Below, one piece after another: positions 1 to 64,000 of a stretch of 64,000 nt of DNA. The notes beneath the pieces are model-generated. The model was not told the DNA's origin, searched no databases, and saw only the letters and a list, made by a program, of their open reading frames with translations. Source of the DNA: Lasiosphaeris hirsuta (lineage: Eukaryota > Ascomycota > Sordariomycetes > Sordariales > Lasiosphaeriaceae); contig JAUKUA010000006.1 in NCBI GenBank assembly GCA_030549175.1, positions 682,001-746,000 of the forward strand, written 5' to 3'. The translations under genes and the position numbers were made by a program. Each line of letters opens with the position of its first letter. Within the stretch, counting starts at the first letter, position 1.

Positions 1-1025
1 TCGGGCTCAGCTCGGGCGTCGAAAAAGTGCTGCTACACGGCGTCGGATGCAGTGGGGGGCTCGCGGCGCTACGGACGGCGGCTAACCTGTGTCTTGGCCA
101 TGCTATGCGGGGGCGGCCGGCGCGGATTCTTGTTGTGGCGCTCGAGGTGAGCACCACTATGGTGCGCAGCGAGATGGACAGCATCAATGCGCTGCAGGAA
201 ACACGTATCGGAGTTGCGCTCTTCAGCGACTGCGGCAGCGCCGTGGTGCTGAGCAACGGGGTAGGCGAGCAGGCCGAGCCGGTATACGAGCTGCTTGGGT
301 GGGAGAACTGCGTGATTCCGGACACAGAAGATGACTTGGGCTTCGATGTCGACCCCGTCGGTTGGAAGGTGGTGCTGACACCGCGAGTGCCCAAATTGAC
401 ACAGGCAGTCCTCGAGCCAGCTTACACGGCGCTGATGAGCAACCTGCCCTCGTTGCCTGCGGGGTACCGCCTGCCAGCCGACTTCGACTGGGCCATGCAC
501 CCGGGTGGTGCCACAATCCTCACAGGCGCTGAGAAGGCCATGGCGATAACTCCCGAGCACATGCGCGCCAGCTACGACACGTACATCAACCACGGCAACA
601 GCAGCTCAGCTACCGTCTTCAGCGTCCTCGACCGGCTACGGTCCAAGGAGATGGATGCCCTAGCACCCGCTGGCCGCGTCCGCGATTACATTGTTGGGTG
701 CGCCTTTGGCCCGGGCATCACGGTGGAGATGTGCATGCTCAAGCGCAATCTCGCCGTGGCGAGCAGGATATCGGGCTTGCAGACACCACCCGAGACTGAA
801 AGTGAGGCGAGTGGGCCGAGTGAGGACGGCGGGGACGACCGCGGAAGTGAATTCGATATCGTACCGGAGATCGAGGTTGCGGCGAAGTTGTCGGGTGGCG
901 GGGAGCGGGTTGGCACAAGTCGAACAAGTCCAGATACAAATAAGAGCACTGTTGAAGGCCGGCTAGAAGCAGTTGAAAGTGATGCGTTTATAAGCGAAGC
1001 ATTGGAAGGTGTTGAGCTGGACTAG
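1..1025 (+). CDS. Type III polyketide synthase (chalcone synthase-like), 5' end outside window
   Basis: Makes polyketides (in fungi typically alkylresorcinols, pyrones or similar) by condensing malonyl-CoA onto a starter at one active site. The reading frame is open from base 3 to the stop at 1023-1025, so the start lies left of the window; the GTG at 27 is internal. The three catalytic positions of the family are all visible: Cys in GVGCSGG (codon 48-50), His in WAMHPGG (codon 498-500) and Asn in GNSSSA (codon 597-599). The AFGPG motif near the end of the thiolase fold matches the family GFGPG. About 90 residues of acidic, low-complexity tail follow the fold, longer than in plant enzymes but usual in fungi. 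An MFS permease and a P450 lie next door. Product cannot be told from sequence. Confidence 0.93.
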   Translation, partial: GLSSGVEKVLLHGVGCSGGLAALRTAANLCLGHAMRGRPARILVVALEVSTTMVRSEMDSINALQETRIGVALFSDCGSAVVLSNGVGEQAEPVYELLGWENCVIPDTEDDLGFDVDPVGWKVVLTPRVPKLTQAVLEPAYTALMSNLPSLPAGYRLPADFDWAMHPGGATILTGAEKAMAITPEHMRASYDTYINHGNSSSATVFSVLDRLRSKEMDALAPAGRVRDYIVGCAFGPGITVEMCMLKRNLAVASRISGLQTPPETESEASGPSEDGGDDRGSEFDIVPEIEVAAKLSGGGERVGTSRTSPDTNKSTVEGRLEAVESDAFISEALEGVELD

Positions 1026-1554
1026 CGCATAGGACATTGAATTGCAGGTTTGGAACGTGTGGTAAGTCATTGTGGAAAGGATCCGGTAATGTTGGTTTTC
1101 GTTGTGGGTATTTCCGAATAGATACCAGGCTAGAGGATAGCCGTCGTTCTTGTCTTTTTTCTTGTTGCTTCATGCCACGCCTGCTGTCAAGCGGCCTGGG
1201 TTAAGACGGCGGGGGGTGGCGTTGTCATGTATATAGTGGGATGAAGAGAATATATCATTTACCATTTATCACGCATCAGAAGCTGATGTAAAATCGTTCA
1301 TTGGACGAATAGTGTAGTGGTATCATTACGAAGAGCTCCGCAGGCTCAAAGCTAGAAGCTAGTTAAAAATGTCATGTCATGCCAATGCCATACTAACGCT
1401 GATGTTGGTATCATTGTGACGCTTTCCAGGCTCATGACTTCAGGTCAATAAAAATTCCCCTCTTACGCCCCCGCTGAAAGAAAAATTGACACATCACCAC
1501 GTGAACCCCGTATGAGAGAAACACTGCCTTTCTACAATCGGGAGGACATCACAA
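1026..1554. other. Intergenic region between convergent genes
   Basis: Lies between the stop codons of the PKS gene (+) and the permease gene (-), so it should hold both 3' UTRs. No reading frame of note. The only feature seen is a tRNA-like A-box segment near 1304-1340, listed separately. Confidence 0.6.
1304..1352 (+). other. tRNA-like 5' fragment (A-box only)
   Basis: The stretch TAGTGTAGTGGTATCAT strongly resembles the D-arm/A-box of fungal Gly, Glu or Asp tRNAs, preceded by a possible acceptor strand GGACGA. No B-box (GGTTCRANNCC) or pairing 3' acceptor strand follows within a tRNA length, so this is at most a truncated tRNA remnant or a tRNA-derived SINE-like head. Confidence 0.25.
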
Positions 1555-3407
1555 TCACAAGCTGTCATGCTTCCCCTCCTCCTTGTTTTCGGTATCATCG
1601 CCCTTTGCTACCTCGAGCGACTCGAGTGTCTCTCCTTTCTTGAGGCCGAGCTGTCTAGTATCATAACCATTAGCCTCGAGGTATGCACGGAAGCGTGCAT
1701 CCTCGTGTGTGATAGTGTCCTGTCCAATCTGGGGGAGGCAGAATAGGACCAAGAAGGCGCTGAGGATGCACAAGCTGCTGGAAACCCAGAAGGGATACTG
1801 AGCGGAGAGGACCTCGGAGCCTCCTCCCGCGGCAATGATGTAGGGGAACACCCAAGTGCCGACGAAGGCGCCAATTTTGCCAACGGCGGCGGCGAGGCCG
1901 TAGTATTGGCCACGGACGCCTGTGGCACAGGTCTTGGCCGCAATCAGGCCAATATTGTTGCCGGGGCCAAGCTCTCCGAGTGACTGGAAGATGCCGTAAA
2001 CAACGGTGAAGGCACCAACCATCCCTGGCTGCGCGAGGCGAGAGTAGCAGCCAGCCATGATGAAGCCGACGATTGCCTGCAATGACACACCAATAGCGAG
2101 GGCATATCGAGGGCCGATCCAATCAGAGATCGGAGCACCCAACATGGTTCCCGGGATATAAAAGAGGTTGAGGACCGTGTTCCAACCAAAAATAGTCGTG
2201 AGAGAAGCAGTGCTGCTGTCAAAGATATTGGCCAGGATCGTCGAAGAGTAGATGCCAAACGAATAAGCTGAGAACTAGGAGGTGTGTAAGCTTTGGCCAC
2301 TGAAAGTCTCGTGAGGACGGACAGCACTTACATCGTAGATGAACCAGATCAAGCTGACGACGAGCAAGCGCCAGCCATAGAACTTGAGGACCAGCCCATA
2401 AGGTGTCTTGGCATACTTCATCGAGTTTCGCTGGAACTCCTCGGGTTCCTTTAAGAAAATACGCAAGCCAAGCAGACTAAGAGGGAACACAACACCGATT
2501 CCAAGGCTAACACGCCAAATCGTGCTTAGATGTCCATTATGGCAAGCTGCAGCGACGACATATGGGACAAAGGCACCGATGACAAAGCCCTAGGTCTTCC
2601 ATGTCAGTTCAGATCGTCAAGCTACTCCAGAGATACTCACCCAGTCGATCATGGTGTTTGTGAAGAGAATGAACCATGTGTTTCTGGAGCCAGCCTTGAG
2701 TTCACCAGTCGACTCGGCGCATCCCACACTTCCGGCGGGGTATTCTCCACCGATCCCTATGCCGACCTGTTGTTGAAATGTCAGTGGCTGTAGATTTGTA
2801 ATGGCGTGCCACAATTGGTCACTCACGAAAAATCTCCAGGCTGTGAGGATGTTGAACATGCCGACAGTGTCGCCATGGTAGTATGAGCCGGTGGCAAGGG
2901 CTGTGAAAATAATCAAAATGCAAGTCGACAGGAGAAGTGAGTTGGTTCTCGACCACTTGTCTGACCTATTATACCCAACCACACATATTAGCATATACCA
3001 AATAACATCGTATATGCTTTCCCGATGGGTTGAACGCACAAGTAGCCAAAGAACAGCTGGCCAACAACGGTACCGGCAAAGGCAATGTCACCCAGGTAGT
3101 GCTTGGCATTCGATGTCTTCCACACATCGCCGTACTGAATAGCCAAGATGGTCACAACCGATCCAATGACCTATGTTGTCGTAAGTCAGTACTCCAAATA
3201 CCCAGCTAAATGCATGCGATATTTCGCGCTTACGTTGTTGATATAGCCATCTGAGAATAGACCAGCGCCGCAGGCAATTACAGGCAGAATAGCAGTTCCG
3301 AAAGACTGAGTCGTTTCTAGAGGAGCGGCATCGATATGTTCAGGATTCTCGGGAGCGACTGCGACCGGAGAGTCCGTGGCCTCTTTTTCTTTCTTTCGCC
3401 CGAACAT
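1555..3407 (-). CDS. MFS permease, phosphate/glycerophosphodiester (GIT1/PHO84-like) type, six exons
   Basis: Predicted plasma-membrane H+ symporter for phosphate or glycerophosphodiesters. Exons read on the minus strand: 3407-3234, 3170-3040, 2965-2827, 2766-2641, 2589-2332, 2274-1555. All five introns are 50-75 nt with GT/AG borders (donors GTAAGC, GTGCGT, GTGAGT, GTGAGT, GTAAGT) and the frame is preserved, giving 515 residues, the usual size. The first segment carries GAGLFSDGYINN, then the MFS signature loop GYLSDKWSRTNS between helices 2 and 3, and GIGIGGEYP in helix 4/5, as in the phosphate:H+ symporter family. The C-terminal tail is hydrophilic and acidic. Start chosen at MFGRKK; no better upstream ATG in frame. 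Exact substrate is inference; it may alternatively serve a nearby metabolite cluster. Confidence 0.9.
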
Positions 3408-5244
3408 GATGGGCGGGAATGCGAATTTGTTGTCGTGATATCTAGAAGCACGACGAGCGCAAGGGGGCAACTATGCAAAAAGAGTGGAAGCGAGGTTGGT
3501 TTTCTTGGGACCCAGACACGGTTCTGATCGACATGGAGGAACTAGCCGATTAACAGCTGGGAAGAGTGTGTGTGGTAAGGTAAGTGCGAAGAGGAAGGAG
3601 GAAGGTGGTGGGCTGGCGGGGATGGATAGACTTTCTAGTGTTCCCCCTCCCCCCCCCCCTTTAGACTTGATGGTACACCTGCATAGAAGGAGCCAACCAG
3701 ACAGCTGTAGGGTTCAGGTTGACATCAGCATGCCTTCCCACCTAGACCCTGGGATAATGCAGGCATCTAAGGCGGCCAAGGACTCGGTGCAGTGTAACCT
3801 CGCAATTCTTCAGACCCGGGACCAAAGAGCAGAGCACGCATTTGCAGGTGCTCTAGATTCGAGGATGGCAGCTTTGGCGCATCTTACATTCACAGGTGGG
3901 AGGCAGTCTCTAGCCATCGAGCTTTCGTCGTTCCTCTCCAAGATGTTGTTTAAGCTATATACAAAAAAAGTGATCGCACGAGAACAATCGATGTGTGACG
4001 AGGAAGCAAGCTACGACTTGACACAAAGACGGAGACGAAAATCGGTTAGCGGTGACTATCGTGACTATCCACGACAGTGCTTGCCCCTCCAAGGCTCGCT
4101 TCGTCGTCTCCGCCTCGCCGCCCCAATGCTGAAGCGCTATCGTGCCGAGTGACGACCCTGCTAGACCAAAGAAGCAGGTGACGTTGAGGCGCATGAGAAG
4201 CTTGGGCCCTTTAGGCCTGGGGGAGCTTGGGACTGGGAACAAGCTTTTGGCTCGATCTGCACACCCCCACCATTTGCGCCTACCGAGCGCCCAGCCGGAC
4301 GTTTTTCTCTGGGCATTCCTTTCGTTCTCCCCCCCGGTCTGTTTTTCTCATGGTTGAGGAATTTTGCTGCTGCAACAAGTCATGCCGCGGCCGCAAATCT
4401 GCGCCTGGTATTGGCAGCCAACACTGCGGTATCTCGGGGGTGGCAGGGTAACGTCTCAAAAGCGAAAAGCGCACAGAGATAACCTGCACAGTAGACACAC
4501 CTAGGCAGCTGTTGAACAGAACTATGCCAAGCGAGCCGCCCAGAATGGTTCAGAGGGTGGTCCTACACAACAATTGCCCGCAGAGATCCCGACGTCAACT
4601 TGATCCCATGCATGACCTCGGCAGCCATCCCTAGACGGCTGACCGACAGCTTCGGCCATGTCCGACTCTCGACAATCGCCGAGGGTAGGGTAACTATCCT
4701 GTACGGTTCCGGAGGGGTATTCTGCAGCTGCAAGGTCACACACACCGTCGTCGTTCACCGACCACCAGCCCGCGCTCAGTGCTCAGTCTGCACCCCGCGC
4801 TGACAACCGTTCGGGGTTTGAAGACCCCATGTGGTCTTACCATCTCTTCTCACTCGGATTCGCAACGACAAGGGTCCTTCGATATACGAACTGGAGGGGC
4901 CGCGAAGTAAAGCACACGAAAGCCAATGGCGAAGCTACCCGATACACGTGTGGCCAACCTTTGGTCACTATCAATCTTACCAAGAATGTCCGACGTGGCG
5001 GTTCAAAATATGAGCGGCGTTACGGCACAGCCGCCAATTGCAAGTAGTACTCGCAGTAAATTCGCTTACGTCTCACGCCGGATCTCGCTGGAGATACGCT
5101 GGAGATATGCCCGAGCGGTTCCCTAGGAATCCTTATGTTGGGGTAATGAGTGACACTGCAGCTCAAATCATTCCGCTCTCCGAGAGAACACGGCGGGAGC
5201 AAAGATACCTCGGTATAACGAAACCTATAACTGGTTCTATGATT
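3408..5244. other. Long intergenic region, no convincing gene
   Basis: About 1.8 kb upstream of the permease start and downstream of the P450 stop. Open frames here (longest 222 codons on + at 3484-4152) have no recognisable domain, low-complexity content and poor codon regularity, so none is called. A C-rich tract (five C, T, eleven C) sits at 3643-3659. Confidence 0.5.
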
Positions 5245-6991
5245 CTACGCCGCCACCTTTTCATAGCGGAGGAACAGCCTTTCCTTTTGCGGCCGCCCCG
5301 TGTACCCGTCTGTCTGCTGTGCCATGCCCTCGTCATCAACAATGTGGCTAGTATAGTTCGAGTACACTGCCGCAGCAACAAGTTTCATTTCTGTGATACG
5401 GAATTAGTACACGGTCACTCAAATTGACAGGTTGGACATAGAGTGGAAGGCTTACCATGCATAGCGAAGTTCGACCCAATACACATCCTGCCCCCTGAGC
5501 TAAAGGCCCAAAACTGCCGATTCCGCTTCTTTCTGTCATCCTCGCTCGCCCCTGACGGTAGCCAACGTCTGTGGTTCCATCTCTCGGGGTCGGGGAACAC
5601 CTCTTCGTTCTGGTGCAGTCCATATGCCATCGCCGCGACACGAACACCCCCCGGGATGAAATATGGCCCCAGTTGACCTCCCGCGTCGGGCGTTTGCCGT
5701 GGCTGCGGGCCGGGGATCGGCGCGTGGAGGCGGAGTGTCTCCATAATGACAGCGTGCAAGATCGGTAGGTTGTCTAATTGTTTGGGGCCTGGTATCGATC
5801 CCTCTACCTTCTCACCGCCGTCAACGAAGCGCATATTTGGCGTTAGACGCAGGAGCTCGGCGCGGAGCTCTGCCTGGAGGTTTGGAGATTGTGACAACCG
5901 CCAGCTCAGGTACGTCAGGGTCAGACCCGCCGTCTCTTGACCAGCAAGCACATGATCGAAGAGCTCCGATGCAATGGATAGGTCCGGTCGAGCGAGGGCC
6001 GTTGAGTGCAGGACCGATTCCACCCCGCTTGTTGCGGCTTCGGTCTGCAACCCACGGACGAGGGCATCCCAGACCACAGCCTTGTCCTGTTCACCCTGCG
6101 CATTCTCCTCTTTTCTTTCCGTCATACCCTTACACAGCTTCTGGCACCACTCCCCAAGCTCCTTATTTGCGTAGTCCACCCATGCAGGACACAGCGAGAT
6201 GCCCACACGCCGGCAAAAGGCCGTCATCCACGGTAACTCCTGGTCGTAAATCCCATAATCGTTCCTCGCCTTGTACAGCTCAAAGAAGTGATCCCGATAC
6301 CCCTTTCCCCTCAAAAAGTCCGTCCCGCCCTTGATCCCAAAGATGTACGCAGCAATAAAATCCATCGTCGCTGCCATAAACACCGAGTACGCATCGAGCG
6401 TTGCCCCCTCCTCTCTCAGAATCGGCATCAACCTCGCGTACAGGATCTTCCTCGCCTGCCCCGCCACCGGCGATTTCTCCGACTGGACAAACGATTTGGA
6501 GTAAACATGGGAAATCAGCCGCTTGCGCGCCGAGTGCTCAGCGGCACTCTTGGCCGAGAACATGCACGGCACTCTGTCTCTGTGTATTAGCCCCAGCCAC
6601 CCCCCCCCCCCCCCCCCCCTAAAAAAAGAAGATGAGAAGAAACATACCCGTAGTTATCAAACACGCCATAATAGTCCCCCTTCTCCCAGCCCCCGCCATA
6701 CACAGCCCGGACGCCCTCGCTGTCATTCACGCTAATCTCGCCCGGCGCGACTCTGACAACTGGCCCGAGTCGACGGTGCGCGTCTAGGAGCGTGCGGTTC
6801 TCACGGTGGCCAAAGCGGACACGCAGGATCCAGAGGCGGGAGAAGGGCGCAGACCAGTGCGCGTTTGGGATGCGCGCGAGGGGCGAGAGAAGTGACGGGT
6901 GAAGGACCCAAGCGTAGACGAGGACGAGGATGAGGGTGGTGGTGACAATGGCTAGGGTTGGCAGTGTCGTGCTATTAGAACTGGAGGCCAT
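5245..6991 (-). CDS. Cytochrome P450 monooxygenase, three exons
   Basis: Haem-thiolate monooxygenase anchored in the ER by one N-terminal helix (residues about 11-30, rich in Leu/Ile/Val). Exons: 6991-6648, 6579-5456, 5390-5245; introns of 68 and 65 nt with GTATGT...CAG and GTAAGC...CAG; total 537 residues. Visible hallmarks: I-helix AGQETAG (about 327-333), ExxR of the K-helix as ETLR (about 395-398), PERW of the meander, and the haem loop FSSGGRMCIG with the ligand Cys at about 481. The last exon restores the normal continuation after the Cys loop (NFAMHEMK) and ends at TAG 5247-5245. Resembles fungal secondary-metabolism P450s. Close to a type III PKS, so it could oxidise a polyketide product; this is inference. 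Intron 1 contains a run of twenty G just before the acceptor. Confidence 0.92.
6600..6619. repeat. Poly-C run (20 C) inside P450 intron 1
   Basis: Twenty consecutive C on the plus strand, so twenty G in the pre-mRNA, about 20 nt upstream of the 3' splice site of a 68-nt intron. The length is likely to be unstable and is error-prone for sequencing. Confidence 0.9.
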
Positions 6992-7815
6992 GACTTTTGG
7001 GATCCTAGCACTAGAACAAATGATGCATGCTCAGCTCAGCTCTCGTTACCACTGGACGTTGAGGTGTGTTCTGGGGTGTGCGGTGGGTGGGTAGGAATGA
7101 GCGGCTTGGGCATTTAAGCTGAATGAAGCCTTTGCTTGACAGCTGCAGCAGTCTAGCCGTCTCGAGCGAGGGGCCGGCTCGCACCAGCCGGCCCAAGCTT
7201 GGGCAAGGTACCCTCCCTGGTACCTGTTGGAACTTTGCAACACCTCACACCAGGTACATCGAATAACAAGTTACAGAACATTTTATCTCTATTAGCTAGA
7301 GCTCCTATTCCGCGGATAAACGTCTATCTGGTCCCTTCAAAGACGTTCTGCGACGATGGCCCTCTGCTGAATGACCGGGTATTATATCGGGGGAGCCCCC
7401 CCCTGAGAATCCCGAGCTGGCTCTCTAGCACACTGCCGAAGAACCGCAACCTAAACGCCGAGTCGGTTGAAAAATCCGCCCTTGTCCGCAGAGATGACCA
7501 CCTGAGGACCAGATTCCAAATCATAAAAGAGAAGCAAGTCTAATCAGTACATGAGGATGGCATACCGATGCCATATCGAGATGCTGGGATAATTCATCGG
7601 GATAAAGTCGTAGCCGCGAGAGATCTCAGACCTCTCAAGAAATATTGCCAAATCCATCCGATGTCGAATGCCCGCGCTTGCACCAGGATAGACCATGCTA
7701 CTGCCTAGTCAAGCTGGTATCAAAACTTTTCCTGTTGGGAGGCCGACCATAGAACTTAAGAAAAAGAAAGCGAGCCAGCGAGTCGAAGACTGCACGGGTG
7801 CGATGAACGCGGCAA
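6992..7815. other. Intergenic: P450 promoter side and PAB1 3' side
   Basis: Holds the upstream region of the P450 (minus) and the downstream region of PAB1 (minus). No coding frame with a recognisable domain was seen. Confidence 0.5.
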
Positions 7816-10187
7816 TTAAGCCTTCTCCTCGGCCTTCTCCTCAGCGGGCTTCTCGACCTCGCCGTCCTTCTGAGTCTTCATGTACTCCTCATAGACGACC
7901 ATCGCCTCGGTCACCTTGGACCGGAGAGCCTCGTCATCCTCGAACCTGTAGCTAGTTAAAAAGGGGAGCGAAAAAGGTATTGGAACAGGTTGACTTACAA
8001 GTTGACAAGCTCGGTGTTATCCATTTCCAGCAACATTCCGGTGATCTTGCCCGCCAGCTCCGGCTGGAGGGTCTGAATCTTGGGGAACAGGTTCTCTCCG
8101 AGAATCTGCTTCTGCTGCTGCGGGTTTGTAGTAGCAGAAAGCTGAGATTGCAGGAGGCTGCCAGCACTCAGCTCACCCATCTGGCCGGTGGGAGGAGCAG
8201 CGGTGCCGCGGCCAGCGCTCAGGAAAGGACCGCCACGGTTGGGGGCACCTCCACGACCGCCAGCGTTGCCGTTCTGGGGTCTACCATTGGGAGGGTACCC
8301 AGGCATGGCCGGTCCACCAACACCCTGCAGACCCTGGGGAAGAGAGGCGGCAGGAATGCCACGGCCAACGGGTCCACCACGTCCTCCACCAAGAGCTGCT
8401 GCTTGCTGCTGCACCTGTTGAATGGCAGCAAGATACTGCGGGTTGTTGGGCTGGGGGTAAGCGCCATTGGGGGGGAACTGGCCCAGAGGGTACATGGCAG
8501 GAGGCATCTGCTGAGGGGGCATGCCACCACGGCCGCCCTGTTGACCAGCGTAGCCAGGGAACTGTCCCGGACGTCCGCCCTGGACACCGGGGATGCCGAC
8601 GGCGCCCTGGGGGAAGGGCATGCCACGGCCGCCCTGAGGCGGCATGAAGCCGGGCTGCTGGGCGGGTGCGTAAAAGACGGGAGGCTGCATGTACTGCTGG
8701 GGCATTCCAGCCTGAGCAGCAGCTTGCTGCATCCGAAGCTGATTCCGAGCCTGGATGCTTGCCTCAAGCTGGCTCTTACGGACATCCTTGCGCTGGGCGA
8801 GGGCAACATAAAGGGGCTTGCCGTTGATCATGCGCTGGTTCATATCGGCGACAGCCTTGGTCGCATCGTCGGGGTTGCTGAAGCAAACAAAGCCGAAGCC
8901 CTTGCTCTTGCCCAACCGCCTGTCGCCCTTCTTCTCCGACTTCTTCTCGCCGGACTCGGGCTCAGCTTCGGTGTCGGACTCCTTCTTGTTCTCCTTATCC
9001 TTACCCTCCTTCTCATCGGCCTCCGAGCCCTCGGTCAGGCTGTCACGCATGACTTTGGCGGACGTGATCGGGCCGAACTCCGAGAACATCTGGCGCAGCT
9101 TGTCATCATCAACATCGTCATCAAGGTTCTTGATGTAGAGGTTGACGCCTTGATATTTGTTAGCCTTCTCAAGGCGAGCAGCCTCGTACGACTTGCGAAG
9201 CTCCTCCTCACGCTCGTGCTTCTTCTGGGCACGGCCGACGTAGAGCTCCTGACCATGGAAGTCATTGCCGTTGAGGTCTTCAACAGCCTTCGACGCAGCT
9301 TCGTGAGTAGTGAAGTTGACAAAACCGAATCCGCGGCTCTTGCCGGTCTCGTTATCCCGGGCGAGAGACGAAGAGGTGACATCACCAAAGGCCTCGAAGA
9401 GCTCGCGGAACTGGTCGTCAGTGACCTCGGCGGCGATGTTCTTGACGTAGACGTTGGTGAAGTTGGCCTTCATCTCCTCGAACTTGCTCTGGCGATCCTT
9501 CTTGGGGATATGGTGACCGACGTACACCTTCTTTTCGTTCAGAAGCATGCCGTTGACGTGCTTGATGGCCTGAGACGCAGCCTCGTCTGTCTCGTAGTGA
9601 ACAAATCCGTATCCCTTGGAGTTTCCGTGCTCATCCTGAGCGACCTTGCAGCTAAGAATGTTGCCGAAGGCAGCGAATGTGTCGTGCAGAGCCTTGTTGT
9701 CAATGGCAACATCAAGGTTCTTGATGAAGACGTTGCCCTGGCCAGTCTTACGGAGAGCGGGGTCGCGCTGAGACCACATGATGCGGCAAGGGCGACCCTT
9801 GATGAGGGTGTAGTTCAGCTCCTCGAGCGCCTTCTCGCCGTCGGAAGTGGTGTTATAGTTGACATAGGCATATCCAAGCGAGCGACGGGTGACGGCATCG
9901 CGGCAGACCCGGATTGAGGCAACTGAGCCAATCTGGGAGAACAGCTCGAAGAGCATGGCCTCAGTGACGGAAGGGTCGAGCTCGCCGACGTAGAGGGACG
10001 CCGACGCCTGGGGGTGAGGGGCAGCAGAGCTCGGGGTGGGGCCGGCAGTGTCGTCCTCGCCCTGGTACTCGCTGGGGGCCACATTGGTGTTGATGGCGGG
10101 CGTGTTCTTCTCGCCGCCATTCAGGCTGGTGTTGCCAAGGTCAGCGGCAAGCTGGTCGACAGCGCCGGGGGCAACGGAAGCAGCCAT
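7816..10187 (-). CDS. PAB1: Polyadenylate-binding protein, cytoplasmic/nuclear
   Basis: Binds the mRNA poly(A) tail, bridges it to eIF4G and controls deadenylation and translation. Exons 10187-7999 and 7945-7816, with a 53-nt intron (GTAAGT...CAG); 772 residues. Four RRMs: about 64-141, 152-228, 245-321 and 348-465, with RNP1/RNP2 patterns such as [29 protein letters not shown] and KGFGFVCF. A Pro/Gln/Gly-rich linker follows, then the C-terminal MLLE domain ([13 protein letters not shown], finished by exon 2). RRM4 is interrupted by a charged Lys/Glu-rich insertion at about 384-426 between its second and third strands. Start is the ATG at 10187 after a probable 5' UTR intron; the frame stays open upstream but the upstream peptide is unlike PABP. 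The long antisense frame on + is a shadow of biased codon use. Confidence 0.96.
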
Positions 10188-10202
10188 GATGCTAGATTGA
10201 AC

Positions 10203-10317
10203 CTGCGACGGACTGGTGTCAGTCTTGATAATTGGAATGGTGGTTATTGGGGCGCAGTGGGCGGCGTCGATTGCGGAATGTAAATCGCAGCGGGTGCTGG
10301 GTTGAGAATTAACGTAC
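10203..10317 (-). other. Probable 5' UTR intron of PAB1
   Basis: On the minus strand a donor GTACGT at 10317 and an acceptor CGCAG ending at 10203 bracket 115 nt that include a branch-like CTGAC near the acceptor. It ends 15 nt upstream of the PAB1 ATG. No transcript data, so the intron is predicted only. Confidence 0.5.
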
Positions 10318-12046
10318 CAGAATCTAAAAGCTGATTGTTGAGGTGGATGCGGGGAGGAGACCGGCGCGCAAAGAGCAACGGTGGACAAACGAGCCTCGGG
10401 AGGTGTCAAAGCCTAACTCAGTCGCTATCTGTGATGGCGACAAAGACTGTAATAAAAGACAGCGAAGATCGTGTCTGGGGGGGCGAAGACGGATGAGGCG
10501 AGGGGGGAGAGTGTTGGGGGTGAGAGTTTTGGGTTTTGTGATTTTCTTTTTCGGAGGTAGGATGTGGTTTTTTCAGTGATTTTCAATTTTTTTTGGTGGA
10601 GTTTAGAAAATCAGAAAAGAAGTAGACAGAACAGAGACCAAGCACGGTGGTGTCGTACTTAATTATCTGACTCCTTTCTTGGGGTTTTCGGAAAGGATTT
10701 GGGGATAAAGAGTTGGTTGAAGGTTGTCTTGAGTAGGAGGAGGAAAAGGCAGGCCACATTGGCGACTGGAGACGCAGATTTTTTTTTCTGTGCCTGGTTC
10801 CTTCTTGCATCCGTGGTGGGATTATGCAATTATCCGGAGCAAAAGAGCCCACACTCTTTCAAATGTCAGGTTGTTGGGAATCCACATGTGTATTTTGGAA
10901 TTAAATCTCCAGGGAAGGTGCCCGCAGTCTCAAATGGACGCGCCTTCCCTCATGATCATTTGTTTGTCGAGTGTTGTGCGCGTGTGCAATTCACCTCAGG
11001 GACCTGGGCGGCCTTGAGCGCCTTGACCCGAGGTGTCACAACCTTGGTTGACGACTTGCAGCTCACATGGCCTTGCAATGCGTGCGCGGCATGTCTAGCT
11101 TGCACCGTCAAAGGCGTATACACGATCGGAATGCGATTGATTGCTCGAGGCACTGTGCCCCAAATACAAGATCGGCTTTGTAGCAGCAAGGCCAAGTTTG
11201 CGGTCTGTCGTTAACTATTTCGAGATAGCCTCTCGACCGTGTTGTCTACAGCGATAATTTAATGCACATGCACTAAACGAAACAATGGTTCCTGCGCTTG
11301 GCTCAGCAGTGCGAGGGGGGCAGGTGGGCAAGGGGCGGTCTTATCGGTTATCAGTGGGGTGCTGCGGAGCATCTGTTTGGCTGGGTCGGGTGGCCAACAA
11401 GCTGCCCCTCCAAACATGTGGAAGGTTCCTGCCAGGAATGCTGCTGCTGTCTTGTCTCGTCTTGTCAAACGATAGCTGAAGCTCGGTGCTTGCTGCAAGT
11501 GCTCGGCCGCAAGGGCGTTAGTAAGAGCTCGTCAACCTGCTGTCTGCAGCGCAGCTAGCCAGTCGCAGCCTGAGGCACTAGGAGGGTCGGGCAGGCAGGT
11601 AAGCTGGCAAGGCACCGGGGCACATACATGCCCAAGCAGCCAAGGCGCTGAGCATCTGCACTTTATTACCAAGAATCGCCCTGCGCTCTGTTGAACTTTC
11701 TGGAAGGCCGCATCCAGTATCCAGGCAGCCCCGGCCGCTGGGGGAGGATGATGCCGCTCTCGACAGACACAGACTCAAAACTCGCTGGGTGTTTGACCGA
11801 AACGGAAACAGAAGAATTCGCCTTGTGCCACCCTCGACGGCCTTCTTCACCGCAATCCAGGTCACCATTTTCCTGCCGAAACCTTGCAATCTCGAGCCCG
11901 CCACTGCCTGGGGTGCGCGTCACGGTCTGAATCTCTGATTTGTCTTTCGCATCGGTAGGTCCTACCTAGGTTCTTAGGTTCTAGGCCCGGTGCCAGCAAC
12001 CCCGCCATCCTCGCAAACGCCCGCATCATACCAGCTCATAGCAGCT
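10318..12046. other. Divergent promoter region between PAB1 and HUL5-like gene
   Basis: The two genes are transcribed away from each other from this 1.7 kb region. On the PAB1 side the minus strand has A-runs (10568-10600 and 10777-10786). Small open frames here show no domain. No TATA box was singled out. Confidence 0.5.
10568..10600 (-). promoter_or_regulatory. A-rich tract upstream of PAB1
   Basis: Read on the PAB1 sense strand, this stretch has a run of eight A followed by short A-runs. In yeast and animals PABP represses its own mRNA by binding an A-rich 5' UTR. Whether this tract lies in the transcript or only in the promoter is unknown, so the role is inference. Confidence 0.3.
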
Positions 12047-15000
12047 ATGTTTCCAACCTTCACCGGTAACTCGCGGAAGTCGCGAAATGTCAATCTCAGC
12101 GGCCAGCGTGCTATTAACCCATTTACCAGCACCTCATGGTCGCCTGCTTCGCCCGTCGGGGCTTCGCAGACAGTGGCGCACGCCCAAGCGGAGCGCCAGC
12201 AGCGCCAGCAAGAGCGAGATCGGCTGAAGGCGGCCCTCCGCATCCAGAGGTCCTGGAGGGGCCATCGTGTGCGCCGCGGCGTGAGGTTGTCTCGTCGCCA
12301 ACTCCTCGACCAGCTCTACAGCGGGGGGGCGACGGTCGATGCCTTGCAGAGGTCGATCCGGGGGCTTCCTCTGATCCTGGCCGTCTTCCAAGCATCCAAG
12401 CCGGAGGACCACAAGAGGGTACGCCGGGTGGCACAAGATCTTGTTCAGACCAGATTTGGCGCATTCGCGTCAGGTGCCGTGGATGCTTCGCGGATGGACA
12501 AGCTTACTCGGGTGCTGATCGCTGTTCTTGAAAGGTAAGCTCCTTCGTGTCGTTGTGTTGTATGTATGGGGCTTTTCGATGTGCTCACACTCGCTTTGCA
12601 ACAGGCTTGATACCGGCAGTTTGCAGTCGCAAGCTCAAATCTTGTTGGAGGCCGTCGACGGGATTCTGAATTTGAGACCACAATCATTGGAGCAAGTTCT
12701 GGCGCAGTACTACAAGGTGCTTGGGATGTGCTGCCACCAGATTGGGCCAACCTCACACTCACTGGATCTTGTCCGAAACGCCGTGGTTGCACCACTCATC
12801 GCAACCCACACAACCAGTATGCCGATGCCTGCCCTGCTGTTCTGCTTCGGATAGCCCGACGGGATGTTGAAACTAACTGCTGACTAGGGACGTTCATCAA
12901 AACCGCCTACCACGAATTTGCCTTTTCGTATCTTTCGCAGCACGACTTGTTGCTTTTTGAGCAGAATATTGGTTCCTTCGTGGAAGACATAGACTTGGAT
13001 CATCTTTCCAGCTCTCTTCTCGCCGCTCCACCCAAAGACCCCAAGACACCCGAGGCACAGTCCGCTGTTCTGTGGTTGCTCGCGCACTTCGTTTCACTCC
13101 ACAAGAGCAAGGAGACATCGGAATCGCATCCGCAGTACCTGAAAACTCTGTATTCGCTCCTATGCGTCACGTCGGATCAGATTCGGGCAGGCTTTGCTCC
13201 GCCCGACTCGAGAGGTTCAGGTGAACGAGAGTTGGATGAAGCCCCTGAACAGAACTTGCCCCCCTACGTCTCGAATAGCCTTGCTACATTGATTGACAAA
13301 GATGAGATATCTGGGCTGCTCGAAAGGTTCACAGTGTAAGTCTCGCATCTTATCAAGCAGCTATCCAGCACCCGCTGACACAATTAGAAACTATGGCGAA
13401 TCGCCTGATTCAGAGCTGGAGGATGCCAGCTTTCTCGCTGGTTACATCCTGACGCTTATGTATTGTTTCCCTGGCCTAGGCGATGACATTCGCATGCGCC
13501 TTTATCTGGCAGACATCTCCACCCGAAACGGACCGGTGCCTGCTATGAAGTTCTTTTGGGATGCAATGATTAAGACATCCATCTTCTCTGCAATTGCCTC
13601 TAATGAAGACGCTACTTTGGATGTCTTGCGGCACCAACGCAGCTCAGCACAGTTTGGCGCAGCTACCACCCATTCGCAATGGCACCGTGAATGGCGGACT
13701 GCCCTACTGTTTCTCGAGCTTTATGTTTTTGTCCTCCGGTTGACTGATGACGATGATTTCTTTGGTGGATTGAATCCAGCGATGGATGCCAAAGACTCGG
13801 GGTCCCGTTTGCGCTCAAGCAGCCTCTCAAAACAAGAGCTCCAACGTCTTACACGCTTCCTCAAGCACCTTAGCTTCACCCTTTACTACAACCCCCCAGA
13901 GTCACTGACAGGGGTAGGCCTAGGCTCAGACACCCAAGGAAACCTTGACGGTCTCTTGGCTCACTCAGCCCGGCGTAGGAGTCCTCTAAACCCCGGCGAT
14001 AGATACAAAGCCGCAACGTTCGTCATCACAGCAGGGATCGATTTCAGCACCTTCAGAAATCTCGTCACTACCACCATGCGAATGTTGTACGAAAGAGACT
14101 CTCGACGTCCATTCCTACCGGACGGCCACTGGCTCATGACATCCAAGTTTGACATGGGGGGCTTTCTATCGGCCGTTGTTCTTGAGGAGCGGAGACAGCA
14201 TGATATTCGTGAGGCTGGGGAAGACGACGACGAGGACGGGAATGAAGATGCCGACGAGGATAACATGGATGTAGACGAGCATATAACCCAGACGTATGCT
14301 GGTCAGAGACGGTCCCATCATGCTTACATGGAAAGATTGAGGGCACAGCAGAAGAAGGCTGCACGAGAGAGGATGCTTGCGGCTCATGGGCCAAAGCTCG
14401 AAATCCTGCGAAACATGCCGTTTGTTATCCCCTTTGAAACGCGGGTTCAATTATTCCGCCAATTCGTCCATCTGGATATGGAACGGCGTAGGGGTGCAAC
14501 CTCTGCGTTCGAAGGGGACCGATGGAGACCAATGGCGGCCACCCACCAGGCCCAAATCACCAGAGGTCGAGTCTTCACAGACGCTATGAGCGCATTCTGG
14601 GATCTGAATGACAAGCTCAAGGAACCCATTCAGATCACATTCGTGGATGAGTTTGGGATGCAAGAAGCAGGCATAGATGGTGGAGGAGTGACCAAAGAGT
14701 TTCTCACCAGCGTAACCCAGGAGGCCTTCACGCAAGACCAGAGATTGTTCATCACCAACAGCAATAACTCGTACTATCCGAATCCATGCGCCGTTGACCA
14801 ACAACGGGAGGCACTTCGAGCGGCTAGAATCCCGGAAGAGTCTAATGCCTGGCGAGAGAGCATGGCCGACTTACTCCGACAGTACGAGTTCCTCGGTCGC
14901 ATCATTGGGAAGTGCATGTATGAGGGAATATTGATCAACATCACATTCGGCGGCTTCTTCCTCCTGAAATGGGCGACAGCCAACGCCGACACCTACCGCG

Positions 15001-15722
15001 CCAGCATCAATGACCTTCGGGAGCTGGACGAGGAGCTGTACCAAGGTATGATGCGCCTCAAGAACTATTCGGGGGACGTCACCGACCTCGACCTCGACTT
15101 CACCATCACCGACCAGGTGTCGCTTCCGGACGAGCCGGTGCGCACTGTGACGCGCAACCTCGTAACGGGCGGCGACAAAGTCCCCGTCACCAACGAGAAC
15201 CGGCCACTCTATATCAGCTATGTGGCACGCCATAGGCTCATGGTGCAGCCGTTCCAACAGACGCGCGCCTTCCTACGCGGCCTAGGCATGATCATTGATC
15301 CGGGGTGGCTCAGTATGTTCAATCAAACCGAGCTTCAGCGGCTAGTAGGCGGTGACAGCTCCGAGATCGATGTCGAGGACCTGCGCCGCCACACCGTTTA
15401 CGGTGGGGTGTATGAAATCGGCGAGGACGGCGAGGAACACCCCACTGTCAAGCTGTTCTGGGAGGTGTTGCATGGTCTTGAGGATGAGGAGCGCCGTGAG
15501 GTGCTAAAGTACGTAACAAGTACGCCACGTGCACCGCTGCTTGGTTTCAGCCAGCTGCGGCCCGCCTTCGGCATTCGGGATGGCGGGAGCGATGAGGACA
15601 GACTCCCGAGCGCAAGCACATGCGTCAATTTGTTGAAGCTGCCGCGGTATAAGACTGCGGCGGTGTTGAGGAGCAAGCTGTTGTATGCGGTGAAGAGTGG
15701 GGCTGGGTTTGATTTGAGTTAA
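12047..15722 (+). CDS. HUL5: HECT E3 ubiquitin ligase, HUL5/UBE3C type, four exons
   Basis: Ubiquitin chain-elongating ligase (E4-like) that works with the proteasome on misfolded proteins. Exons 12047-12534, 12605-12816, 12888-13335 and 13388-15722, with introns of 70, 71 and 52 nt and GT/AG borders; 1160 residues. The N-terminus (MFPTFTGNSRK...) and the following Gln/Arg-rich IQ-like helix with IQRSWRGHRVRR are typical of this subfamily. An acidic stretch lies near residue 655-680. The segment NMPFVIPFETRVQLFRQFV leads into the HECT domain (about 810-1160). The catalytic Cys is in STCVNLLKLP, codon 15621-15623, about residue 1128, and the protein ends GFDLS as HECT enzymes do. Symbol is by family resemblance. 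Confidence 0.94.
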
Positions 15723-16248
15723 AGGGGGACGAGCGGGTTGTCGGATACAACAGATACAGCGCAGTTTAGGTATTCAATACCTTAGATAGGGGTATTCATG
15801 CAATGAGATAGCAATTGCAATACGCTCATGTGGGCATGCTGGTAAAAAATGTGATCGAATTTGTCGCATAGTGTTTCGACAGGGGCTGTGCGAAATGTAG
15901 ACAATCTAGATGTATTTGTTTAAGTTGTGTCCTGCTGGGGCTTCTTGGATGACACCGCCCCATGTTTTGAAAAGGTAGGGCTATCAAAGAGTATCTTTTC
16001 GGAGCTGAAGGGGAGGGAGGTCGATAGGTGCACAGCTGTGCCTGGGGGAAACAGTTCACGACAAAACCGCCTGCCTGAAATATTTGAACTACGTCCGTAT
16101 CTCCCACGGTGCTCGAGCTTGTGTTACATCAGCGCCCCTAGCAGCCCGAGGCCTCATCGTTTTCTTACGATATTCGCCAAATACAATGTTATGATCAATG
16201 CATCCCGATGTAGCAACCGCCAAAAGAACAACACCAATGAAGCAAAAA
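15723..16248. other. Intergenic, 3' of the HECT ligase gene
   Basis: Last 500 bases of normal composition before the tRNA-like gene and RIP block 1. No frame with a recognisable domain. Confidence 0.5.
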
Positions 16249-16334
16249 GTTATAAAAGTGATTTGAACGCCTGACCTATCGGATCCAACCACTTGGGACT
16301 GCAGTCGATTGCTCTACCCCTGAGCTACCCGAAC
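16249..16334 (-). tRNA. tRNA-Cys(GCA)-like gene, possible short intron or decayed
   Basis: Minus strand. The A-box reads TAGCTCAGGGGTAGAGC and the anticodon arm ATCGACTGCAGT gives anticodon GCA. A B-box-like GTTCAAATC lies about 59 nt after the A-box start, some 14 nt farther than in an intronless tRNA, which would fit a small intron after the anticodon. The base after the 72nd position is U, the tRNA-Cys discriminator, and a T run follows as Pol III terminator. However, the acceptor stem (GTTCGGG with TTATAAC) has two mismatches and the T-stem one, so it may be a pseudogene partly eroded by RIP at the edge of block 1. Confidence 0.45.
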
Positions 16335-16682
16335 TTGAAGGATTTGTTGGAAGTACTGCCCGGGGGTAGAGGCTGTGGGGCCAGGCGGAGATAGGTGGAG
16401 CAGAAAGGGGGGAAGCGCCGAGGGCCAAAAAGAACATACAACACCAGGGATTCGCTGGTCGTCACCGACCCAACTACTAGTCTGGCCCTCACTGGCTTAT
16501 CTATAGGAGAGCGGACGGGATCCCGAGTTTTCCTATGGGTCGTGGTCGTATGTGCAAAGTATGCCGAATTTGGCAGCCCTGGAGTCCAGGAAATGGGATG
16601 ATGAGTTCCGGAAAATGGGATGCATCTGACGCCGGAAAGACCGGCCACACGGACCTTAAAGATAACATTCTTTCGTAATCCC

Positions 16683-16696
16683 AGGGTTAGGGTTAA
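16683..16696 (+). repeat. Telomere-like TTAGGG doublet at left edge of RIP block 1
   Basis: AGGGTTAGGGTTAA contains two overlapping telomere-type hexamers. Similar doublets occur at 57917-57939 and 62675-62686. They are too short to be a telomere and could equally be general transcription-factor (Tbf1/Reb1-like) sites. Confidence 0.6.
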
Positions 16697-17489
16697 GTCG
16701 CCATAACGGATGTAGCTAAAACGGCAACTCTTGGTACCGTTCTGGAGACGCTACTCCCAGATATATCTTTGCATGAACGGGCTGGAGTCCAACAAATCGG
16801 ATTGTGTGAAAAATGCGCGCCGAGCTGGCACAAGCCCGCCAATGAGGGGCAGCCCCATCATTGCCTTACAACGATGACTAATCAATCTACATTTGTTGAT
16901 TGTTTATGCTACGACGTGGGTCATGTATCCATGTAGGCGCCAACCAAACCCCGGACACTCCTACAAGTCGTTGGCTGCTGTACGTGCTACACGGGTTTTC
17001 CAGCGATAACGCTGCTTACCTCCCATCTAGCACTCGGACGACACAGACGACTCTATACATACAATATTATCTCAAAGCAACCTAATCCATCTGTGTCACC
17101 TGACATTTAGTCATAGGTCGAGCGCCGAGAAGCGCACGGGCCCAAAATCCGTCTCTCATTCCTGGTGTCCCGTGTACCAGCTGCTAGATCGCGAAGTCAA
17201 CCCTACTTATCACAGCATACTTAACACTTACTAACACACGTCGAAAGCTACCACAGTAGACCCAAAACCTTACGGGCTTCGATACGGCAAAAGCTATATT
17301 AGCTTCTGTCCTAAGTATCTCAAAGCGAACGGAAACTATACGAACCCAGCCGACTCTGATAGAGATAGCTGATAAGAACAGTGGCCTATCACGACGTAAA
17401 GATCGAAGATACCTAGTACGAGTAGTATAAGTAGCCTAAGTAAAATCTCGTCTTCTATACGGAGTAGTTAGACGGTCTTAAGGTCGGCT

Positions 17490-17990
17490 ACACGCTACTG
17501 ATTATAACGACTCTGATTTTAACTCTAACTCCGACAGTACCGATAATCATTTCGACTTCGACTACGTCGATACTACTAATAACTTTAAATTGGATGACAT
17601 TAAGCTTTTATGTTGGGACTTCGAAAAAGGTAGTAATATGAGATTTTGTACTCTTAATATAATGATTAAGGTCGAGTTTTAAGGCGAGACTACCTGGTAG
17701 TCCGAATAGTAAGTTAACTCTACTTAGAAAGAATTGCTACTACAATTCTGGGGTAAACGAGGAGGGCGAGAAGTAGCGATCAAGGGGAAGGGTAGGTATT
17801 TAGGTAAGGATTTGACGTATACTGTCAATAGAATTATTAATAAGAAAATCAAAAACGGTTACTAGTTATATGAGGTTAAGTAGGTTGGCTATTTAAGTAG
17901 TGAAAGTATATGGTAAAAAGAAAGCGAAGTAATGACGAACTTTTATATTAGGGCGTTTAAGAGGAGCCGCCTAGAGCTATGATAGAGTAG
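17490..17990 (+). pseudogene. RIP-degraded chromodomain protein
   Basis: After an acidic Asp/Ser/Asn-rich stretch the frame yields two chromodomain-like units. The first holds IKVEF then a W/E-rich segment and GKRGGREVA. The second reads YTVNRIINKK followed by LYEVK, VGYLSSESIW and ESEV, matching the chromodomain pattern YxVEKIL...Y.VKW.GY...E.TWEP. Stops fall at the expected Trp and Gln positions (TAG for TGG or CAG). Many fungal repeats encode such double-chromodomain proteins that bind methylated histone H3. Borders are approximate. Confidence 0.6.
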
Positions 17991-18389
17991 TACGTATTTA
18001 TTATCGGGCTTAGAGTAATGAGGTTCCTATCGTAGTAGTAGAAGGATCTCGTGGTAGAGAACATATCTAGGGGTAGTAGCTAGAGCTTAAGATCGTTATT
18101 CCTAGGTCATGCCAGCTATTAATTAAGAATTAACTACCTTTTTGTAACTTCCCATCTATTATACGTAATTATATCTCGGTACCGTTATTACATATATTAG
18201 ATCCTACCTAACGTCTTAAGTAGTTACTAAGTATTACTATGAAGTACTATCTACTTTTTCTAAGATTACTGATATATAGATCGGAGACAATTTTAGTTCG
18301 ACTCTCGCCGAGTAATATCTTTTCCTCGGCCGTAACTTTTTCTAAGCCCTTGGCTTAGGGTCAGAGTAGCGGCACCTCCTATACCTAGG

Positions 18390-18700
18390 GTTCCTTTCCT
18401 TACCTCATAACTTTCTATAGTATCTCCGGTAACACTTCGTTTACTACCTTCTCATAGTATTGTACCCTCGTTCTCTAGAGGGTACGCCTATGAACTCTTA
18501 TCCTAAGCTCGTTACCGTCTATGGTATAGAAGTACTTACTCGATTCGTAGTCGGCGTTTTATTATCTGGCCCTCTTAGGGTTGTTCCGGGCCTTCGTTCC
18601 GTGTACCCGGATCGCCGTTTTTATTACCTTGTCGAGGGCTACTATGGTAGCCTCGATATCGTAGGGTTCTAGTTCCGGCGAGAGGGGGGATTGTCGCCGC
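18390..18700 (-). pseudogene. Possible LINE (Tad-like) fragment, RIP-degraded
   Basis: One minus-strand frame stays coherent with only a few RIP-type stops: DIEATIVALDKVIKTAIRV, then NNPKRAR followed by two stops, read as Trp, and NADYESSKYFY. This resembles the stretch between endonuclease and reverse transcriptase of fungal Tad-type LINEs, where a pair of Trp follows a basic Pro-rich segment. Neighbouring frames do not show the reverse transcriptase, so only a fragment survives and the assignment is tentative. Confidence 0.3.
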
Positions 18701-18984
18701 TATGTACAGCTCGTATTTCTTTAGCTCGGTCTTACGTTAAATCTTACCGCGAAACTAAGTAACTTCTTTTATATAGTTAGGACTTAGAACGAGTAGATCG
18801 TCCGTTTTTCTCGTTAGTACTTTCTGGCGGTACGTAGGTATTGTAATATAGGATAGTCGAAGTTATGTTATAAGTAGCTATAGCTCTTAAGAGGATAATA
18901 CGGTCAGATTAGTATAGTCACGATCGGGAAATGACCTAAATAAGTGCTAGAAGGGGAATACAAATCGAGAGCCGAAATATATCC

Positions 18985-19017
18985 CGTTTAGGTAGTAGAA
19001 AATCTACTACCTAAGTG
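18985..19017. repeat. Hairpin GGTAGTAG-loop-CTACTACC
   Basis: Arms of about 14 nt around a five-base AAAAT loop, with two mismatches. The same hairpin core occurs at 32129-32177 and, decayed, at 55662-55680, suggesting a shared element end or MITE. Confidence 0.6.
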
Positions 19018-19869
19018 GGTCTATCGATGGAACGGCAGAAAAGACATAGACTATCCTTTCCGTAATCCTTAACTTCCCTTTCCCAAATCTCCTAGCTTCC
19101 TACTTCACCGAGCCTATTAGGAGTTTCTTCCTTTTCGGTATTTAGCAAACTATTTCAATACTACCTATAACGGCTCTGTCGTATCGTTACTAATCTTCCT
19201 TAGAAGCGGTTAAGATAGTAAAAACTATTACGACCTCATTTTCTATATTATCCCTAGGACCAGAGTGGGAATATAGTAGGAGGACAGTAACGAGGGGCCT
19301 TCGTATTCGCTAGGACGTTTACTAGAGGAACTCTTTTAGCTAAGAGAATATAATCGCGGTAATAACACTAGGTGTTAAGATTCATTAATACTCTAAGACC
19401 TTAGCCGAGTAAAAGAAAAGATAGGATAAGTAGACGATAGGTAATAAATAATACTAGTCATGACACGGATAAGTATAAACTTTAAAGATTTAGGGAGATA
19501 TTTCTTCATTCTACATATATATATATACCTAATTTGTCGCGAAAGTATCTATTGAGGTCGAGCCTGACTAAGCCTTAGCTTTACTCTAGAGATAAGTTAA
19601 CTTATATGTCCTCTCTTATATATATCTATACATATATATCTAACAAATATAATACAAAGTATACCTTAAAAGTTAATATGTATGATATAAATAGCCTTTA
19701 AGCGTCCCGTCTATTGTTATATTCGTTACTAGGTCGGGTAACATTTTATAGAGCTTATGGTAAGAGTCCTTAAGGGGTAGTTTAGACTAATACATTAGTA
19801 TGTGGAATATTACTTTTGGCTAAACTTTAGCCTTAGACTTTAGGACTATCTGTAGTAAGTATAGTCGCC

Positions 19870-20360
19870 GGACAGACTAGTTTAGGCTTAACATGACGTA
19901 TTATAGTTTGTAGCCCATGAGATCGATAGTAGGCTAGTAGACTAGTTTAGTAAGAAGGCTAGTAGGTTATAGGTCTACCTGACGAGACAACGGGCCGTAT
20001 ACAAGACTAGTTTAAGTAAAGAACTAGTCTAGATAATAAGAAAAAAGGCTATTACTATAATAGAAGGGTAAGACTAGTCTAGAGATAGGACTAGTTTAAC
20101 AAGTCACACCGTTAAACAATAAGAGAGCCTACCTATCTAAAGACGTACTAGTCTAACATGTAGACTGGTATGGGAAAATACCATTAAAAAATGGTAAACG
20201 CTTAATTACTAGACTAGCCTAGTTAAGGAGCGAGTCTAGACTGTAGTAGCCTGATATCAAGCTAAGTAAATATCTTAGACTAGTTGAAATTCCAAAAGGC
20301 TTACGTTTACCTAGATATTATAGCGACCTAGTCAAAAGCTAGACTCCTAGACTAGCCAGC
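19870..20360. repeat. Cluster of ACTAGT-centred motifs
   Basis: At least eight copies of GACTAGTYTA or close variants lie within 490 bp (for example near 19874, 19939, 20004, 20020, 20071, 20089, 20147 and 20276), irregularly spaced and in both orientations, since the core is palindromic. Reason unknown. Confidence 0.6.
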
Positions 20361-21049
20361 GAAAACATGAATCGTGATGGCCGATTTATATAGGCTGAAG
20401 ATATCTATAACAACAGGTAGGTAAAGAAGTAAGAAATAATACCAGTCTGAGGTAATGACCGACCTATCAGAGAGGTTTAAGTCTAAAAAATACTTAATTT
20501 TAACTTATGGTCTAGCATGATATGTAGTCTAAATATGTACCTTTAACAGATATTATGAGCTGGCATATCCCGATTTATGTTAAGTCTTTATAAACCTTCT
20601 AAAGTGTAGATACGAGTATTGTGCCGATGTCCTTGGTCGTTCCTTATCTATAGCTTCTTCACCAGCCTTATGAGTAATACTGTGTCTAGGCTCTCCTATA
20701 TATTGTTACCCTATGTACTCGTGAGTGATATTAAAGCCTTTACTTACGTGTTAAACGTACCTTATGTCTACTACGGCTTAGTTAAGGAGGTAAGACATCT
20801 TGTTGACCTAGGATAAGCTCTAGTAGTATGACAGTAATATGCCGTAACCTCCGATAGACTAGATATCATAGCATATTGTAATATTAAGTACGATACACTA
20901 AGCCGTAACATAGTTAAAACATTGACTTCATACCGGCAAAAAAGTTTTACCTAGTAGGGACTGAATCTATCGAGTTGTGCTTAGTTACTTAGCCTATTAC
21001 TTAATCTTCAACCCTACTTTATACTATAAACTTATCTACTGGACTAGTA

Positions 21050-22190
21050 GCTCTAATAGTAGTTACACGGTCGTTAGCTACTACTCGCCACGAGTGTACT
21101 TAATCGTACTATAAATAGGATTACTATTACTACCGTATTTAGTAATAACATAGCAGTTCGAGATTCTAATATAGTATCTAAAAACTGAGATGTTAGCGAT
21201 TGTCTAAGGAAAAAGGCCAGATCTAACTCACCCCGGTTCGAGGAATCGGCGTGTAGAGAGGTTAATGTAATTATCTAAAGTATTGATGAACTTGTCTATC
21301 GAAGTATCTAACTCTACATATATCTTTTTACTAAACATGATCCTATATGTCTTCATAAAGGCATGTTCTATGGAAGAGAGTCTATATTATTAACTCGAAT
21401 TCGGAGCTATGACAGACTTAAAAAGTGTCATGATGCTTTCCCGAGCCGAATAGCCACGTAAAGAGACTTGTTATAATAAAAGAGTTGTTATAGGATATTT
21501 GGTCGAGCTAGAATAACGAGATGATAGTATAACCTTCCTGTTGTTAAAGATCTATCCGACGCTTTGCTATACTATCTACGGCTGACAGCTACTTAGACCT
21601 TACGGTCCCGAATGTTTTTATCTTCGATAGCCATATAGTACCGGCCGAGGTCTCCGAGATATTTTATCTAAGTATCTTCGAAAGCGGGTACCGTTTCGTA
21701 TAGCAACGTTATCATCGAGTAGGCCAAATAGATAAAGGTGAGTATATACTCTAAACTGGCTAGTAAACGATACCTTAACAGTTTAAGAAAGCTACCGATA
21801 CCATGTTACCACATCCAATCCGACATTACGTATTTCAAGGCTAACCTTCTTAGTATAGGACTTACTAACAGATGCTAAGACACTAGGAATAAGTCGTAAT
21901 ACTCGTGGAGTAACGTTTGGTAGAGAGTAATAAGTACTTACTATTGTTCGTTGTTAAGTTTCGTGTTTACTAAGCCGGCTTAAGTATTTTGAGCGGTGTC
22001 TACCTCGATACATTTATTTTTGACTATGACGAGGCCAGCGTAGATACCTTTGACCTCAGTGACAAGTTGCTTCTGGGATATAAGTCTTATCTCTGGTTAC
22101 TTAATCAGCTCGGGGTCCTTGTATAACCAGTAGTTAGGGGCATATGGAAGTGTGTCTTTATCCCTAGTTTTGTTTGATGTAGTTGATAGT
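21050..22190 (-). pseudogene. RIP-degraded Est1-type DNA/RNA-binding domain protein
   Basis: The minus strand reads NYWLYKDPELIK, then KQLVTEVKGIYAGLVIV, LLHEYYDLFL, ETVPAFEDT, KYLGDLGRYYMAIED, LTTGRLYYHLVILARPN and further C-terminal helices. This is the pattern of fungal proteins with the Est1-type DNA/RNA-binding (14-3-3-like TPR) domain, which occur as multi-copy genes in repeat-rich regions. The family HxxL segment in the middle is recognisable but stops (TAG/TAA) appear where relatives have Gln or Trp. Not the cellular Est1/Smg6; a repeat-associated paralogue. Function of the intact family is not established. Confidence 0.7.
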
Positions 22191-24167
22191 ATAGTACAGA
22201 CACTAGCCGTACCGCCATTGTCTTCTAGGTCTAGCTAAGATACCAAAGACGTAAATAGCGTTAGAGATAATACTGGTGAAGATAACACTAAAGACGATAA
22301 CGCTAAAGATTGATAATGACTTTATTTTGTACCAGCTTAAATATTAGCTAATTGTAGTTTAACGGGGACAGGAATAAAGTTGTACATATCTAGCGGTTGA
22401 GCCGGCTAAGATTAAGCTTACTGTGCTTGTAGTAGTTCTTTGGCCTTTACTTTAATGTTCGAGGAGCAACTGTGGTATAGATACTAACTACAATGGGTAC
22501 GGTTCCTTAGATATTAGTTCTAAGATATCGTAATGTCAGGAGGAGCCTCCGCTTCGGAACGTATTAGAGTTAGGCCAGACGAAGGTCTCGATGGCTACGC
22601 TACGTCTTGTGTCTTAGCATGCTGTGTATACAGTTGACTGGTAAGTATAGAAAAGACTGTTATTTTTATGGTAAAATCTTGTTAAATATAGCTTCGGATA
22701 GAGAAGCCATTCTTAGGGATCGTCAGTCCCTGGGTAGTGTTAGTCTTCTAACGACTCTTAATCAACAGCTCTATATACTTTCTTAATGAAACAGCCTCGT
22801 GTTAAATGTTCATAGCTAGGATGTCGTTTCGTACTCGGGCTTAGTATAAATCTAGATATCGCTAAGCTTACTAAGTTTTGTAAGTAGGTCTACGGAACCG
22901 TTCTTGGTATGGTCTACCATCGTGAGATTTAGACTGTTAAGTTTTGGTAGGCTACTTACCTTAAATAGTAAATGGAACAGTAGCCCTAGGAATTTTATTT
23001 TCTATGTAAGTAAGCTAGGTAAACCACAAGCCGTAGCTCCGGTAAGGTAACTGAGGTATCATTCTAACTTGTCTTTGCCTAAATGACATAGCTAGCTCTT
23101 TACATTTAAGGATTCTTAGTATGGTACCATCTAGGCTTATGTTATAAGTAGTTATTCTATCGGCATACGCTTACTTCGGCTTAGAGTGTAAATTCCAGTT
23201 GAAACTCTTTTATAGAAGGTTATGTATTTGTAAATTTAAGTTGATGATAAATATGAGAGGATTTTTTTCCTTCACCTACGTTCTCGGGGGCTTTATGCTC
23301 CTTAACGATTACTATGAATATCTCTTCTTCTCTCTATTATCCCAAGATACCCGGCTTCTTTGATTTAGGTAATGAGCCAGGGCTAGTAGCGGCCCTATAG
23401 CCGAAACCACGCGAAATCGGCCTCGAAACGAGCTACTGTTTCTCAGCTCCATTGCCTAAGTACCCGCCAACACTTAAACTTAAGTAAGGTTTAGCTGACG
23501 GAGAGGTTAGACGATTAGTCAGCGTCGGTTGTATATGTCGGAAGTGCCTAGGGTGTGTAAAACTGGTAGTTAGGTGAGATTGCCTATAACGATATTCTTC
23601 GGTCGAGTACCTTTTGGAGTAACTTAGTAGTAAGCTCCTCGTTATTAGTAAGCGTGAGTTAGTTTATCTACCTACTGATAAGCCTAGCCTACCTCCTCTC
23701 GCTAGTAAAGAATGTGACGGCGAGTTGGCTGTGTATTTCGGTGGCTCCTACCGCCTATTACGGCGGCCTATTGGCTAAAAATTTAGCGTCGCCTTATGCT
23801 AAGCTACCTTATTACCCCGTACGGTTAGTGTCTAAGCTACGTGTATTCGGGTAAGTTAGGTACCTTATATGTACCGTAGGTACCGAGCCTTTATACTCTG
23901 TGAACCGTCTCTAAATATCGAGGGTCTAAAACTCCTTAGATTTTTATTTTCTACTTACTACCTTCTTAGATGCTGGAGGGCTATTAAAAATGGCTCCTAA
24001 CCTAATGTTTAAGAGGCTGCGTCTGCGCCTCTTTAGTGATGTATTTCCTTCGTTGTCAAAAGGATTGCGAGTTAATCGCCTACTAGCCTATCTTATGTTG
24101 ACGACCGATATTATCTCTTACCTCTTATGCTTAACTTATCGCCTTTATTAGTTATTATCGTAGGAAC

Positions 24168-26676
24168 ATGGTGTGTTATTGCCGTAGACTAGACGACGAT
24201 TATTCGGACGGTTCGAACTTAGACTTTCTAGACAACATGTCCTTGTCGGATGAGGATAAGGGGTTCGATGTTAAGGTCGACGATAGCGGCTATGAGACTA
24301 GCTCGATAGATATTAACGACGAAGAAAGTAACGATGTTGGTGACTTTGGCGACGATTGTGACGACTTTGATATAGAAGATTAAGTATAGCTCTTCGACGG
24401 AAATTTATATCCTCGAGAGTATTACCTTAAGTAACTAAAAGAGTTTAATAAAGCCACGTTCGATGATAAAGATTATAGTGAGGGGAGTACTATACTTCTT
24501 GATAGAATAGAAGAGCTGTGGAATAAGTAGGTGGTATGAACGGTCGTACTTCGACTACTTGATTTGTGTTAACAACTGTAACGAGATATTACGCGTAGTT
24601 TGAGTACGACCAGTAGGAATCCTTCGAGTCTGTCTTTCTTAGGTTCTTCTATAATTTCTTCGACTGGCTGCTGGGCCAAAAGGCCGGTAAAAACGGTAGG
24701 AAGAAGTGTAGAACGAAGAAGAGTAGCTTACTCGGGACGTATTGGAAAGTATACCGGCTCGTCTATGAGAGGGCTACCGGCACGAAGCTCGATATGAAGT
24801 TGAACCGAAAAATGTATAGGATAGGACCTTCTCTAACCCATGACCGAGGTACCGGGCTAGGCTAACGTTGTATAGGTGCTTAAAAAGCTCGCTAAAAAGT
24901 ATGGGTTAAGCGACCAGAGGCGTGAGAACAGGTGTATGTAAGTAATAAGTTGAGATAATACTAGGTATGATGAAGAAGTCCTTCTCTCTAGGAGAACTCC
25001 GAGTTCTTTACGTCCTGTTTCTCTTACTACTCGCTCCTACCAACACTTACCCTGCCTCGGTACTTAAACTCTGTTACCGAGATATCCGAGTCATATTGTC
25101 TCGAGACTTAGACGGTAGTCCGTATAAAGTCCTAATTAGGTTCACGTTGGAGTTTACTAAGACTTATCTCGGTACTAAAGATACGTATGTGCCTAGGCCT
25201 AGTCGGGATGTCCGGGGTGGCTGGCGCTTTGTAGTTCTACGTGTACTGACGCTATGTTAGGAAGACTATAACCCTCCCTAAAATCTTATTCGACGACTCG
25301 CTTATACTCAGCTTCTACGTCTTCCTCGAAAGTATCTTCTTTAAGTACCGAGCCTTCGAGGTACCGAGTCTGACCTACCTTGATGTAGTCAGTAGGCTTA
25401 ATATCTACCTAGGTAAGTAGGAGTTACCTTTACTACTTAAACTAAGCATAGATAATGTTTATATCTTCCGTCGAGTTGTTAAGACGTTAGTCGGATATGA
25501 GATGTTTCTAACCGAGCCTATCAGTCTTATAACGATCGTTAAATAGGTTAGGAGAGTTAGCGAGCTCACGGGGTTCGAGGTCTTGATAATCCTATATAAC
25601 TTACGATATAATATTACCAATGTGTTTGATAGAAGTAGTACGTTTTCTAATTATAAAAAGATATCCTTACTAATAACTATATAAGTAATGTAAGTGACGT
25701 AACTAGAAATCTTATGTTAGATCACGTAAACTCGAATCCGTTCTAAAGGTACTATCTAGGGTATTAACTTACGGTCGACTCGTATGTACTTATCCGCGGG
25801 TTAGAACTATAGAATGCCCTAGTGTAAAAGTCCTATAGTATTGGCTATTCCATTAGTAAATGACGCCTTATAAATCTGACGATAAATCAGGTAGTATTAG
25901 TTAATTTCTATCCTAGTATTAAGAAGCTAGCTTATAAGGTTAAGGTGTTACGCTAACAGGTAAAAACCTCACATAAAGCTATGTAGAAATATAAAAAGGC
26001 ATATGATAAGCTCCGGAGCGCTAAGTAGACGTAAAAAAGGGCCTTTAAGGATAAGATCAGAGAATAGTAGACTAATAAATAGGTAATGATCGATATTGAG
26101 AACTAGCTTACGAGCCTTAGCTTCGTTAAGGAACCGGCTATCCGGAAGTCTAACTATTTAAGACGACTAGTCTAGAAACGGCTAATAAACGTACTTACGG
26201 CTTTGGTCGAAAGTATAGTCGAGGGCCAATACCAGCGAAGAGATGTTGCCATCTATGCCGTAATAACTTATTACGTCGTGGTAAAAGGGCTGGCTATATA
26301 GCGTACTAATACTTCCGGGGTAGAGACGGTACGGCGTTCTTTCGTTAAGGATAAGCCTCGAGAAGACGGTTATTACGTAGAAGACGATCGTCGTATAGTT
26401 ATGTTATTTATCTTCATAGTAAGTAAGGAGGAGAGGCTGAGAAGATACTTCCTTTATGTAGGCCTAGTACTTTACTTAGAACCGGATGACCCTTACATCG
26501 AAGAACTTACGTACAAATTTTATAGTACCGGCGACTTAAGTAAGTACTTCCGATGGAAATACTTGAAAAACATCTAAGAGGGGAACGATATAAAGTACGG
26601 AGCTTATTACATGTTACTAGACCATAAGATACATCTCTAGCGTCATGTCCTTTAGATCTACGGCATAGTATCTTAA
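24168..26676 (+). pseudogene. RIP-degraded DUF3435 protein (Starship captain-type tyrosine recombinase)
   Basis: Nearly full-length relic of about 830 codons. In order: acidic N-terminus from ATG 24168; NLYPREYYLK and YSEGSTILLDRIEELW; FFDWLLGQKAGKNGRKK and LGTYWKVYRLVYERATGTK; the catalytic core from 24967 with SFSLGELRVLYVLFLLLL, LKLCYRDIRVILSRDLDG and LIRFTLEFTKTYLGTKD; NLMLDHVNSNPF, RYYLGY and SYSIGYSISK; a charged C-terminal segment (KAYDKLRSAK); and finally FYSTGDLSKYFRWKYL with a C2H2-like LLDHKIHL. All match the DUF3435 family, which includes the YR captains that move Starships. Stops sit at Gln/Arg/Trp positions and several frame breaks are present, so it is dead. A short CA-poor leader precedes the ATG. 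Confidence 0.85.
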
Positions 26677-26739
26677 CATTATCTGTTTACCAAGAGTAAC
26701 TTACACTGTTAAGTAAACTCTATCTTTCTTAGTACTTAT

Positions 26740-27430
26740 ATAGATCGTTATGAATAGACAGGTTCTATTTGCCCGTAGGCTACTAACGTTACCGTACTCT
26801 ATACCTACTCGAGATACCGGCTTTGTTAAAAGTAGGAAGAGAGTGGTTAAGGTATAGATGCTTAGATTTCTAGAGTATATAAACCACCTCTTATTAGACT
26901 TAGGACTTTTGGTTAAAAAATGGCGTTTTTTCCCTCGGTTATCGTCGTCTTTTTTACTCGTCGGTTCTTTTTGATCTGGAAAGGAGGCCTCTCTTCTACA
27001 GTAGTATGTACTATGTCGTTAAACGTGCCAGTTTAATAAGAATATATCGTTTCATCCTTAGTTTATGTGATGCTGAAAAGTTGGTTTGAGACTATATCTA
27101 AAATATCGACTACCTTGAAGAGAAGGTTAGCCTCTTTCGAGGGTGACGGTTATGACAACTTACTTCTATCTATCTTAACGCCTAGAATTACTACTCCCTG
27201 TTATAACGGACTAGTCTAGTACGTGTTTCATTAATAATTTCTAAATCCCTGATCATTAAGAAATAACTACTATTTACTCCGGGTACATTGTTAGGCCCTA
27301 TTTACCCTTTTACTGGCTATCTAACGTTACCATTGTTAGCTATCTGATATCGGCTTTGTCAAGGAGTGGGAAGAGAGTAGTTAAGGTATAGATGCTTAGA
27401 CTCTAGAGTATATAAACTTTCCTTTACTCC
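26740..27430 (+). repeat. Direct repeats upstream of the sirtuin relic: promoter-like unit twice, partial gene copy
   Basis: A unit with CGGCTTTGT, GGAAGAGAGT, GTTAAGGTATAGATGCTTAG and a TATA-like AGTATATAAA occurs at about 26750-26885 and again at about 27290-27425. After the first unit, 26885-27150 repeats the N-terminal part of the sirtuin relic found at 27717-27980 (including YRFILSLCDAEKLV and NIDYLEEKV). So a promoter plus 5' gene half was duplicated before RIP. Confidence 0.6.
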
Positions 27431-27639
27431 TCTTACCTTTTCCTTTTCTTCTTTCTTCAATATTTTCTCTCTTAGGAGTCTTACGAACTAACAGTCTGAC
27501 TAGTAACATCTCATACTTCTCCCACGCCCTAAGAGTTACTATGTTAGCCGTTACCTTGGTGTAAAATAGCTATTATCCATGTACAACCGGATAACGGTGT
27601 TTATTTACAAAGTATTATAAGCCTATTTAGTATCGTATT

Positions 27640-28640
27640 TAAGATTGTAACCGTTACAGGGGTTAGTATTAGTACAAATGTAGGTATTCCTATATATATT
27701 CTAGCCTCTCTTTTTAACTACCTCTTACTAGACTTAGGACTTTCGATTAAAGAATGGCGTTTATTCCCTCGGCTATCGTTATCTCTTTTATTTCTTAGTT
27801 CTCTCTAATTTGGAAATGAGGTCTCGCTTTTACAATGGTATTACCAAGATGTGCCGGGACAGTAAGTATGTCGACTCGATAAGGACATATCGCTTCATTC
27901 TTAGTTTATATGATACTAGTAAGTTAGTTCGGTATTATACCTAAAATATCGACTATTTAGAAGAGAAGGTTGGCCTCTCTACCGATTTGTATAAGGGGGT
28001 TAGGAATCGATCTCGTTTTAAGAAGTATCGGTTAAGGTATATTTGAGACTACTACCGTGTTTACTACGAGCCGTAACCCTAAGATAGAGGTGTTGACTAT
28101 GTTCTCCTCTATAGATCTCTCCGTGATTTGTGATGTTTCAAATGTCTCGGTACTTATGGCTGGGAGGAGTGTGACCGAGAAGCGGAAACTCTGGCTAGAC
28201 AAAAGCCTCCATGTCCCCGCTATATCGATATATCCGACGTTAGAACAGTAAAGGGGTTACGGGTAATTTCAATAGGAGCTCTTCGACCCGATATCGTACT
28301 TTACGACGAATAGGATCCGTAGGTTGACATAGTCTCTACTATTATACGGCGTGACGTGTTACTGTATTTAGATGTCCTTCTTATTATAGGTACGAGTCTT
28401 AGAATATACGGAGTTAAGTGGTTGGTAAAGGACTTTACGAAGGTCATTTATAAACGGGTTGGAAAAGTGGTATTTGTAAATCTTATAAAACTAGCTAAGA
28501 GCTAGGACGGCGTAATCGATTATTAGGTCGACTAGGACTACGACGTCTATGTACGAGATTTGATTAACTGCCGGCCGGAACTTTATTTACTAACAGACTT
28601 AATAGACTTAATTAGAGAGGATAAGTATATAAAGGTCATA
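27640..28640 (+). pseudogene. RIP-degraded sirtuin (Sir2-family NAD-dependent deacylase)
   Basis: Begins with KIVTVTGVSISTNVGIP, which is the Sir2 NAD-binding GAGIS...GIPDFR motif with point changes. Then RTYRFILSLYDTSKLVRYYT and NIDYLEEKVGLSTDL (the TQNID...LE...G motif, with Gln turned to a stop). Later RPDIVLYDE, VLLYLDVLLIIGTSLRIYGV (the GTSL motif) and GKVVFVNLIKLAKS, as in the fungal HST3/4-like branch. Stops lie at Gln and Trp. The zinc-binding Cys pairs are not readable. Relics of this kind suggest a sirtuin once carried by the element. Confidence 0.75.
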
Positions 28641-29227
28641 GCTTCTTGTGGGTATGATAGGAGGTAAGGGAGTAGCTAGGACAACTCGATCGACCTTACG
28701 CTTAGCTAGATAAATAGGTAATGAGAATATCGAGCTCTTTTATATAATCTAGATGTTATCATAGAGGCAGAAGATTTACTAACATACGGTTACGATGGCA
28801 CTCGTGTGTCCGCCGCTTAAGTATGAGGTTTAAGTATAGCGTAACCGACGTAGCCGATTTTTGGTGTGGGGTGTTACTTGTTACGGTCTTAGTACCTCCT
28901 TAACGGTTTTGATATTTACTTTACCCCTACTTCGACTACTAAAGGTATATAACTACAGTTATAATATAACATGGTATTTTGTTAACTTAATTCTAAGTTT
29001 CTTAGGCGTAGGATCCTTTGCCGTTTAACATCTCGGCTATAAAGATTTGCTATTTACGTATGGTAAGCTAAAAAACGAGGTATAGTAGGAAGCTTCATTT
29101 CGATATAAGGTACTTTAGGGTCTATGGACTCGCCCGCGTTATAGCTTGGCTAGCTTCGGGTAGGTAAAAGCGTGTTATAACTCGGCTACCTTTGTTACCG
29201 TTAGTAAGCTTATAACACTACTATCTC

Positions 29228-31110
29228 TTAGCTATCCGTTACTACGTTTAGGTCCTTCCGGGCTTCGCGAAGGATTTTCTTTATCGAGGAATAGAGTATC
29301 GGCTCTAGCGTCTTTTACCTTCCGCCGTTTGGAAATATCTTTCTCTGTAGTTTGTTAACCTAGGGGATTAATGGCCGGTAGTACGGTGTGAAACTTTCCT
29401 TTACGATGGTGAGAAAATCTACCTCGTTATCGATTACGCTCTTCTTAGACCTAACTAGCTTCCTATCGTACTCGTAATTCTAGCTATTAAACTTGGTTGA
29501 CCCAATGTCTTTACCTGGCCCATTATAGTAGATATATATCTAGAACAGTACCTAGAAGAATGACTTGAGATCGTGTATGAAAGAGTGTTGTTTACTTAGA
29601 AGCGTCCCGATTGCCATGAACGCTCTTGTACCGGTCTTTCCTTTAGCTTCCGACGTACCTTCTTAGTTTTCTTTGATGGCGAGATCTAGGTCAATTAGAA
29701 ACTAAGGCCTGGAGGGATTATTTGTATTTTTGTTAATTAAGAAGTTGTTGATGGAGATGTCTTTGTAAAGGACGTTAGCCTTGTATAGGGACTCATGTCC
29801 TTCGATATAGCCGTTGAGCGTAGTAAGTAGAGACGTTCGGGAGCTAGCCGTATAGATTAGATTTCCATAGTTACGAAGAACTATACGCCGATACACCCGA
29901 TTAGATAGATCGCTACCGGCTTTTACTGGAGATGTTAAATAAGACCGCTTACTGTGTAGTAGAGAGGCGCCGGTTTGGCTAGACGATCGTTTTTTACTAG
30001 TAACGTGACCTCTTCACGAAACCTCCGATGTTACTATGGCCGGTTAGAGGGCCGACCGTTCCGGTCGATAGTTCGTAGTACGGGTAATGTTTAGTCCTCT
30101 GTAGATATTGTTTCGGATGTCGTCATCCGTTCTATATATTTAAACCGTTTCGTAGTAATAATGTCTAGCTATGTTGATGACGCCTTTACTAGTTACCTCG
30201 TATAATAATTCGCCTTCCTTACCGTGCTTTAAGTATTGCTATGAGTCTTTGATGACGAGTAGTATCTGTGGTAGGCTTTTACGGTGAGCTTTCTAGTATG
30301 TTATAGCTTGACTAGTGACGTAACGTACTCGTTGTATCAACCCGTTAATGATGAGGTATTCTATGGAGCTATTGTGGTTAATTTCGATAAACCACTTTCC
30401 ATTTTTGGTCCTAATAGTCGGGTCGAAGCCGAGTTCCTCTTCATTCATCTAAAGAAACCTAAGAACTGTAAATACGAACCGGGACCTATCTTCGTTGATG
30501 TCAAACCGCTCAGATATGAGATCCCTAAGTCGATCAAACTTCTACACTCTCATAAGAGATCTGTATATGGTAAAGCCTAAGACAAATTAGTAAGTGTCTT
30601 AAGTGGTAAGGACTTCTCTCGTATATATGCTGATATCAAGTTATGCCTTCGAGGCCTTATCTACCGTAAGATTACTTTTTAGCTTACTTAGTACGAGGAT
30701 GTGTGACCAGTGGCATTTCGAGTCTTTTTTAACCTTGGGGTCGTTTACGAAGTTAACATCAAGCTTACGGTCAGCGGTAGAGCCTTAGATAGGTTTGTTA
30801 GGTTGTGCTAGTAGCCGTCGTCGATGTGTCGGGGTAGACCTATAGTCTTTTATAAACGTCGCTAGCTTCTTACTTAACTCCGAAAACTAACTTAAGACAT
30901 AGTCCTAATTCGCGTCTTCTGGCTATCTACTCTACCCATTATTAAAAAGTGGTTCGCTACCTTCCTTATATTTCTCGAAGACAGCCTCGGATACTCTCCT
31001 AAGATCTACTACTTGTTTAAAGAATATCTCGTAGAATCGAGAAAGTTCGATGTATATAATGCCTAATTTATCTTTAAGGACTTTATCAATATCTTTACAG
31101 TACTCGGAAA
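29228..31110 (-). pseudogene. RIP-degraded FunK1 fungal kinase-like protein
   Basis: Minus-strand relic covering almost the whole family length. N-terminal part: IYIELSRFYEIFF, FEKYKEGSEPLF and STADRKLDVNFVNDP. Middle: ERFDINED, NEEELGFDPTIRTKNGKWF and IEINHNSSIEYLIING. Catalytic part: RRIVLRNYGNLIYTASSR, GYIEGHESLYKANVLYKDIS, then INNFLIN (the HRDIS..N motif with His now Tyr), FLIDLDLAIKEN (the DLD metal-binding triplet), GKTGTRAFMAIG and QHSFIHDLKSFF. It ends GGR, EPILYSSIKKILREARKDL. FunK1 genes are highly multiplied in some fungi and often repeat-associated. Substrates are unknown. Stops match Gln, Trp and Arg losses. Confidence 0.82.
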
Positions 31111-31689
31111 AGTTCGTAAAGCTTCTTATATTATGAAGCTATGGAGTTTACTAAAGAGAGGAGGCTATAGGCTAGGGAGGCGGGGTAGGTTCGGTAACAG
31201 TACTATAGACTTCTTTTTAGATAAGCGTATCATTATTACCGATGATTACTAATCTGAGGAGGGGTTTAATATTGTCGAGGTCGAAGTCGTCAGAGTTAAT
31301 AACGAAGTTTAGTCTCGATAAATCGTTAAAAAGGTTCTTATTATTACTACTAGAACGGAGTAAGTAAGATATCGGAAGGATCTGTAAAGTTAAGAGAAGA
31401 ATAAGAAAAAGGCTTTAGAGATTTATACGATAGTTAGAAAAAAACAGTTAGAATGAAGCTATACTATCTTACCTTCTTAGTTAAGCTACTATAACATGTC
31501 AAGTTACTGTAACATGTCAAGGTAGTAAAGGAGGCCCGTGCCTTTATAGGTTAAATGGAAGAAGGCACGGAATGTATCAAGGCCTTTCCTAATAGGGTTT
31601 TCCTCAATGATCTTCGAGAACTGGTCTGTCATAACGGCGGAATGTGCTTAAGGGAGAGGAAGGACCGTGAGAAGTCGCGTATATGTCAT

Positions 31690-32095
31690 TTAGGCTTGTA
31701 CCTAACTACCGGTAAAATTTCGGGATTAGTCAGCCAAAGTTGTAGCACCGTCCGGCTCTATACTTTGCTATGGTTGCTACCATTCTTAGGGCTTCATAAA
31801 GTCATCAGTGTAGTTAATTATTATAGCTTAATATTGGGGTTTATTTCTTTTAACAAGGAAGCCTAAACTATCTCCGGCTTAGACTCGCGGTACGTGGTCC
31901 GTTTGGGCTCGGACTCGCACCCAACCTATCGGTAGAAATTCGGGATTAGTTAGCTAAAGTTACAGAGCCGCCCGACTCCGTACTCTGCTTTATTTACTAG
32001 AGGCCCTTTATAAAGTTACTAAGGAGGTTGATGGCTAGTACCTTGTATTGAGATTATTACTAATCTTATTAAGGAAGCCTAAAATTTCTCCAGTT
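31690..32095 (+). repeat. Imperfect tandem direct repeat of about 180 bp
   Basis: The segment at about 31700-31880 (AATTTCGGGATTAGT, CAAAGTTGTAGC, CCGTCCGGCTC, ...GAAGCCTAAA) recurs in the same order at about 31928-32095 with many transitions. Both copies lie upstream of the FunK1 relic. Confidence 0.65.
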
Positions 32096-32400
32096 CGTAT
32101 ATCTCGACAGAGAATGATCACGGGAGTCGGCGGATCTACTTAGGTGGTAGAAATCCTACTACCTGAGTGGATCCGCCTAAAACGCTTTCCCATTGGCCTG
32201 AAAGTTTGGTAAGACATACATTCCCCCCTATCCAATTGTATCGACCGAGAAACTAAAGCCCTCCTCTTCTTCTTCCGTATCATAGCTTCGAGGCTTCCCT
32301 AACCTAGTTTCTGAAAAGTCTCAAGTTCTCCCGTTTCCCCTGAATTTATATAGGGGCGGTTCGGAAACTACGCGCTCTTAATTGTCAAAAAACCCCCCTC
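32030..32400 (+). repeat. Inverted repeat copy 1 (partner 55440-55810)
   Basis: Read on the minus strand, this stretch contains GGGGAAACGGGAGAACTTGA, ACTAGGTTAGGGAAGC, ATGATACGGAAGAAGAAG, CAATGGGAAAGCGT and TTTTAGGCTTCCT in the same order as the plus strand at 55440-55810. This copy keeps more CpA/TpG, so it is less mutated. It has a TATATAAA box and could be a promoter reading left toward the FunK1 relic, or an element terminus. Confidence 0.75.
32129..32177. repeat. Near-perfect 22-nt hairpin
   Basis: Arms 32129-32150 and 32156-32177 (starting GGCGGATC and ending GATCCGCC) around a five-base AAATC loop. Nineteen of 22 positions pair and all three mismatches are transitions, as RIP would leave. 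Confidence 0.8.
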
Positions 32401-32413
32401 CCCCCCCCCCCCC
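32393..32413. repeat. C-rich run at right border of RIP block 1
   Basis: Six C, a T and fourteen C mark the sharp change from CpA-depleted to normal composition. Confidence 0.85.
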
Positions 32414-32473
32414 AATATCACGACTCGATAAATGAGCCGTTCAACCGGCGACCCTTCTAAGGGTCGGGATGCA

Positions 32474-33326
32474 TTCGATTAGATGCCAGTGCTAGAAGGA
32501 TCAGACGCGGCGCGAACACATCGCTCGACCATTGGCAGGCAAGGGTTACCCCGCTCGCATGGGTGCCAATCGACGAGCACGCTGCACAATTGGAGCAGCA
32601 ACAGCAGCAACGCAGCAACAACAGCCGCAAAACTCTAACAGGTTCAGTGATGCATCGATGGAAGACGTTGACGCATTTGCTGCAGGGTTGGATCTCCCAG
32701 GACAGCAACAGCAACCGCCGCAGCAACAGCCACCACCGCAAAACCAGACTGAAGATGGGGACTTTTCCGGATTTGCGGTAGGGTTGAATAATGTGCCTAC
32801 TGGCAGCGAAATTGACACCAAGGCGGTCAGAGATGCCCGAAAACGCACCCCGGATCTCAAATACAGCAGGAGACTGTTAAAAGACCCAGACACCAAGCTT
32901 GACACCCTGTCAGATATTATTGGTCTAAGCACTAAAAGGAAAACCTACTTCGGCGCCCTGTTCCCAAGTAACAACGAGAATTACCCGGGGGTATAACGGG
33001 CTTTCTGGCTTGACGGTACGCAACATGAATACAAACAGGCTCTCGATGACTACAAAGGACCCGGGGAAAGCAAATTCATTCCCATTGGAACCGAGGCCGA
33101 TTTAGACGGCTGCGACTCCATAGAGGACTTTGAACTCAACGCCGTCTTCACGATGCCATGGGGCAATTGTTATCATTGGCATGCGTATGGTATGGCCAAG
33201 AATCGTCTAGACCGGGAGCTCAAACTTTTCTCGAAGGCGGACCTAATGAAGAAATTCAACAGCCTCAGAAATGATGTTAAGAACGCCGAGACCAGGGCAT
33301 TGAGTTGCATGTTGTCTGAGCGTTGA
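32474..33326 (+). pseudogene. Broken Gln-rich gene of unknown family
   Basis: One frame gives AWVPIDEHAAQLEQQQQQ up to about 32620; another continues with QQQQPQ, FSDASMEDVDAFAAGLDLPG, more Gln/Pro repeats and FSGFAVGLNN, to TAA 32994-32996. Directly after that stop the same frame reads RAFWLDGTQHEYKQALDDY, FIPIGTEADLDG and FTMPWGNCYHWHAYGMAKN to TGA near 33326. So a frameshift in the CAG/CAA repeat and an in-frame TAA (perhaps from CAA) interrupt what was one protein. I do not recognise it. The last 90 bases overlap the antisense AAA fragment, so the true 3' end is uncertain. Confidence 0.4.
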
Positions 33327-33590
33327 GCCAGGAACACATCCGCTCCGTCGAGGAGCAAGAGGGATCCCCAGCGGCTGGCGATCTTGAAGATGGTTTTCAA
33401 GATCGGTTCCACCTTCACAGGCCAGCGAGAAACAGATACACAGTCGGGGATACATACTGTATACAGCGGAATTCGAGAGGTTTCTGCCAGCGTCTCTGTT
33501 ATCAGATGTCAACAGCGGCTCTGTTGATGCCATGCCTTCCCCATGGACGAGGTCCCGAACACATCAATCTTGTAAGAGTCGTTTGGGAGT
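33230..33590 (-). pseudogene. AAA+ ATPase fragment, Walker B altered
   Basis: Minus strand reads LAETSRIPLYTV, a shifted linker, then LKTIFKIASRWGSLLLLDGA followed by DVFLAQRS and NALVSAFL. This is the centre of a fungal AAA ATPase (…LAxxxxRPLYxV…IFxxAxxWxxVLLLDEADVFLxxR). The Walker B Glu is Gly here, the preceding Walker A is reduced to GTSSMGKAW with a frameshift, and nothing of the C-terminal half follows. Unrelated in detail to the intact BCS1-like gene 300 bp away. Confidence 0.55.
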
Positions 33591-33857
33591 AAGCTGAAAG
33601 TCGAGCTCTGGACTTGTTTGGGCATGTTTCGACACCGTTTATGTTAGTGTCCAACGTAGCTTCCCATACAAATGAGTTTAACGCAGATGTGAATAGATTT
33701 CCTCCCCAATCTTACAGATGAATTTTTGCAATCTGGAGTGACACCGTGAACTAAAGTGAAGCAAAGTGAGCCCCCCCTCCCCCTTCTCCCCAACCGCGTC
33801 TTATTTCACAGGCCGCCCGCGAAAATGAGATGATGACTCCCGAGCAAATCCCACGTT
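33591..33857. other. Short intergenic stretch
   Basis: Between the AAA fragment and the stop of the BCS1-like gene. Nothing recognised. Confidence 0.4.
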
Positions 33858-35357
33858 CTAATCTGAAACCGTAACGAGAGAATCCGTCCTCCCCATCTTC
33901 TTCCTTTCCATCCTCATTCTAGCCATCCACTGCTCCGACTTCCTTACCGCTGCACAAGCTGAGCCTCTATGTTCCAGCAAGAAGGATTGTATTTCAGCCG
34001 GGGAGAACTCCATCTCCGGCACTTTCTCAACAAATTTATGTGCAGATTGTTCAACCGCTGCGTCATCTTCTGCCGGTTTTCCCGGATCCTGGATATCACT
34101 CGTCGACTGCTTGAAGACCATGCAGAAAAGCCGAAACATCACATCCTTGTCAGCAAGTGGAAGCTCAATTCTCTTGTCTGTACGACCTGCCCGGATAAGA
34201 GCCGGATCCAGATGGTCGATATGGTTCGTCGTCATCATGAGCAGCCGGCCTTCGTGTGATGATATCCCGTCGAGAGCGTTGAGGAGGTTTGACAGGGGCA
34301 ACTTCCCTTCGGGCTTCTTGGAATTCTTCTCAGCTCGTTCGCTGTTCGTTTCGACCTGCCGAGATTGCGTCATGCTGACGGCGTCCACATCCTCCAACAG
34401 GAGGACACAACTGGAGGGAAGCTCAGTGAATAAAGTATTCAAGGAGCGGGCGTCGATGTCGGAGATGTTGAGAACGTAGACGTCCAAGTCAAAGCGCCCG
34501 GCTATCGACAAACACAAGCTAGATTTCCCAGTACCAGGCAGTCCGTAAAGCAGGTATCCTCTCCGATAAGGGATGCCGCGGTTAGTATACCACATGCGAG
34601 ATCTGGAGTTAAGGAACCCTTCGATGTCTTTCACAAGTCCTTCCTTCTCTTCCTCATTCATGACGACAGTTGAGAGTGGTCTAATACTCCTCACTTTTGT
34701 TCTTTTCCACTTGCCCTCTTGGTGCTCAAAGACAGTGGTCTTGTTATGAGTGTGCCTTAGGTACTCGTCCCGGCAATGGTCAAACAACTGCTTCAAGACA
34801 GCTGGAGATCCGAAACCCGAGATCGTAATTGCCTCCTCCTTGCGATAGCCGGCGTCCTTTTCCGTTGAGCGAAACCAGAACAAGTGGTTCTTGTAGATGA
34901 AGTAGAAAGTTCCATCCCAAGGTGAGTAGGACAGAGGTTTCTTCTGCTTTTCACTCTCGCTCCTGAATGTCCGTGTCCAGCCGACATGGGCGAGGGATGA
35001 CCGGGCCCTGTAGGCGAAGGGCTGAGAGGCTACCCAGAGGACAACCATATCATATACCTCGGTGGAATACGAGATGTGAACTGTTGAAGCTGCTAGCCAT
35101 TAGAACGTTTTATGACTCATTAAGGGAAAGGAACGCGAACCGAAATAAGTCTCAGCCAAGCCCCAGATATACCTGCAGATGTGTCTTCCTAGGAACAGCA
35201 GCAACAAGCAGACGAACAGGGGTCGAGCGCCGTTGTTCATGGACAGAACTAGCTCCATGGTGGTTATAATGCTAGTAGAGCCAGGGAGGAAGAAGTCCAA
35301 GACAGAGACTTGGGGTAGGATCGACGGAGTCGGTGTGGTGTTGTTGAGTGTCGCCAT
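33858..35357 (-). CDS. BCS1-like AAA ATPase, two exons
   Basis: AAA+ protein of the BCS1 family; the founding member sits in the mitochondrial inner membrane and exports the Rieske protein, but fungi have many paralogues of unknown role. Exons 35357-35141 and 35089-33858, joined over a 51-nt intron with an unusual donor GTTCGC; 482 residues. One transmembrane helix (PLFVCLLLLFLGRHICRYIW, about 41-60), the BCS1-specific region (VHISYSTEVYDM...YRKEEAITISGFG), Walker A GLPGTGKS (about 255-262), Walker B VLLLEDVD (about 300-307), sensor MMTTNHIDHLDPALIR and arginine finger GRTDKRIEL. A Lys/Glu-rich insertion follows Walker B. It lies in the island between RIP blocks and looks intact. Confidence 0.88.
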
Positions 35358-38270
35358 GTTGGGCTGCGCGACCAAGGCAAAAGATGAGCGCCGTACGAGG
35401 CAGTAACGGATGGTCTAGGAAGAGTGAAAGGTCACCGCTGACGAGATCTTTCACAAAGGGGATGTTTTTATAACAGATTATCCGGATCAAGAACGCATAA
35501 CAAACCTTCAAATGCAAGACACGTCAACATCGGGGTGGTGAACCCGGCAAGTCAAGGGAAACAACCACTGTCGAGCCAGCTGCTCTGCAACTGAAACCGG
35601 CTGTAAGCTCATATGCACCTATACATTTCCAACGTGGAATTCTCTCTGCGAATAGATGCGCATGATTCAGCAAGATCCCCTCAGCCCTCCAACGCCCGCT
35701 GCATGTCAGTCCGGTCGGGTTACACAGCGGAAACTGCAAGTCCCAACGCACGGGCGCGTTTTTCACTGTGAAAAATTTGCCAAGCGTCTGTGCGCAATGC
35801 TAGCGGCGTCCAGTCAGCTTGAAGAGCATAAGTGGGGGCTGTGGCATCCACATTATCTTAATGGGCCGGGCTGACATTTTCACCGTGAAAGTAACCGGCA
35901 TACACCATGCGCACATTAGCACATGTGATATTCACGGAGTCATCGTTTCTTCAGCGTACAGACCGCTCCGCCTCTGACACGGCTTGCATTGTCACCAGTA
36001 TCGACAAGGCTCTCAAAACGCAGCTTTAGGAAATACCGACACAAGTAGGAAACAGATGTGCATTTGTGGGCGAATCAGCGGCCTGGCGAAAAAGTTCAGT
36101 GAAAGGGAAGCGAAGCCCCTCATATCAGAGCTAAACAGCCATCTAGCCCTGATTGAATCGATTGTTAATAAGTCGAAATCCGTGGCCCGCCATGTTCACT
36201 ACGACATCAAAGCAAAGTCCAAGCGATCAATGAAGCGCTTAAATGATATGAAAGAGAACAGCGGAAGGCGATTTCGCTAGCGACTGTAAGATAACTAGGC
36301 ACCGTCACTAATGGTATCGAGCCTCTACTCGCCCTTCTCGCCTGCCTGCACGTCTTCCGGCCCGTCGAGGCGGACGCGGACGCGCGACGCACCCCGCCAC
36401 GCCCCAACGCCTACGCCGCGTCGACAGCCTCGTCAACGACCTCGTCCGCGACCTTACTAGTATGCTTGCCTTCGCCATAGCCGACGGCCGCATGGTCCGT
36501 TGGTGACGAAGTCGACGGTGCTCGCCAGAGCGGCTTCCAAGTCCTCGCCGTCGGCGCCGCCACACTCCGTGGACTGGCGATCGCGGGGCCGGTGCGAGCG
36601 GGTACCGCAACTCCTCAGTTTTCCACGTCGGACCTTACGGCTTGACACACTCTCAGTCTTGCTATCGAGGTAGCCACCGACCATTCTTCAATAACACAAG
36701 GCGATACGACGCATCCCGTCGTCCGAATTCCCCATCCATGAAAACCCACTGTTGCGAGACCGGAGTGGGTCGGTACAGGCAAGATTGGCCAAATGCCTGA
36801 GCGGCCGATCCACACCGCCCACAATTCTGCCGTGACAAGTGCGTCAAGATCGCGGTGCAAGCAATCGCGAATCTTCACCTTTTCCCGCTCGAACACTGGC
36901 GAGTTGCCAATTCCGCCGCATCCGTCCCTCGACATAGCGCGCCGGACGCGCCGCACTCACGCATCTGCGCAAAAGTTCATTTTTCCGAATGTAAACAGCA
37001 CTTGCAGCGACCCGACGCCCGCGTCTCGACAGCACCATCGGACAAACCAGCATCTCTATACGCTTTCAACAGATTCAGAAGCTCGGCCTCAACCCTTTGA
37101 CAGTACAGCAGAGCGGTAATCCAGTCAAGGAAGCAAGCCTCCGAAAGAGATGACTAGCGCTGCGATGAGGAAGCTGGCCAAGCTGAGGGAAGAGCGTGGA
37201 AAGAGCGTGGAGCCGCCAAGAAGCGCAACGATGAGTGGATTTCGGGCATGCTCAATCTCACCTCATTAAGGAGGATGTCCATGCAAAGGCCTCGGTGACA
37301 AAGTCTAATGACAGTACTGTGCCGCCGGACGATCCCTCCCAAGAGGAGATGGTACGCTCAACTGAATTCCTCTCTCAAACGATTTTGGCCCGCAGAAACG
37401 CCATCACACTGCAATGGCGTTCGTCCGCCTCCGATGACGGAACGGATGGCGAACTATCCTCGGCACAGCTCCGCATCCCCATGGAAATCTACTCCTTCTC
37501 TGCGCAAGCCTTGACCGCCCCTTGTCCCGTATTGCTCTCGACAAAATCCTCTACGCCGACAATCCCCTACCGTACCCGGGCTGAACTTGCCAAAGTAAAC
37601 CAAGCACATAGCGTCCACTTGTCCGCCTTCCAATCGGCCAGACCCCGCCCTGTTCTCGACAGCCACCCTCCACAGCCTCGAACTTGCCTCGGTCCTGCTC
37701 AGACGCCGGTGGTTCCGCTACATTCTTCCCCTCCTACCGCCGCATAAGCGAGCCGGGCACCGGACGAAGGGCCCAAGAAACAAGAACTGGGTCTGGACAT
37801 CGAGTCTTAGGCGCCCGATGAGGAACAATGGTACGCGCCACCCAAGGCGGTGCGCCGTCGAGAGACAAGGCGTTGACGTCATCATCACTTGGTAGATGGC
37901 CGCCCCCGGGAAAAGCCTGATGCCTTTCCGCACCAACACCTCGACCGAGGCAGCGCTCATCCAGCGTCCCGTCTCAAGCTCCTTGACACAGCCTTTTGAC
38001 ACCCCTCTATGACCTTCCCGTGATGTCCGACGCCACTCGCAAGCCTAACCTTCTCTCGACAGCCTCGCCTCGCTCCCGCCAGTGCTGGCGACGAGCCTGC
38101 CGACAACGAAAATTTCCACACCCCCACCTCCCCTTCGGCAACAACCACCACACGTCGACGGCGCGCTCTCCTCTTCCGGACCAAACGTTGGCACCAGGAA
38201 CGAAAACTTGGGGAGAAACCCCCAACTGGCGCGTGTGATGCAGTCATCGCTGCTGGACGACCCGGTAGGA
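35358..38270. other. Unassigned 2.9 kb, no confident gene
   Basis: Normal GC, many short frames. A + frame at 35984-36280 ends in a helical, charged stretch (FSEREAKPLISELNSHLALI...), possibly the end of a gene, but has no recognised domain. The GC-rich part 36300-38250 has long overlapping open frames on both strands typical of high GC, none with a domain. A short segment at about 37520-37575 resembles 46525-46590, suggesting degenerate repeat DNA. Confidence 0.4.
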
Positions 38271-39981
38271 TCACGAAGGCTTGGCCGCCATGGTCCCTTG
38301 GAGGTCGGCATTTTCTTTACGCTCCCACCTGCTTAGTGTCCCGCGCTGTATCGCCGGCAGAGGCGACCTGGACAACCTCACTGGCGCTAGCTGTTGTCGT
38401 CGGCTCCGCCCTCGGCGCCTTGACCTTGGCCTTGGTGGAGGGACTGCAATCTGTGGAGCGGACGGCGTGAAAGTTACCGGCTGAGGTGTTACCAGCGTCA
38501 CCTGGTCCAGGATCGGTGGGATCCTGTTGATTGGGGTGCTTAATCCCTCGCCGTTGAAACGTGTCACTAGCATCTGCGCTGCAGACGCCCTGTGGTCCGG
38601 ATTCATTTCCCCCATTACTCTGAGACCCTTGATCCAGTCGTCGCTGCTCAACGAGGCAAACACGACATCAAGTATTTGGTCGTAGTCTTCAAAAAGAGGC
38701 TCTCGGTTTCGGAAGCCATTGGTATCCCGGACCCAGAACATGGTCATATACAATGAATATATATCGGACTTAGGGGTCGACTTTTCCATTCGCACCACTT
38801 CGGGAGCCATATACACGATTGTGCCTGCGCGGCCGTGAATGCGGAAAGCATTGTCGCATAGCTCCAAATCGCAGATTTCAACATGATATGAGGTTTGCCC
38901 TTGAGGCCCCTCGACAGGCCGGTAGAGTATATTTTCGGGCTTGATATCTCGGTGGACAAGGCCATGGTGGGCGAGGTAGTCGAGACCCTGGAGCGACTGC
39001 TTCAAAATATCTTCAATGACGGGATCAGGTAGAGCCTTGAGAGCTGTAAAAAGGGTTCTGAGTGACCCCTCGAGTAACCCCGTGAAGAGCTCATACTGTC
39101 CAATAGCCCGGTTGTGGCCGAACAACTCGACGATATGCACCTAGACTAGATGAGCATTCATAGGCTAATCTGTGGTCAAGTGGGGAACTTACGTGGTCAA
39201 GACGTTCGAGCATCTCGACCTCGGTCTTGACAGCAAGGCGGAGGGCGCTCCGCTCACTCTCAGTTGCTTGTCTGGGGATTTGTATAATCTTGACCGCCAT
39301 GTGCTTGCCTGAATCCACATTGATTGCCTTGTACACTTTCCCAGACTTCCCTTCCCCAAGCGGGACACTGTCCTTTATAAAATATCGAATAAGTGAAGTG
39401 CCCGTTGCTGGCGTATGAGTCCGGGTCTCTCGCCGAGATGGCTGCTCAGTTTCGGCAGCGCCCAAGGTCCTGGCTAGCTTAGGATTGGGGGGGACGAGCG
39501 GTGAATCCTCGAGTTTTTTGGGGTCTCTGTCCCACCAAACCAGCTTGAATTTGACTAGGTCGCGATAAGTGCCGCCCATACCGATGACGACGTTGACGTT
39601 TGGTGCAACTACCACCTGCCGAGGACGACAATCACGCTCTAAGGGGAACAGCGCAGCGCCCTCAGAACCAAAGACTTGGGTTGTCGCGTGAAATGATCGG
39701 TCACAGAGCAGAATAGCCTTGGAGTCGTCGTCAATCTCAAAGCTGCACTGTATCTTCGAGACACTCGGGCAGTCGATAAAGATGCCGCCATCCCGTCCCA
39801 ATGTCTCCAATGTCTGGTGGGTCCGGGTCCGGATGTTGATGCCTACATCGATTCCGACTTTGCCGTCGGGACCCACGGAAGTCAAGGGTTCATTCACCGG
39901 ATCATGGACACTGTTGGAGGCAAGCGGGTTTAGCGGATAGAGAGTAAAAATGGCAAGCTTGTGTGGGGGGCTGGAAGGCAT
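38271..39981 (-). CDS. FHA-like plus protein kinase (RAD53/CHK2-like layout), two exons
   Basis: Exons 39981-39193 and 39140-38271, intron 52 nt (GTAAGT...TAG); 552 residues. N-terminal about 35-150 is FHA-like: LGRDGGIFID, then SKIQCSFEID where FHA domains have SRxHxxI, and later strands. The kinase domain follows: Gly-loop GEGKSGKV (209-216), MAVKII with the ATP Lys at 231, HRDIKPEN (326-333), then CDLEL where the DFG should be, and MAPEVV. The basic C-terminal tail (SRRRGRSRRQQ) may be nuclear. The Asp of DFG is kept but Phe-Gly is Leu-Glu, so activity may be altered. An in-frame ATG at 40101 would add 40 residues unlike the family; 39981 preferred. Confidence 0.82.
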
Positions 39982-40353
39982 CGTACAGCCGGGAAAAAAA
40001 GTCCGAGAAACGAAGGAGTCACAACTACCCAAAATTCCTGTTACCAGGTACTTTGGGTGGACTGCACGCTTTATACAAGTCGTCAAACGCGTCTTTGGCA
40101 TCTGTCAATGGGTTGCTGAAACCCTTCATCCAATCGATACCGAATCAATGTATCCAGGGAGAACAGCTGGCGGCCCATCGAGTTTCAGCTGCAGACTTGG
40201 GCCAACACGCGCTGCACTGCCACACCTTTGCCGCCGCCAGCGACCCAAACGCGGCCCGCCGGCAGAATAAAGCGGTGAGCAGACACCACGACCGACCGAC
40301 CGTCCGCTTGGAAGGCCAAACAGCATGCAGCTGCGACATCATCCATCTCAGCC

Positions 40354-41289
40354 ATGGCCTTACGATCCCGCGACATCGAAAGGATCAGTGCCGTTCTTCA
40401 GTCACTCGCAAATGATGGGCATCGTCTAAATGGCGAACGAGAATGGTTCGAAAACCCGCCAGAGCCGTCGCCACCCGGAATCGCGACGCGTGGACCGAGC
40501 CTAACACCACTCCCACCGGATGAGCAGGAGAAGATGGACCATGCGACACGGATGTTTCAATTAACGGAGAGAGCTTCTCTTGCTCGACCCTTTCACCAAT
40601 TCCGCCACGAGGTCCTCCTGGAGCAGCATCGAATATGGCGAGCAGAGGAAGACAAACCCCTGAACACTATGACACCGAATTATCGTCAAGATGAGGCTAG
40701 GAAGGTTGTTAAGGCGCGCTGGATTGAGCAGGGTATTTGGTCGCGACGCTGGAAAACAGAGGCGGGCGACACCTGGAAGCACGAAAGCAAGAAAGAGTTT
40801 GCAGCCTCTCGCCCATTTTACCGGTTTTCATACGAGCTAGAACGCGAGCGCCACGCACTACTCGCAGAGGAGGCTGAGATCGTCCCTGACATCAACACGA
40901 GAGCCTACAACAGAGTGAAGCAGCGGTGGATAGAGATAGGATATTGGAACGAGGCTTGGGGCGTTTTACCCGGCATGTCTTGGCTGTATGAAGATCTACC
41001 TGACAACAACAACCCGCCGGTTGCCGCGTCGCTATCCCAGGGCAATGAGACGGGTGAGAAGGGTGGGCGGGCAGCAGAATCTACAGCGGCACGCAGGAAC
41101 AAACCACCGGCCAAGAAGCGGGCAAAAGGACTTGCCACCCAGGACAGAGGAGAACAACGGCAAAGCCCAAGATTGGTTGCCAGGGAAGCAAGTCATAGGG
41201 CACGAGGCAAGACTGGTCAGGCGAGTTCGAATGTTACGAAGAAGCTTGTGAATAATAAAGCGAAGAGAGTAAGGAGCGGCGGGCAGTGA
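40354..41289 (+). CDS. Uncharacterised protein with two copies of an aromatic/Arg-rich motif
   Basis: Single-exon gene, 311 residues. I do not recognise the family. Two related segments, about 78-143 and 152-213, share RPF(H/Y)xF, (E)xxExHxxxxxE, then VK(A/Q)RWIExGxW(S/N)xxW and a Trp about ten residues on, so a unit of about 65 residues was duplicated. The last 90 residues are Lys/Arg/Ala-rich with RRNKPPAKKRAKG and QSPRLV, suggesting a nuclear or nucleic-acid-binding tail. Divergent from the FHA/kinase gene, with 372 bp between starts. Confidence 0.7.
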   Translation: MALRSRDIERISAVLQSLANDGHRLNGEREWFENPPEPSPPGIATRGPSLTPLPPDEQEKMDHATRMFQLTERASLARPFHQFRHEVLLEQHRIWRAEEDKPLNTMTPNYRQDEARKVVKARWIEQGIWSRRWKTEAGDTWKHESKKEFAASRPFYRFSYELERERHALLAEEAEIVPDINTRAYNRVKQRWIEIGYWNEAWGVLPGMSWLYEDLPDNNNPPVAASLSQGNETGEKGGRAAESTAARRNKPPAKKRAKGLATQDRGEQRQSPRLVAREASHRARGKTGQASSNVTKKLVNNKAKRVRSGGQ

Positions 41290-41347
41290 TCAATAATGTA
41301 ATTTAGGTATTGAGGGGTTTTGTGCGATAGTAAAAAGCGGCATTGGT

Positions 41348-43057
41348 TCAGCATAACTTGTACTTTGCCAACTCCCTTTTCCCATCCTCCCACTCCTTAA
41401 GGATTTGCCCGTCCATATAACCATCAATGTAAACATCACCTACAACCCTCCATTCTTCAAGTCCACTCCGCCGTAACAGAACGGGCGTGTAGCAGCCAAG
41501 TGGGATGACAACGATATCTCCAGGAACCATAAGCCCCGATCCCATACCAATGAGGTTGCATTTGGTGAGGCAGAGACAGCGCCCTCTCATGCGCCTGCCG
41601 CAGGTATCTTCCACGACAGTGAACCGTGACTCGAGGGGCATGATGGATCTGTTCTTTGCATGCTTGATAAGTTCGTTATCAAGCGGGATAGTGCGCAAGT
41701 GTTGCTGTTGCAGGGAAGAGAAAGCGTGATAGCAGATGTCTGGCCAGCAGCTTTCGTAGGGCGGCGGCACTTGACGCACGCACAGGGCCCTGCAGAATGC
41801 TTCACGGGTGCTCTGGCTCCGGAGGACCTGATTCCTATCAAGCATAGCCCGTGCGTGACAAAACGCTACAAGGAAGTCGTCTAGTCGGCAGGCTGTACCA
41901 ACAGCAATGCCGTGATCCTTGACTGTATCAAGATATATAGCGGAGATGGTAAGTTTGTTCCGTCGCTCTGAAAAACAGAATTCGGCTTCTGTGTTGGGAG
42001 CTGCGTCGAACTGGTATGATAGCCCCAGGGAAGACGCAGGAGGAACAAGCGACCAGTCCGGAACCCAACTGGGCATATGTGTAGCGCCAACGTTTGGGAA
42101 CGCCTCGCACACAACGTCACAACGCTTTGTTGTCGAAAGTTCATAATCGACAACATCAGTGAATACCTCTTTGACGGTCCGACTGTAGTCTGGAGTGAGT
42201 GCCGTGATGTCGGGAAGCACACCAAGGAGTCCAAACACTTTGTCTCGAGGGTCGGATGCCAGGTTCTCCCTACAGGTGCGTAGGACCCTGAGCAGACCTG
42301 ATCGTGGCCATCTTGGGTCAGGAAAGCTGCCTGGCCCACACCAGGCAAGTGCATCGGAGAAGCTGCGCTGTGTCTTGTTGCTGCTGCCTGGAAAGCGGCA
42401 GTCCAAGAAGCTGTGGTGTTGCTTAAATACCGCATTGGCCTTCCAATACACGTCCCAAGGGAGTGTTGACGAACCGCAGTAGACGTCGATCCTGGCGGCA
42501 TTCAGAACTTCCTGGACCACCCAAAGCCTCTTCCAGTAAGGCCGCTCGAATAGCGAGACCAAAGCAGCAACTTGGCTGCCATCCCGGATTAGGGCAGCAA
42601 CCTCCTCCTGCGTCTGCATACAGCCCTGTCCGGCAGCCTCTGCCACAAGCTTGAGGAAGCGCACAGCTAGTTGGGAATCCTCCTCTTCAGGGCCAAGCCA
42701 GATAGCAACGGATGTCGCATTCTTGTATATGTAGGCCATCTTCTTGACTTGAGACGACCTCTCTTCTTGGCTTGGTTGGTTTATACACACAGCATCCGCC
42801 CACACAATGATGTCTTCCTTGCAACTCCGCAGAGCATCGAGCGCACCATGAAGACTCCTAGTAACTCGGGCCTCGACGCTGCTGATAATGATATTCTCGG
42901 TGTCTCTGGGATCGCCCCATGCGTAAGAGATGGCGACATACGGAGGAGGATGGTCAAGAGAGGCGTGAAACAATTCGCACGAGATCGTCGACATCTTCTT
43001 AGAATGGACGCGGAGGAGCCTGAACTCATTTTGCCCGAGTTCGTCGTAACAGAGCAT
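41348..43057 (-). CDS. HET-domain (heterokaryon incompatibility) protein
   Basis: Uninterrupted frame of 569 residues. The HET domain (about 40-190) shows YVAISYAWGD, VWADAVCINQPSQEERSSQV, IYKNATSVAIWLGPEEED and then FERPYWKRLWVVQEV, all in order. The remainder holds the usual poorly conserved tail with SDPRDKVFGLLGV and PSWVPDWS. HET proteins trigger death of incompatible fused hyphae; effector use in innate-type recognition is known for the family. Intact and expressed-looking, unlike the HET relic in RIP block 2. Start ATG at 43057; a short upstream exon cannot be excluded. Confidence 0.9.
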   Translation of the reverse strand: MLCYDELGQNEFRLLRVHSKKMSTISCELFHASLDHPPPYVAISYAWGDPRDTENIIISSVEARVTRSLHGALDALRSCKEDIIVWADAVCINQPSQEERSSQVKKMAYIYKNATSVAIWLGPEEEDSQLAVRFLKLVAEAAGQGCMQTQEEVAALIRDGSQVAALVSLFERPYWKRLWVVQEVLNAARIDVYCGSSTLPWDVYWKANAVFKQHHSFLDCRFPGSSNKTQRSFSDALAWCGPGSFPDPRWPRSGLLRVLRTCRENLASDPRDKVFGLLGVLPDITALTPDYSRTVKEVFTDVVDYELSTTKRCDVVCEAFPNVGATHMPSWVPDWSLVPPASSLGLSYQFDAAPNTEAEFCFSERRNKLTISAIYLDTVKDHGIAVGTACRLDDFLVAFCHARAMLDRNQVLRSQSTREAFCRALCVRQVPPPYESCWPDICYHAFSSLQQQHLRTIPLDNELIKHAKNRSIMPLESRFTVVEDTCGRRMRGRCLCLTKCNLIGMGSGLMVPGDIVVIPLGCYTPVLLRRSGLEEWRVVGDVYIDGYMDGQILKEWEDGKRELAKYKLC

Positions 43058-46000
43058 ATTGGTGCCGCGAGTCGTTTTGATGCAATCGGAGATATTGGAA
43101 TGGTGGCACGGCGCCTCTCAAGATGAGGCGGTTCCGCTGAGGATGTTGAAGCGAGCGATGCCGGGGAATTTGAGACCCGGGGCTAGGAACCGTAAGAGTG
43201 CAGGAACGTCTTCTAGCACGGCCTGTAATCAAGTGTGTCTGCGGTCGTGATGAGAACTTTCGCTCTGGAGAAGGATCTTGCCAGGAGTGCTCCCGGAGTG
43301 AACGAGTGTCGCCTAGGAGCCCTCCTCACCGGCTTCGTGCATACGCCACAGCGCAAGCTGTGACGAGGATTACATCTCCAACTGCCCGCATTGGGCTCTT
43401 CACCGACACATCTGCTGCTGCAAACCCCGACAGGAGGATTCTGGAGCCGCTTTCGAACGCCTTCACTCGCTTTCCGCCACGTCAAGATAGTCACCCAACC
43501 AAACTAGGAGGCCCGCTCGCATGCAGATGGGGGTAGAATGCCCTTGACTTATCTGGAAGCGCTAGCCGCTGTAGTTTTCATGATGTCGGAGTCAAAATTT
43601 CTCCTATTGATCAGGAAGCTTCCCCAAGCCTACGATCTGGTAGCGTCCACAACACTAAATCTACGGTAGCACTCTCCGTGATATCCCAAGCTCTTGGCTC
43701 TTAGTGCGGTGCGCTGTCTCGGATGTCTGCGTACCCAGTGTAGAATCTGCTGGAGATTGGGCGGCGCGAGGCCAGCGGGTCGGACCGTATAGTAGCGGTG
43801 GGACACTCCGCAGTAACCTGGGTTTGTGCGGAAGTGGGAAGACCCTGGTCTCGGGTAAGGCACTATCCATGGGTGCGATTCCGAAGGCAAATGTCGGCAC
43901 GGTTGTGGGAGCGCGGCAACTTGCAGAAGTTGGCTTGCACGTGAGCCTTCCGAGCCAACAAGTTGTCGAAGTTGCGATGGTGTAGGCCAGGGGCCTTTGT
44001 GGGTACAGGCCAGGTACCAAAGGAGGTCTTGGTCACAGCCAGTCCCCTCAGCGGCTAGTGCCCGGGATGAGACCCTCAATGCGTCGGCTCTGACAGACCC
44101 CCTCTGGCAGCCCGTTGATCGGAAGGGTCTCATGAGCAGGCTAGCAAAGATAGTGTCTAAAGCTGCCTGGTGCTGGCGGCTTCGTCGAAGAGTTGTAATT
44201 GAGTGTGCGCGGAGCTTCCAGCCGAGCGGCCGGCAGTTTCCGCAATACCATGTCCCGCAGCTTCCCGCTGCATACGTGTGCCGAGGCGCACTAGTGTTGA
44301 CGCTCAGCAGATTCCCGGTTAGCCTATCCGTCGCATGTCTCACTTCACGTAATCTACCTTGGCAGCGACCAAGAGCATGCCATCAACTGCAACGCATCGC
44401 CATCTCGTCTCTTGTGCCAAGTTTTGGTCCCGAAGAGTTCCATGAAGCTCGGCCATCCTCGACACTTGACAATGCGCCCTCCCGAGCCTTCGAGACTCAG
44501 TGGCAAAACAAAGAAGCGCGACGCTTTGCCCGACCTACCTCTTTCGCATCCGAACCGTTACCCCGCATTAGGTCACGCAACCGCTCCGTCGTCATCATCC
44601 CGCGCACGAGGCTAGTTGCCGCTGGCCCCTCTTACTCGCCCCGTCTCGAAACGCAGTGGATTCGTCGAGTCGCGGCATGTCTCGAAGATATCGCTCGTGT
44701 GCCTCGACAAGACCTACACAACCTAGCGGTTAGCTAAGTGACAGAGCTAGTGACTTGGCCGCACGTGCTGGTGTGGAAGAGGTGAACTGGTTTAACACCC
44801 GTGGCAGCATCGTGGCCATGACTACGAGATGCTCAAGGTCGGGGATCAGGATCGCCTGCCCGCCTCTGGACGCCCGTGGCTGCCCCTCTACGAGCAAGCA
44901 GTGTACTTCGCTTCGTTCGGCGGCGAGCGGGCTCACGGACAGTTTTCTGGCTTCCGTCGACCATCCCATAACCCCTTCATGCAGCAGATTCTCGTCCACA
45001 AACGGGGTTTCATCTAGCTTGCTGTGTACCAGATAGCGATGGCGGTGAGGTAGACTCGTGTAACAGAAGGCCTCGCGGATGATCTCCGCTACATTCTGGA
45101 AGGCCTTGCTTGCATCTGGAACTTCCATTCACCTATTACTCCCCAAAAACCCCCTTCCACACGCATGTCATGACAGAATTGTGAAGGCAGTGTAGCCGGC
45201 GCCGTCCGCTCCGAGTCCCTGTCTTCACCAGCAGCAGTGCTCCCAGACCGGGGCGCCAAGACGGCTCGTTAGGGGAAGTAAACAGATAGGTTAACCTTAA
45301 CCCTGACATGCCGGCCAGCGTTGCTTTTCGCCGAAGGACGAGAATAGGGGCTGCGATGGAGATAGTGACAAAGACGGCCAAGGCACAATAGCTTCGGGCT
45401 CCTCCAGCCAGCTTCCTTCCACACTAGGCCGCTGTCGAGGTAGGCCCTACTGGTCAGGTTCCCCAGCAACGCTATGTATCTTATCGCTTATCGCTTATCG
45501 CTTATCGCTTATCTCTGTCAACCACCCTGAAACAAGTAACGTCTCGCCAACTGCAACACAGCTAGCCCTCGTCGTTGTCGGTCATCACTGCCGCCCTCAT
45601 GCTATGCCGCCATGACGCCGCCCTGTCACCGCACGACGTGGCATTTGACCGCCTCCGCAGCCAGTGAGTGTTTCCTGCTCGTGCCTCGTCCCGGACACCC
45701 ATCTCATACGACAGGCGAACCAGCTCGAGAACCAACCCAATCTGCCCATGACCTACCCAGCGAGCCCGAACGATGCGATTCATGCCTCTACAGCTGCAGA
45801 AGCACAATCCGCTCACGGCGAAGGGGAAAACTGAACCTCCTTAGCAGTATGGTAAGCTTAGACTTGGTCAAGCTCACCAGCCAAGGCTTGGCGGATGTAG
45901 TTTTGGCGTTCTTGCTACGGTGGTACAGGCTTTTCGTCAAGTATCGCTTTCGACCCGCGCCCTCGTGGACCGCCTCGATTAGAATCAGCCTGCCACGGCG

Positions 46001-46700
46001 CGCTCCGAACGCAAACTGCACGCTGGAGGAAGCAGCAGGGACCCCCACCCTCTTCTCTTTGGATAATGACTGACCAGCCGATTCAACAGCTAACCTCCTT
46101 GCCCCGCGCTACCTCCGTTACCAAATTCTCGACGCTGCTGCCGGTCACTAGTTATTCCCCGTGCCTCCCCCCCGCGGGCGCCCTCTTGACCTTCGAGACA
46201 CTCGTGATGATGCTGAGGACCTCAGTAATAAGACCAAGAACCGTGACCCTGAGGTTCAGCGCCTCGCGCTGGCTGCCCCCCAGCACTGACGTGCCACACA
46301 ACAAGGGCGTCATCATTGTAGGTAGACAGCGGGCGGCGCCCAAGCCGACACTCCGCGAGCTAGGCACATATTGGCATGTGCGATGTTAGGGTAAGACTGT
46401 AACCTAGGTGGAACTAGATCTTGCCTGTGATACGGCATACGCGTTAGTTGGGGTTTCCTCTCAACCGAGCTCGTCGAACTTGCAGCACCTCCGCTATAAC
46501 CTACTCGGCAAAGCCACCGGTAAGCTCTTCCCCCGGTCGCCCGTAGTATTCCGTCCGCCAAATCCTCGATACCGACAATTCCCTACCGCGCCCCTTGGTC
46601 GAAAGGATCTCTAACATGTTCCATTCTCCCACTAATGTGCCTTCGATGTCTTCACGTGCCACAGCTTCACGTGCCTTGTGCTTACCGTCGGCTTCGTATA
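43058..46700. other. Unassigned 3.6 kb, normal GC, no confident gene
   Basis: Several open frames of 90-250 codons on both strands (for example 43630-44343 minus, 43997-44737 plus, 44730-45128 minus, 45612-46073 plus), overlapping and without domains. Short segments recur elsewhere: 44412-44470 resembles 57568-57630 in RIP block 2, and 46525-46590 resembles 37520-37575. Best seen as old repeat or pseudogene DNA outside the RIP block. A GATA-type heptamer array lies at 45480-45513. Confidence 0.4.
45480..45513 (-). promoter_or_regulatory. Tandem heptamer with five GATA sites
   Basis: CTTATCG is repeated four times and followed by CTTATCT, giving five GATAAG sites on the minus strand at exact 7-bp spacing. 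GATAAG is the core of AreA/NIT2-, SreA- and WC-type GATA factors. No intact gene lies close by, so it may simply be a microsatellite. Confidence 0.7.
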
Positions 46701-46925
46701 TGCCTTGATATTGACGCCGCTTTATATTACATTGTAATTTTAGCCTTTCTGGACCGATTGTCTACGTAAGTGCCAGGGGCGATTTGACAAGTTAGTCGCC
46801 GAGTATGCCCCTCGGGCCCGTTGTAGGGAAGTCTGACATGGATGTTTGGAGTCGATGCCGGCTCGTATATGTTACTGAAATTACTACGTGATGGTCGCTA
46901 ACGCCTTCCGTTAACGTGTTGGAAA

Positions 46926-47580
46926 ATGTCTACCAATATTCTACTGTTAACGGACGATGAGTTGTACGACGACTATAACGGGAGATAGATGATGATCTTA
47001 ATAACACTGGTGACCGTGAGGTACTTTGCTACCGTACGGCGACGGCGGCGTACGATAGGCGGCCACTTAGGACATATCTATTACTGTCGAAACGGATCGA
47101 TTATCGCCTAGACACGGAACAAGTGTACGGGTTTAATTCGCGGTAGTATCATCGAAATGCCCAGTGAGAATATAGCATAGGTTATCCTTTTGTATGAAGA
47201 GGAGCTATGTGACTGTTCTAACGTATATAATATGGAGACGATGTTTAAGAAAACTAAGAAGGCTCTTGAGAAGAAGCTAGAATAGTAGAACGTAGCGGCT
47301 CTAGTTTAGATATTAAAATCTTACACTGGTACTTTTGGAACGGGATAACAGAAGAAGGCTAAGCGTTGGAGGTATAGGTTATAGAACGATAAAGACGGAG
47401 TCTATGACTAGTCGCCTTGGTATATTAGCCTTAACATGGCGTTGACGTATACTAAGTAGGGAAAGGCTAAGCTTCGACTACCTTGACACGTTAGTAAGTG
47501 TATATAATGTACTTTACTTTCATTAGAAAGCTTAAGGTTGATACTTAACTTCCCTACAGTAATACTTACCGTATGAGATA
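46926..47580 (+). pseudogene. RIP-degraded reading frame, family unknown
   Basis: From ATG 46926 one frame stays coherent except for TAG/TAA/TGA at likely Gln positions. It includes IEMPSENIA, YNMETMFKKTKKALEKKLE and VAALV, ILKSYTGTFGTG, then KKAKRWRYRL, NDKDGVYD, SPWYISLNMALTYTK. Likely a former gene of the element; no domain recognised. Confidence 0.35.
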
Positions 47581-48849
47581 GACTGTACTTAGACGTAGTA
47601 ACGAGTGTTTTGTTATGAAGTATCTTACTATATGATGTTTAGTTACTGTGTTAGTAGCTAGATTGTAGATATATACTTTATAGTAGAATGTGTTCTATAG
47701 TTTATGTTACATATACTGTAATGAGAATTTACTTAGAGCTCTTTAAAGATTTTGTCACTACGATAGGTCTGTTATTATGTAGCTATCGGGTGTTATCATC
47801 TTCGTTATTAGCTAATCTCCTTGTAGTACCGAGCCGTGTAATCGCTAACTACCTAAAACGGCTAGTATACTGTCTTAGGGCTATCGGCTACTACTAATTT
47901 AAGAGCCGTAGCTACAGCCTAGTTTTAGGTTCTACTTGTATCGGTATGGAGTCATCTAGAGCTACGGGTCTATTGGCCCGTATAGAGAGAGTTTGAACAT
48001 TGGAATTCCGGACACTGATTTCGACTCTTATAGCTAGGAGCGAAACCGGCGTCTAGTTTATACTCTTTTGAAATGTTTAGGTACGGACTAGTAATACTTA
48101 AGTAACATCAAGGGATAATATGACGTTAATCACGGCTGACATTCCCCACTTTTATATGTTGATACGTAAGTACCACAAAGTATCATAAAGTATATAAAGC
48201 TTATACTGATACTTACGTAATTTCTTATAGTGTAACGACACATTGAGGGTACTACTAGGTACTGACTTAAGGACGGATCTATTTGTGACTTTTTAAAAGT
48301 AGGCTTAGCATTCTCTTTTGCCCCGGTTAACATTATCCCTTACCTATCTTAGACAATTTAAATCATACATTTCTAGCGTACTCGTCCCGAATTTCTACGT
48401 TATCTTCTATATAGCAGCTTCTACGGCGTCGCGTGACTACACTTTAGAGAGACCTGATTCTGATTTATACCAGCGGAAATACCGCTAATAGTGATGCTTC
48501 AAATTATATGTGATTAGTATATGGCGGACAGACGCTAACATAGATAAAACGTCTAACGTACGGGGTTAGGTAAAGGCTACTTAACGACGACAACGACAAC
48601 GGAACCGCCTTCGACGCCCTTAATTAGACCGATTGAGATTTACGTTATAAATTTCGACAGTTGCTTACGGTAGGTACTTCTAATCTGTCTGATTACTACC
48701 TATCTAACTACTGATTAGCTGTCCGACAGTCCCGCTTATAGTAGCCGTCTAGTCAGGCGCCTACTTACTATTCCCCACCGCCGAAAATCCTTTAGAATAG
48801 TTACCGAGAGGGTTGAACCTAACCGGGTTGTGTAATGTGACTCTTAGAA

Positions 48850-49510
48850 CGTGATGATACTAGCGGTATCCGACTAATAGAGGACCTTTCTAATAATAAG
48901 ATTTTACTATATGTGATACTTTCATATACATAAGGTGACGAGGAGGTCCTCTTCAGAGGCCTAATAGACGGTATAGGAAAGAACAAAGTAGGCTATGCTA
49001 AGATTTAATTTTATGGAGATTAAGCCTAGTATAATAGGTTGGGATTCTTCTAGGTCGACATATATTATATCGACAAGTCAAATAGCATTAAGCTTCAGGA
49101 GGTGATTAACTTAATGTTTCGTTGGTACCATAATATAACTAAATGCTATACCTATCTTATAGATGTCTTAATCTCTTCGTCCAATATTAACGATAAGTCT
49201 ATCTAGGAGCCGGCTTTCCGAGTAAGTAGGTAGTTTACCCGGGGGTAGACTTTTTAAGAACTCATTATTCTAATATCAGTCAAATTCTTCTCGAGAGGAG
49301 AAGTACTTCTTAGGGACAGAACGACTTTGAAGTAAGTTATTTATGAAGTAACGGAGATTCTTCTTAAGGTCCTCCAAGGTAGTTCTCTCTCTGATTTCAA
49401 TGTCTAGGACCGAATAGTATAGATCGAAAAGTGTACGATAACATATAAAGAAGATATGGCATACTCGCTCTGTTATCTTATAACTTACTGTCGATTATAC
49501 TCTAAATTAG
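48850..49510 (+). pseudogene. RIP-degraded HET-domain gene (HET-E-like)
   Basis: Reads ILSYT-stop-GDEEVLFRGLIDGIG (the SHTWG motif with Trp lost), then GDQ-like and FFxVDIYYIDKSNSIKLQEV, INLMFRWYHN, CYTYLIDV, EPAFRVSR, FTRG, ELIILISVKFFSRE, VTEILLKVLQGSSLSDFNV and YKEDMAYSL. This is the order in the HET domain of HET-E/STAND-type incompatibility proteins (CxDKxNS..LxxAIxSMFxWY, WFxRGWTLQELxAP). No NACHT or WD40 part is readable beyond it. Confidence 0.75.
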
Positions 49511-50107
49511 AATGTACTTATAGAGACCGAGGTTTGGTACCATTGTGGTCGTAGTCCGGTTAGTAGTATAGTTAATGATGCCACTGTTAGTAGTGGAGAG
49601 GAGGTGATAACATATTTATGTCCCAGTTCTAGGCTACCCGTAGTCTTAAATTCTAGCGTTTACTCTTTTAGATCGGAGAAATCTAAAACCGTCTTTCGGA
49701 AAATATACTAGTCCATGAGTTATAAGTACTACGTGTAAATAAAAATGAATCTATATTGTTGTTAGTGCGTCTATACGTCTATAACATATAAATAGAGTAT
49801 ATACGATAAGACGCCAGTTTCGCTCCTAGCTATATTATATAGATATTCATTTCGGTCTCTACTATATACTTTATGTTAGTGGGATAAGTAGAAATATATA
49901 TTCCGGAGCCCTGATTTCATATACAGATCCCGGGCTCCGGCTCCGAGTAGGAAAGCTACGGAATAGGAGCTGGAATCTCGGATCCCAGAGGCTATGGCCC
50001 GCCATATTGACTACACGTCCCCTAGGTTCCGTGTCATCTCGAGTTAATTTACTACGATAGGTTATTAGTTCTTAAAGTTTCTTTACGTCTTAAGCTTTAT
50101 ATTGATA

Positions 50108-51605
50108 ATGGCGGAAGATATTATCGGTATTATTTAAGTCTCGTTAGACGCCTTTACCTACTAACTCGGCGAAGGAAGAGGTGAAGATAAGGTTATTATT
50201 AAGTTTTTTTACGATCTTTTTAAGAAGGATTACCGGCCTAATGAGTGGAGCCACTATATAAAGGGCGAAGTCGATGCCGAAATCTACAACGGAATATTAC
50301 TTACCTTAAGCTCTTCCGAAGCTAAGTTACGGAATACTGTATATACGGGCAAATATCTACAGCTACCTATTCGGGAATGTATTTTATACCTCGATAGGCG
50401 GTAGAGAATTGTCGCGGCTCGGAGGAGGTTTGGGACAGATTTCTAGTAGCCTGTGAAGCTCTATCGTAACTGTAACATTATGACACTTTTATGTCAGACT
50501 AAACATCCAGACGGTGATATATACTGGAGAATTCTCTAATTCTATTTTGAAAATATAGAGTTAACTAAGGATTAGAGGTTTAAGCTATCACTAAGTAAGC
50601 GAAAAAACCTTAACTAGCTATTCTAAACCGAGGATAGAGACAGTGTAGTACCTAGCGGACCTATTATAGACTGGCTCCACGTTTACTCACGGAAGGGTAG
50701 AAAGGGGTTTAAGTACAAGAATATTATAACGGCCCTCTATAACATTTTTAGTATCTTTAGTATGAGAAGAGAGTTTAAGCTTAGAAGTATGTATAAGTAT
50801 ATTATATTATAATGTCTAGACAACTTAGAGCGATGCTTATATATAATCTTCTTTCGAATCTTTCGGATCGCGAGTAATATACTTTTAATTACATACCATT
50901 TCGATACCAAATTCATTAGCGATATAGAAGGCCATAATCCCTCGAATAACCGAGATAGAAGCTACCTAAGGCATATAATAGATATAGGCCAAGTCCTTCC
51001 TAAGGTAAAAAACCCGTCTATCCGGTAAACAATTATAACAGAGCTTCTCTCTCTCGACGTGATTATTTAAAGCTTTAAGACATTTTACAAAAACATGGTA
51101 TACTTTACAATTAGGGTTGATATCCTGACTAAACATATTCTTAATGAGAAGCTAGATAAAACTTAGAAGTGTAACAAGTCTCCCTTCCAAAGACTACTTA
51201 AAGATTAGGTATAGCTAGCTAGGCCGCTTATAGAGGTACGGGAAGACGTTGTTCAGCCCTTAGTTTCTTTAGACGGTGATTTAGCCTGTTAATTACTATT
51301 TCTCGATAAACTTAGAGATTTCCTTTATTTATTAAACGAAAAACTCCTCTAAAATAGGTGTGGTAAGCCTCTACCGACAACTAGAAAGGATAATTGGTAC
51401 GTCTTCCGGCTTCACGTCCGAGTGAGACAATAGGGATTTTTTATAAACAAAATAAATCGCGGGCTTGCTATAGCGTCTCTATTAAGAGGGAGTAAAGAGT
51501 GGGAGGAATAGAGGCGGGGATGGGAAAAATTGGATAGGGACACACTAACAAAAGACTGGCGATTCGGAACACTTACCACTCGAAACTTTCTTAACTTACA
51601 GTAGA
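50108..51605 (+). pseudogene. RIP-degraded DUF3723 protein (Starship-associated family)
   Basis: A single frame of about 500 codons from ATG 50108, broken only by stops at probable Gln/Trp codons. Readable parts: EWSHYIKGEVDAEIYNGILL, ECILYLDRR, VKLYRNCNIMTLL, HPDGDIYWRILQFYFENIEL, LSKRKNLNQLF, EGHNPSNNRDRSYLRHIIDI, GQVLPKVKNPSIR, SFKTFYKNMVYF and DILTKHIL. The block order DGDIY...RK.L.QL, then RxYLxxxxxxGQxxPxVxxPxxR and TFxxxxxYxxxxxxxxxHxL is that of DUF3723 proteins, a family repeatedly found as accessory genes in Starships. Function unknown. Confidence 0.65.
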
Positions 51606-52039
51606 ATACCTTCCTTCTTATCCTTCAGTAAGCTAAGAGTCGAGATCAAGTGACGGTAGCTTTCGTGTAGAAGGACTTTATGGAGATGTTTTTCGGTTTA
51701 TGTTTATATATGATTGATGGACTAGAAATACTAGCTGATTAGCCTCATCGACCTCTAACCTTTCTTTAACTAGGTTTACCTTTTTTTAGTAAATTCCTTA
51801 ACTAGATACTACCTTCTTCATATACTAAGTAGATTTTTAGGCTAAATTTATATATTTATGGCGGGCCTCTATCTAGCTAAGAATCGGAGTAGGTGTAACA
51901 GGCTTGGTAAGACTCCTAAATGGCGGAGGCCTTAGACCTTTTATATAGTAAAACGCCAGTACTTAATACGGCGGTGGTGGATACACGAGGACTAATGCTC
52001 GCCGAGGTACTTGACAGGGGTAATCATAATAAACGTTAC

Positions 52040-53640
52040 AAACCGTGAGGGTAGGAGAGTAAGCCACGTAGTAAATCTCCCACCTCCCGAGGCCTTATCT
52101 CTAGAAGCTACCGAGAACGGAGTAAGATAGCGTAGTGGTCTTTAATCTCTCCTCCTAGCCCGATTGCCGTAACGTTAGAAGAAGCGTTGAGGCCGTATGA
52201 GAGACTGGTCAGCCAACTATAAATAAACTCCCTACCTCGACCTACTAAAGATTATAATTACGAAAGCCGTGAGGTATCTAAGAGAGGAGGTAGGTCACAT
52301 AGTAGATCTACTTTCTTACGAAGTCTTAATCGTTACCGTTAAGAACAAGCTAGAGGAGGGTCACCACGGTCTATAATAACCCCCTTAGTCCCTCGAGTCC
52401 CTAGCCCTCCAGTTTCTAGTCCTCTAGCTTCTAGTCCTCTTATAAGAGCGGTAATGGTATCACTAGTATAGAACGTTATATAACCTCTTAAGAAACTATA
52501 GACCCAGACTATAACCGAAGGCCTAGTCAGTAAGTAACAGGAAGAGCTAATCCTTAATACGGTACTATAAACAAATTCTCAGACAGCGGAAAACCTATCT
52601 TAGTATAAAGGTAGAAATAGTAACAACCGTTATAAGATATTAAGAAGGGTAAATGGGTTACGGAGCAGATCTCCTTCTTCGCGAGACCTTAACTACCGAT
52701 CTCGCCGGGAACGGACTAGAAAAGAGTCGCCACGATTTATAATACTCTCCCCTAGGGCCAAAGTGGTTATAAAATCCCAGCCTAACCTAGAAAATACGCT
52801 ACAACCCCCAGAGATCCCAGCTCTTTACGGGGCTCTGATCGGTCAGTTATAAAGGCCTATATCTGACTAGCCTACATAATAATCACTAATAACAAATATA
52901 CTCTCAGATAGGGATATAACCCGTAGAATTATTTACCGACAACGGGTTACGGGATCTTCCCGCCGGTTCAATCTCCTACTAGGCCGAAAAGCATTAGTAA
53001 AGTAGTCTCCAGTTCAGCCTCTTAGTCCTACTCCAACCCCTAGCCCTCCCGGTATTAAACAGTATCCTACATATATACCGTAACCCCAACAGGTACTAGA
53101 AAATCTTAATATATTTACTTCCGGAAGTCTAGGAATCCCCCCTAAGAGCCTATATCCGTCTAAACACTAAACCCCATACAATAAGCTCAGACAGGAAATA
53201 TATACTATACGGTAAACCATAGTATACAAAAGGCCATGGAGTACTCAGACTAACCTAACTTAGAACAGTCTAAAGAAGGCCCATAACCTTTAATCTAACT
53301 ACCTATTAAAGTTAAATCAGCTTTAGAAAAGTTAATGGGACAACCTATAATCAGTCAGACATAAAATCTACAAGTGCCTTAACCTCCGACGTAAACTATT
53401 AGTTAAGAATCGAGACTTGATCAAGTACGGGATATAAGAGGGTCTATACTAAACATTTTACCTTAAGATAAGGAGAGTGTCTGAAATATCCTTTATAAGT
53501 AATTTAAAAGAGGCCGTTTACGTAAACCACGTAGTAAATCACCTACCTCTTAAAGTCCTATATCTCGAAATCGTCGAGAACGGCGGTTTCTAATCTAGTC
53601 TCTAATTACTTCCGAAGCCGAACGGCCTAAGGTATTGTCG
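52040..53640 (+). repeat. Degenerate array of a repeated, possibly coding unit
   Basis: At least four copies of a segment of roughly 100-150 bp (about 52045, 52270, 52640 and 53510), each with AGTARATCTMC, a CTTA block, GARAACGGA or its variants and GTCKYCACGR...TTTATAAT. In one frame the copies encode Arg/Ser/Pro-rich peptide (RSPSSRD, SRRERTRKESPRFIILSP). A former protein with internal repeats, or a diverged satellite. Confidence 0.5.
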
Positions 53641-54244
53641 TCGAGACAACCTTTAGTCTATTCCCTATATACTACAAAAACATACCAAATATAAAACATA
53701 AGCTTATTAATAAATGAACATCTTACCAATAAGACGTAAGAGCCAGTATTTAAACATACCACACCGTAACAGATGACGGAAGTAGAAATATTAAAACGAT
53801 CTTCAATTCGACTTCTTAATTTCCCTAGCCCCCCTAGAGAAACAGCTGAAAAATAGCCGTCAAGACGTCCACAAGCCTCCCATGTCGCCAAGATAGTAAA
53901 GACAAGTACTTATCTAGACGAGCTCCCAGTTCAACCCTAAGTTCTAGACGGCCCCGCGTAGCAAATGATTCAAAATCCGTCTCAAGATAAGAGTACTAAT
54001 CGCCGACTACTATTCCAGTCCTTAATCCTTTTTCTAAACTCTATATTACCTCGGCCAAAGAGAAAGGTAATAGTAGAGTAAAGTAATATTATTAAATGGT
54101 CGAGGTAATCCCTAGTTCTACCTCCCTACTATGGCCAGCCCTAGGTACCTCAGCCACTACTACAAACAACGGAATCCTAGAATAGTAGTAACCGTACTCT
54201 AATAGAGCCTATTATCTTAGCTCGTTTACTAGGTACAGAGCCTT

Positions 54245-54410
54245 CCAACGAGATTTAAATACCTAGACGTGGTGAAAGGTCTTACCTACTTAGCTGAGAG
54301 TCTACTAACGAGGTTTAAACACCTAGGCACAGTGAGAGGCTCTGTCTACGTAACGATATATAAATACCAAGGCGTAGCGAGAGGCTCCGTTTACTCAGTA
54401 AGCTACGTAC
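54245..54410 (+). repeat. In-frame minisatellite, three units of about 45 bp
   Basis: Units start ACGAGATTTAAATACCTAG, ACGAGGTTTAAACACCTAG and ACGATATATAAATACCAAG. The open frame 54269-54487 translates them as TRFKYLDVVKGLTYL, TRFKHLGTVRGSVYV and TIYKYQGVARGSVYS. Copy number and phase keep the frame open, unusual inside a RIP block. Confidence 0.6.
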
Positions 54411-55439
54411 GCTTAGTCAGAACCTATCAGGGCTATCGTAAGATCATAACGAGTTACGACATAGGAAGAAAGTTGACTAGTGGGTAAAAGTAGGGTCGTT
54501 ATCTAAGCGATCTCTAGTCCTATCCTCTCTCTAACTTGCCTCTTCCCTAAAGAAGTAAACGGAGAATGGTAAGAGGAGGGCGGTCTAGACTAACTAACTA
54601 AAAGTCCTTAAAAAACAAAACAGAAGTGATCTGAGAGCTTCGTTATCTAAGACATACCTTCCCTTCTAATTTATTTTAAGTAGTCTATCAGTTATACCTA
54701 ATAAACATACTTATAAATAGATAAATTACTTTACCTAACTAGTTATTAGTAAACGGAAAGATACATACCTAGGCAATTACCCCGAAGTTCTTATTAATTA
54801 CGAGATACTTCGGCCTTATATACATAAAGGGCCTGAAGTAGTAAGCTCCCTTTTAGACGGAAGAGCTAAGACTCCGGCTTAACCTCTTGTTTTACCCTTA
54901 GAATTAGTCTCTATTACTTCCCGAATCGAGCTAACCCTAAGGGCCTTCGGGAATAAAACTACCTTTCTTAGATATCTTTTTAGTCGTGGTTAGCTAGTCT
55001 TACGTAAAGAAGGCTATTAAGAGGATAGAAAGGGTAAAGAAAAAGAAATTTAAGTAAATATAAACTAGCCGACATACTTGACCAAATCACCCGATCTTCT
55101 ATAAGATATAGTAGATATCTCTTTGATATAAGTACTCAAGTCCTTAAGTCATAAAGTACCTTCTAAGGTACGATCCTCGGTAACATATCGAGGAGACAAA
55201 GGGTAGCTAAGATACTTTATACATCCTCTTGGGACTTCTGAGTTTAGTACTTCCGATATATCTTTTAGAGTTAGCCTTCCTACGACTTATCCTGGTATAT
55301 CTTCTTCTAGAGGTAGCCTTCCTATGACTTATACTAGTATGTCTTCGTCTAAGAGGAGCCTTAATACACGGCTAAGGTAATCTCCTATCTACCCTCTAGG
55401 CCCTTCTATTAATCTGTCTAAAAAAGAGAATTCTAAGAA

Positions 55440-55810
55440 CGCGTAGAAACCCCTCCATAGAAATTTAGGAGAAACGGGTGAACTTGAGACTTTTTTAGAA
55501 ACTAGGTTAGGGAAGCTTCGAAGTTATGATACGGAAGAAGAAGAAGAAGAAGAAGAAGAAGAAGAAGAAGAAGAAGAAGAGGAAGAGCTTTAGTTTTTTA
55601 GTCGATACAATTAAATGAGAAGTATATATTTTACTAAACTTTTAGGCCAATGGGAGCGTGCGGTAGAAATTTTTACTACCTAAGTGATTTGTCGATTGCT
55701 TAACTTCTGTGATTATTCTCTGTTAAGAGATATGAGTTGGAGATATTTTAGGCTTCCTAGTAATAAATCTCAATATTAAGTTACGTTACTGGCCGGATCT
55801 TATTATGGAG
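55440..55810 (+). repeat. Inverted repeat copy 2 (partner 32030-32400)
   Basis: Plus strand carries the same ordered blocks that the minus strand has at 32030-32400: AGAAACGGGTGAACTTGAGA, ACTAGGTTAGGGAAGC, ATGATACGGAAGAAG, CAATGGGAGCGT, a decayed hairpin and TTTTAGGCTTCCTA. More RIP-type transitions than copy 1. Confidence 0.75.
55540..55580 (+). repeat. GAA microsatellite
   Basis: About thirteen consecutive GAA/AAG triplets inside inverted-repeat copy 2; copy 1 has only three at the matching place, so the run expanded after the copies split. Confidence 0.9.
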
Positions 55811-57567
55811 TCGGTTCTCGTGGAGGCGGAAGTCTACGATGTAATACCCTCATCTAAATTAGTTACTAACTACCTTGGCTACTAGGTTTCTAGTATGGAG
55901 TAGAAACCTCTTCTTTTAGTTAATGTTTTAGTCGTATTCTAGTAAAGAGTTATAATTTCAAGGCTTTACTAGGTAGACTATATAACTACGTGTGTTAAGT
56001 TTTTTAGAGAGGATAAATATATTTCGTAAATATCGTAAAAGTGTTAGTAGGAGATAGTGAATTAGTTTAGGGGTAAGTAAATAGTAAGTATAAACCGGGT
56101 ACTTAGGTAATACTCTGTATGAAGGGATAGTAGGACCCGTATTAAGAACGCCTCTTACCGTAGCTAGATCCGGTCTCCGATCTGCCGACGTAGTACTTGG
56201 TAGCTTGCTAATATGTTACGTACGTACTTTATCTGAGATATTAACCCTTGGCCGGAAGTAGTTAATTTATTAAGTGACTTCTTTAGTATTATTAGATGTT
56301 AGTCGGTTAGGCTTGGGGTTTGGGCTTGTATCTTGTAGGTTTGGCTACGGTGGTATCAAGGTGTCTTACTATACTATACAAAAGCTCTTAGCTCCGCTTA
56401 CTTACGAAATCTTAGGCCGAGGTTAAAAGACTTATATAATTAAGAAACTTACTCATAGAATTTTCTTAAAATCTGTATTGACTTCGTCTACTAGATCTCA
56501 ATGGCTAACCAGACTTTTAAGACCCTTCTCCTAGCCGGCCTAAGTGTTTGATACGTTGTCTAGGCAGGACGTTAAACCGTCGTTTCCCGATAGTACTTAC
56601 CTCCCCTCTGTCTTATTACGGATAAGCCGCGGAACTTTAGGACGTTTGTGAACGTAAAAGTACTATACTTCCTATTACGATCTATTATCTTTGATTAAGT
56701 CTACTATTATAAAAAAATACGAGCCCTATGTCTACAATATGCCGAAAAGGAAGTATCTACAAACAGCGTGGAGAGGGTCGGCCACAGCTAACGACCAGCA
56801 AGAGGATTTGGTAGACGGAGGGTACGCGGGGGCGAATTGCCGCGTGTAAAATGGTTGCGCCTTACCTTTGTGAGTTATCGTGTATGGGTATGTAGCCCTC
56901 CTATAGGAACTAGGGGTTCGCCGAGGTTGTGAATGTAAAAGAAAGTACGATTATCCACTTCCTTACGCCGTTATTATTGATTGAGTATATATTGCGAAAG
57001 ATATGAATACTACGTCTATTTGGTATAGCTTCTTAATCGGTATTTGGGGGGAGGGGGAGTAGCTAGAAACCTAGCTAGCGTGTGTGTTGTAGGTAGTAAC
57101 TGGTATATCCGTCTTGAATAACTTATGTATTTTACCGTCTCCGGTCTTGTATAAACAAATTTCTAGTCTCCTTTGGACGTTGGTTATTTTATCAGTTAGT
57201 ACAGAAGGTCTAGGTACCGATAGGGCCTGTAGGCTAAGAAGGTAGGCGTTTACTGTCTGACTTGCTAAAGATAAAACGATACTTGACGAGATTTGGTATA
57301 TTACTTATGTAACGTTTCCTCCCTCCTTCCTATCTTCTATTCGGCTACTAAGGACTGACCACGTTGTTGCTATGATTTAACAGTTAAGAGACTCTCTTAG
57401 TCCGTGTGCTATATATACAACTATACCGCACCGCTTACGTTGTCGGAGCTACGAAGTCCCAGCCCGAGTGGACTGGTGTGTTAACTCTAGAAGGATACGC
57501 TAGGTTACCTACAGTACCGCTAGTTGGAGTTTTCTCCCATCTCTTTTTAAGGCCCAGTTCTCTCCCT

Positions 57568-57630
57568 TAATACTAAGTTTTAGTCCCGAAGAGATCTACA
57601 AAGCTCTGCCATCCTCGACACTCGAGTTCG
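57568..57630 (+). repeat. Dispersed repeat segment shared with 44412-44470
   Basis: CCCGAAGAG, then a diverged stretch and GCCATCCTCGACACT occur at both places in the same order and spacing. The copy here shows more C-to-T/G-to-A change. Parent element not identified. Confidence 0.55.
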
Positions 57631-57916
57631 GCTAGTCGCCTAATCTATGCTACCTTAGCGGCTATCTTCGCTTTTCGTATTATGTTACGGCTGGTACTGG
57701 CGAACTTTATAAGATCCTCGAAGAAGAGCTGTACGTAGCTATCGTAGTATATACTAGGTAACGGGTAGGTGTTAGACGGATTTGTACTGTCTGTATTTTG
57801 GCTTAACGTAAGTTTCTATTAATATCCTATCTCCGTTTTATATCCCGTACGGTTCTCGTTCAGATTTCGTATACCTTGGGAATTACAATGGCTGTCCGAG
57901 TGGGAGGTGTAATTAA

Positions 57917-57939
57917 GTAGGGTTAGGGTTTATAGGGTT
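57917..57939 (+). repeat. Telomere-like repeat inside RIP block 2
   Basis: TAGGGTTAGGG and a further TAGGG follow closely. A third example of the motif seen at 16683 and 62675. Confidence 0.5.
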
Positions 57940-59959
57940 TGTTTACTTTCCTCTGTTTCTTACATTACTAACGGCTACAACCCGAGGCTAGGTACCAGTG
58001 CCACCCCCGCCTCCGGCGGGGAGAGGGTAGCTTTAGAAAATATTATTATCATTTTGTATCAACGCTTTTTAGTAAGATTTTAGATTGAGCTATGCCAGAA
58101 TAGCCTAAGCTTCCTAACTATCCAGTCCATCTATATTGTCTAATTCTATCTTCCTATACACTTTCTATCCTAATATGCAAGCCTACTGCCTACGTAATGA
58201 CATCCCAATTCCTAACTTCTAAGTCTCGGTATATGAGGTAAGGTTGAAGGTTTATATTGCTACCTAACTGATGCGTTTTCTCGCATAATTAAAGGGATGA
58301 CTGAAGCTGTTGGCGTTGTTGAAACGGCTCGTATATGGAGGGAAGGGGGAGCTTTAGCCCCTAACGAAATATATCGCCACATAAACGCTTAACAAAAATG
58401 CCGACGATAAGGCCTTTGTTCCAAAGTGAATGGGAGCTTGTACGATGTCTTTATGTATACCGTGTAAGACTAACGTAAACGAAGTAGTCTCCTTAAATGC
58501 CGTTTATTAATGTTTGCTACGTAACTAAGTGTAGTCACTGACCCTCCGAAAACTATTAAAGACGACGGAGAGACTAGTAACATCAAGGGGCGTACCTCAC
58601 GGGAAGAGCTCGAATGACTGCCATGCCCTAGGCTTACTATCTATGTCCCTTTCCTACTTATATAATTATTTTTGGACGGGACGTAGGCCGTTCTTTAGTT
58701 TATTTTTGTACATTTTAGGAAGGAGAAACAGGCTAAGGAGGTAACTGGATATACGAAGCTAGATGTCACGTTCCTTGATTCCGGATCTTAGGTACTGGCG
58801 GGCGGCTAGCGGTGTGACTCGGTGTAGCTAGGCTAGTGTACCGAAAAGCTCGGCTATCGATATTAGATGTTATACTTTGTTTACGTCCGGCTCGACATTA
58901 TTCCGACAGTCCGTAACTATGTATAGTATTATATTAGAGACCTTAGTATAGTTGGTATCATAAAAAGAAAGATAATCTGTATTTAAGCTATAATGAAAGG
59001 TAAGCTAGCTAATAACTATGTTCGACATATCTTATTTAAGTGACTTTAATAGTAGTATCGGAATAAACATAGCTGTTAAGCTGGGTACATGGCCGTAGTT
59101 AACTACTAGGTACCTACGAAACGAAGCTAACGTGGTTAGCGGTCGCCCTCTTACGCGTTGCCGCTTCTATTAGCCCTTAGAACATAGTTACTAAAGTCTA
59201 ATCTTTGTTATTATCCTAAGCGTCTAAGAAATAGCTACTATTATTATCTATGTTCCATTTACTATTATCATCGTTATCATCTATGTTACCTAAGGCTATC
59301 CTACCGTCCTTACTAATGGTTATGTCTACTTTTGTATCGTTAACCTTATGAAGAAGCTTAGGCTTCTTTACCTTTTCTAAGTCTAATGTCTCCTCGGCCT
59401 TATGTTTGTTTTTATTTATTGTTATACGGTTAGTTAATAATCTGCTTTATATGATTTATGTTCGTAGTTTTCGTATTTACCTTAGGCTATCGCCGTCGTT
59501 TTATCCTAGTAGATTAATCCGGTTTAGTAATCTACCTATTAACTCCAAAGTCTTAATATTGTCTAGACCGGTATCACTGACTGTGTCGACAAGTATATTA
59601 TTATTATTAAGGTCGGTACCGTACCTAGCGTTAAGCTTACGTTTATTGTACTCGTAGTATTTACTAGTTACTGTTACTAAAGGATATAATAAGGTCTTCG
59701 TTATGTAAGACTCGAGTATATACGCTTTATATATATCTAACCTATTTACTTCTTGTCCGTAGTCACGGTACCGAAAAGGTTTCTGAAACTCCTTTTTATA
59801 CGTACGAACAAGATGCCGATAAACGTTTTAGAAAACTTTATTATAGAGCTAGTAACGTTGGAATAGACGGTACGAAACCGGCTAGTAGGCCTATAAATGC
59901 TTAAGCTACTTATTTAGTTTTATGTTTAGTAAATGTTTACATTTCTTATATGAAATCTA

Positions 59960-62072
59960 CTTACTCGGCTTTGTGTACTTGTAGTTTATATAGCTGGTAA
60001 ATATGTCGAGTGAAATGCTCGAGCTATAGAAACAAGGGATGGATTTAATAATAAGTTTTAGGGTGAAGTTTAGGCCGTGGAATGTCGCGTAATAGATAGA
60101 CTATGTATTCGAGCCGGCGGCTACTTCGATATGCTTCTTATGTACGGCATAAGCGAGGTACTTATGTAGTCGTAGAAAATCGTCCTCGTACATCATCTCG
60201 ATATGCCTCGTGAGACTAGGAAAGGTGGAAAATGACGCCTTATATAGGAGGTATTGAAAATCAGCTGCCTTTACTATGTCAGGTCCCGCTTTACGTAGGT
60301 TATCTAAAAGAAGTTTTATCTATCGTATATTAACTACCCGGACCGGCATGTCGGTAGCTTAGGTACGGCAGTTCTTCCTAGATGATAGTTTCAGTAGAAA
60401 TTGGAATATGGTAGCTCCGTTGTAGGTTAGGGAAAGAGTAGTCCTTTCTTTAAGGGCTTTAGACCGAATGACGTCCATTAGTAAGTCACGAGCCTTATGC
60501 TCGTCGATCTAGTTAAAAAACTAGGCCCTTTTGAGGTTAAGCTGAAGGGCTGATAGTATTTTGATCCGAACCTTATATCGATTCCGTAGTAGAGTCCTCT
60601 CACGTCCGGTAGCCTTTTTGATTTCTAAGTGAAATGTGGTAATGTCGTTACGAAGTTTAAATTAAGAAAGTTCATACGGTATCAAGTTAATTGGGGCGTC
60701 TTTATCGCCTGTGAAAAAGAAGTCTTCCCACATAGCTAGGAAAGGCCGGTCTTGTCCCGCCTCCTTTGTTAGAAGCTTTATAAGGTTAGCCGAGAGAGAT
60801 ACTTAGTAGTTATTTTTAAATATGTCGATTGAGTTGGAGAATATATAGTAATATAGGACGTTCCTAAGGGTACCTAGGTAGAAGTGGAGAAAGGTAGTTA
60901 GAAAGGACGTTATTTGAGAAACTGCTCGGTAGGCCACGTACCTATTGTTCTACCTTCTACTTTAACTCGTATGTAGTAAAAGCGGGGAGAGTCTCTAGTG
61001 CCGCTTATGATACACGTACGTTTCTACACCTAGTGTAAAGTAGTGTCAGAAATGTTAATAATATACTTGTCTAACATAGATTTCTTTCATTTTAGCGGGA
61101 TATATTTAGCTTCTTCTCAAAGGGACTAACTATAAAGATCTTTAAGTAACTTAAAGTCGGCGGTAAAGGTATTTAGTCTAATTCCGAGATTTATAATAAG
61201 GCCCGGTAGGTTAAAAAGTGGGTTAGGATTAGTTATAACTATGAAGGTAATCTACGGAAACATTTTTAAGTTATACTTCTGACGTTGCTTGAATTTGATC
61301 CTCTTTATATGAACCTCGTAAGCCAGCTTGGTTCTGCCGTCGGAAAGAGTGATAAACCTAAGTTAAAACTAAGAGAATTTCATCGTCCGTAAGGACTTCG
61401 GCCGGAAGCCGCCGAGCGCGGACAGTAGCTAGATAACGTGGACGTGTAGCCTCGTGAGCGGAGTATAAGAGATATAGGCCGCCTTTACCTACAGATCGTG
61501 GAGAACAGTTCTGACAGCCGAAGGTGTCGTTACGACCTTTTGGTAAGGAGAGTCGAGGAGTAGGTCCTCCTCCAACGCCAGGTCCTCATAGATCCACTGA
61601 CCTCCGTAGGCTAGTCAGTATCGAGCACGCGTCCGTAACAATATGGGAAAAAGGTATGACTAACTAGGACAACCTTGAATCTAGGCCCTATAAGGCAGCT
61701 CTCTACGTCATAGAGCTACTGGAGTCTCTAGAAACGGGCTTTCTTAGGCTGAGCCCGCCTCTTAGTCTCCATGACATGGAAATCGGCGGCGGCAACGAGC
61801 GCCCTCTAGATATTAACGACGGTCGAAGCATGTGTGACTGTTCGCACTTTTACGCACTCCCGCGCGTCGAGAACGGTACGTATCTGTAGCGCGTTCCGTA
61901 CGTAGCTTCTAAGGAATACTTTGATCGCGTGGAGTCCCCCATCACGGCCAAGAAGAAACTCTTCCCAGGCGTGAGCCGAGTCTATCTTGGACAAACGACA
62001 GAAGCTATGGAGCCGGCTTAGCGATGAGAATTTACTTATGAAAGGCTTACTTACCCTTCCCAGAGCTTCCAT
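59960..62072 (-). pseudogene. RIP-degraded DUF3435 protein, FluG-like subtype (candidate captain at element edge)
   Basis: Minus-strand relic of about 700 codons starting near 62072. N-terminal: WEEFLLGRDGGLHAIKVFL, RTVTHASTVVNI-stop-RALVAAAD. Then the region before the core: WIYEDLALEEDLLL and LTRLHVHVI-stop-LLSALGGFRP (the LLSAxGGFRPGxL Arg-box of the family), KFKQRQKYN, NPLFNLPGLIINLGIRL, FKLLKDLYS, SIDIFKNNY, LIKLLTKEAGQDRPF, DAPINLIPYELS, LRNDITTFHLEIKKATG and RERTLLRNRYKV. These follow fungal proteins named FluG-domain/DUF3435, a tyrosine recombinase group distinct from the relic at 24.2 kb. Stops coincide with Gln, Trp and Arg. Being the first gene inside the right border and pointing inward fits a Starship captain. 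Confidence 0.75.
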
Positions 62073-62954
62073 ACCCGGTGCCTTGTAAAGCTTGTGGACT
62101 TGTCGACAAGAGGGCCGTTCTGTTTATCTGGCCGGCTCTTAACGTCCTCGAAAAGCAGCTGGAAATCCCGCTCTTACCCAGTAGGCTGAGCGGACATTTA
62201 GTCAAGCCAGCCACATTGAGGAAGACGGCCGGCCATCACGTTGACCTCGTTGGGAAGTACTGGTAGTACCATGAAGGGCGATTGGGCCTGGTGTTAAAAC
62301 TTCAAATGACCGGCGAAGGTACACAGGAGGGATGAGGGCAGAGTTGAAGAGATAACAAAAATAAGAATCCCGGGGGGGGGGGGAGAGGGTGGGGAGAAGG
62401 GTGGGTTAAGAGCACCGTGAACACCACAGGATGCCTTACTCCTGGAGCCCCGGCTCCCCTCTCCCTTTCATCCATCGCCCACGGTAGGGGGGTCAAAAAG
62501 GAGGAATTTGGCCATACTGTGCGTTGAGTTGGTCGGGAAGGGTGGGTGGGGGGGGGGAAGGGGGCACCGAGAAGACCGGTGCTCCTCCGTCTCCTCAAGT
62601 AACGGTATCCGAGAAAGGCGGCGGCCACATCGGCTCCGTTTTCAAGATCTCCCGGCCCGGTGCACGTGACATGCAGGGTTAGGGTTGATAGACCCCTAAA
62701 AAACTCGGCCGCCCCACATAACCCCACTTTTAGCCCCACTTATGTAGAAACAGGACCATGACTTTTCCAGTAGGTATGGTCGTATGTGCTTGCTTGAGCG
62801 GATGTTTTGGGTTATGGAGAGGTGGGATGGCTGAACGAAGGAATAAAAGAAGGGCTCGAATGTGCGCCTCGTTCCGAAGTTGGCAAAACAAAAGAGCAGA
62901 GGGCAATGTGCAGCCCCCTAGTAGAACAGGGGGACAGCAACGCAAAAGTATGAG
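62073..62954. other. Right border of RIP block 2 and intergenic DNA
   Basis: Composition returns to normal within about 62080-62350. Two G-runs lie at 62372-62383 and 62548-62557 with further G-triplets around (potential G-quadruplex), and a telomere-like AGGGTTAGGGTT at 62675-62686. No gene recognised; 62078-62266 is open but without a domain. Confidence 0.5.
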
Positions 62955-63026
62955 TAGCTGCGGTTGGTTTCGATCCAACGACCTCCGGGTTATGAGCCCG
63001 GCGCGCTTCCGCTTCGCCACGCAGCT
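62955..63026 (-). tRNA. Initiator tRNA-Met (CAT)
   Basis: Minus strand cloverleaf without intron: acceptor AGCTGCG pairs with CGCAGCT, D-arm GCGAAGCGGAAGCGC, anticodon arm CCGGG-CTCATAA-CCCGG, T-arm GTTGG-ATCGAAA-CCAAC, discriminator A. Initiator hallmarks: A1-U72 first pair, AUCG in place of TTCG in the T-loop, and G-C pairs at the base of the anticodon stem. A T run follows at 62947-62944. It lies about 0.7 kb outside RIP block 2. Confidence 0.96.
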
Positions 63027-63152
63027 TGTTGCTGTTGAACCTGTTGAGAGAAGTGTTCGAATATGGATACTTGTGTGTTGCTGTGGATGATTATGAATTT
63101 TATATGGATGCGTTGAAGGATGGATGCCCATGTACCAAATGTCAAGCCCAAA

Positions 63153-64000
63153 TCACTGGTAACTCAACGTCAATAAATATGGTTTTCTCTCTCGCAAATC
63201 TAAAATCATCTGCCCAAACAGTCCATTGGCCCATGAGAACCTAGGCACGGTGGTCAGTACAAGTAACAACCCTAGTTTTAGCACGGGAAAGGGTCTTGGG
63301 AGGACTCACCATTGCCGCGTCCACACACTCTGATCATGCGTGTTGATGGATTCATGGATCAATCCAAGTCCATTTGTTGACGAAAGTAGCTGTTTTAGGG
63401 ATTCGACGATCTCGGCATCGTCATCGGTTGTCAAAATGCGCACAATCAGGCTCATGGGCCAAGCCATCCCAGGGCCGACATGGGGTCCACCCGTTCTGCG
63501 AGGTCGAGTCAGTGTGTGCCTGCCCTGGGAATTCGCTGTCTAGGAGACGTCGAGGTGACTTACGAGTTGATGACTGGTCCAAACATGAAATAGGGGTTGT
63601 CCTTACTGAGAACAAAGCGCCTCGTGCTGAGGTAGATTGGGTCGTTGCGGTCCACATAACCAAACATGGGGGCGCTCAGGAGGCTGGGGATGTTGGCGTC
63701 ATCCTGCGTTTTTCATGTCAGTTCACTTCATTCCCCTCCACGCGTAAATAGCCAGAAAGGGGTAGCTTACCATTGCGTTAAAACTCCCATATCCATCCAC
63801 TTCGTATGCGTAGATCTTACCATACAGCCGATGGTTCACTCTCCCATGCTTCTCAATCCCGGCTTTGATGCTCGCCGAGAACCTCCTCATACTCCTCGCC
63901 ATCCCCCTCTTCCCCAGCTTGTCCGCGATATCGGCGCACAGCCCTAGATACCTCGAAAACATCATATTGGCGGGCACGAACAGCTGGAACGTACACGCAT
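63153..64000 (-). CDS. GH125 exo-alpha-1,6-mannosidase (DUF1237), 5' end outside window, four exons seen
   Basis: Glycoside hydrolase that trims alpha-1,6-mannose from N-glycans or mannans. Exons on the minus strand: 64000-63771, 63703-63564, 63495-63310, 63240-63153, with 67-69 nt introns (GTAAGC, GTAAGT, GTGAGT donors) and continuous frame; TGA at 63155-63153. Family blocks in order: [36 protein letters not shown] then [34 protein letters not shown]-like [29 protein letters not shown] and [12 protein letters not shown]. The HES block and the EVDGYG/DDAN block are the expected active-site regions. Often secreted in fungi; the signal peptide would be outside the window. Confidence 0.9.

What the first reader, a model, noticed from the sequence alone, without database searches (positions are those of the whole stretch)
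16700..62300. Fossil Starship-type giant transposon(s) between house-keeping genes
Two RIP blocks hold relics of DUF3435 (two subtypes), DUF3723, HET/STAND-type, sirtuin, FunK1, Est1-type and chromodomain genes, with an island of intact genes (HET, kinase, BCS1-like ATPase) between. DUF3435 plus DUF3723 plus HET/NLR is the known gene signature of Starships; here all mobile-type genes are dead. The 45 kb could be one element split by RIP, or two nested ones.
Basis: partly seen in the sequence, partly recalled or inferred. Interest (0 to 1): 0.85.

Follow-up and report, generated by a model that had tools for sequence, protein, structure and literature searches.

The report
Derelict Starship graveyard in fungal chromosome
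A stretch of a fungal chromosome holds dead, heavily mutated remains of what look like at least two giant 'Starship'-type jumping elements around an island of intact genes; dead Starships are already known, but here the exact front end of one can be placed, with two intact-looking relatives elsewhere in the same genome.

Summary
Two strongly RIPped blocks without long ORFs (about 17.0-32.4 and 46.9-62.0 kb) surround an un-RIPped island. DUF3435, DUF3723, HET-NACHT STAND, SIR2, FunK1 and Est1 relics are real; the second DUF3435 is weak and the chromodomain unsupported. The host is Lasiosphaeris hirsuta (Sordariales). Element B is Starship-type: its 5' tip is exactly window 23706, and the same tip lies 5' of DUF3435 genes with open exons twice on the 957-kb contig C13. 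Captain, SIR2 and FunK1 are colinear with C13; 81% of mismatches are RIP-type, and identity without them is about 97%. So B does not span 16.7-62.3 kb: it starts inside block 1, abutting an older Est1-like sequence cut at that base. An oppositely oriented DUF3435 relic at 61.0-61.5 kb suggests a second element. The island has its own history: 3.6 kb of it, with the start of HET, is 99-100% identical to C13, where HET is truncated and a young LTR retrotransposon has inserted. No 3' end, target duplication or relative's empty site was found. Best reading: a derelict, nested or adjacent Starship cluster, new member of a known kind.

The parts
16433..16553 (-). 5S rRNA gene at the left flank, a divergent copy (72.8 bits)
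   Evidence: 39th by score of the 47 matches listed
17040..32400 (.). RIP block 1 (left limit approximate)
   Evidence: dinucleotide indices; the edge at about 32.4 kb is sharp
21078..23705 (-). relic of an Est1-like (PF10373) region, older sequence, cut off exactly at 23705; homologous to C13:201509-203784
   Evidence: its continuation (C13:203785 onwards) was found only on C13
23706..23725 (+). 5' tip of element B
   Evidence: same tip at C13:189011 (the pattern itself) and C13:218842 (2 mismatches); the window copy has 1 mismatch
24168..26673 (+). captain-like DUF3435 (PF11917) relic of element B, 25 in-frame stops in the five exon stretches read
26885..28714 (+). SIR2 (PF02146) relic, partly duplicated in tandem
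   Evidence: homology to C13:192137-193472 and 217206-218347
29190..31286 (-). FunK1 (PF17667) kinase relic (left limit approximate)
   Evidence: homology to C13:193965-195880 and C7:4993914-4995973
32038..32386 (+). 349-bp repeat at the RIP/island edge, inverted relative to 55426-55784
32400..46900 (.). island without strong RIP, with intact genes (right limit approximate)
33858..35099 (-). BCS1-like AAA ATPase gene (open frame)
38271..40104 (-). protein kinase gene (two overlapping open frames)
41348..43117 (-). HET-domain gene, complete in the window, truncated on C13
42694..46297 (+). segment 99-100% identical to C13:207965-210752 and 216231-217034; the C13 copy carries an LTR retrotransposon that the window lacks
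46900..62000 (.). RIP block 2 (edges gradual)
48028..49835 (+). relic related to a HET-NACHT-WD40 (STAND/NLR) gene
   Evidence: homology to C10:318421-323135 and to a gene at C13:226-230 kb
50708..51457 (+). DUF3723 (PF12520) relic with 9 stops inside
55426..55784 (-). inverted partner of 32038-32386
61033..61470 (-). second DUF3435 relic (putative captain of an oppositely oriented element C), below the Pfam cut-off
   Evidence: not hit by any of 112 DUF3435 proteins found with the C13 captain
62954..63026 (-). tRNA-Met, right flank

Best explanation
The locus is a graveyard of at least two Starship-type elements in the Lasiosphaeris hirsuta genome. Shown: element B begins at window 23706 and carries, in order, a captain-like DUF3435 gene, SIR2 and FunK1; its 5' tip and captain occur twice more on contig C13 with open exon frames; B abuts a truncated Est1-like sequence that runs on past that point on C13; B and its surroundings carry strong RIP damage. 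Inferred: B integrated rightwards into an older Est1-bearing element by the captain recombinase. A second element C, with its DUF3435 at 61.0-61.5 kb, entered in the opposite direction. Repeats were later mutated by RIP during sexual cycles, while sequence unique at that time (the island with HET, kinase and BCS1-like genes) was spared. Later, part of the island was copied to C13 (HET is whole here and truncated there), an LTR retrotransposon then entered the C13 copy, and captains of the same family now sit on C13 with open frames, probably arriving after the RIP.
For: Three copies share a sharp 5' tip with unlike flanks outside. The pattern search (up to 3 mismatches) found 5 sites: the window and two on C13 with 0-2 mismatches, all 5' of DUF3435 on the same strand, and two others with 3 mismatches; the reversed-pattern control found 1. 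Window 23706-26891 and 27351-31116 are colinear with C13:189011-192210 and 192137-195880. Of 1262 mismatches in these two pieces 1028 are C>T/G>A towards the window, 515 of them at CpA; identity without them is 0.968 and 0.965. The captain relic has 25 stops and has lost the first arginine box and zinc-finger residues. The Est1-like match ends exactly at the tip. DUF3723 and STAND relics lie in block 2. Second DUF3435 on the minus strand near the right edge. The LTR insertion and the truncated HET on C13 give the order of the later events.
Against: No 3' end and no target-site duplication was found for B or C, and the missing half of the interrupted Est1-like sequence was not found in the window's RIP blocks or on C11 at the sensitivity used, so a plain nested insertion needs an extra deletion. 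The second DUF3435 is under Pfam's cut-off. Which sequence between 31.3 and 61 kb belongs to which element is unknown. [quoted passage not shown] The AlphaFold model of a homologous DUF3435 protein was too poor to test the recombinase fold.
Confidence: 0.7

Rival explanations
1. One single 45-kb Starship spans 16.7-62.3 kb; RIP hit its repeated backbone and spared the unique cargo island.
For: RIP-spared cargo inside a derelict Starship is described (PMC11623301, passages). The island lies between two RIP blocks. The nearest HET homologues in Immersiella and Echria lie on contigs of other lengths than their HECT genes.
Against: The captain's 5' tip is at 23706, about 6.7 kb inside the block, next to a truncated sequence. 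A second, weaker DUF3435 relic, not hit by proteins of B's family, points the opposite way at the far end.
Confidence: 0.1
2. Ordinary RIPped repeat-rich accessory region: solo DUF3435, FunK1, HET and STAND gene families accumulated with other repeats and no giant element ever moved here.
For: FunK1 and STAND relics have dispersed relatives (C7, C9, C2, C10), and the genome-wide DUF3435 search listed no match in those stretches, though it scores only the best candidates. No 3' end or TSD. Solo DUF3435 genes are common (PMC12134995).
Against: The shared tip, captain, SIR2 and FunK1 order with an abrupt common left end in the window and C13 copy 1, and the tip plus captain in copy 2.
Confidence: 0.17
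3. The Est1-like piece and element B are one element in permuted order: a circularised Starship re-opened at another point.
For: On C13 the Est1-like region lies downstream of each captain, and in the window the same piece directly precedes the tip. Identities without RIP-type changes are close (Est1 pieces 0.927 and 0.953; B 0.968 and 0.965).
Against: On both C13 copies homologous sequence continues about 600 bp past the junction point, so the junction is not a shared 3' end.
Confidence: 0.03

Closest known systems
Derelict, RIP-mutated Starships (the P. variotii / Spiromastigoides element of PMC11623301; Gaeumannomyces GtA elements of PMC11905480)
   Same: DUF3435 captain at the 5' side, heavy RIP, and in PMC11623301 a cargo region left un-RIPped (passages read)
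   Different: Here the relic's own 3' end and target duplication are unknown, two DUF3435 relics of different subtype face each other, and relatives with open frames persist on another contig of the same genome
Starship cargo families (DUF3723, NLR/STAND)
   Same: DUF3723 is called a characteristic feature of Starships (PMC11623301, passage); a NACHT-WD40 NLR is reported in a Starship (PMC12134995, passage)
   Different: SIR2, FunK1 and Est1 as linked genes: my one search for these words with Starship and captain found 0 papers holding at least 3 of the 5 terms; this does not prove they are undescribed
Nested Starship insertion (Gaeumannomyces, PMC11905480, passage)
   Same: One element inside another; [quoted passage not shown]
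   Different: Here the far side of the interrupted sequence is missing

Membership tests
Starship superfamily | DUF3435 (PF11917) gene as first gene near the 5' end, facing inward | tested here: met
   Relic 24168-26673 (+) starts about 0.5 kb inside the tip at 23706; similar layout at C13:189011 and C13:218842
Starship superfamily | captain has the tyrosine recombinase fold and catalytic residues | tested here: inconclusive
   The C13 genes keep R (GAR), LRYN, H and Y boxes that I assign from memory of the family; the relic lost the first R; the AlphaFold model of a homologue had mean pLDDT 51 and was not used
Starship superfamily | discrete, sharp element ends | tested here: inconclusive
   5' end shared by three copies; 3' end not found
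Starship superfamily | flanking direct repeats / target-site duplication | tested here: inconclusive
   Needs the 3' end; none identified
Starship superfamily | presence/absence (empty site) among strains or relatives | not testable with these tools
   No relative genome is held for this assembly
Starship superfamily | cargo including DUF3723, NLR (typical, not required) | tested here: inconclusive
   Both are present in block 2, but their membership in B or C is inferred, not shown
Starship superfamily | size of at least about 15 kb (lower bound cited in PMC12134995) | tested here: inconclusive
   B is traced for 7.4 kb by homology (23706-31116); the rest is unassigned

The most novel reading that the evidence does not exclude
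The C11 locus and the C13 captain cluster are two ends of an ongoing exchange. Starship-linked events copied an intact, HET-bearing island segment from this derelict locus to the C13 cluster recently (8 differences in 3592 aligned bp), while fresh captains of the same family re-entered the genome from other Sordariales after the first copy had been killed by RIP. This would be a dead Starship locus acting as a cargo reservoir for live ones.
Probability: 0.15. Interest if true: 0.7.

Novelty: new member of a known kind. Interest (0 to 1): 0.45.

Why it matters
It gives one genome in which a dead and two intact-looking copies of the same Starship-type family can be compared base by base, with a defined 5' end, so RIP damage, age and re-invasion can be separated. 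One C13 captain is far closer to a Cercophora scortea gene (92-98% in its first two exon stretches) than the HECT gene of the same two species is (70%), which points to horizontal movement. The copying of a HET-bearing segment between the derelict locus and the C13 cluster would bear on how Starships gain cargo.

Tried and rejected
Single 45-kb element: rejected because the 5' tip is internal and the two DUF3435 relics oppose each other. 5S rDNA as target site: the left 5S copy is full-length and the right flank holds only a 57-bp 5S-like fragment that is repeated elsewhere; nothing ties either to an element end. The C8 locus with a 5S-like sequence and the right-edge sequence 2.3 kb apart looked like an empty site, but the shared 462-bp right-edge piece is itself RIPped on C8 and ends at window 62123, so I dropped it. 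The 349-bp inverted pair 32038-32386 / 55426-55784 as common 3' ends of B and C: the genome search listed only this pair, left open. RIP-tolerant search of the window's RIP blocks with 23 one-kb pieces of C13:195881-218880 (both strands, reversed-query control) for the missing half of the Est1 target: none. AlphaFold of a DUF3435 homologue: too poor, no fold search made. tblastn of the open frames of 60 aa or more from two other DUF3435 loci (C11:1.84 Mb, C2:0.35 Mb) against the window: one weak hit, outside the blocks. Literature: Starship+captain+DUF3435+5S rRNA, 0 papers; Starship+tyrosine recombinase+Sordariales+RIP, 0 papers. The chromodomain is below cut-off.
Full report
Where it is. The window is contig C11:682001-746000 of a 44.4-Mb, 14-contig assembly. 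The left-flank HECT gene (Pfam HECT) is 100% identical over 96% of the query to Lasiosphaeris hirsuta B0H67DRAFT_311243, on a contig of 4,599,326 bases, the length of C11. Lasiosphaeris is in Lasiosphaeriaceae, Sordariales. Left flank: a poly(A)-binding-protein-like gene (RRMs and MLLE), HECT, a weakly scoring tRNA and a 5S gene. Right flank: tRNA-Met. I did not verify tRNA-Cys or GH125.

The observation. RIP indices flag 31 of 64 one-kb windows, all in 17-32 and 46-62 kb. No ORF of 120 aa or more lies inside 16751-32456 or 46390-62301. At 200-base resolution the island edge at 32.4 kb is sharp and the other edges are gradual. The second DUF3435 is weak (22.8 bits, cut-off 25.8, E 5e-5). Six-frame Pfam scans covered 16900-21799, 46500-56499 and 57300-62199, not every base of the blocks.

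Element B. The DUF3435 relic has relatives with open exons on C13, a 957-kb contig. BLAST shows window 23706-26891 and 27351-31116 matching C13:189011-192210 and 192137-195880 at 80.6 and 80.5%. The C13 open frames there are DUF3435, SIR2 and FunK1. Homology begins abruptly at the same base in three places: window 23706, C13:189011 and C13:218842, the last 5' of the second C13 DUF3435. A genome-wide pattern search with up to 3 mismatches found five sites; these three have 1, 0 and 2 mismatches and the other two have 3; the reversed-pattern control found 1. Flanks outside the tip look unlike in the three copies. That is what a mobile element with its captain near the 5' end looks like.

It is dead. 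Over 6898 aligned bases in the two pieces there are 1262 mismatches; 1028 (81%) are C>T or G>A towards the window, 515 of these at CpA, and without them identity is 0.968 and 0.965. The five exon stretches of the DUF3435 relic hold 25 stops. On C13 only one of the seven one-kb windows from 189 to 196 kb is flagged as RIP, so that copy was probably not in the same nucleus when B was mutated; that is inference.

What B sits in. Window 21078-23705 matches C13:201509-203784, where a frame carries an Est1 domain. The match stops exactly at B's tip. On C13 the sequence runs on and is shared by two C13 loci to about 204385 and 244490. That continuation was found nowhere on C11, nor in the window's RIP blocks with RIP-tolerant scoring. 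So B abuts a truncated older sequence. I read this as insertion followed by loss of the far side, but the loss is not shown.

Block 2. At 48.0-49.8 kb is a relic of a gene whose C10 relative reads HET, NPHP3_N/NACHT and WD40; another relative lies at C13:226-230 kb, downstream of the second C13 captain. DUF3723 is at 50.7-51.5 kb. The second DUF3435 relic is at 61033-61470, minus strand, and none of the 112 DUF3435 proteins found with the C13 captain hits it at E 1e-3. An element C running leftwards from near 62 kb is plausible. Its ends are unknown.

The island. BCS1-like, kinase and HET genes are open. Window 42694-45481 is 99.96% identical to C13:207965-210752 and 45494-46297 is 99.1% identical to C13:216231-217034; there are 1 and 7 differences. 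Between the two C13 pieces sits an element with two identical 164-base terminal repeats, and the junction letters show GTATC on both sides where the window has one GTATC (the duplication is read by eye). So the window keeps the empty site. The HET gene is complete in the window, while the C13 copy holds only its first 424 bases, which suggests copying from C11 to C13. The two copy junctions are not element tips. The nearest HET relatives in Immersiella and Echria (59% identity) lie on contigs of other lengths than their HECT genes, a mild hint that HET and HECT were not linked ancestrally; the HET family is large, so orthology is uncertain.

Horizontal movement of relatives. The C13 captain at 189-192 kb is 97.5, 91.8, 93.4 and 87.0% identical to a Cercophora scortea protein in four exon stretches. 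The last stretch reads 68.8% over 330 columns (69%), because that predicted protein lacks pieces; over shared residues of the alignment it is 96%. HECT of the same species is 70% identical. The other C13 captain is 89 and 91% identical to a Triangularia verruculosa protein in two stretches, a species of another family of the order; its HECT was not among the 120 rows listed. One yardstick gene is thin; many single-copy genes would be needed for proof.

Comparison with what is known. I read passages, not whole papers. PMC12134995: the captain is a leading 5' DUF3435 gene; DUF3435 genes are more usually solo; insertion into other TEs, AT-rich regions or 5S rDNA is reported. PMC11905480: RIPped and nested Starships in Gaeumannomyces. 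PMC11623301: derelict RIPped Starships, with an un-RIPped cargo cluster. So this locus is of a known kind. Membership is met for the DUF3435 gene at the 5' end; fold, 3' end, direct repeats, cargo assignment and size are inconclusive; an empty site is not testable here.

Verdict.

Noticed in passing
C13:210751-216226 (L011/L012): Young LTR retrotransposon with two identical 164-base LTRs inside the segment shared with the window; related LTR pieces occur on C7, C9 and elsewhere on C13.
   Followed up: partly
C13:175001-189000 (L018/L009): AT-rich (down to 25% GC per kb), RIP-positive block directly left of the captain copy at C13:189011.
   Followed up: no
window 62123-62584: 462-bp sequence shared (71%) with C8:3426090-3426561, where it is RIPped; about 2.3 kb from a sequence on C8 that is 80% like the window's 5S region.
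   Followed up: partly
window 62732-62788: 57-bp fragment of which about 40 bases match the start of 5S rRNA; about a dozen partial copies at 80-98% elsewhere in the genome.
   Followed up: partly
window 26882-27135 and 27716-27978: Tandem duplication inside the SIR2 relic (80-81% identity), also RIPped.
   Followed up: no
C13:226636-227451 (L013): About six 126-base WD40 repeat units, 87-92% alike, in a STAND gene downstream of the second C13 captain; such arrays are typical of fast-evolving fungal NLR sensors (recalled).
   Followed up: no
window 57518-57625: Short stretch 86% identical to island sequence 44419-44469, with relatives on C12 and C13; nature unknown.
   Followed up: no
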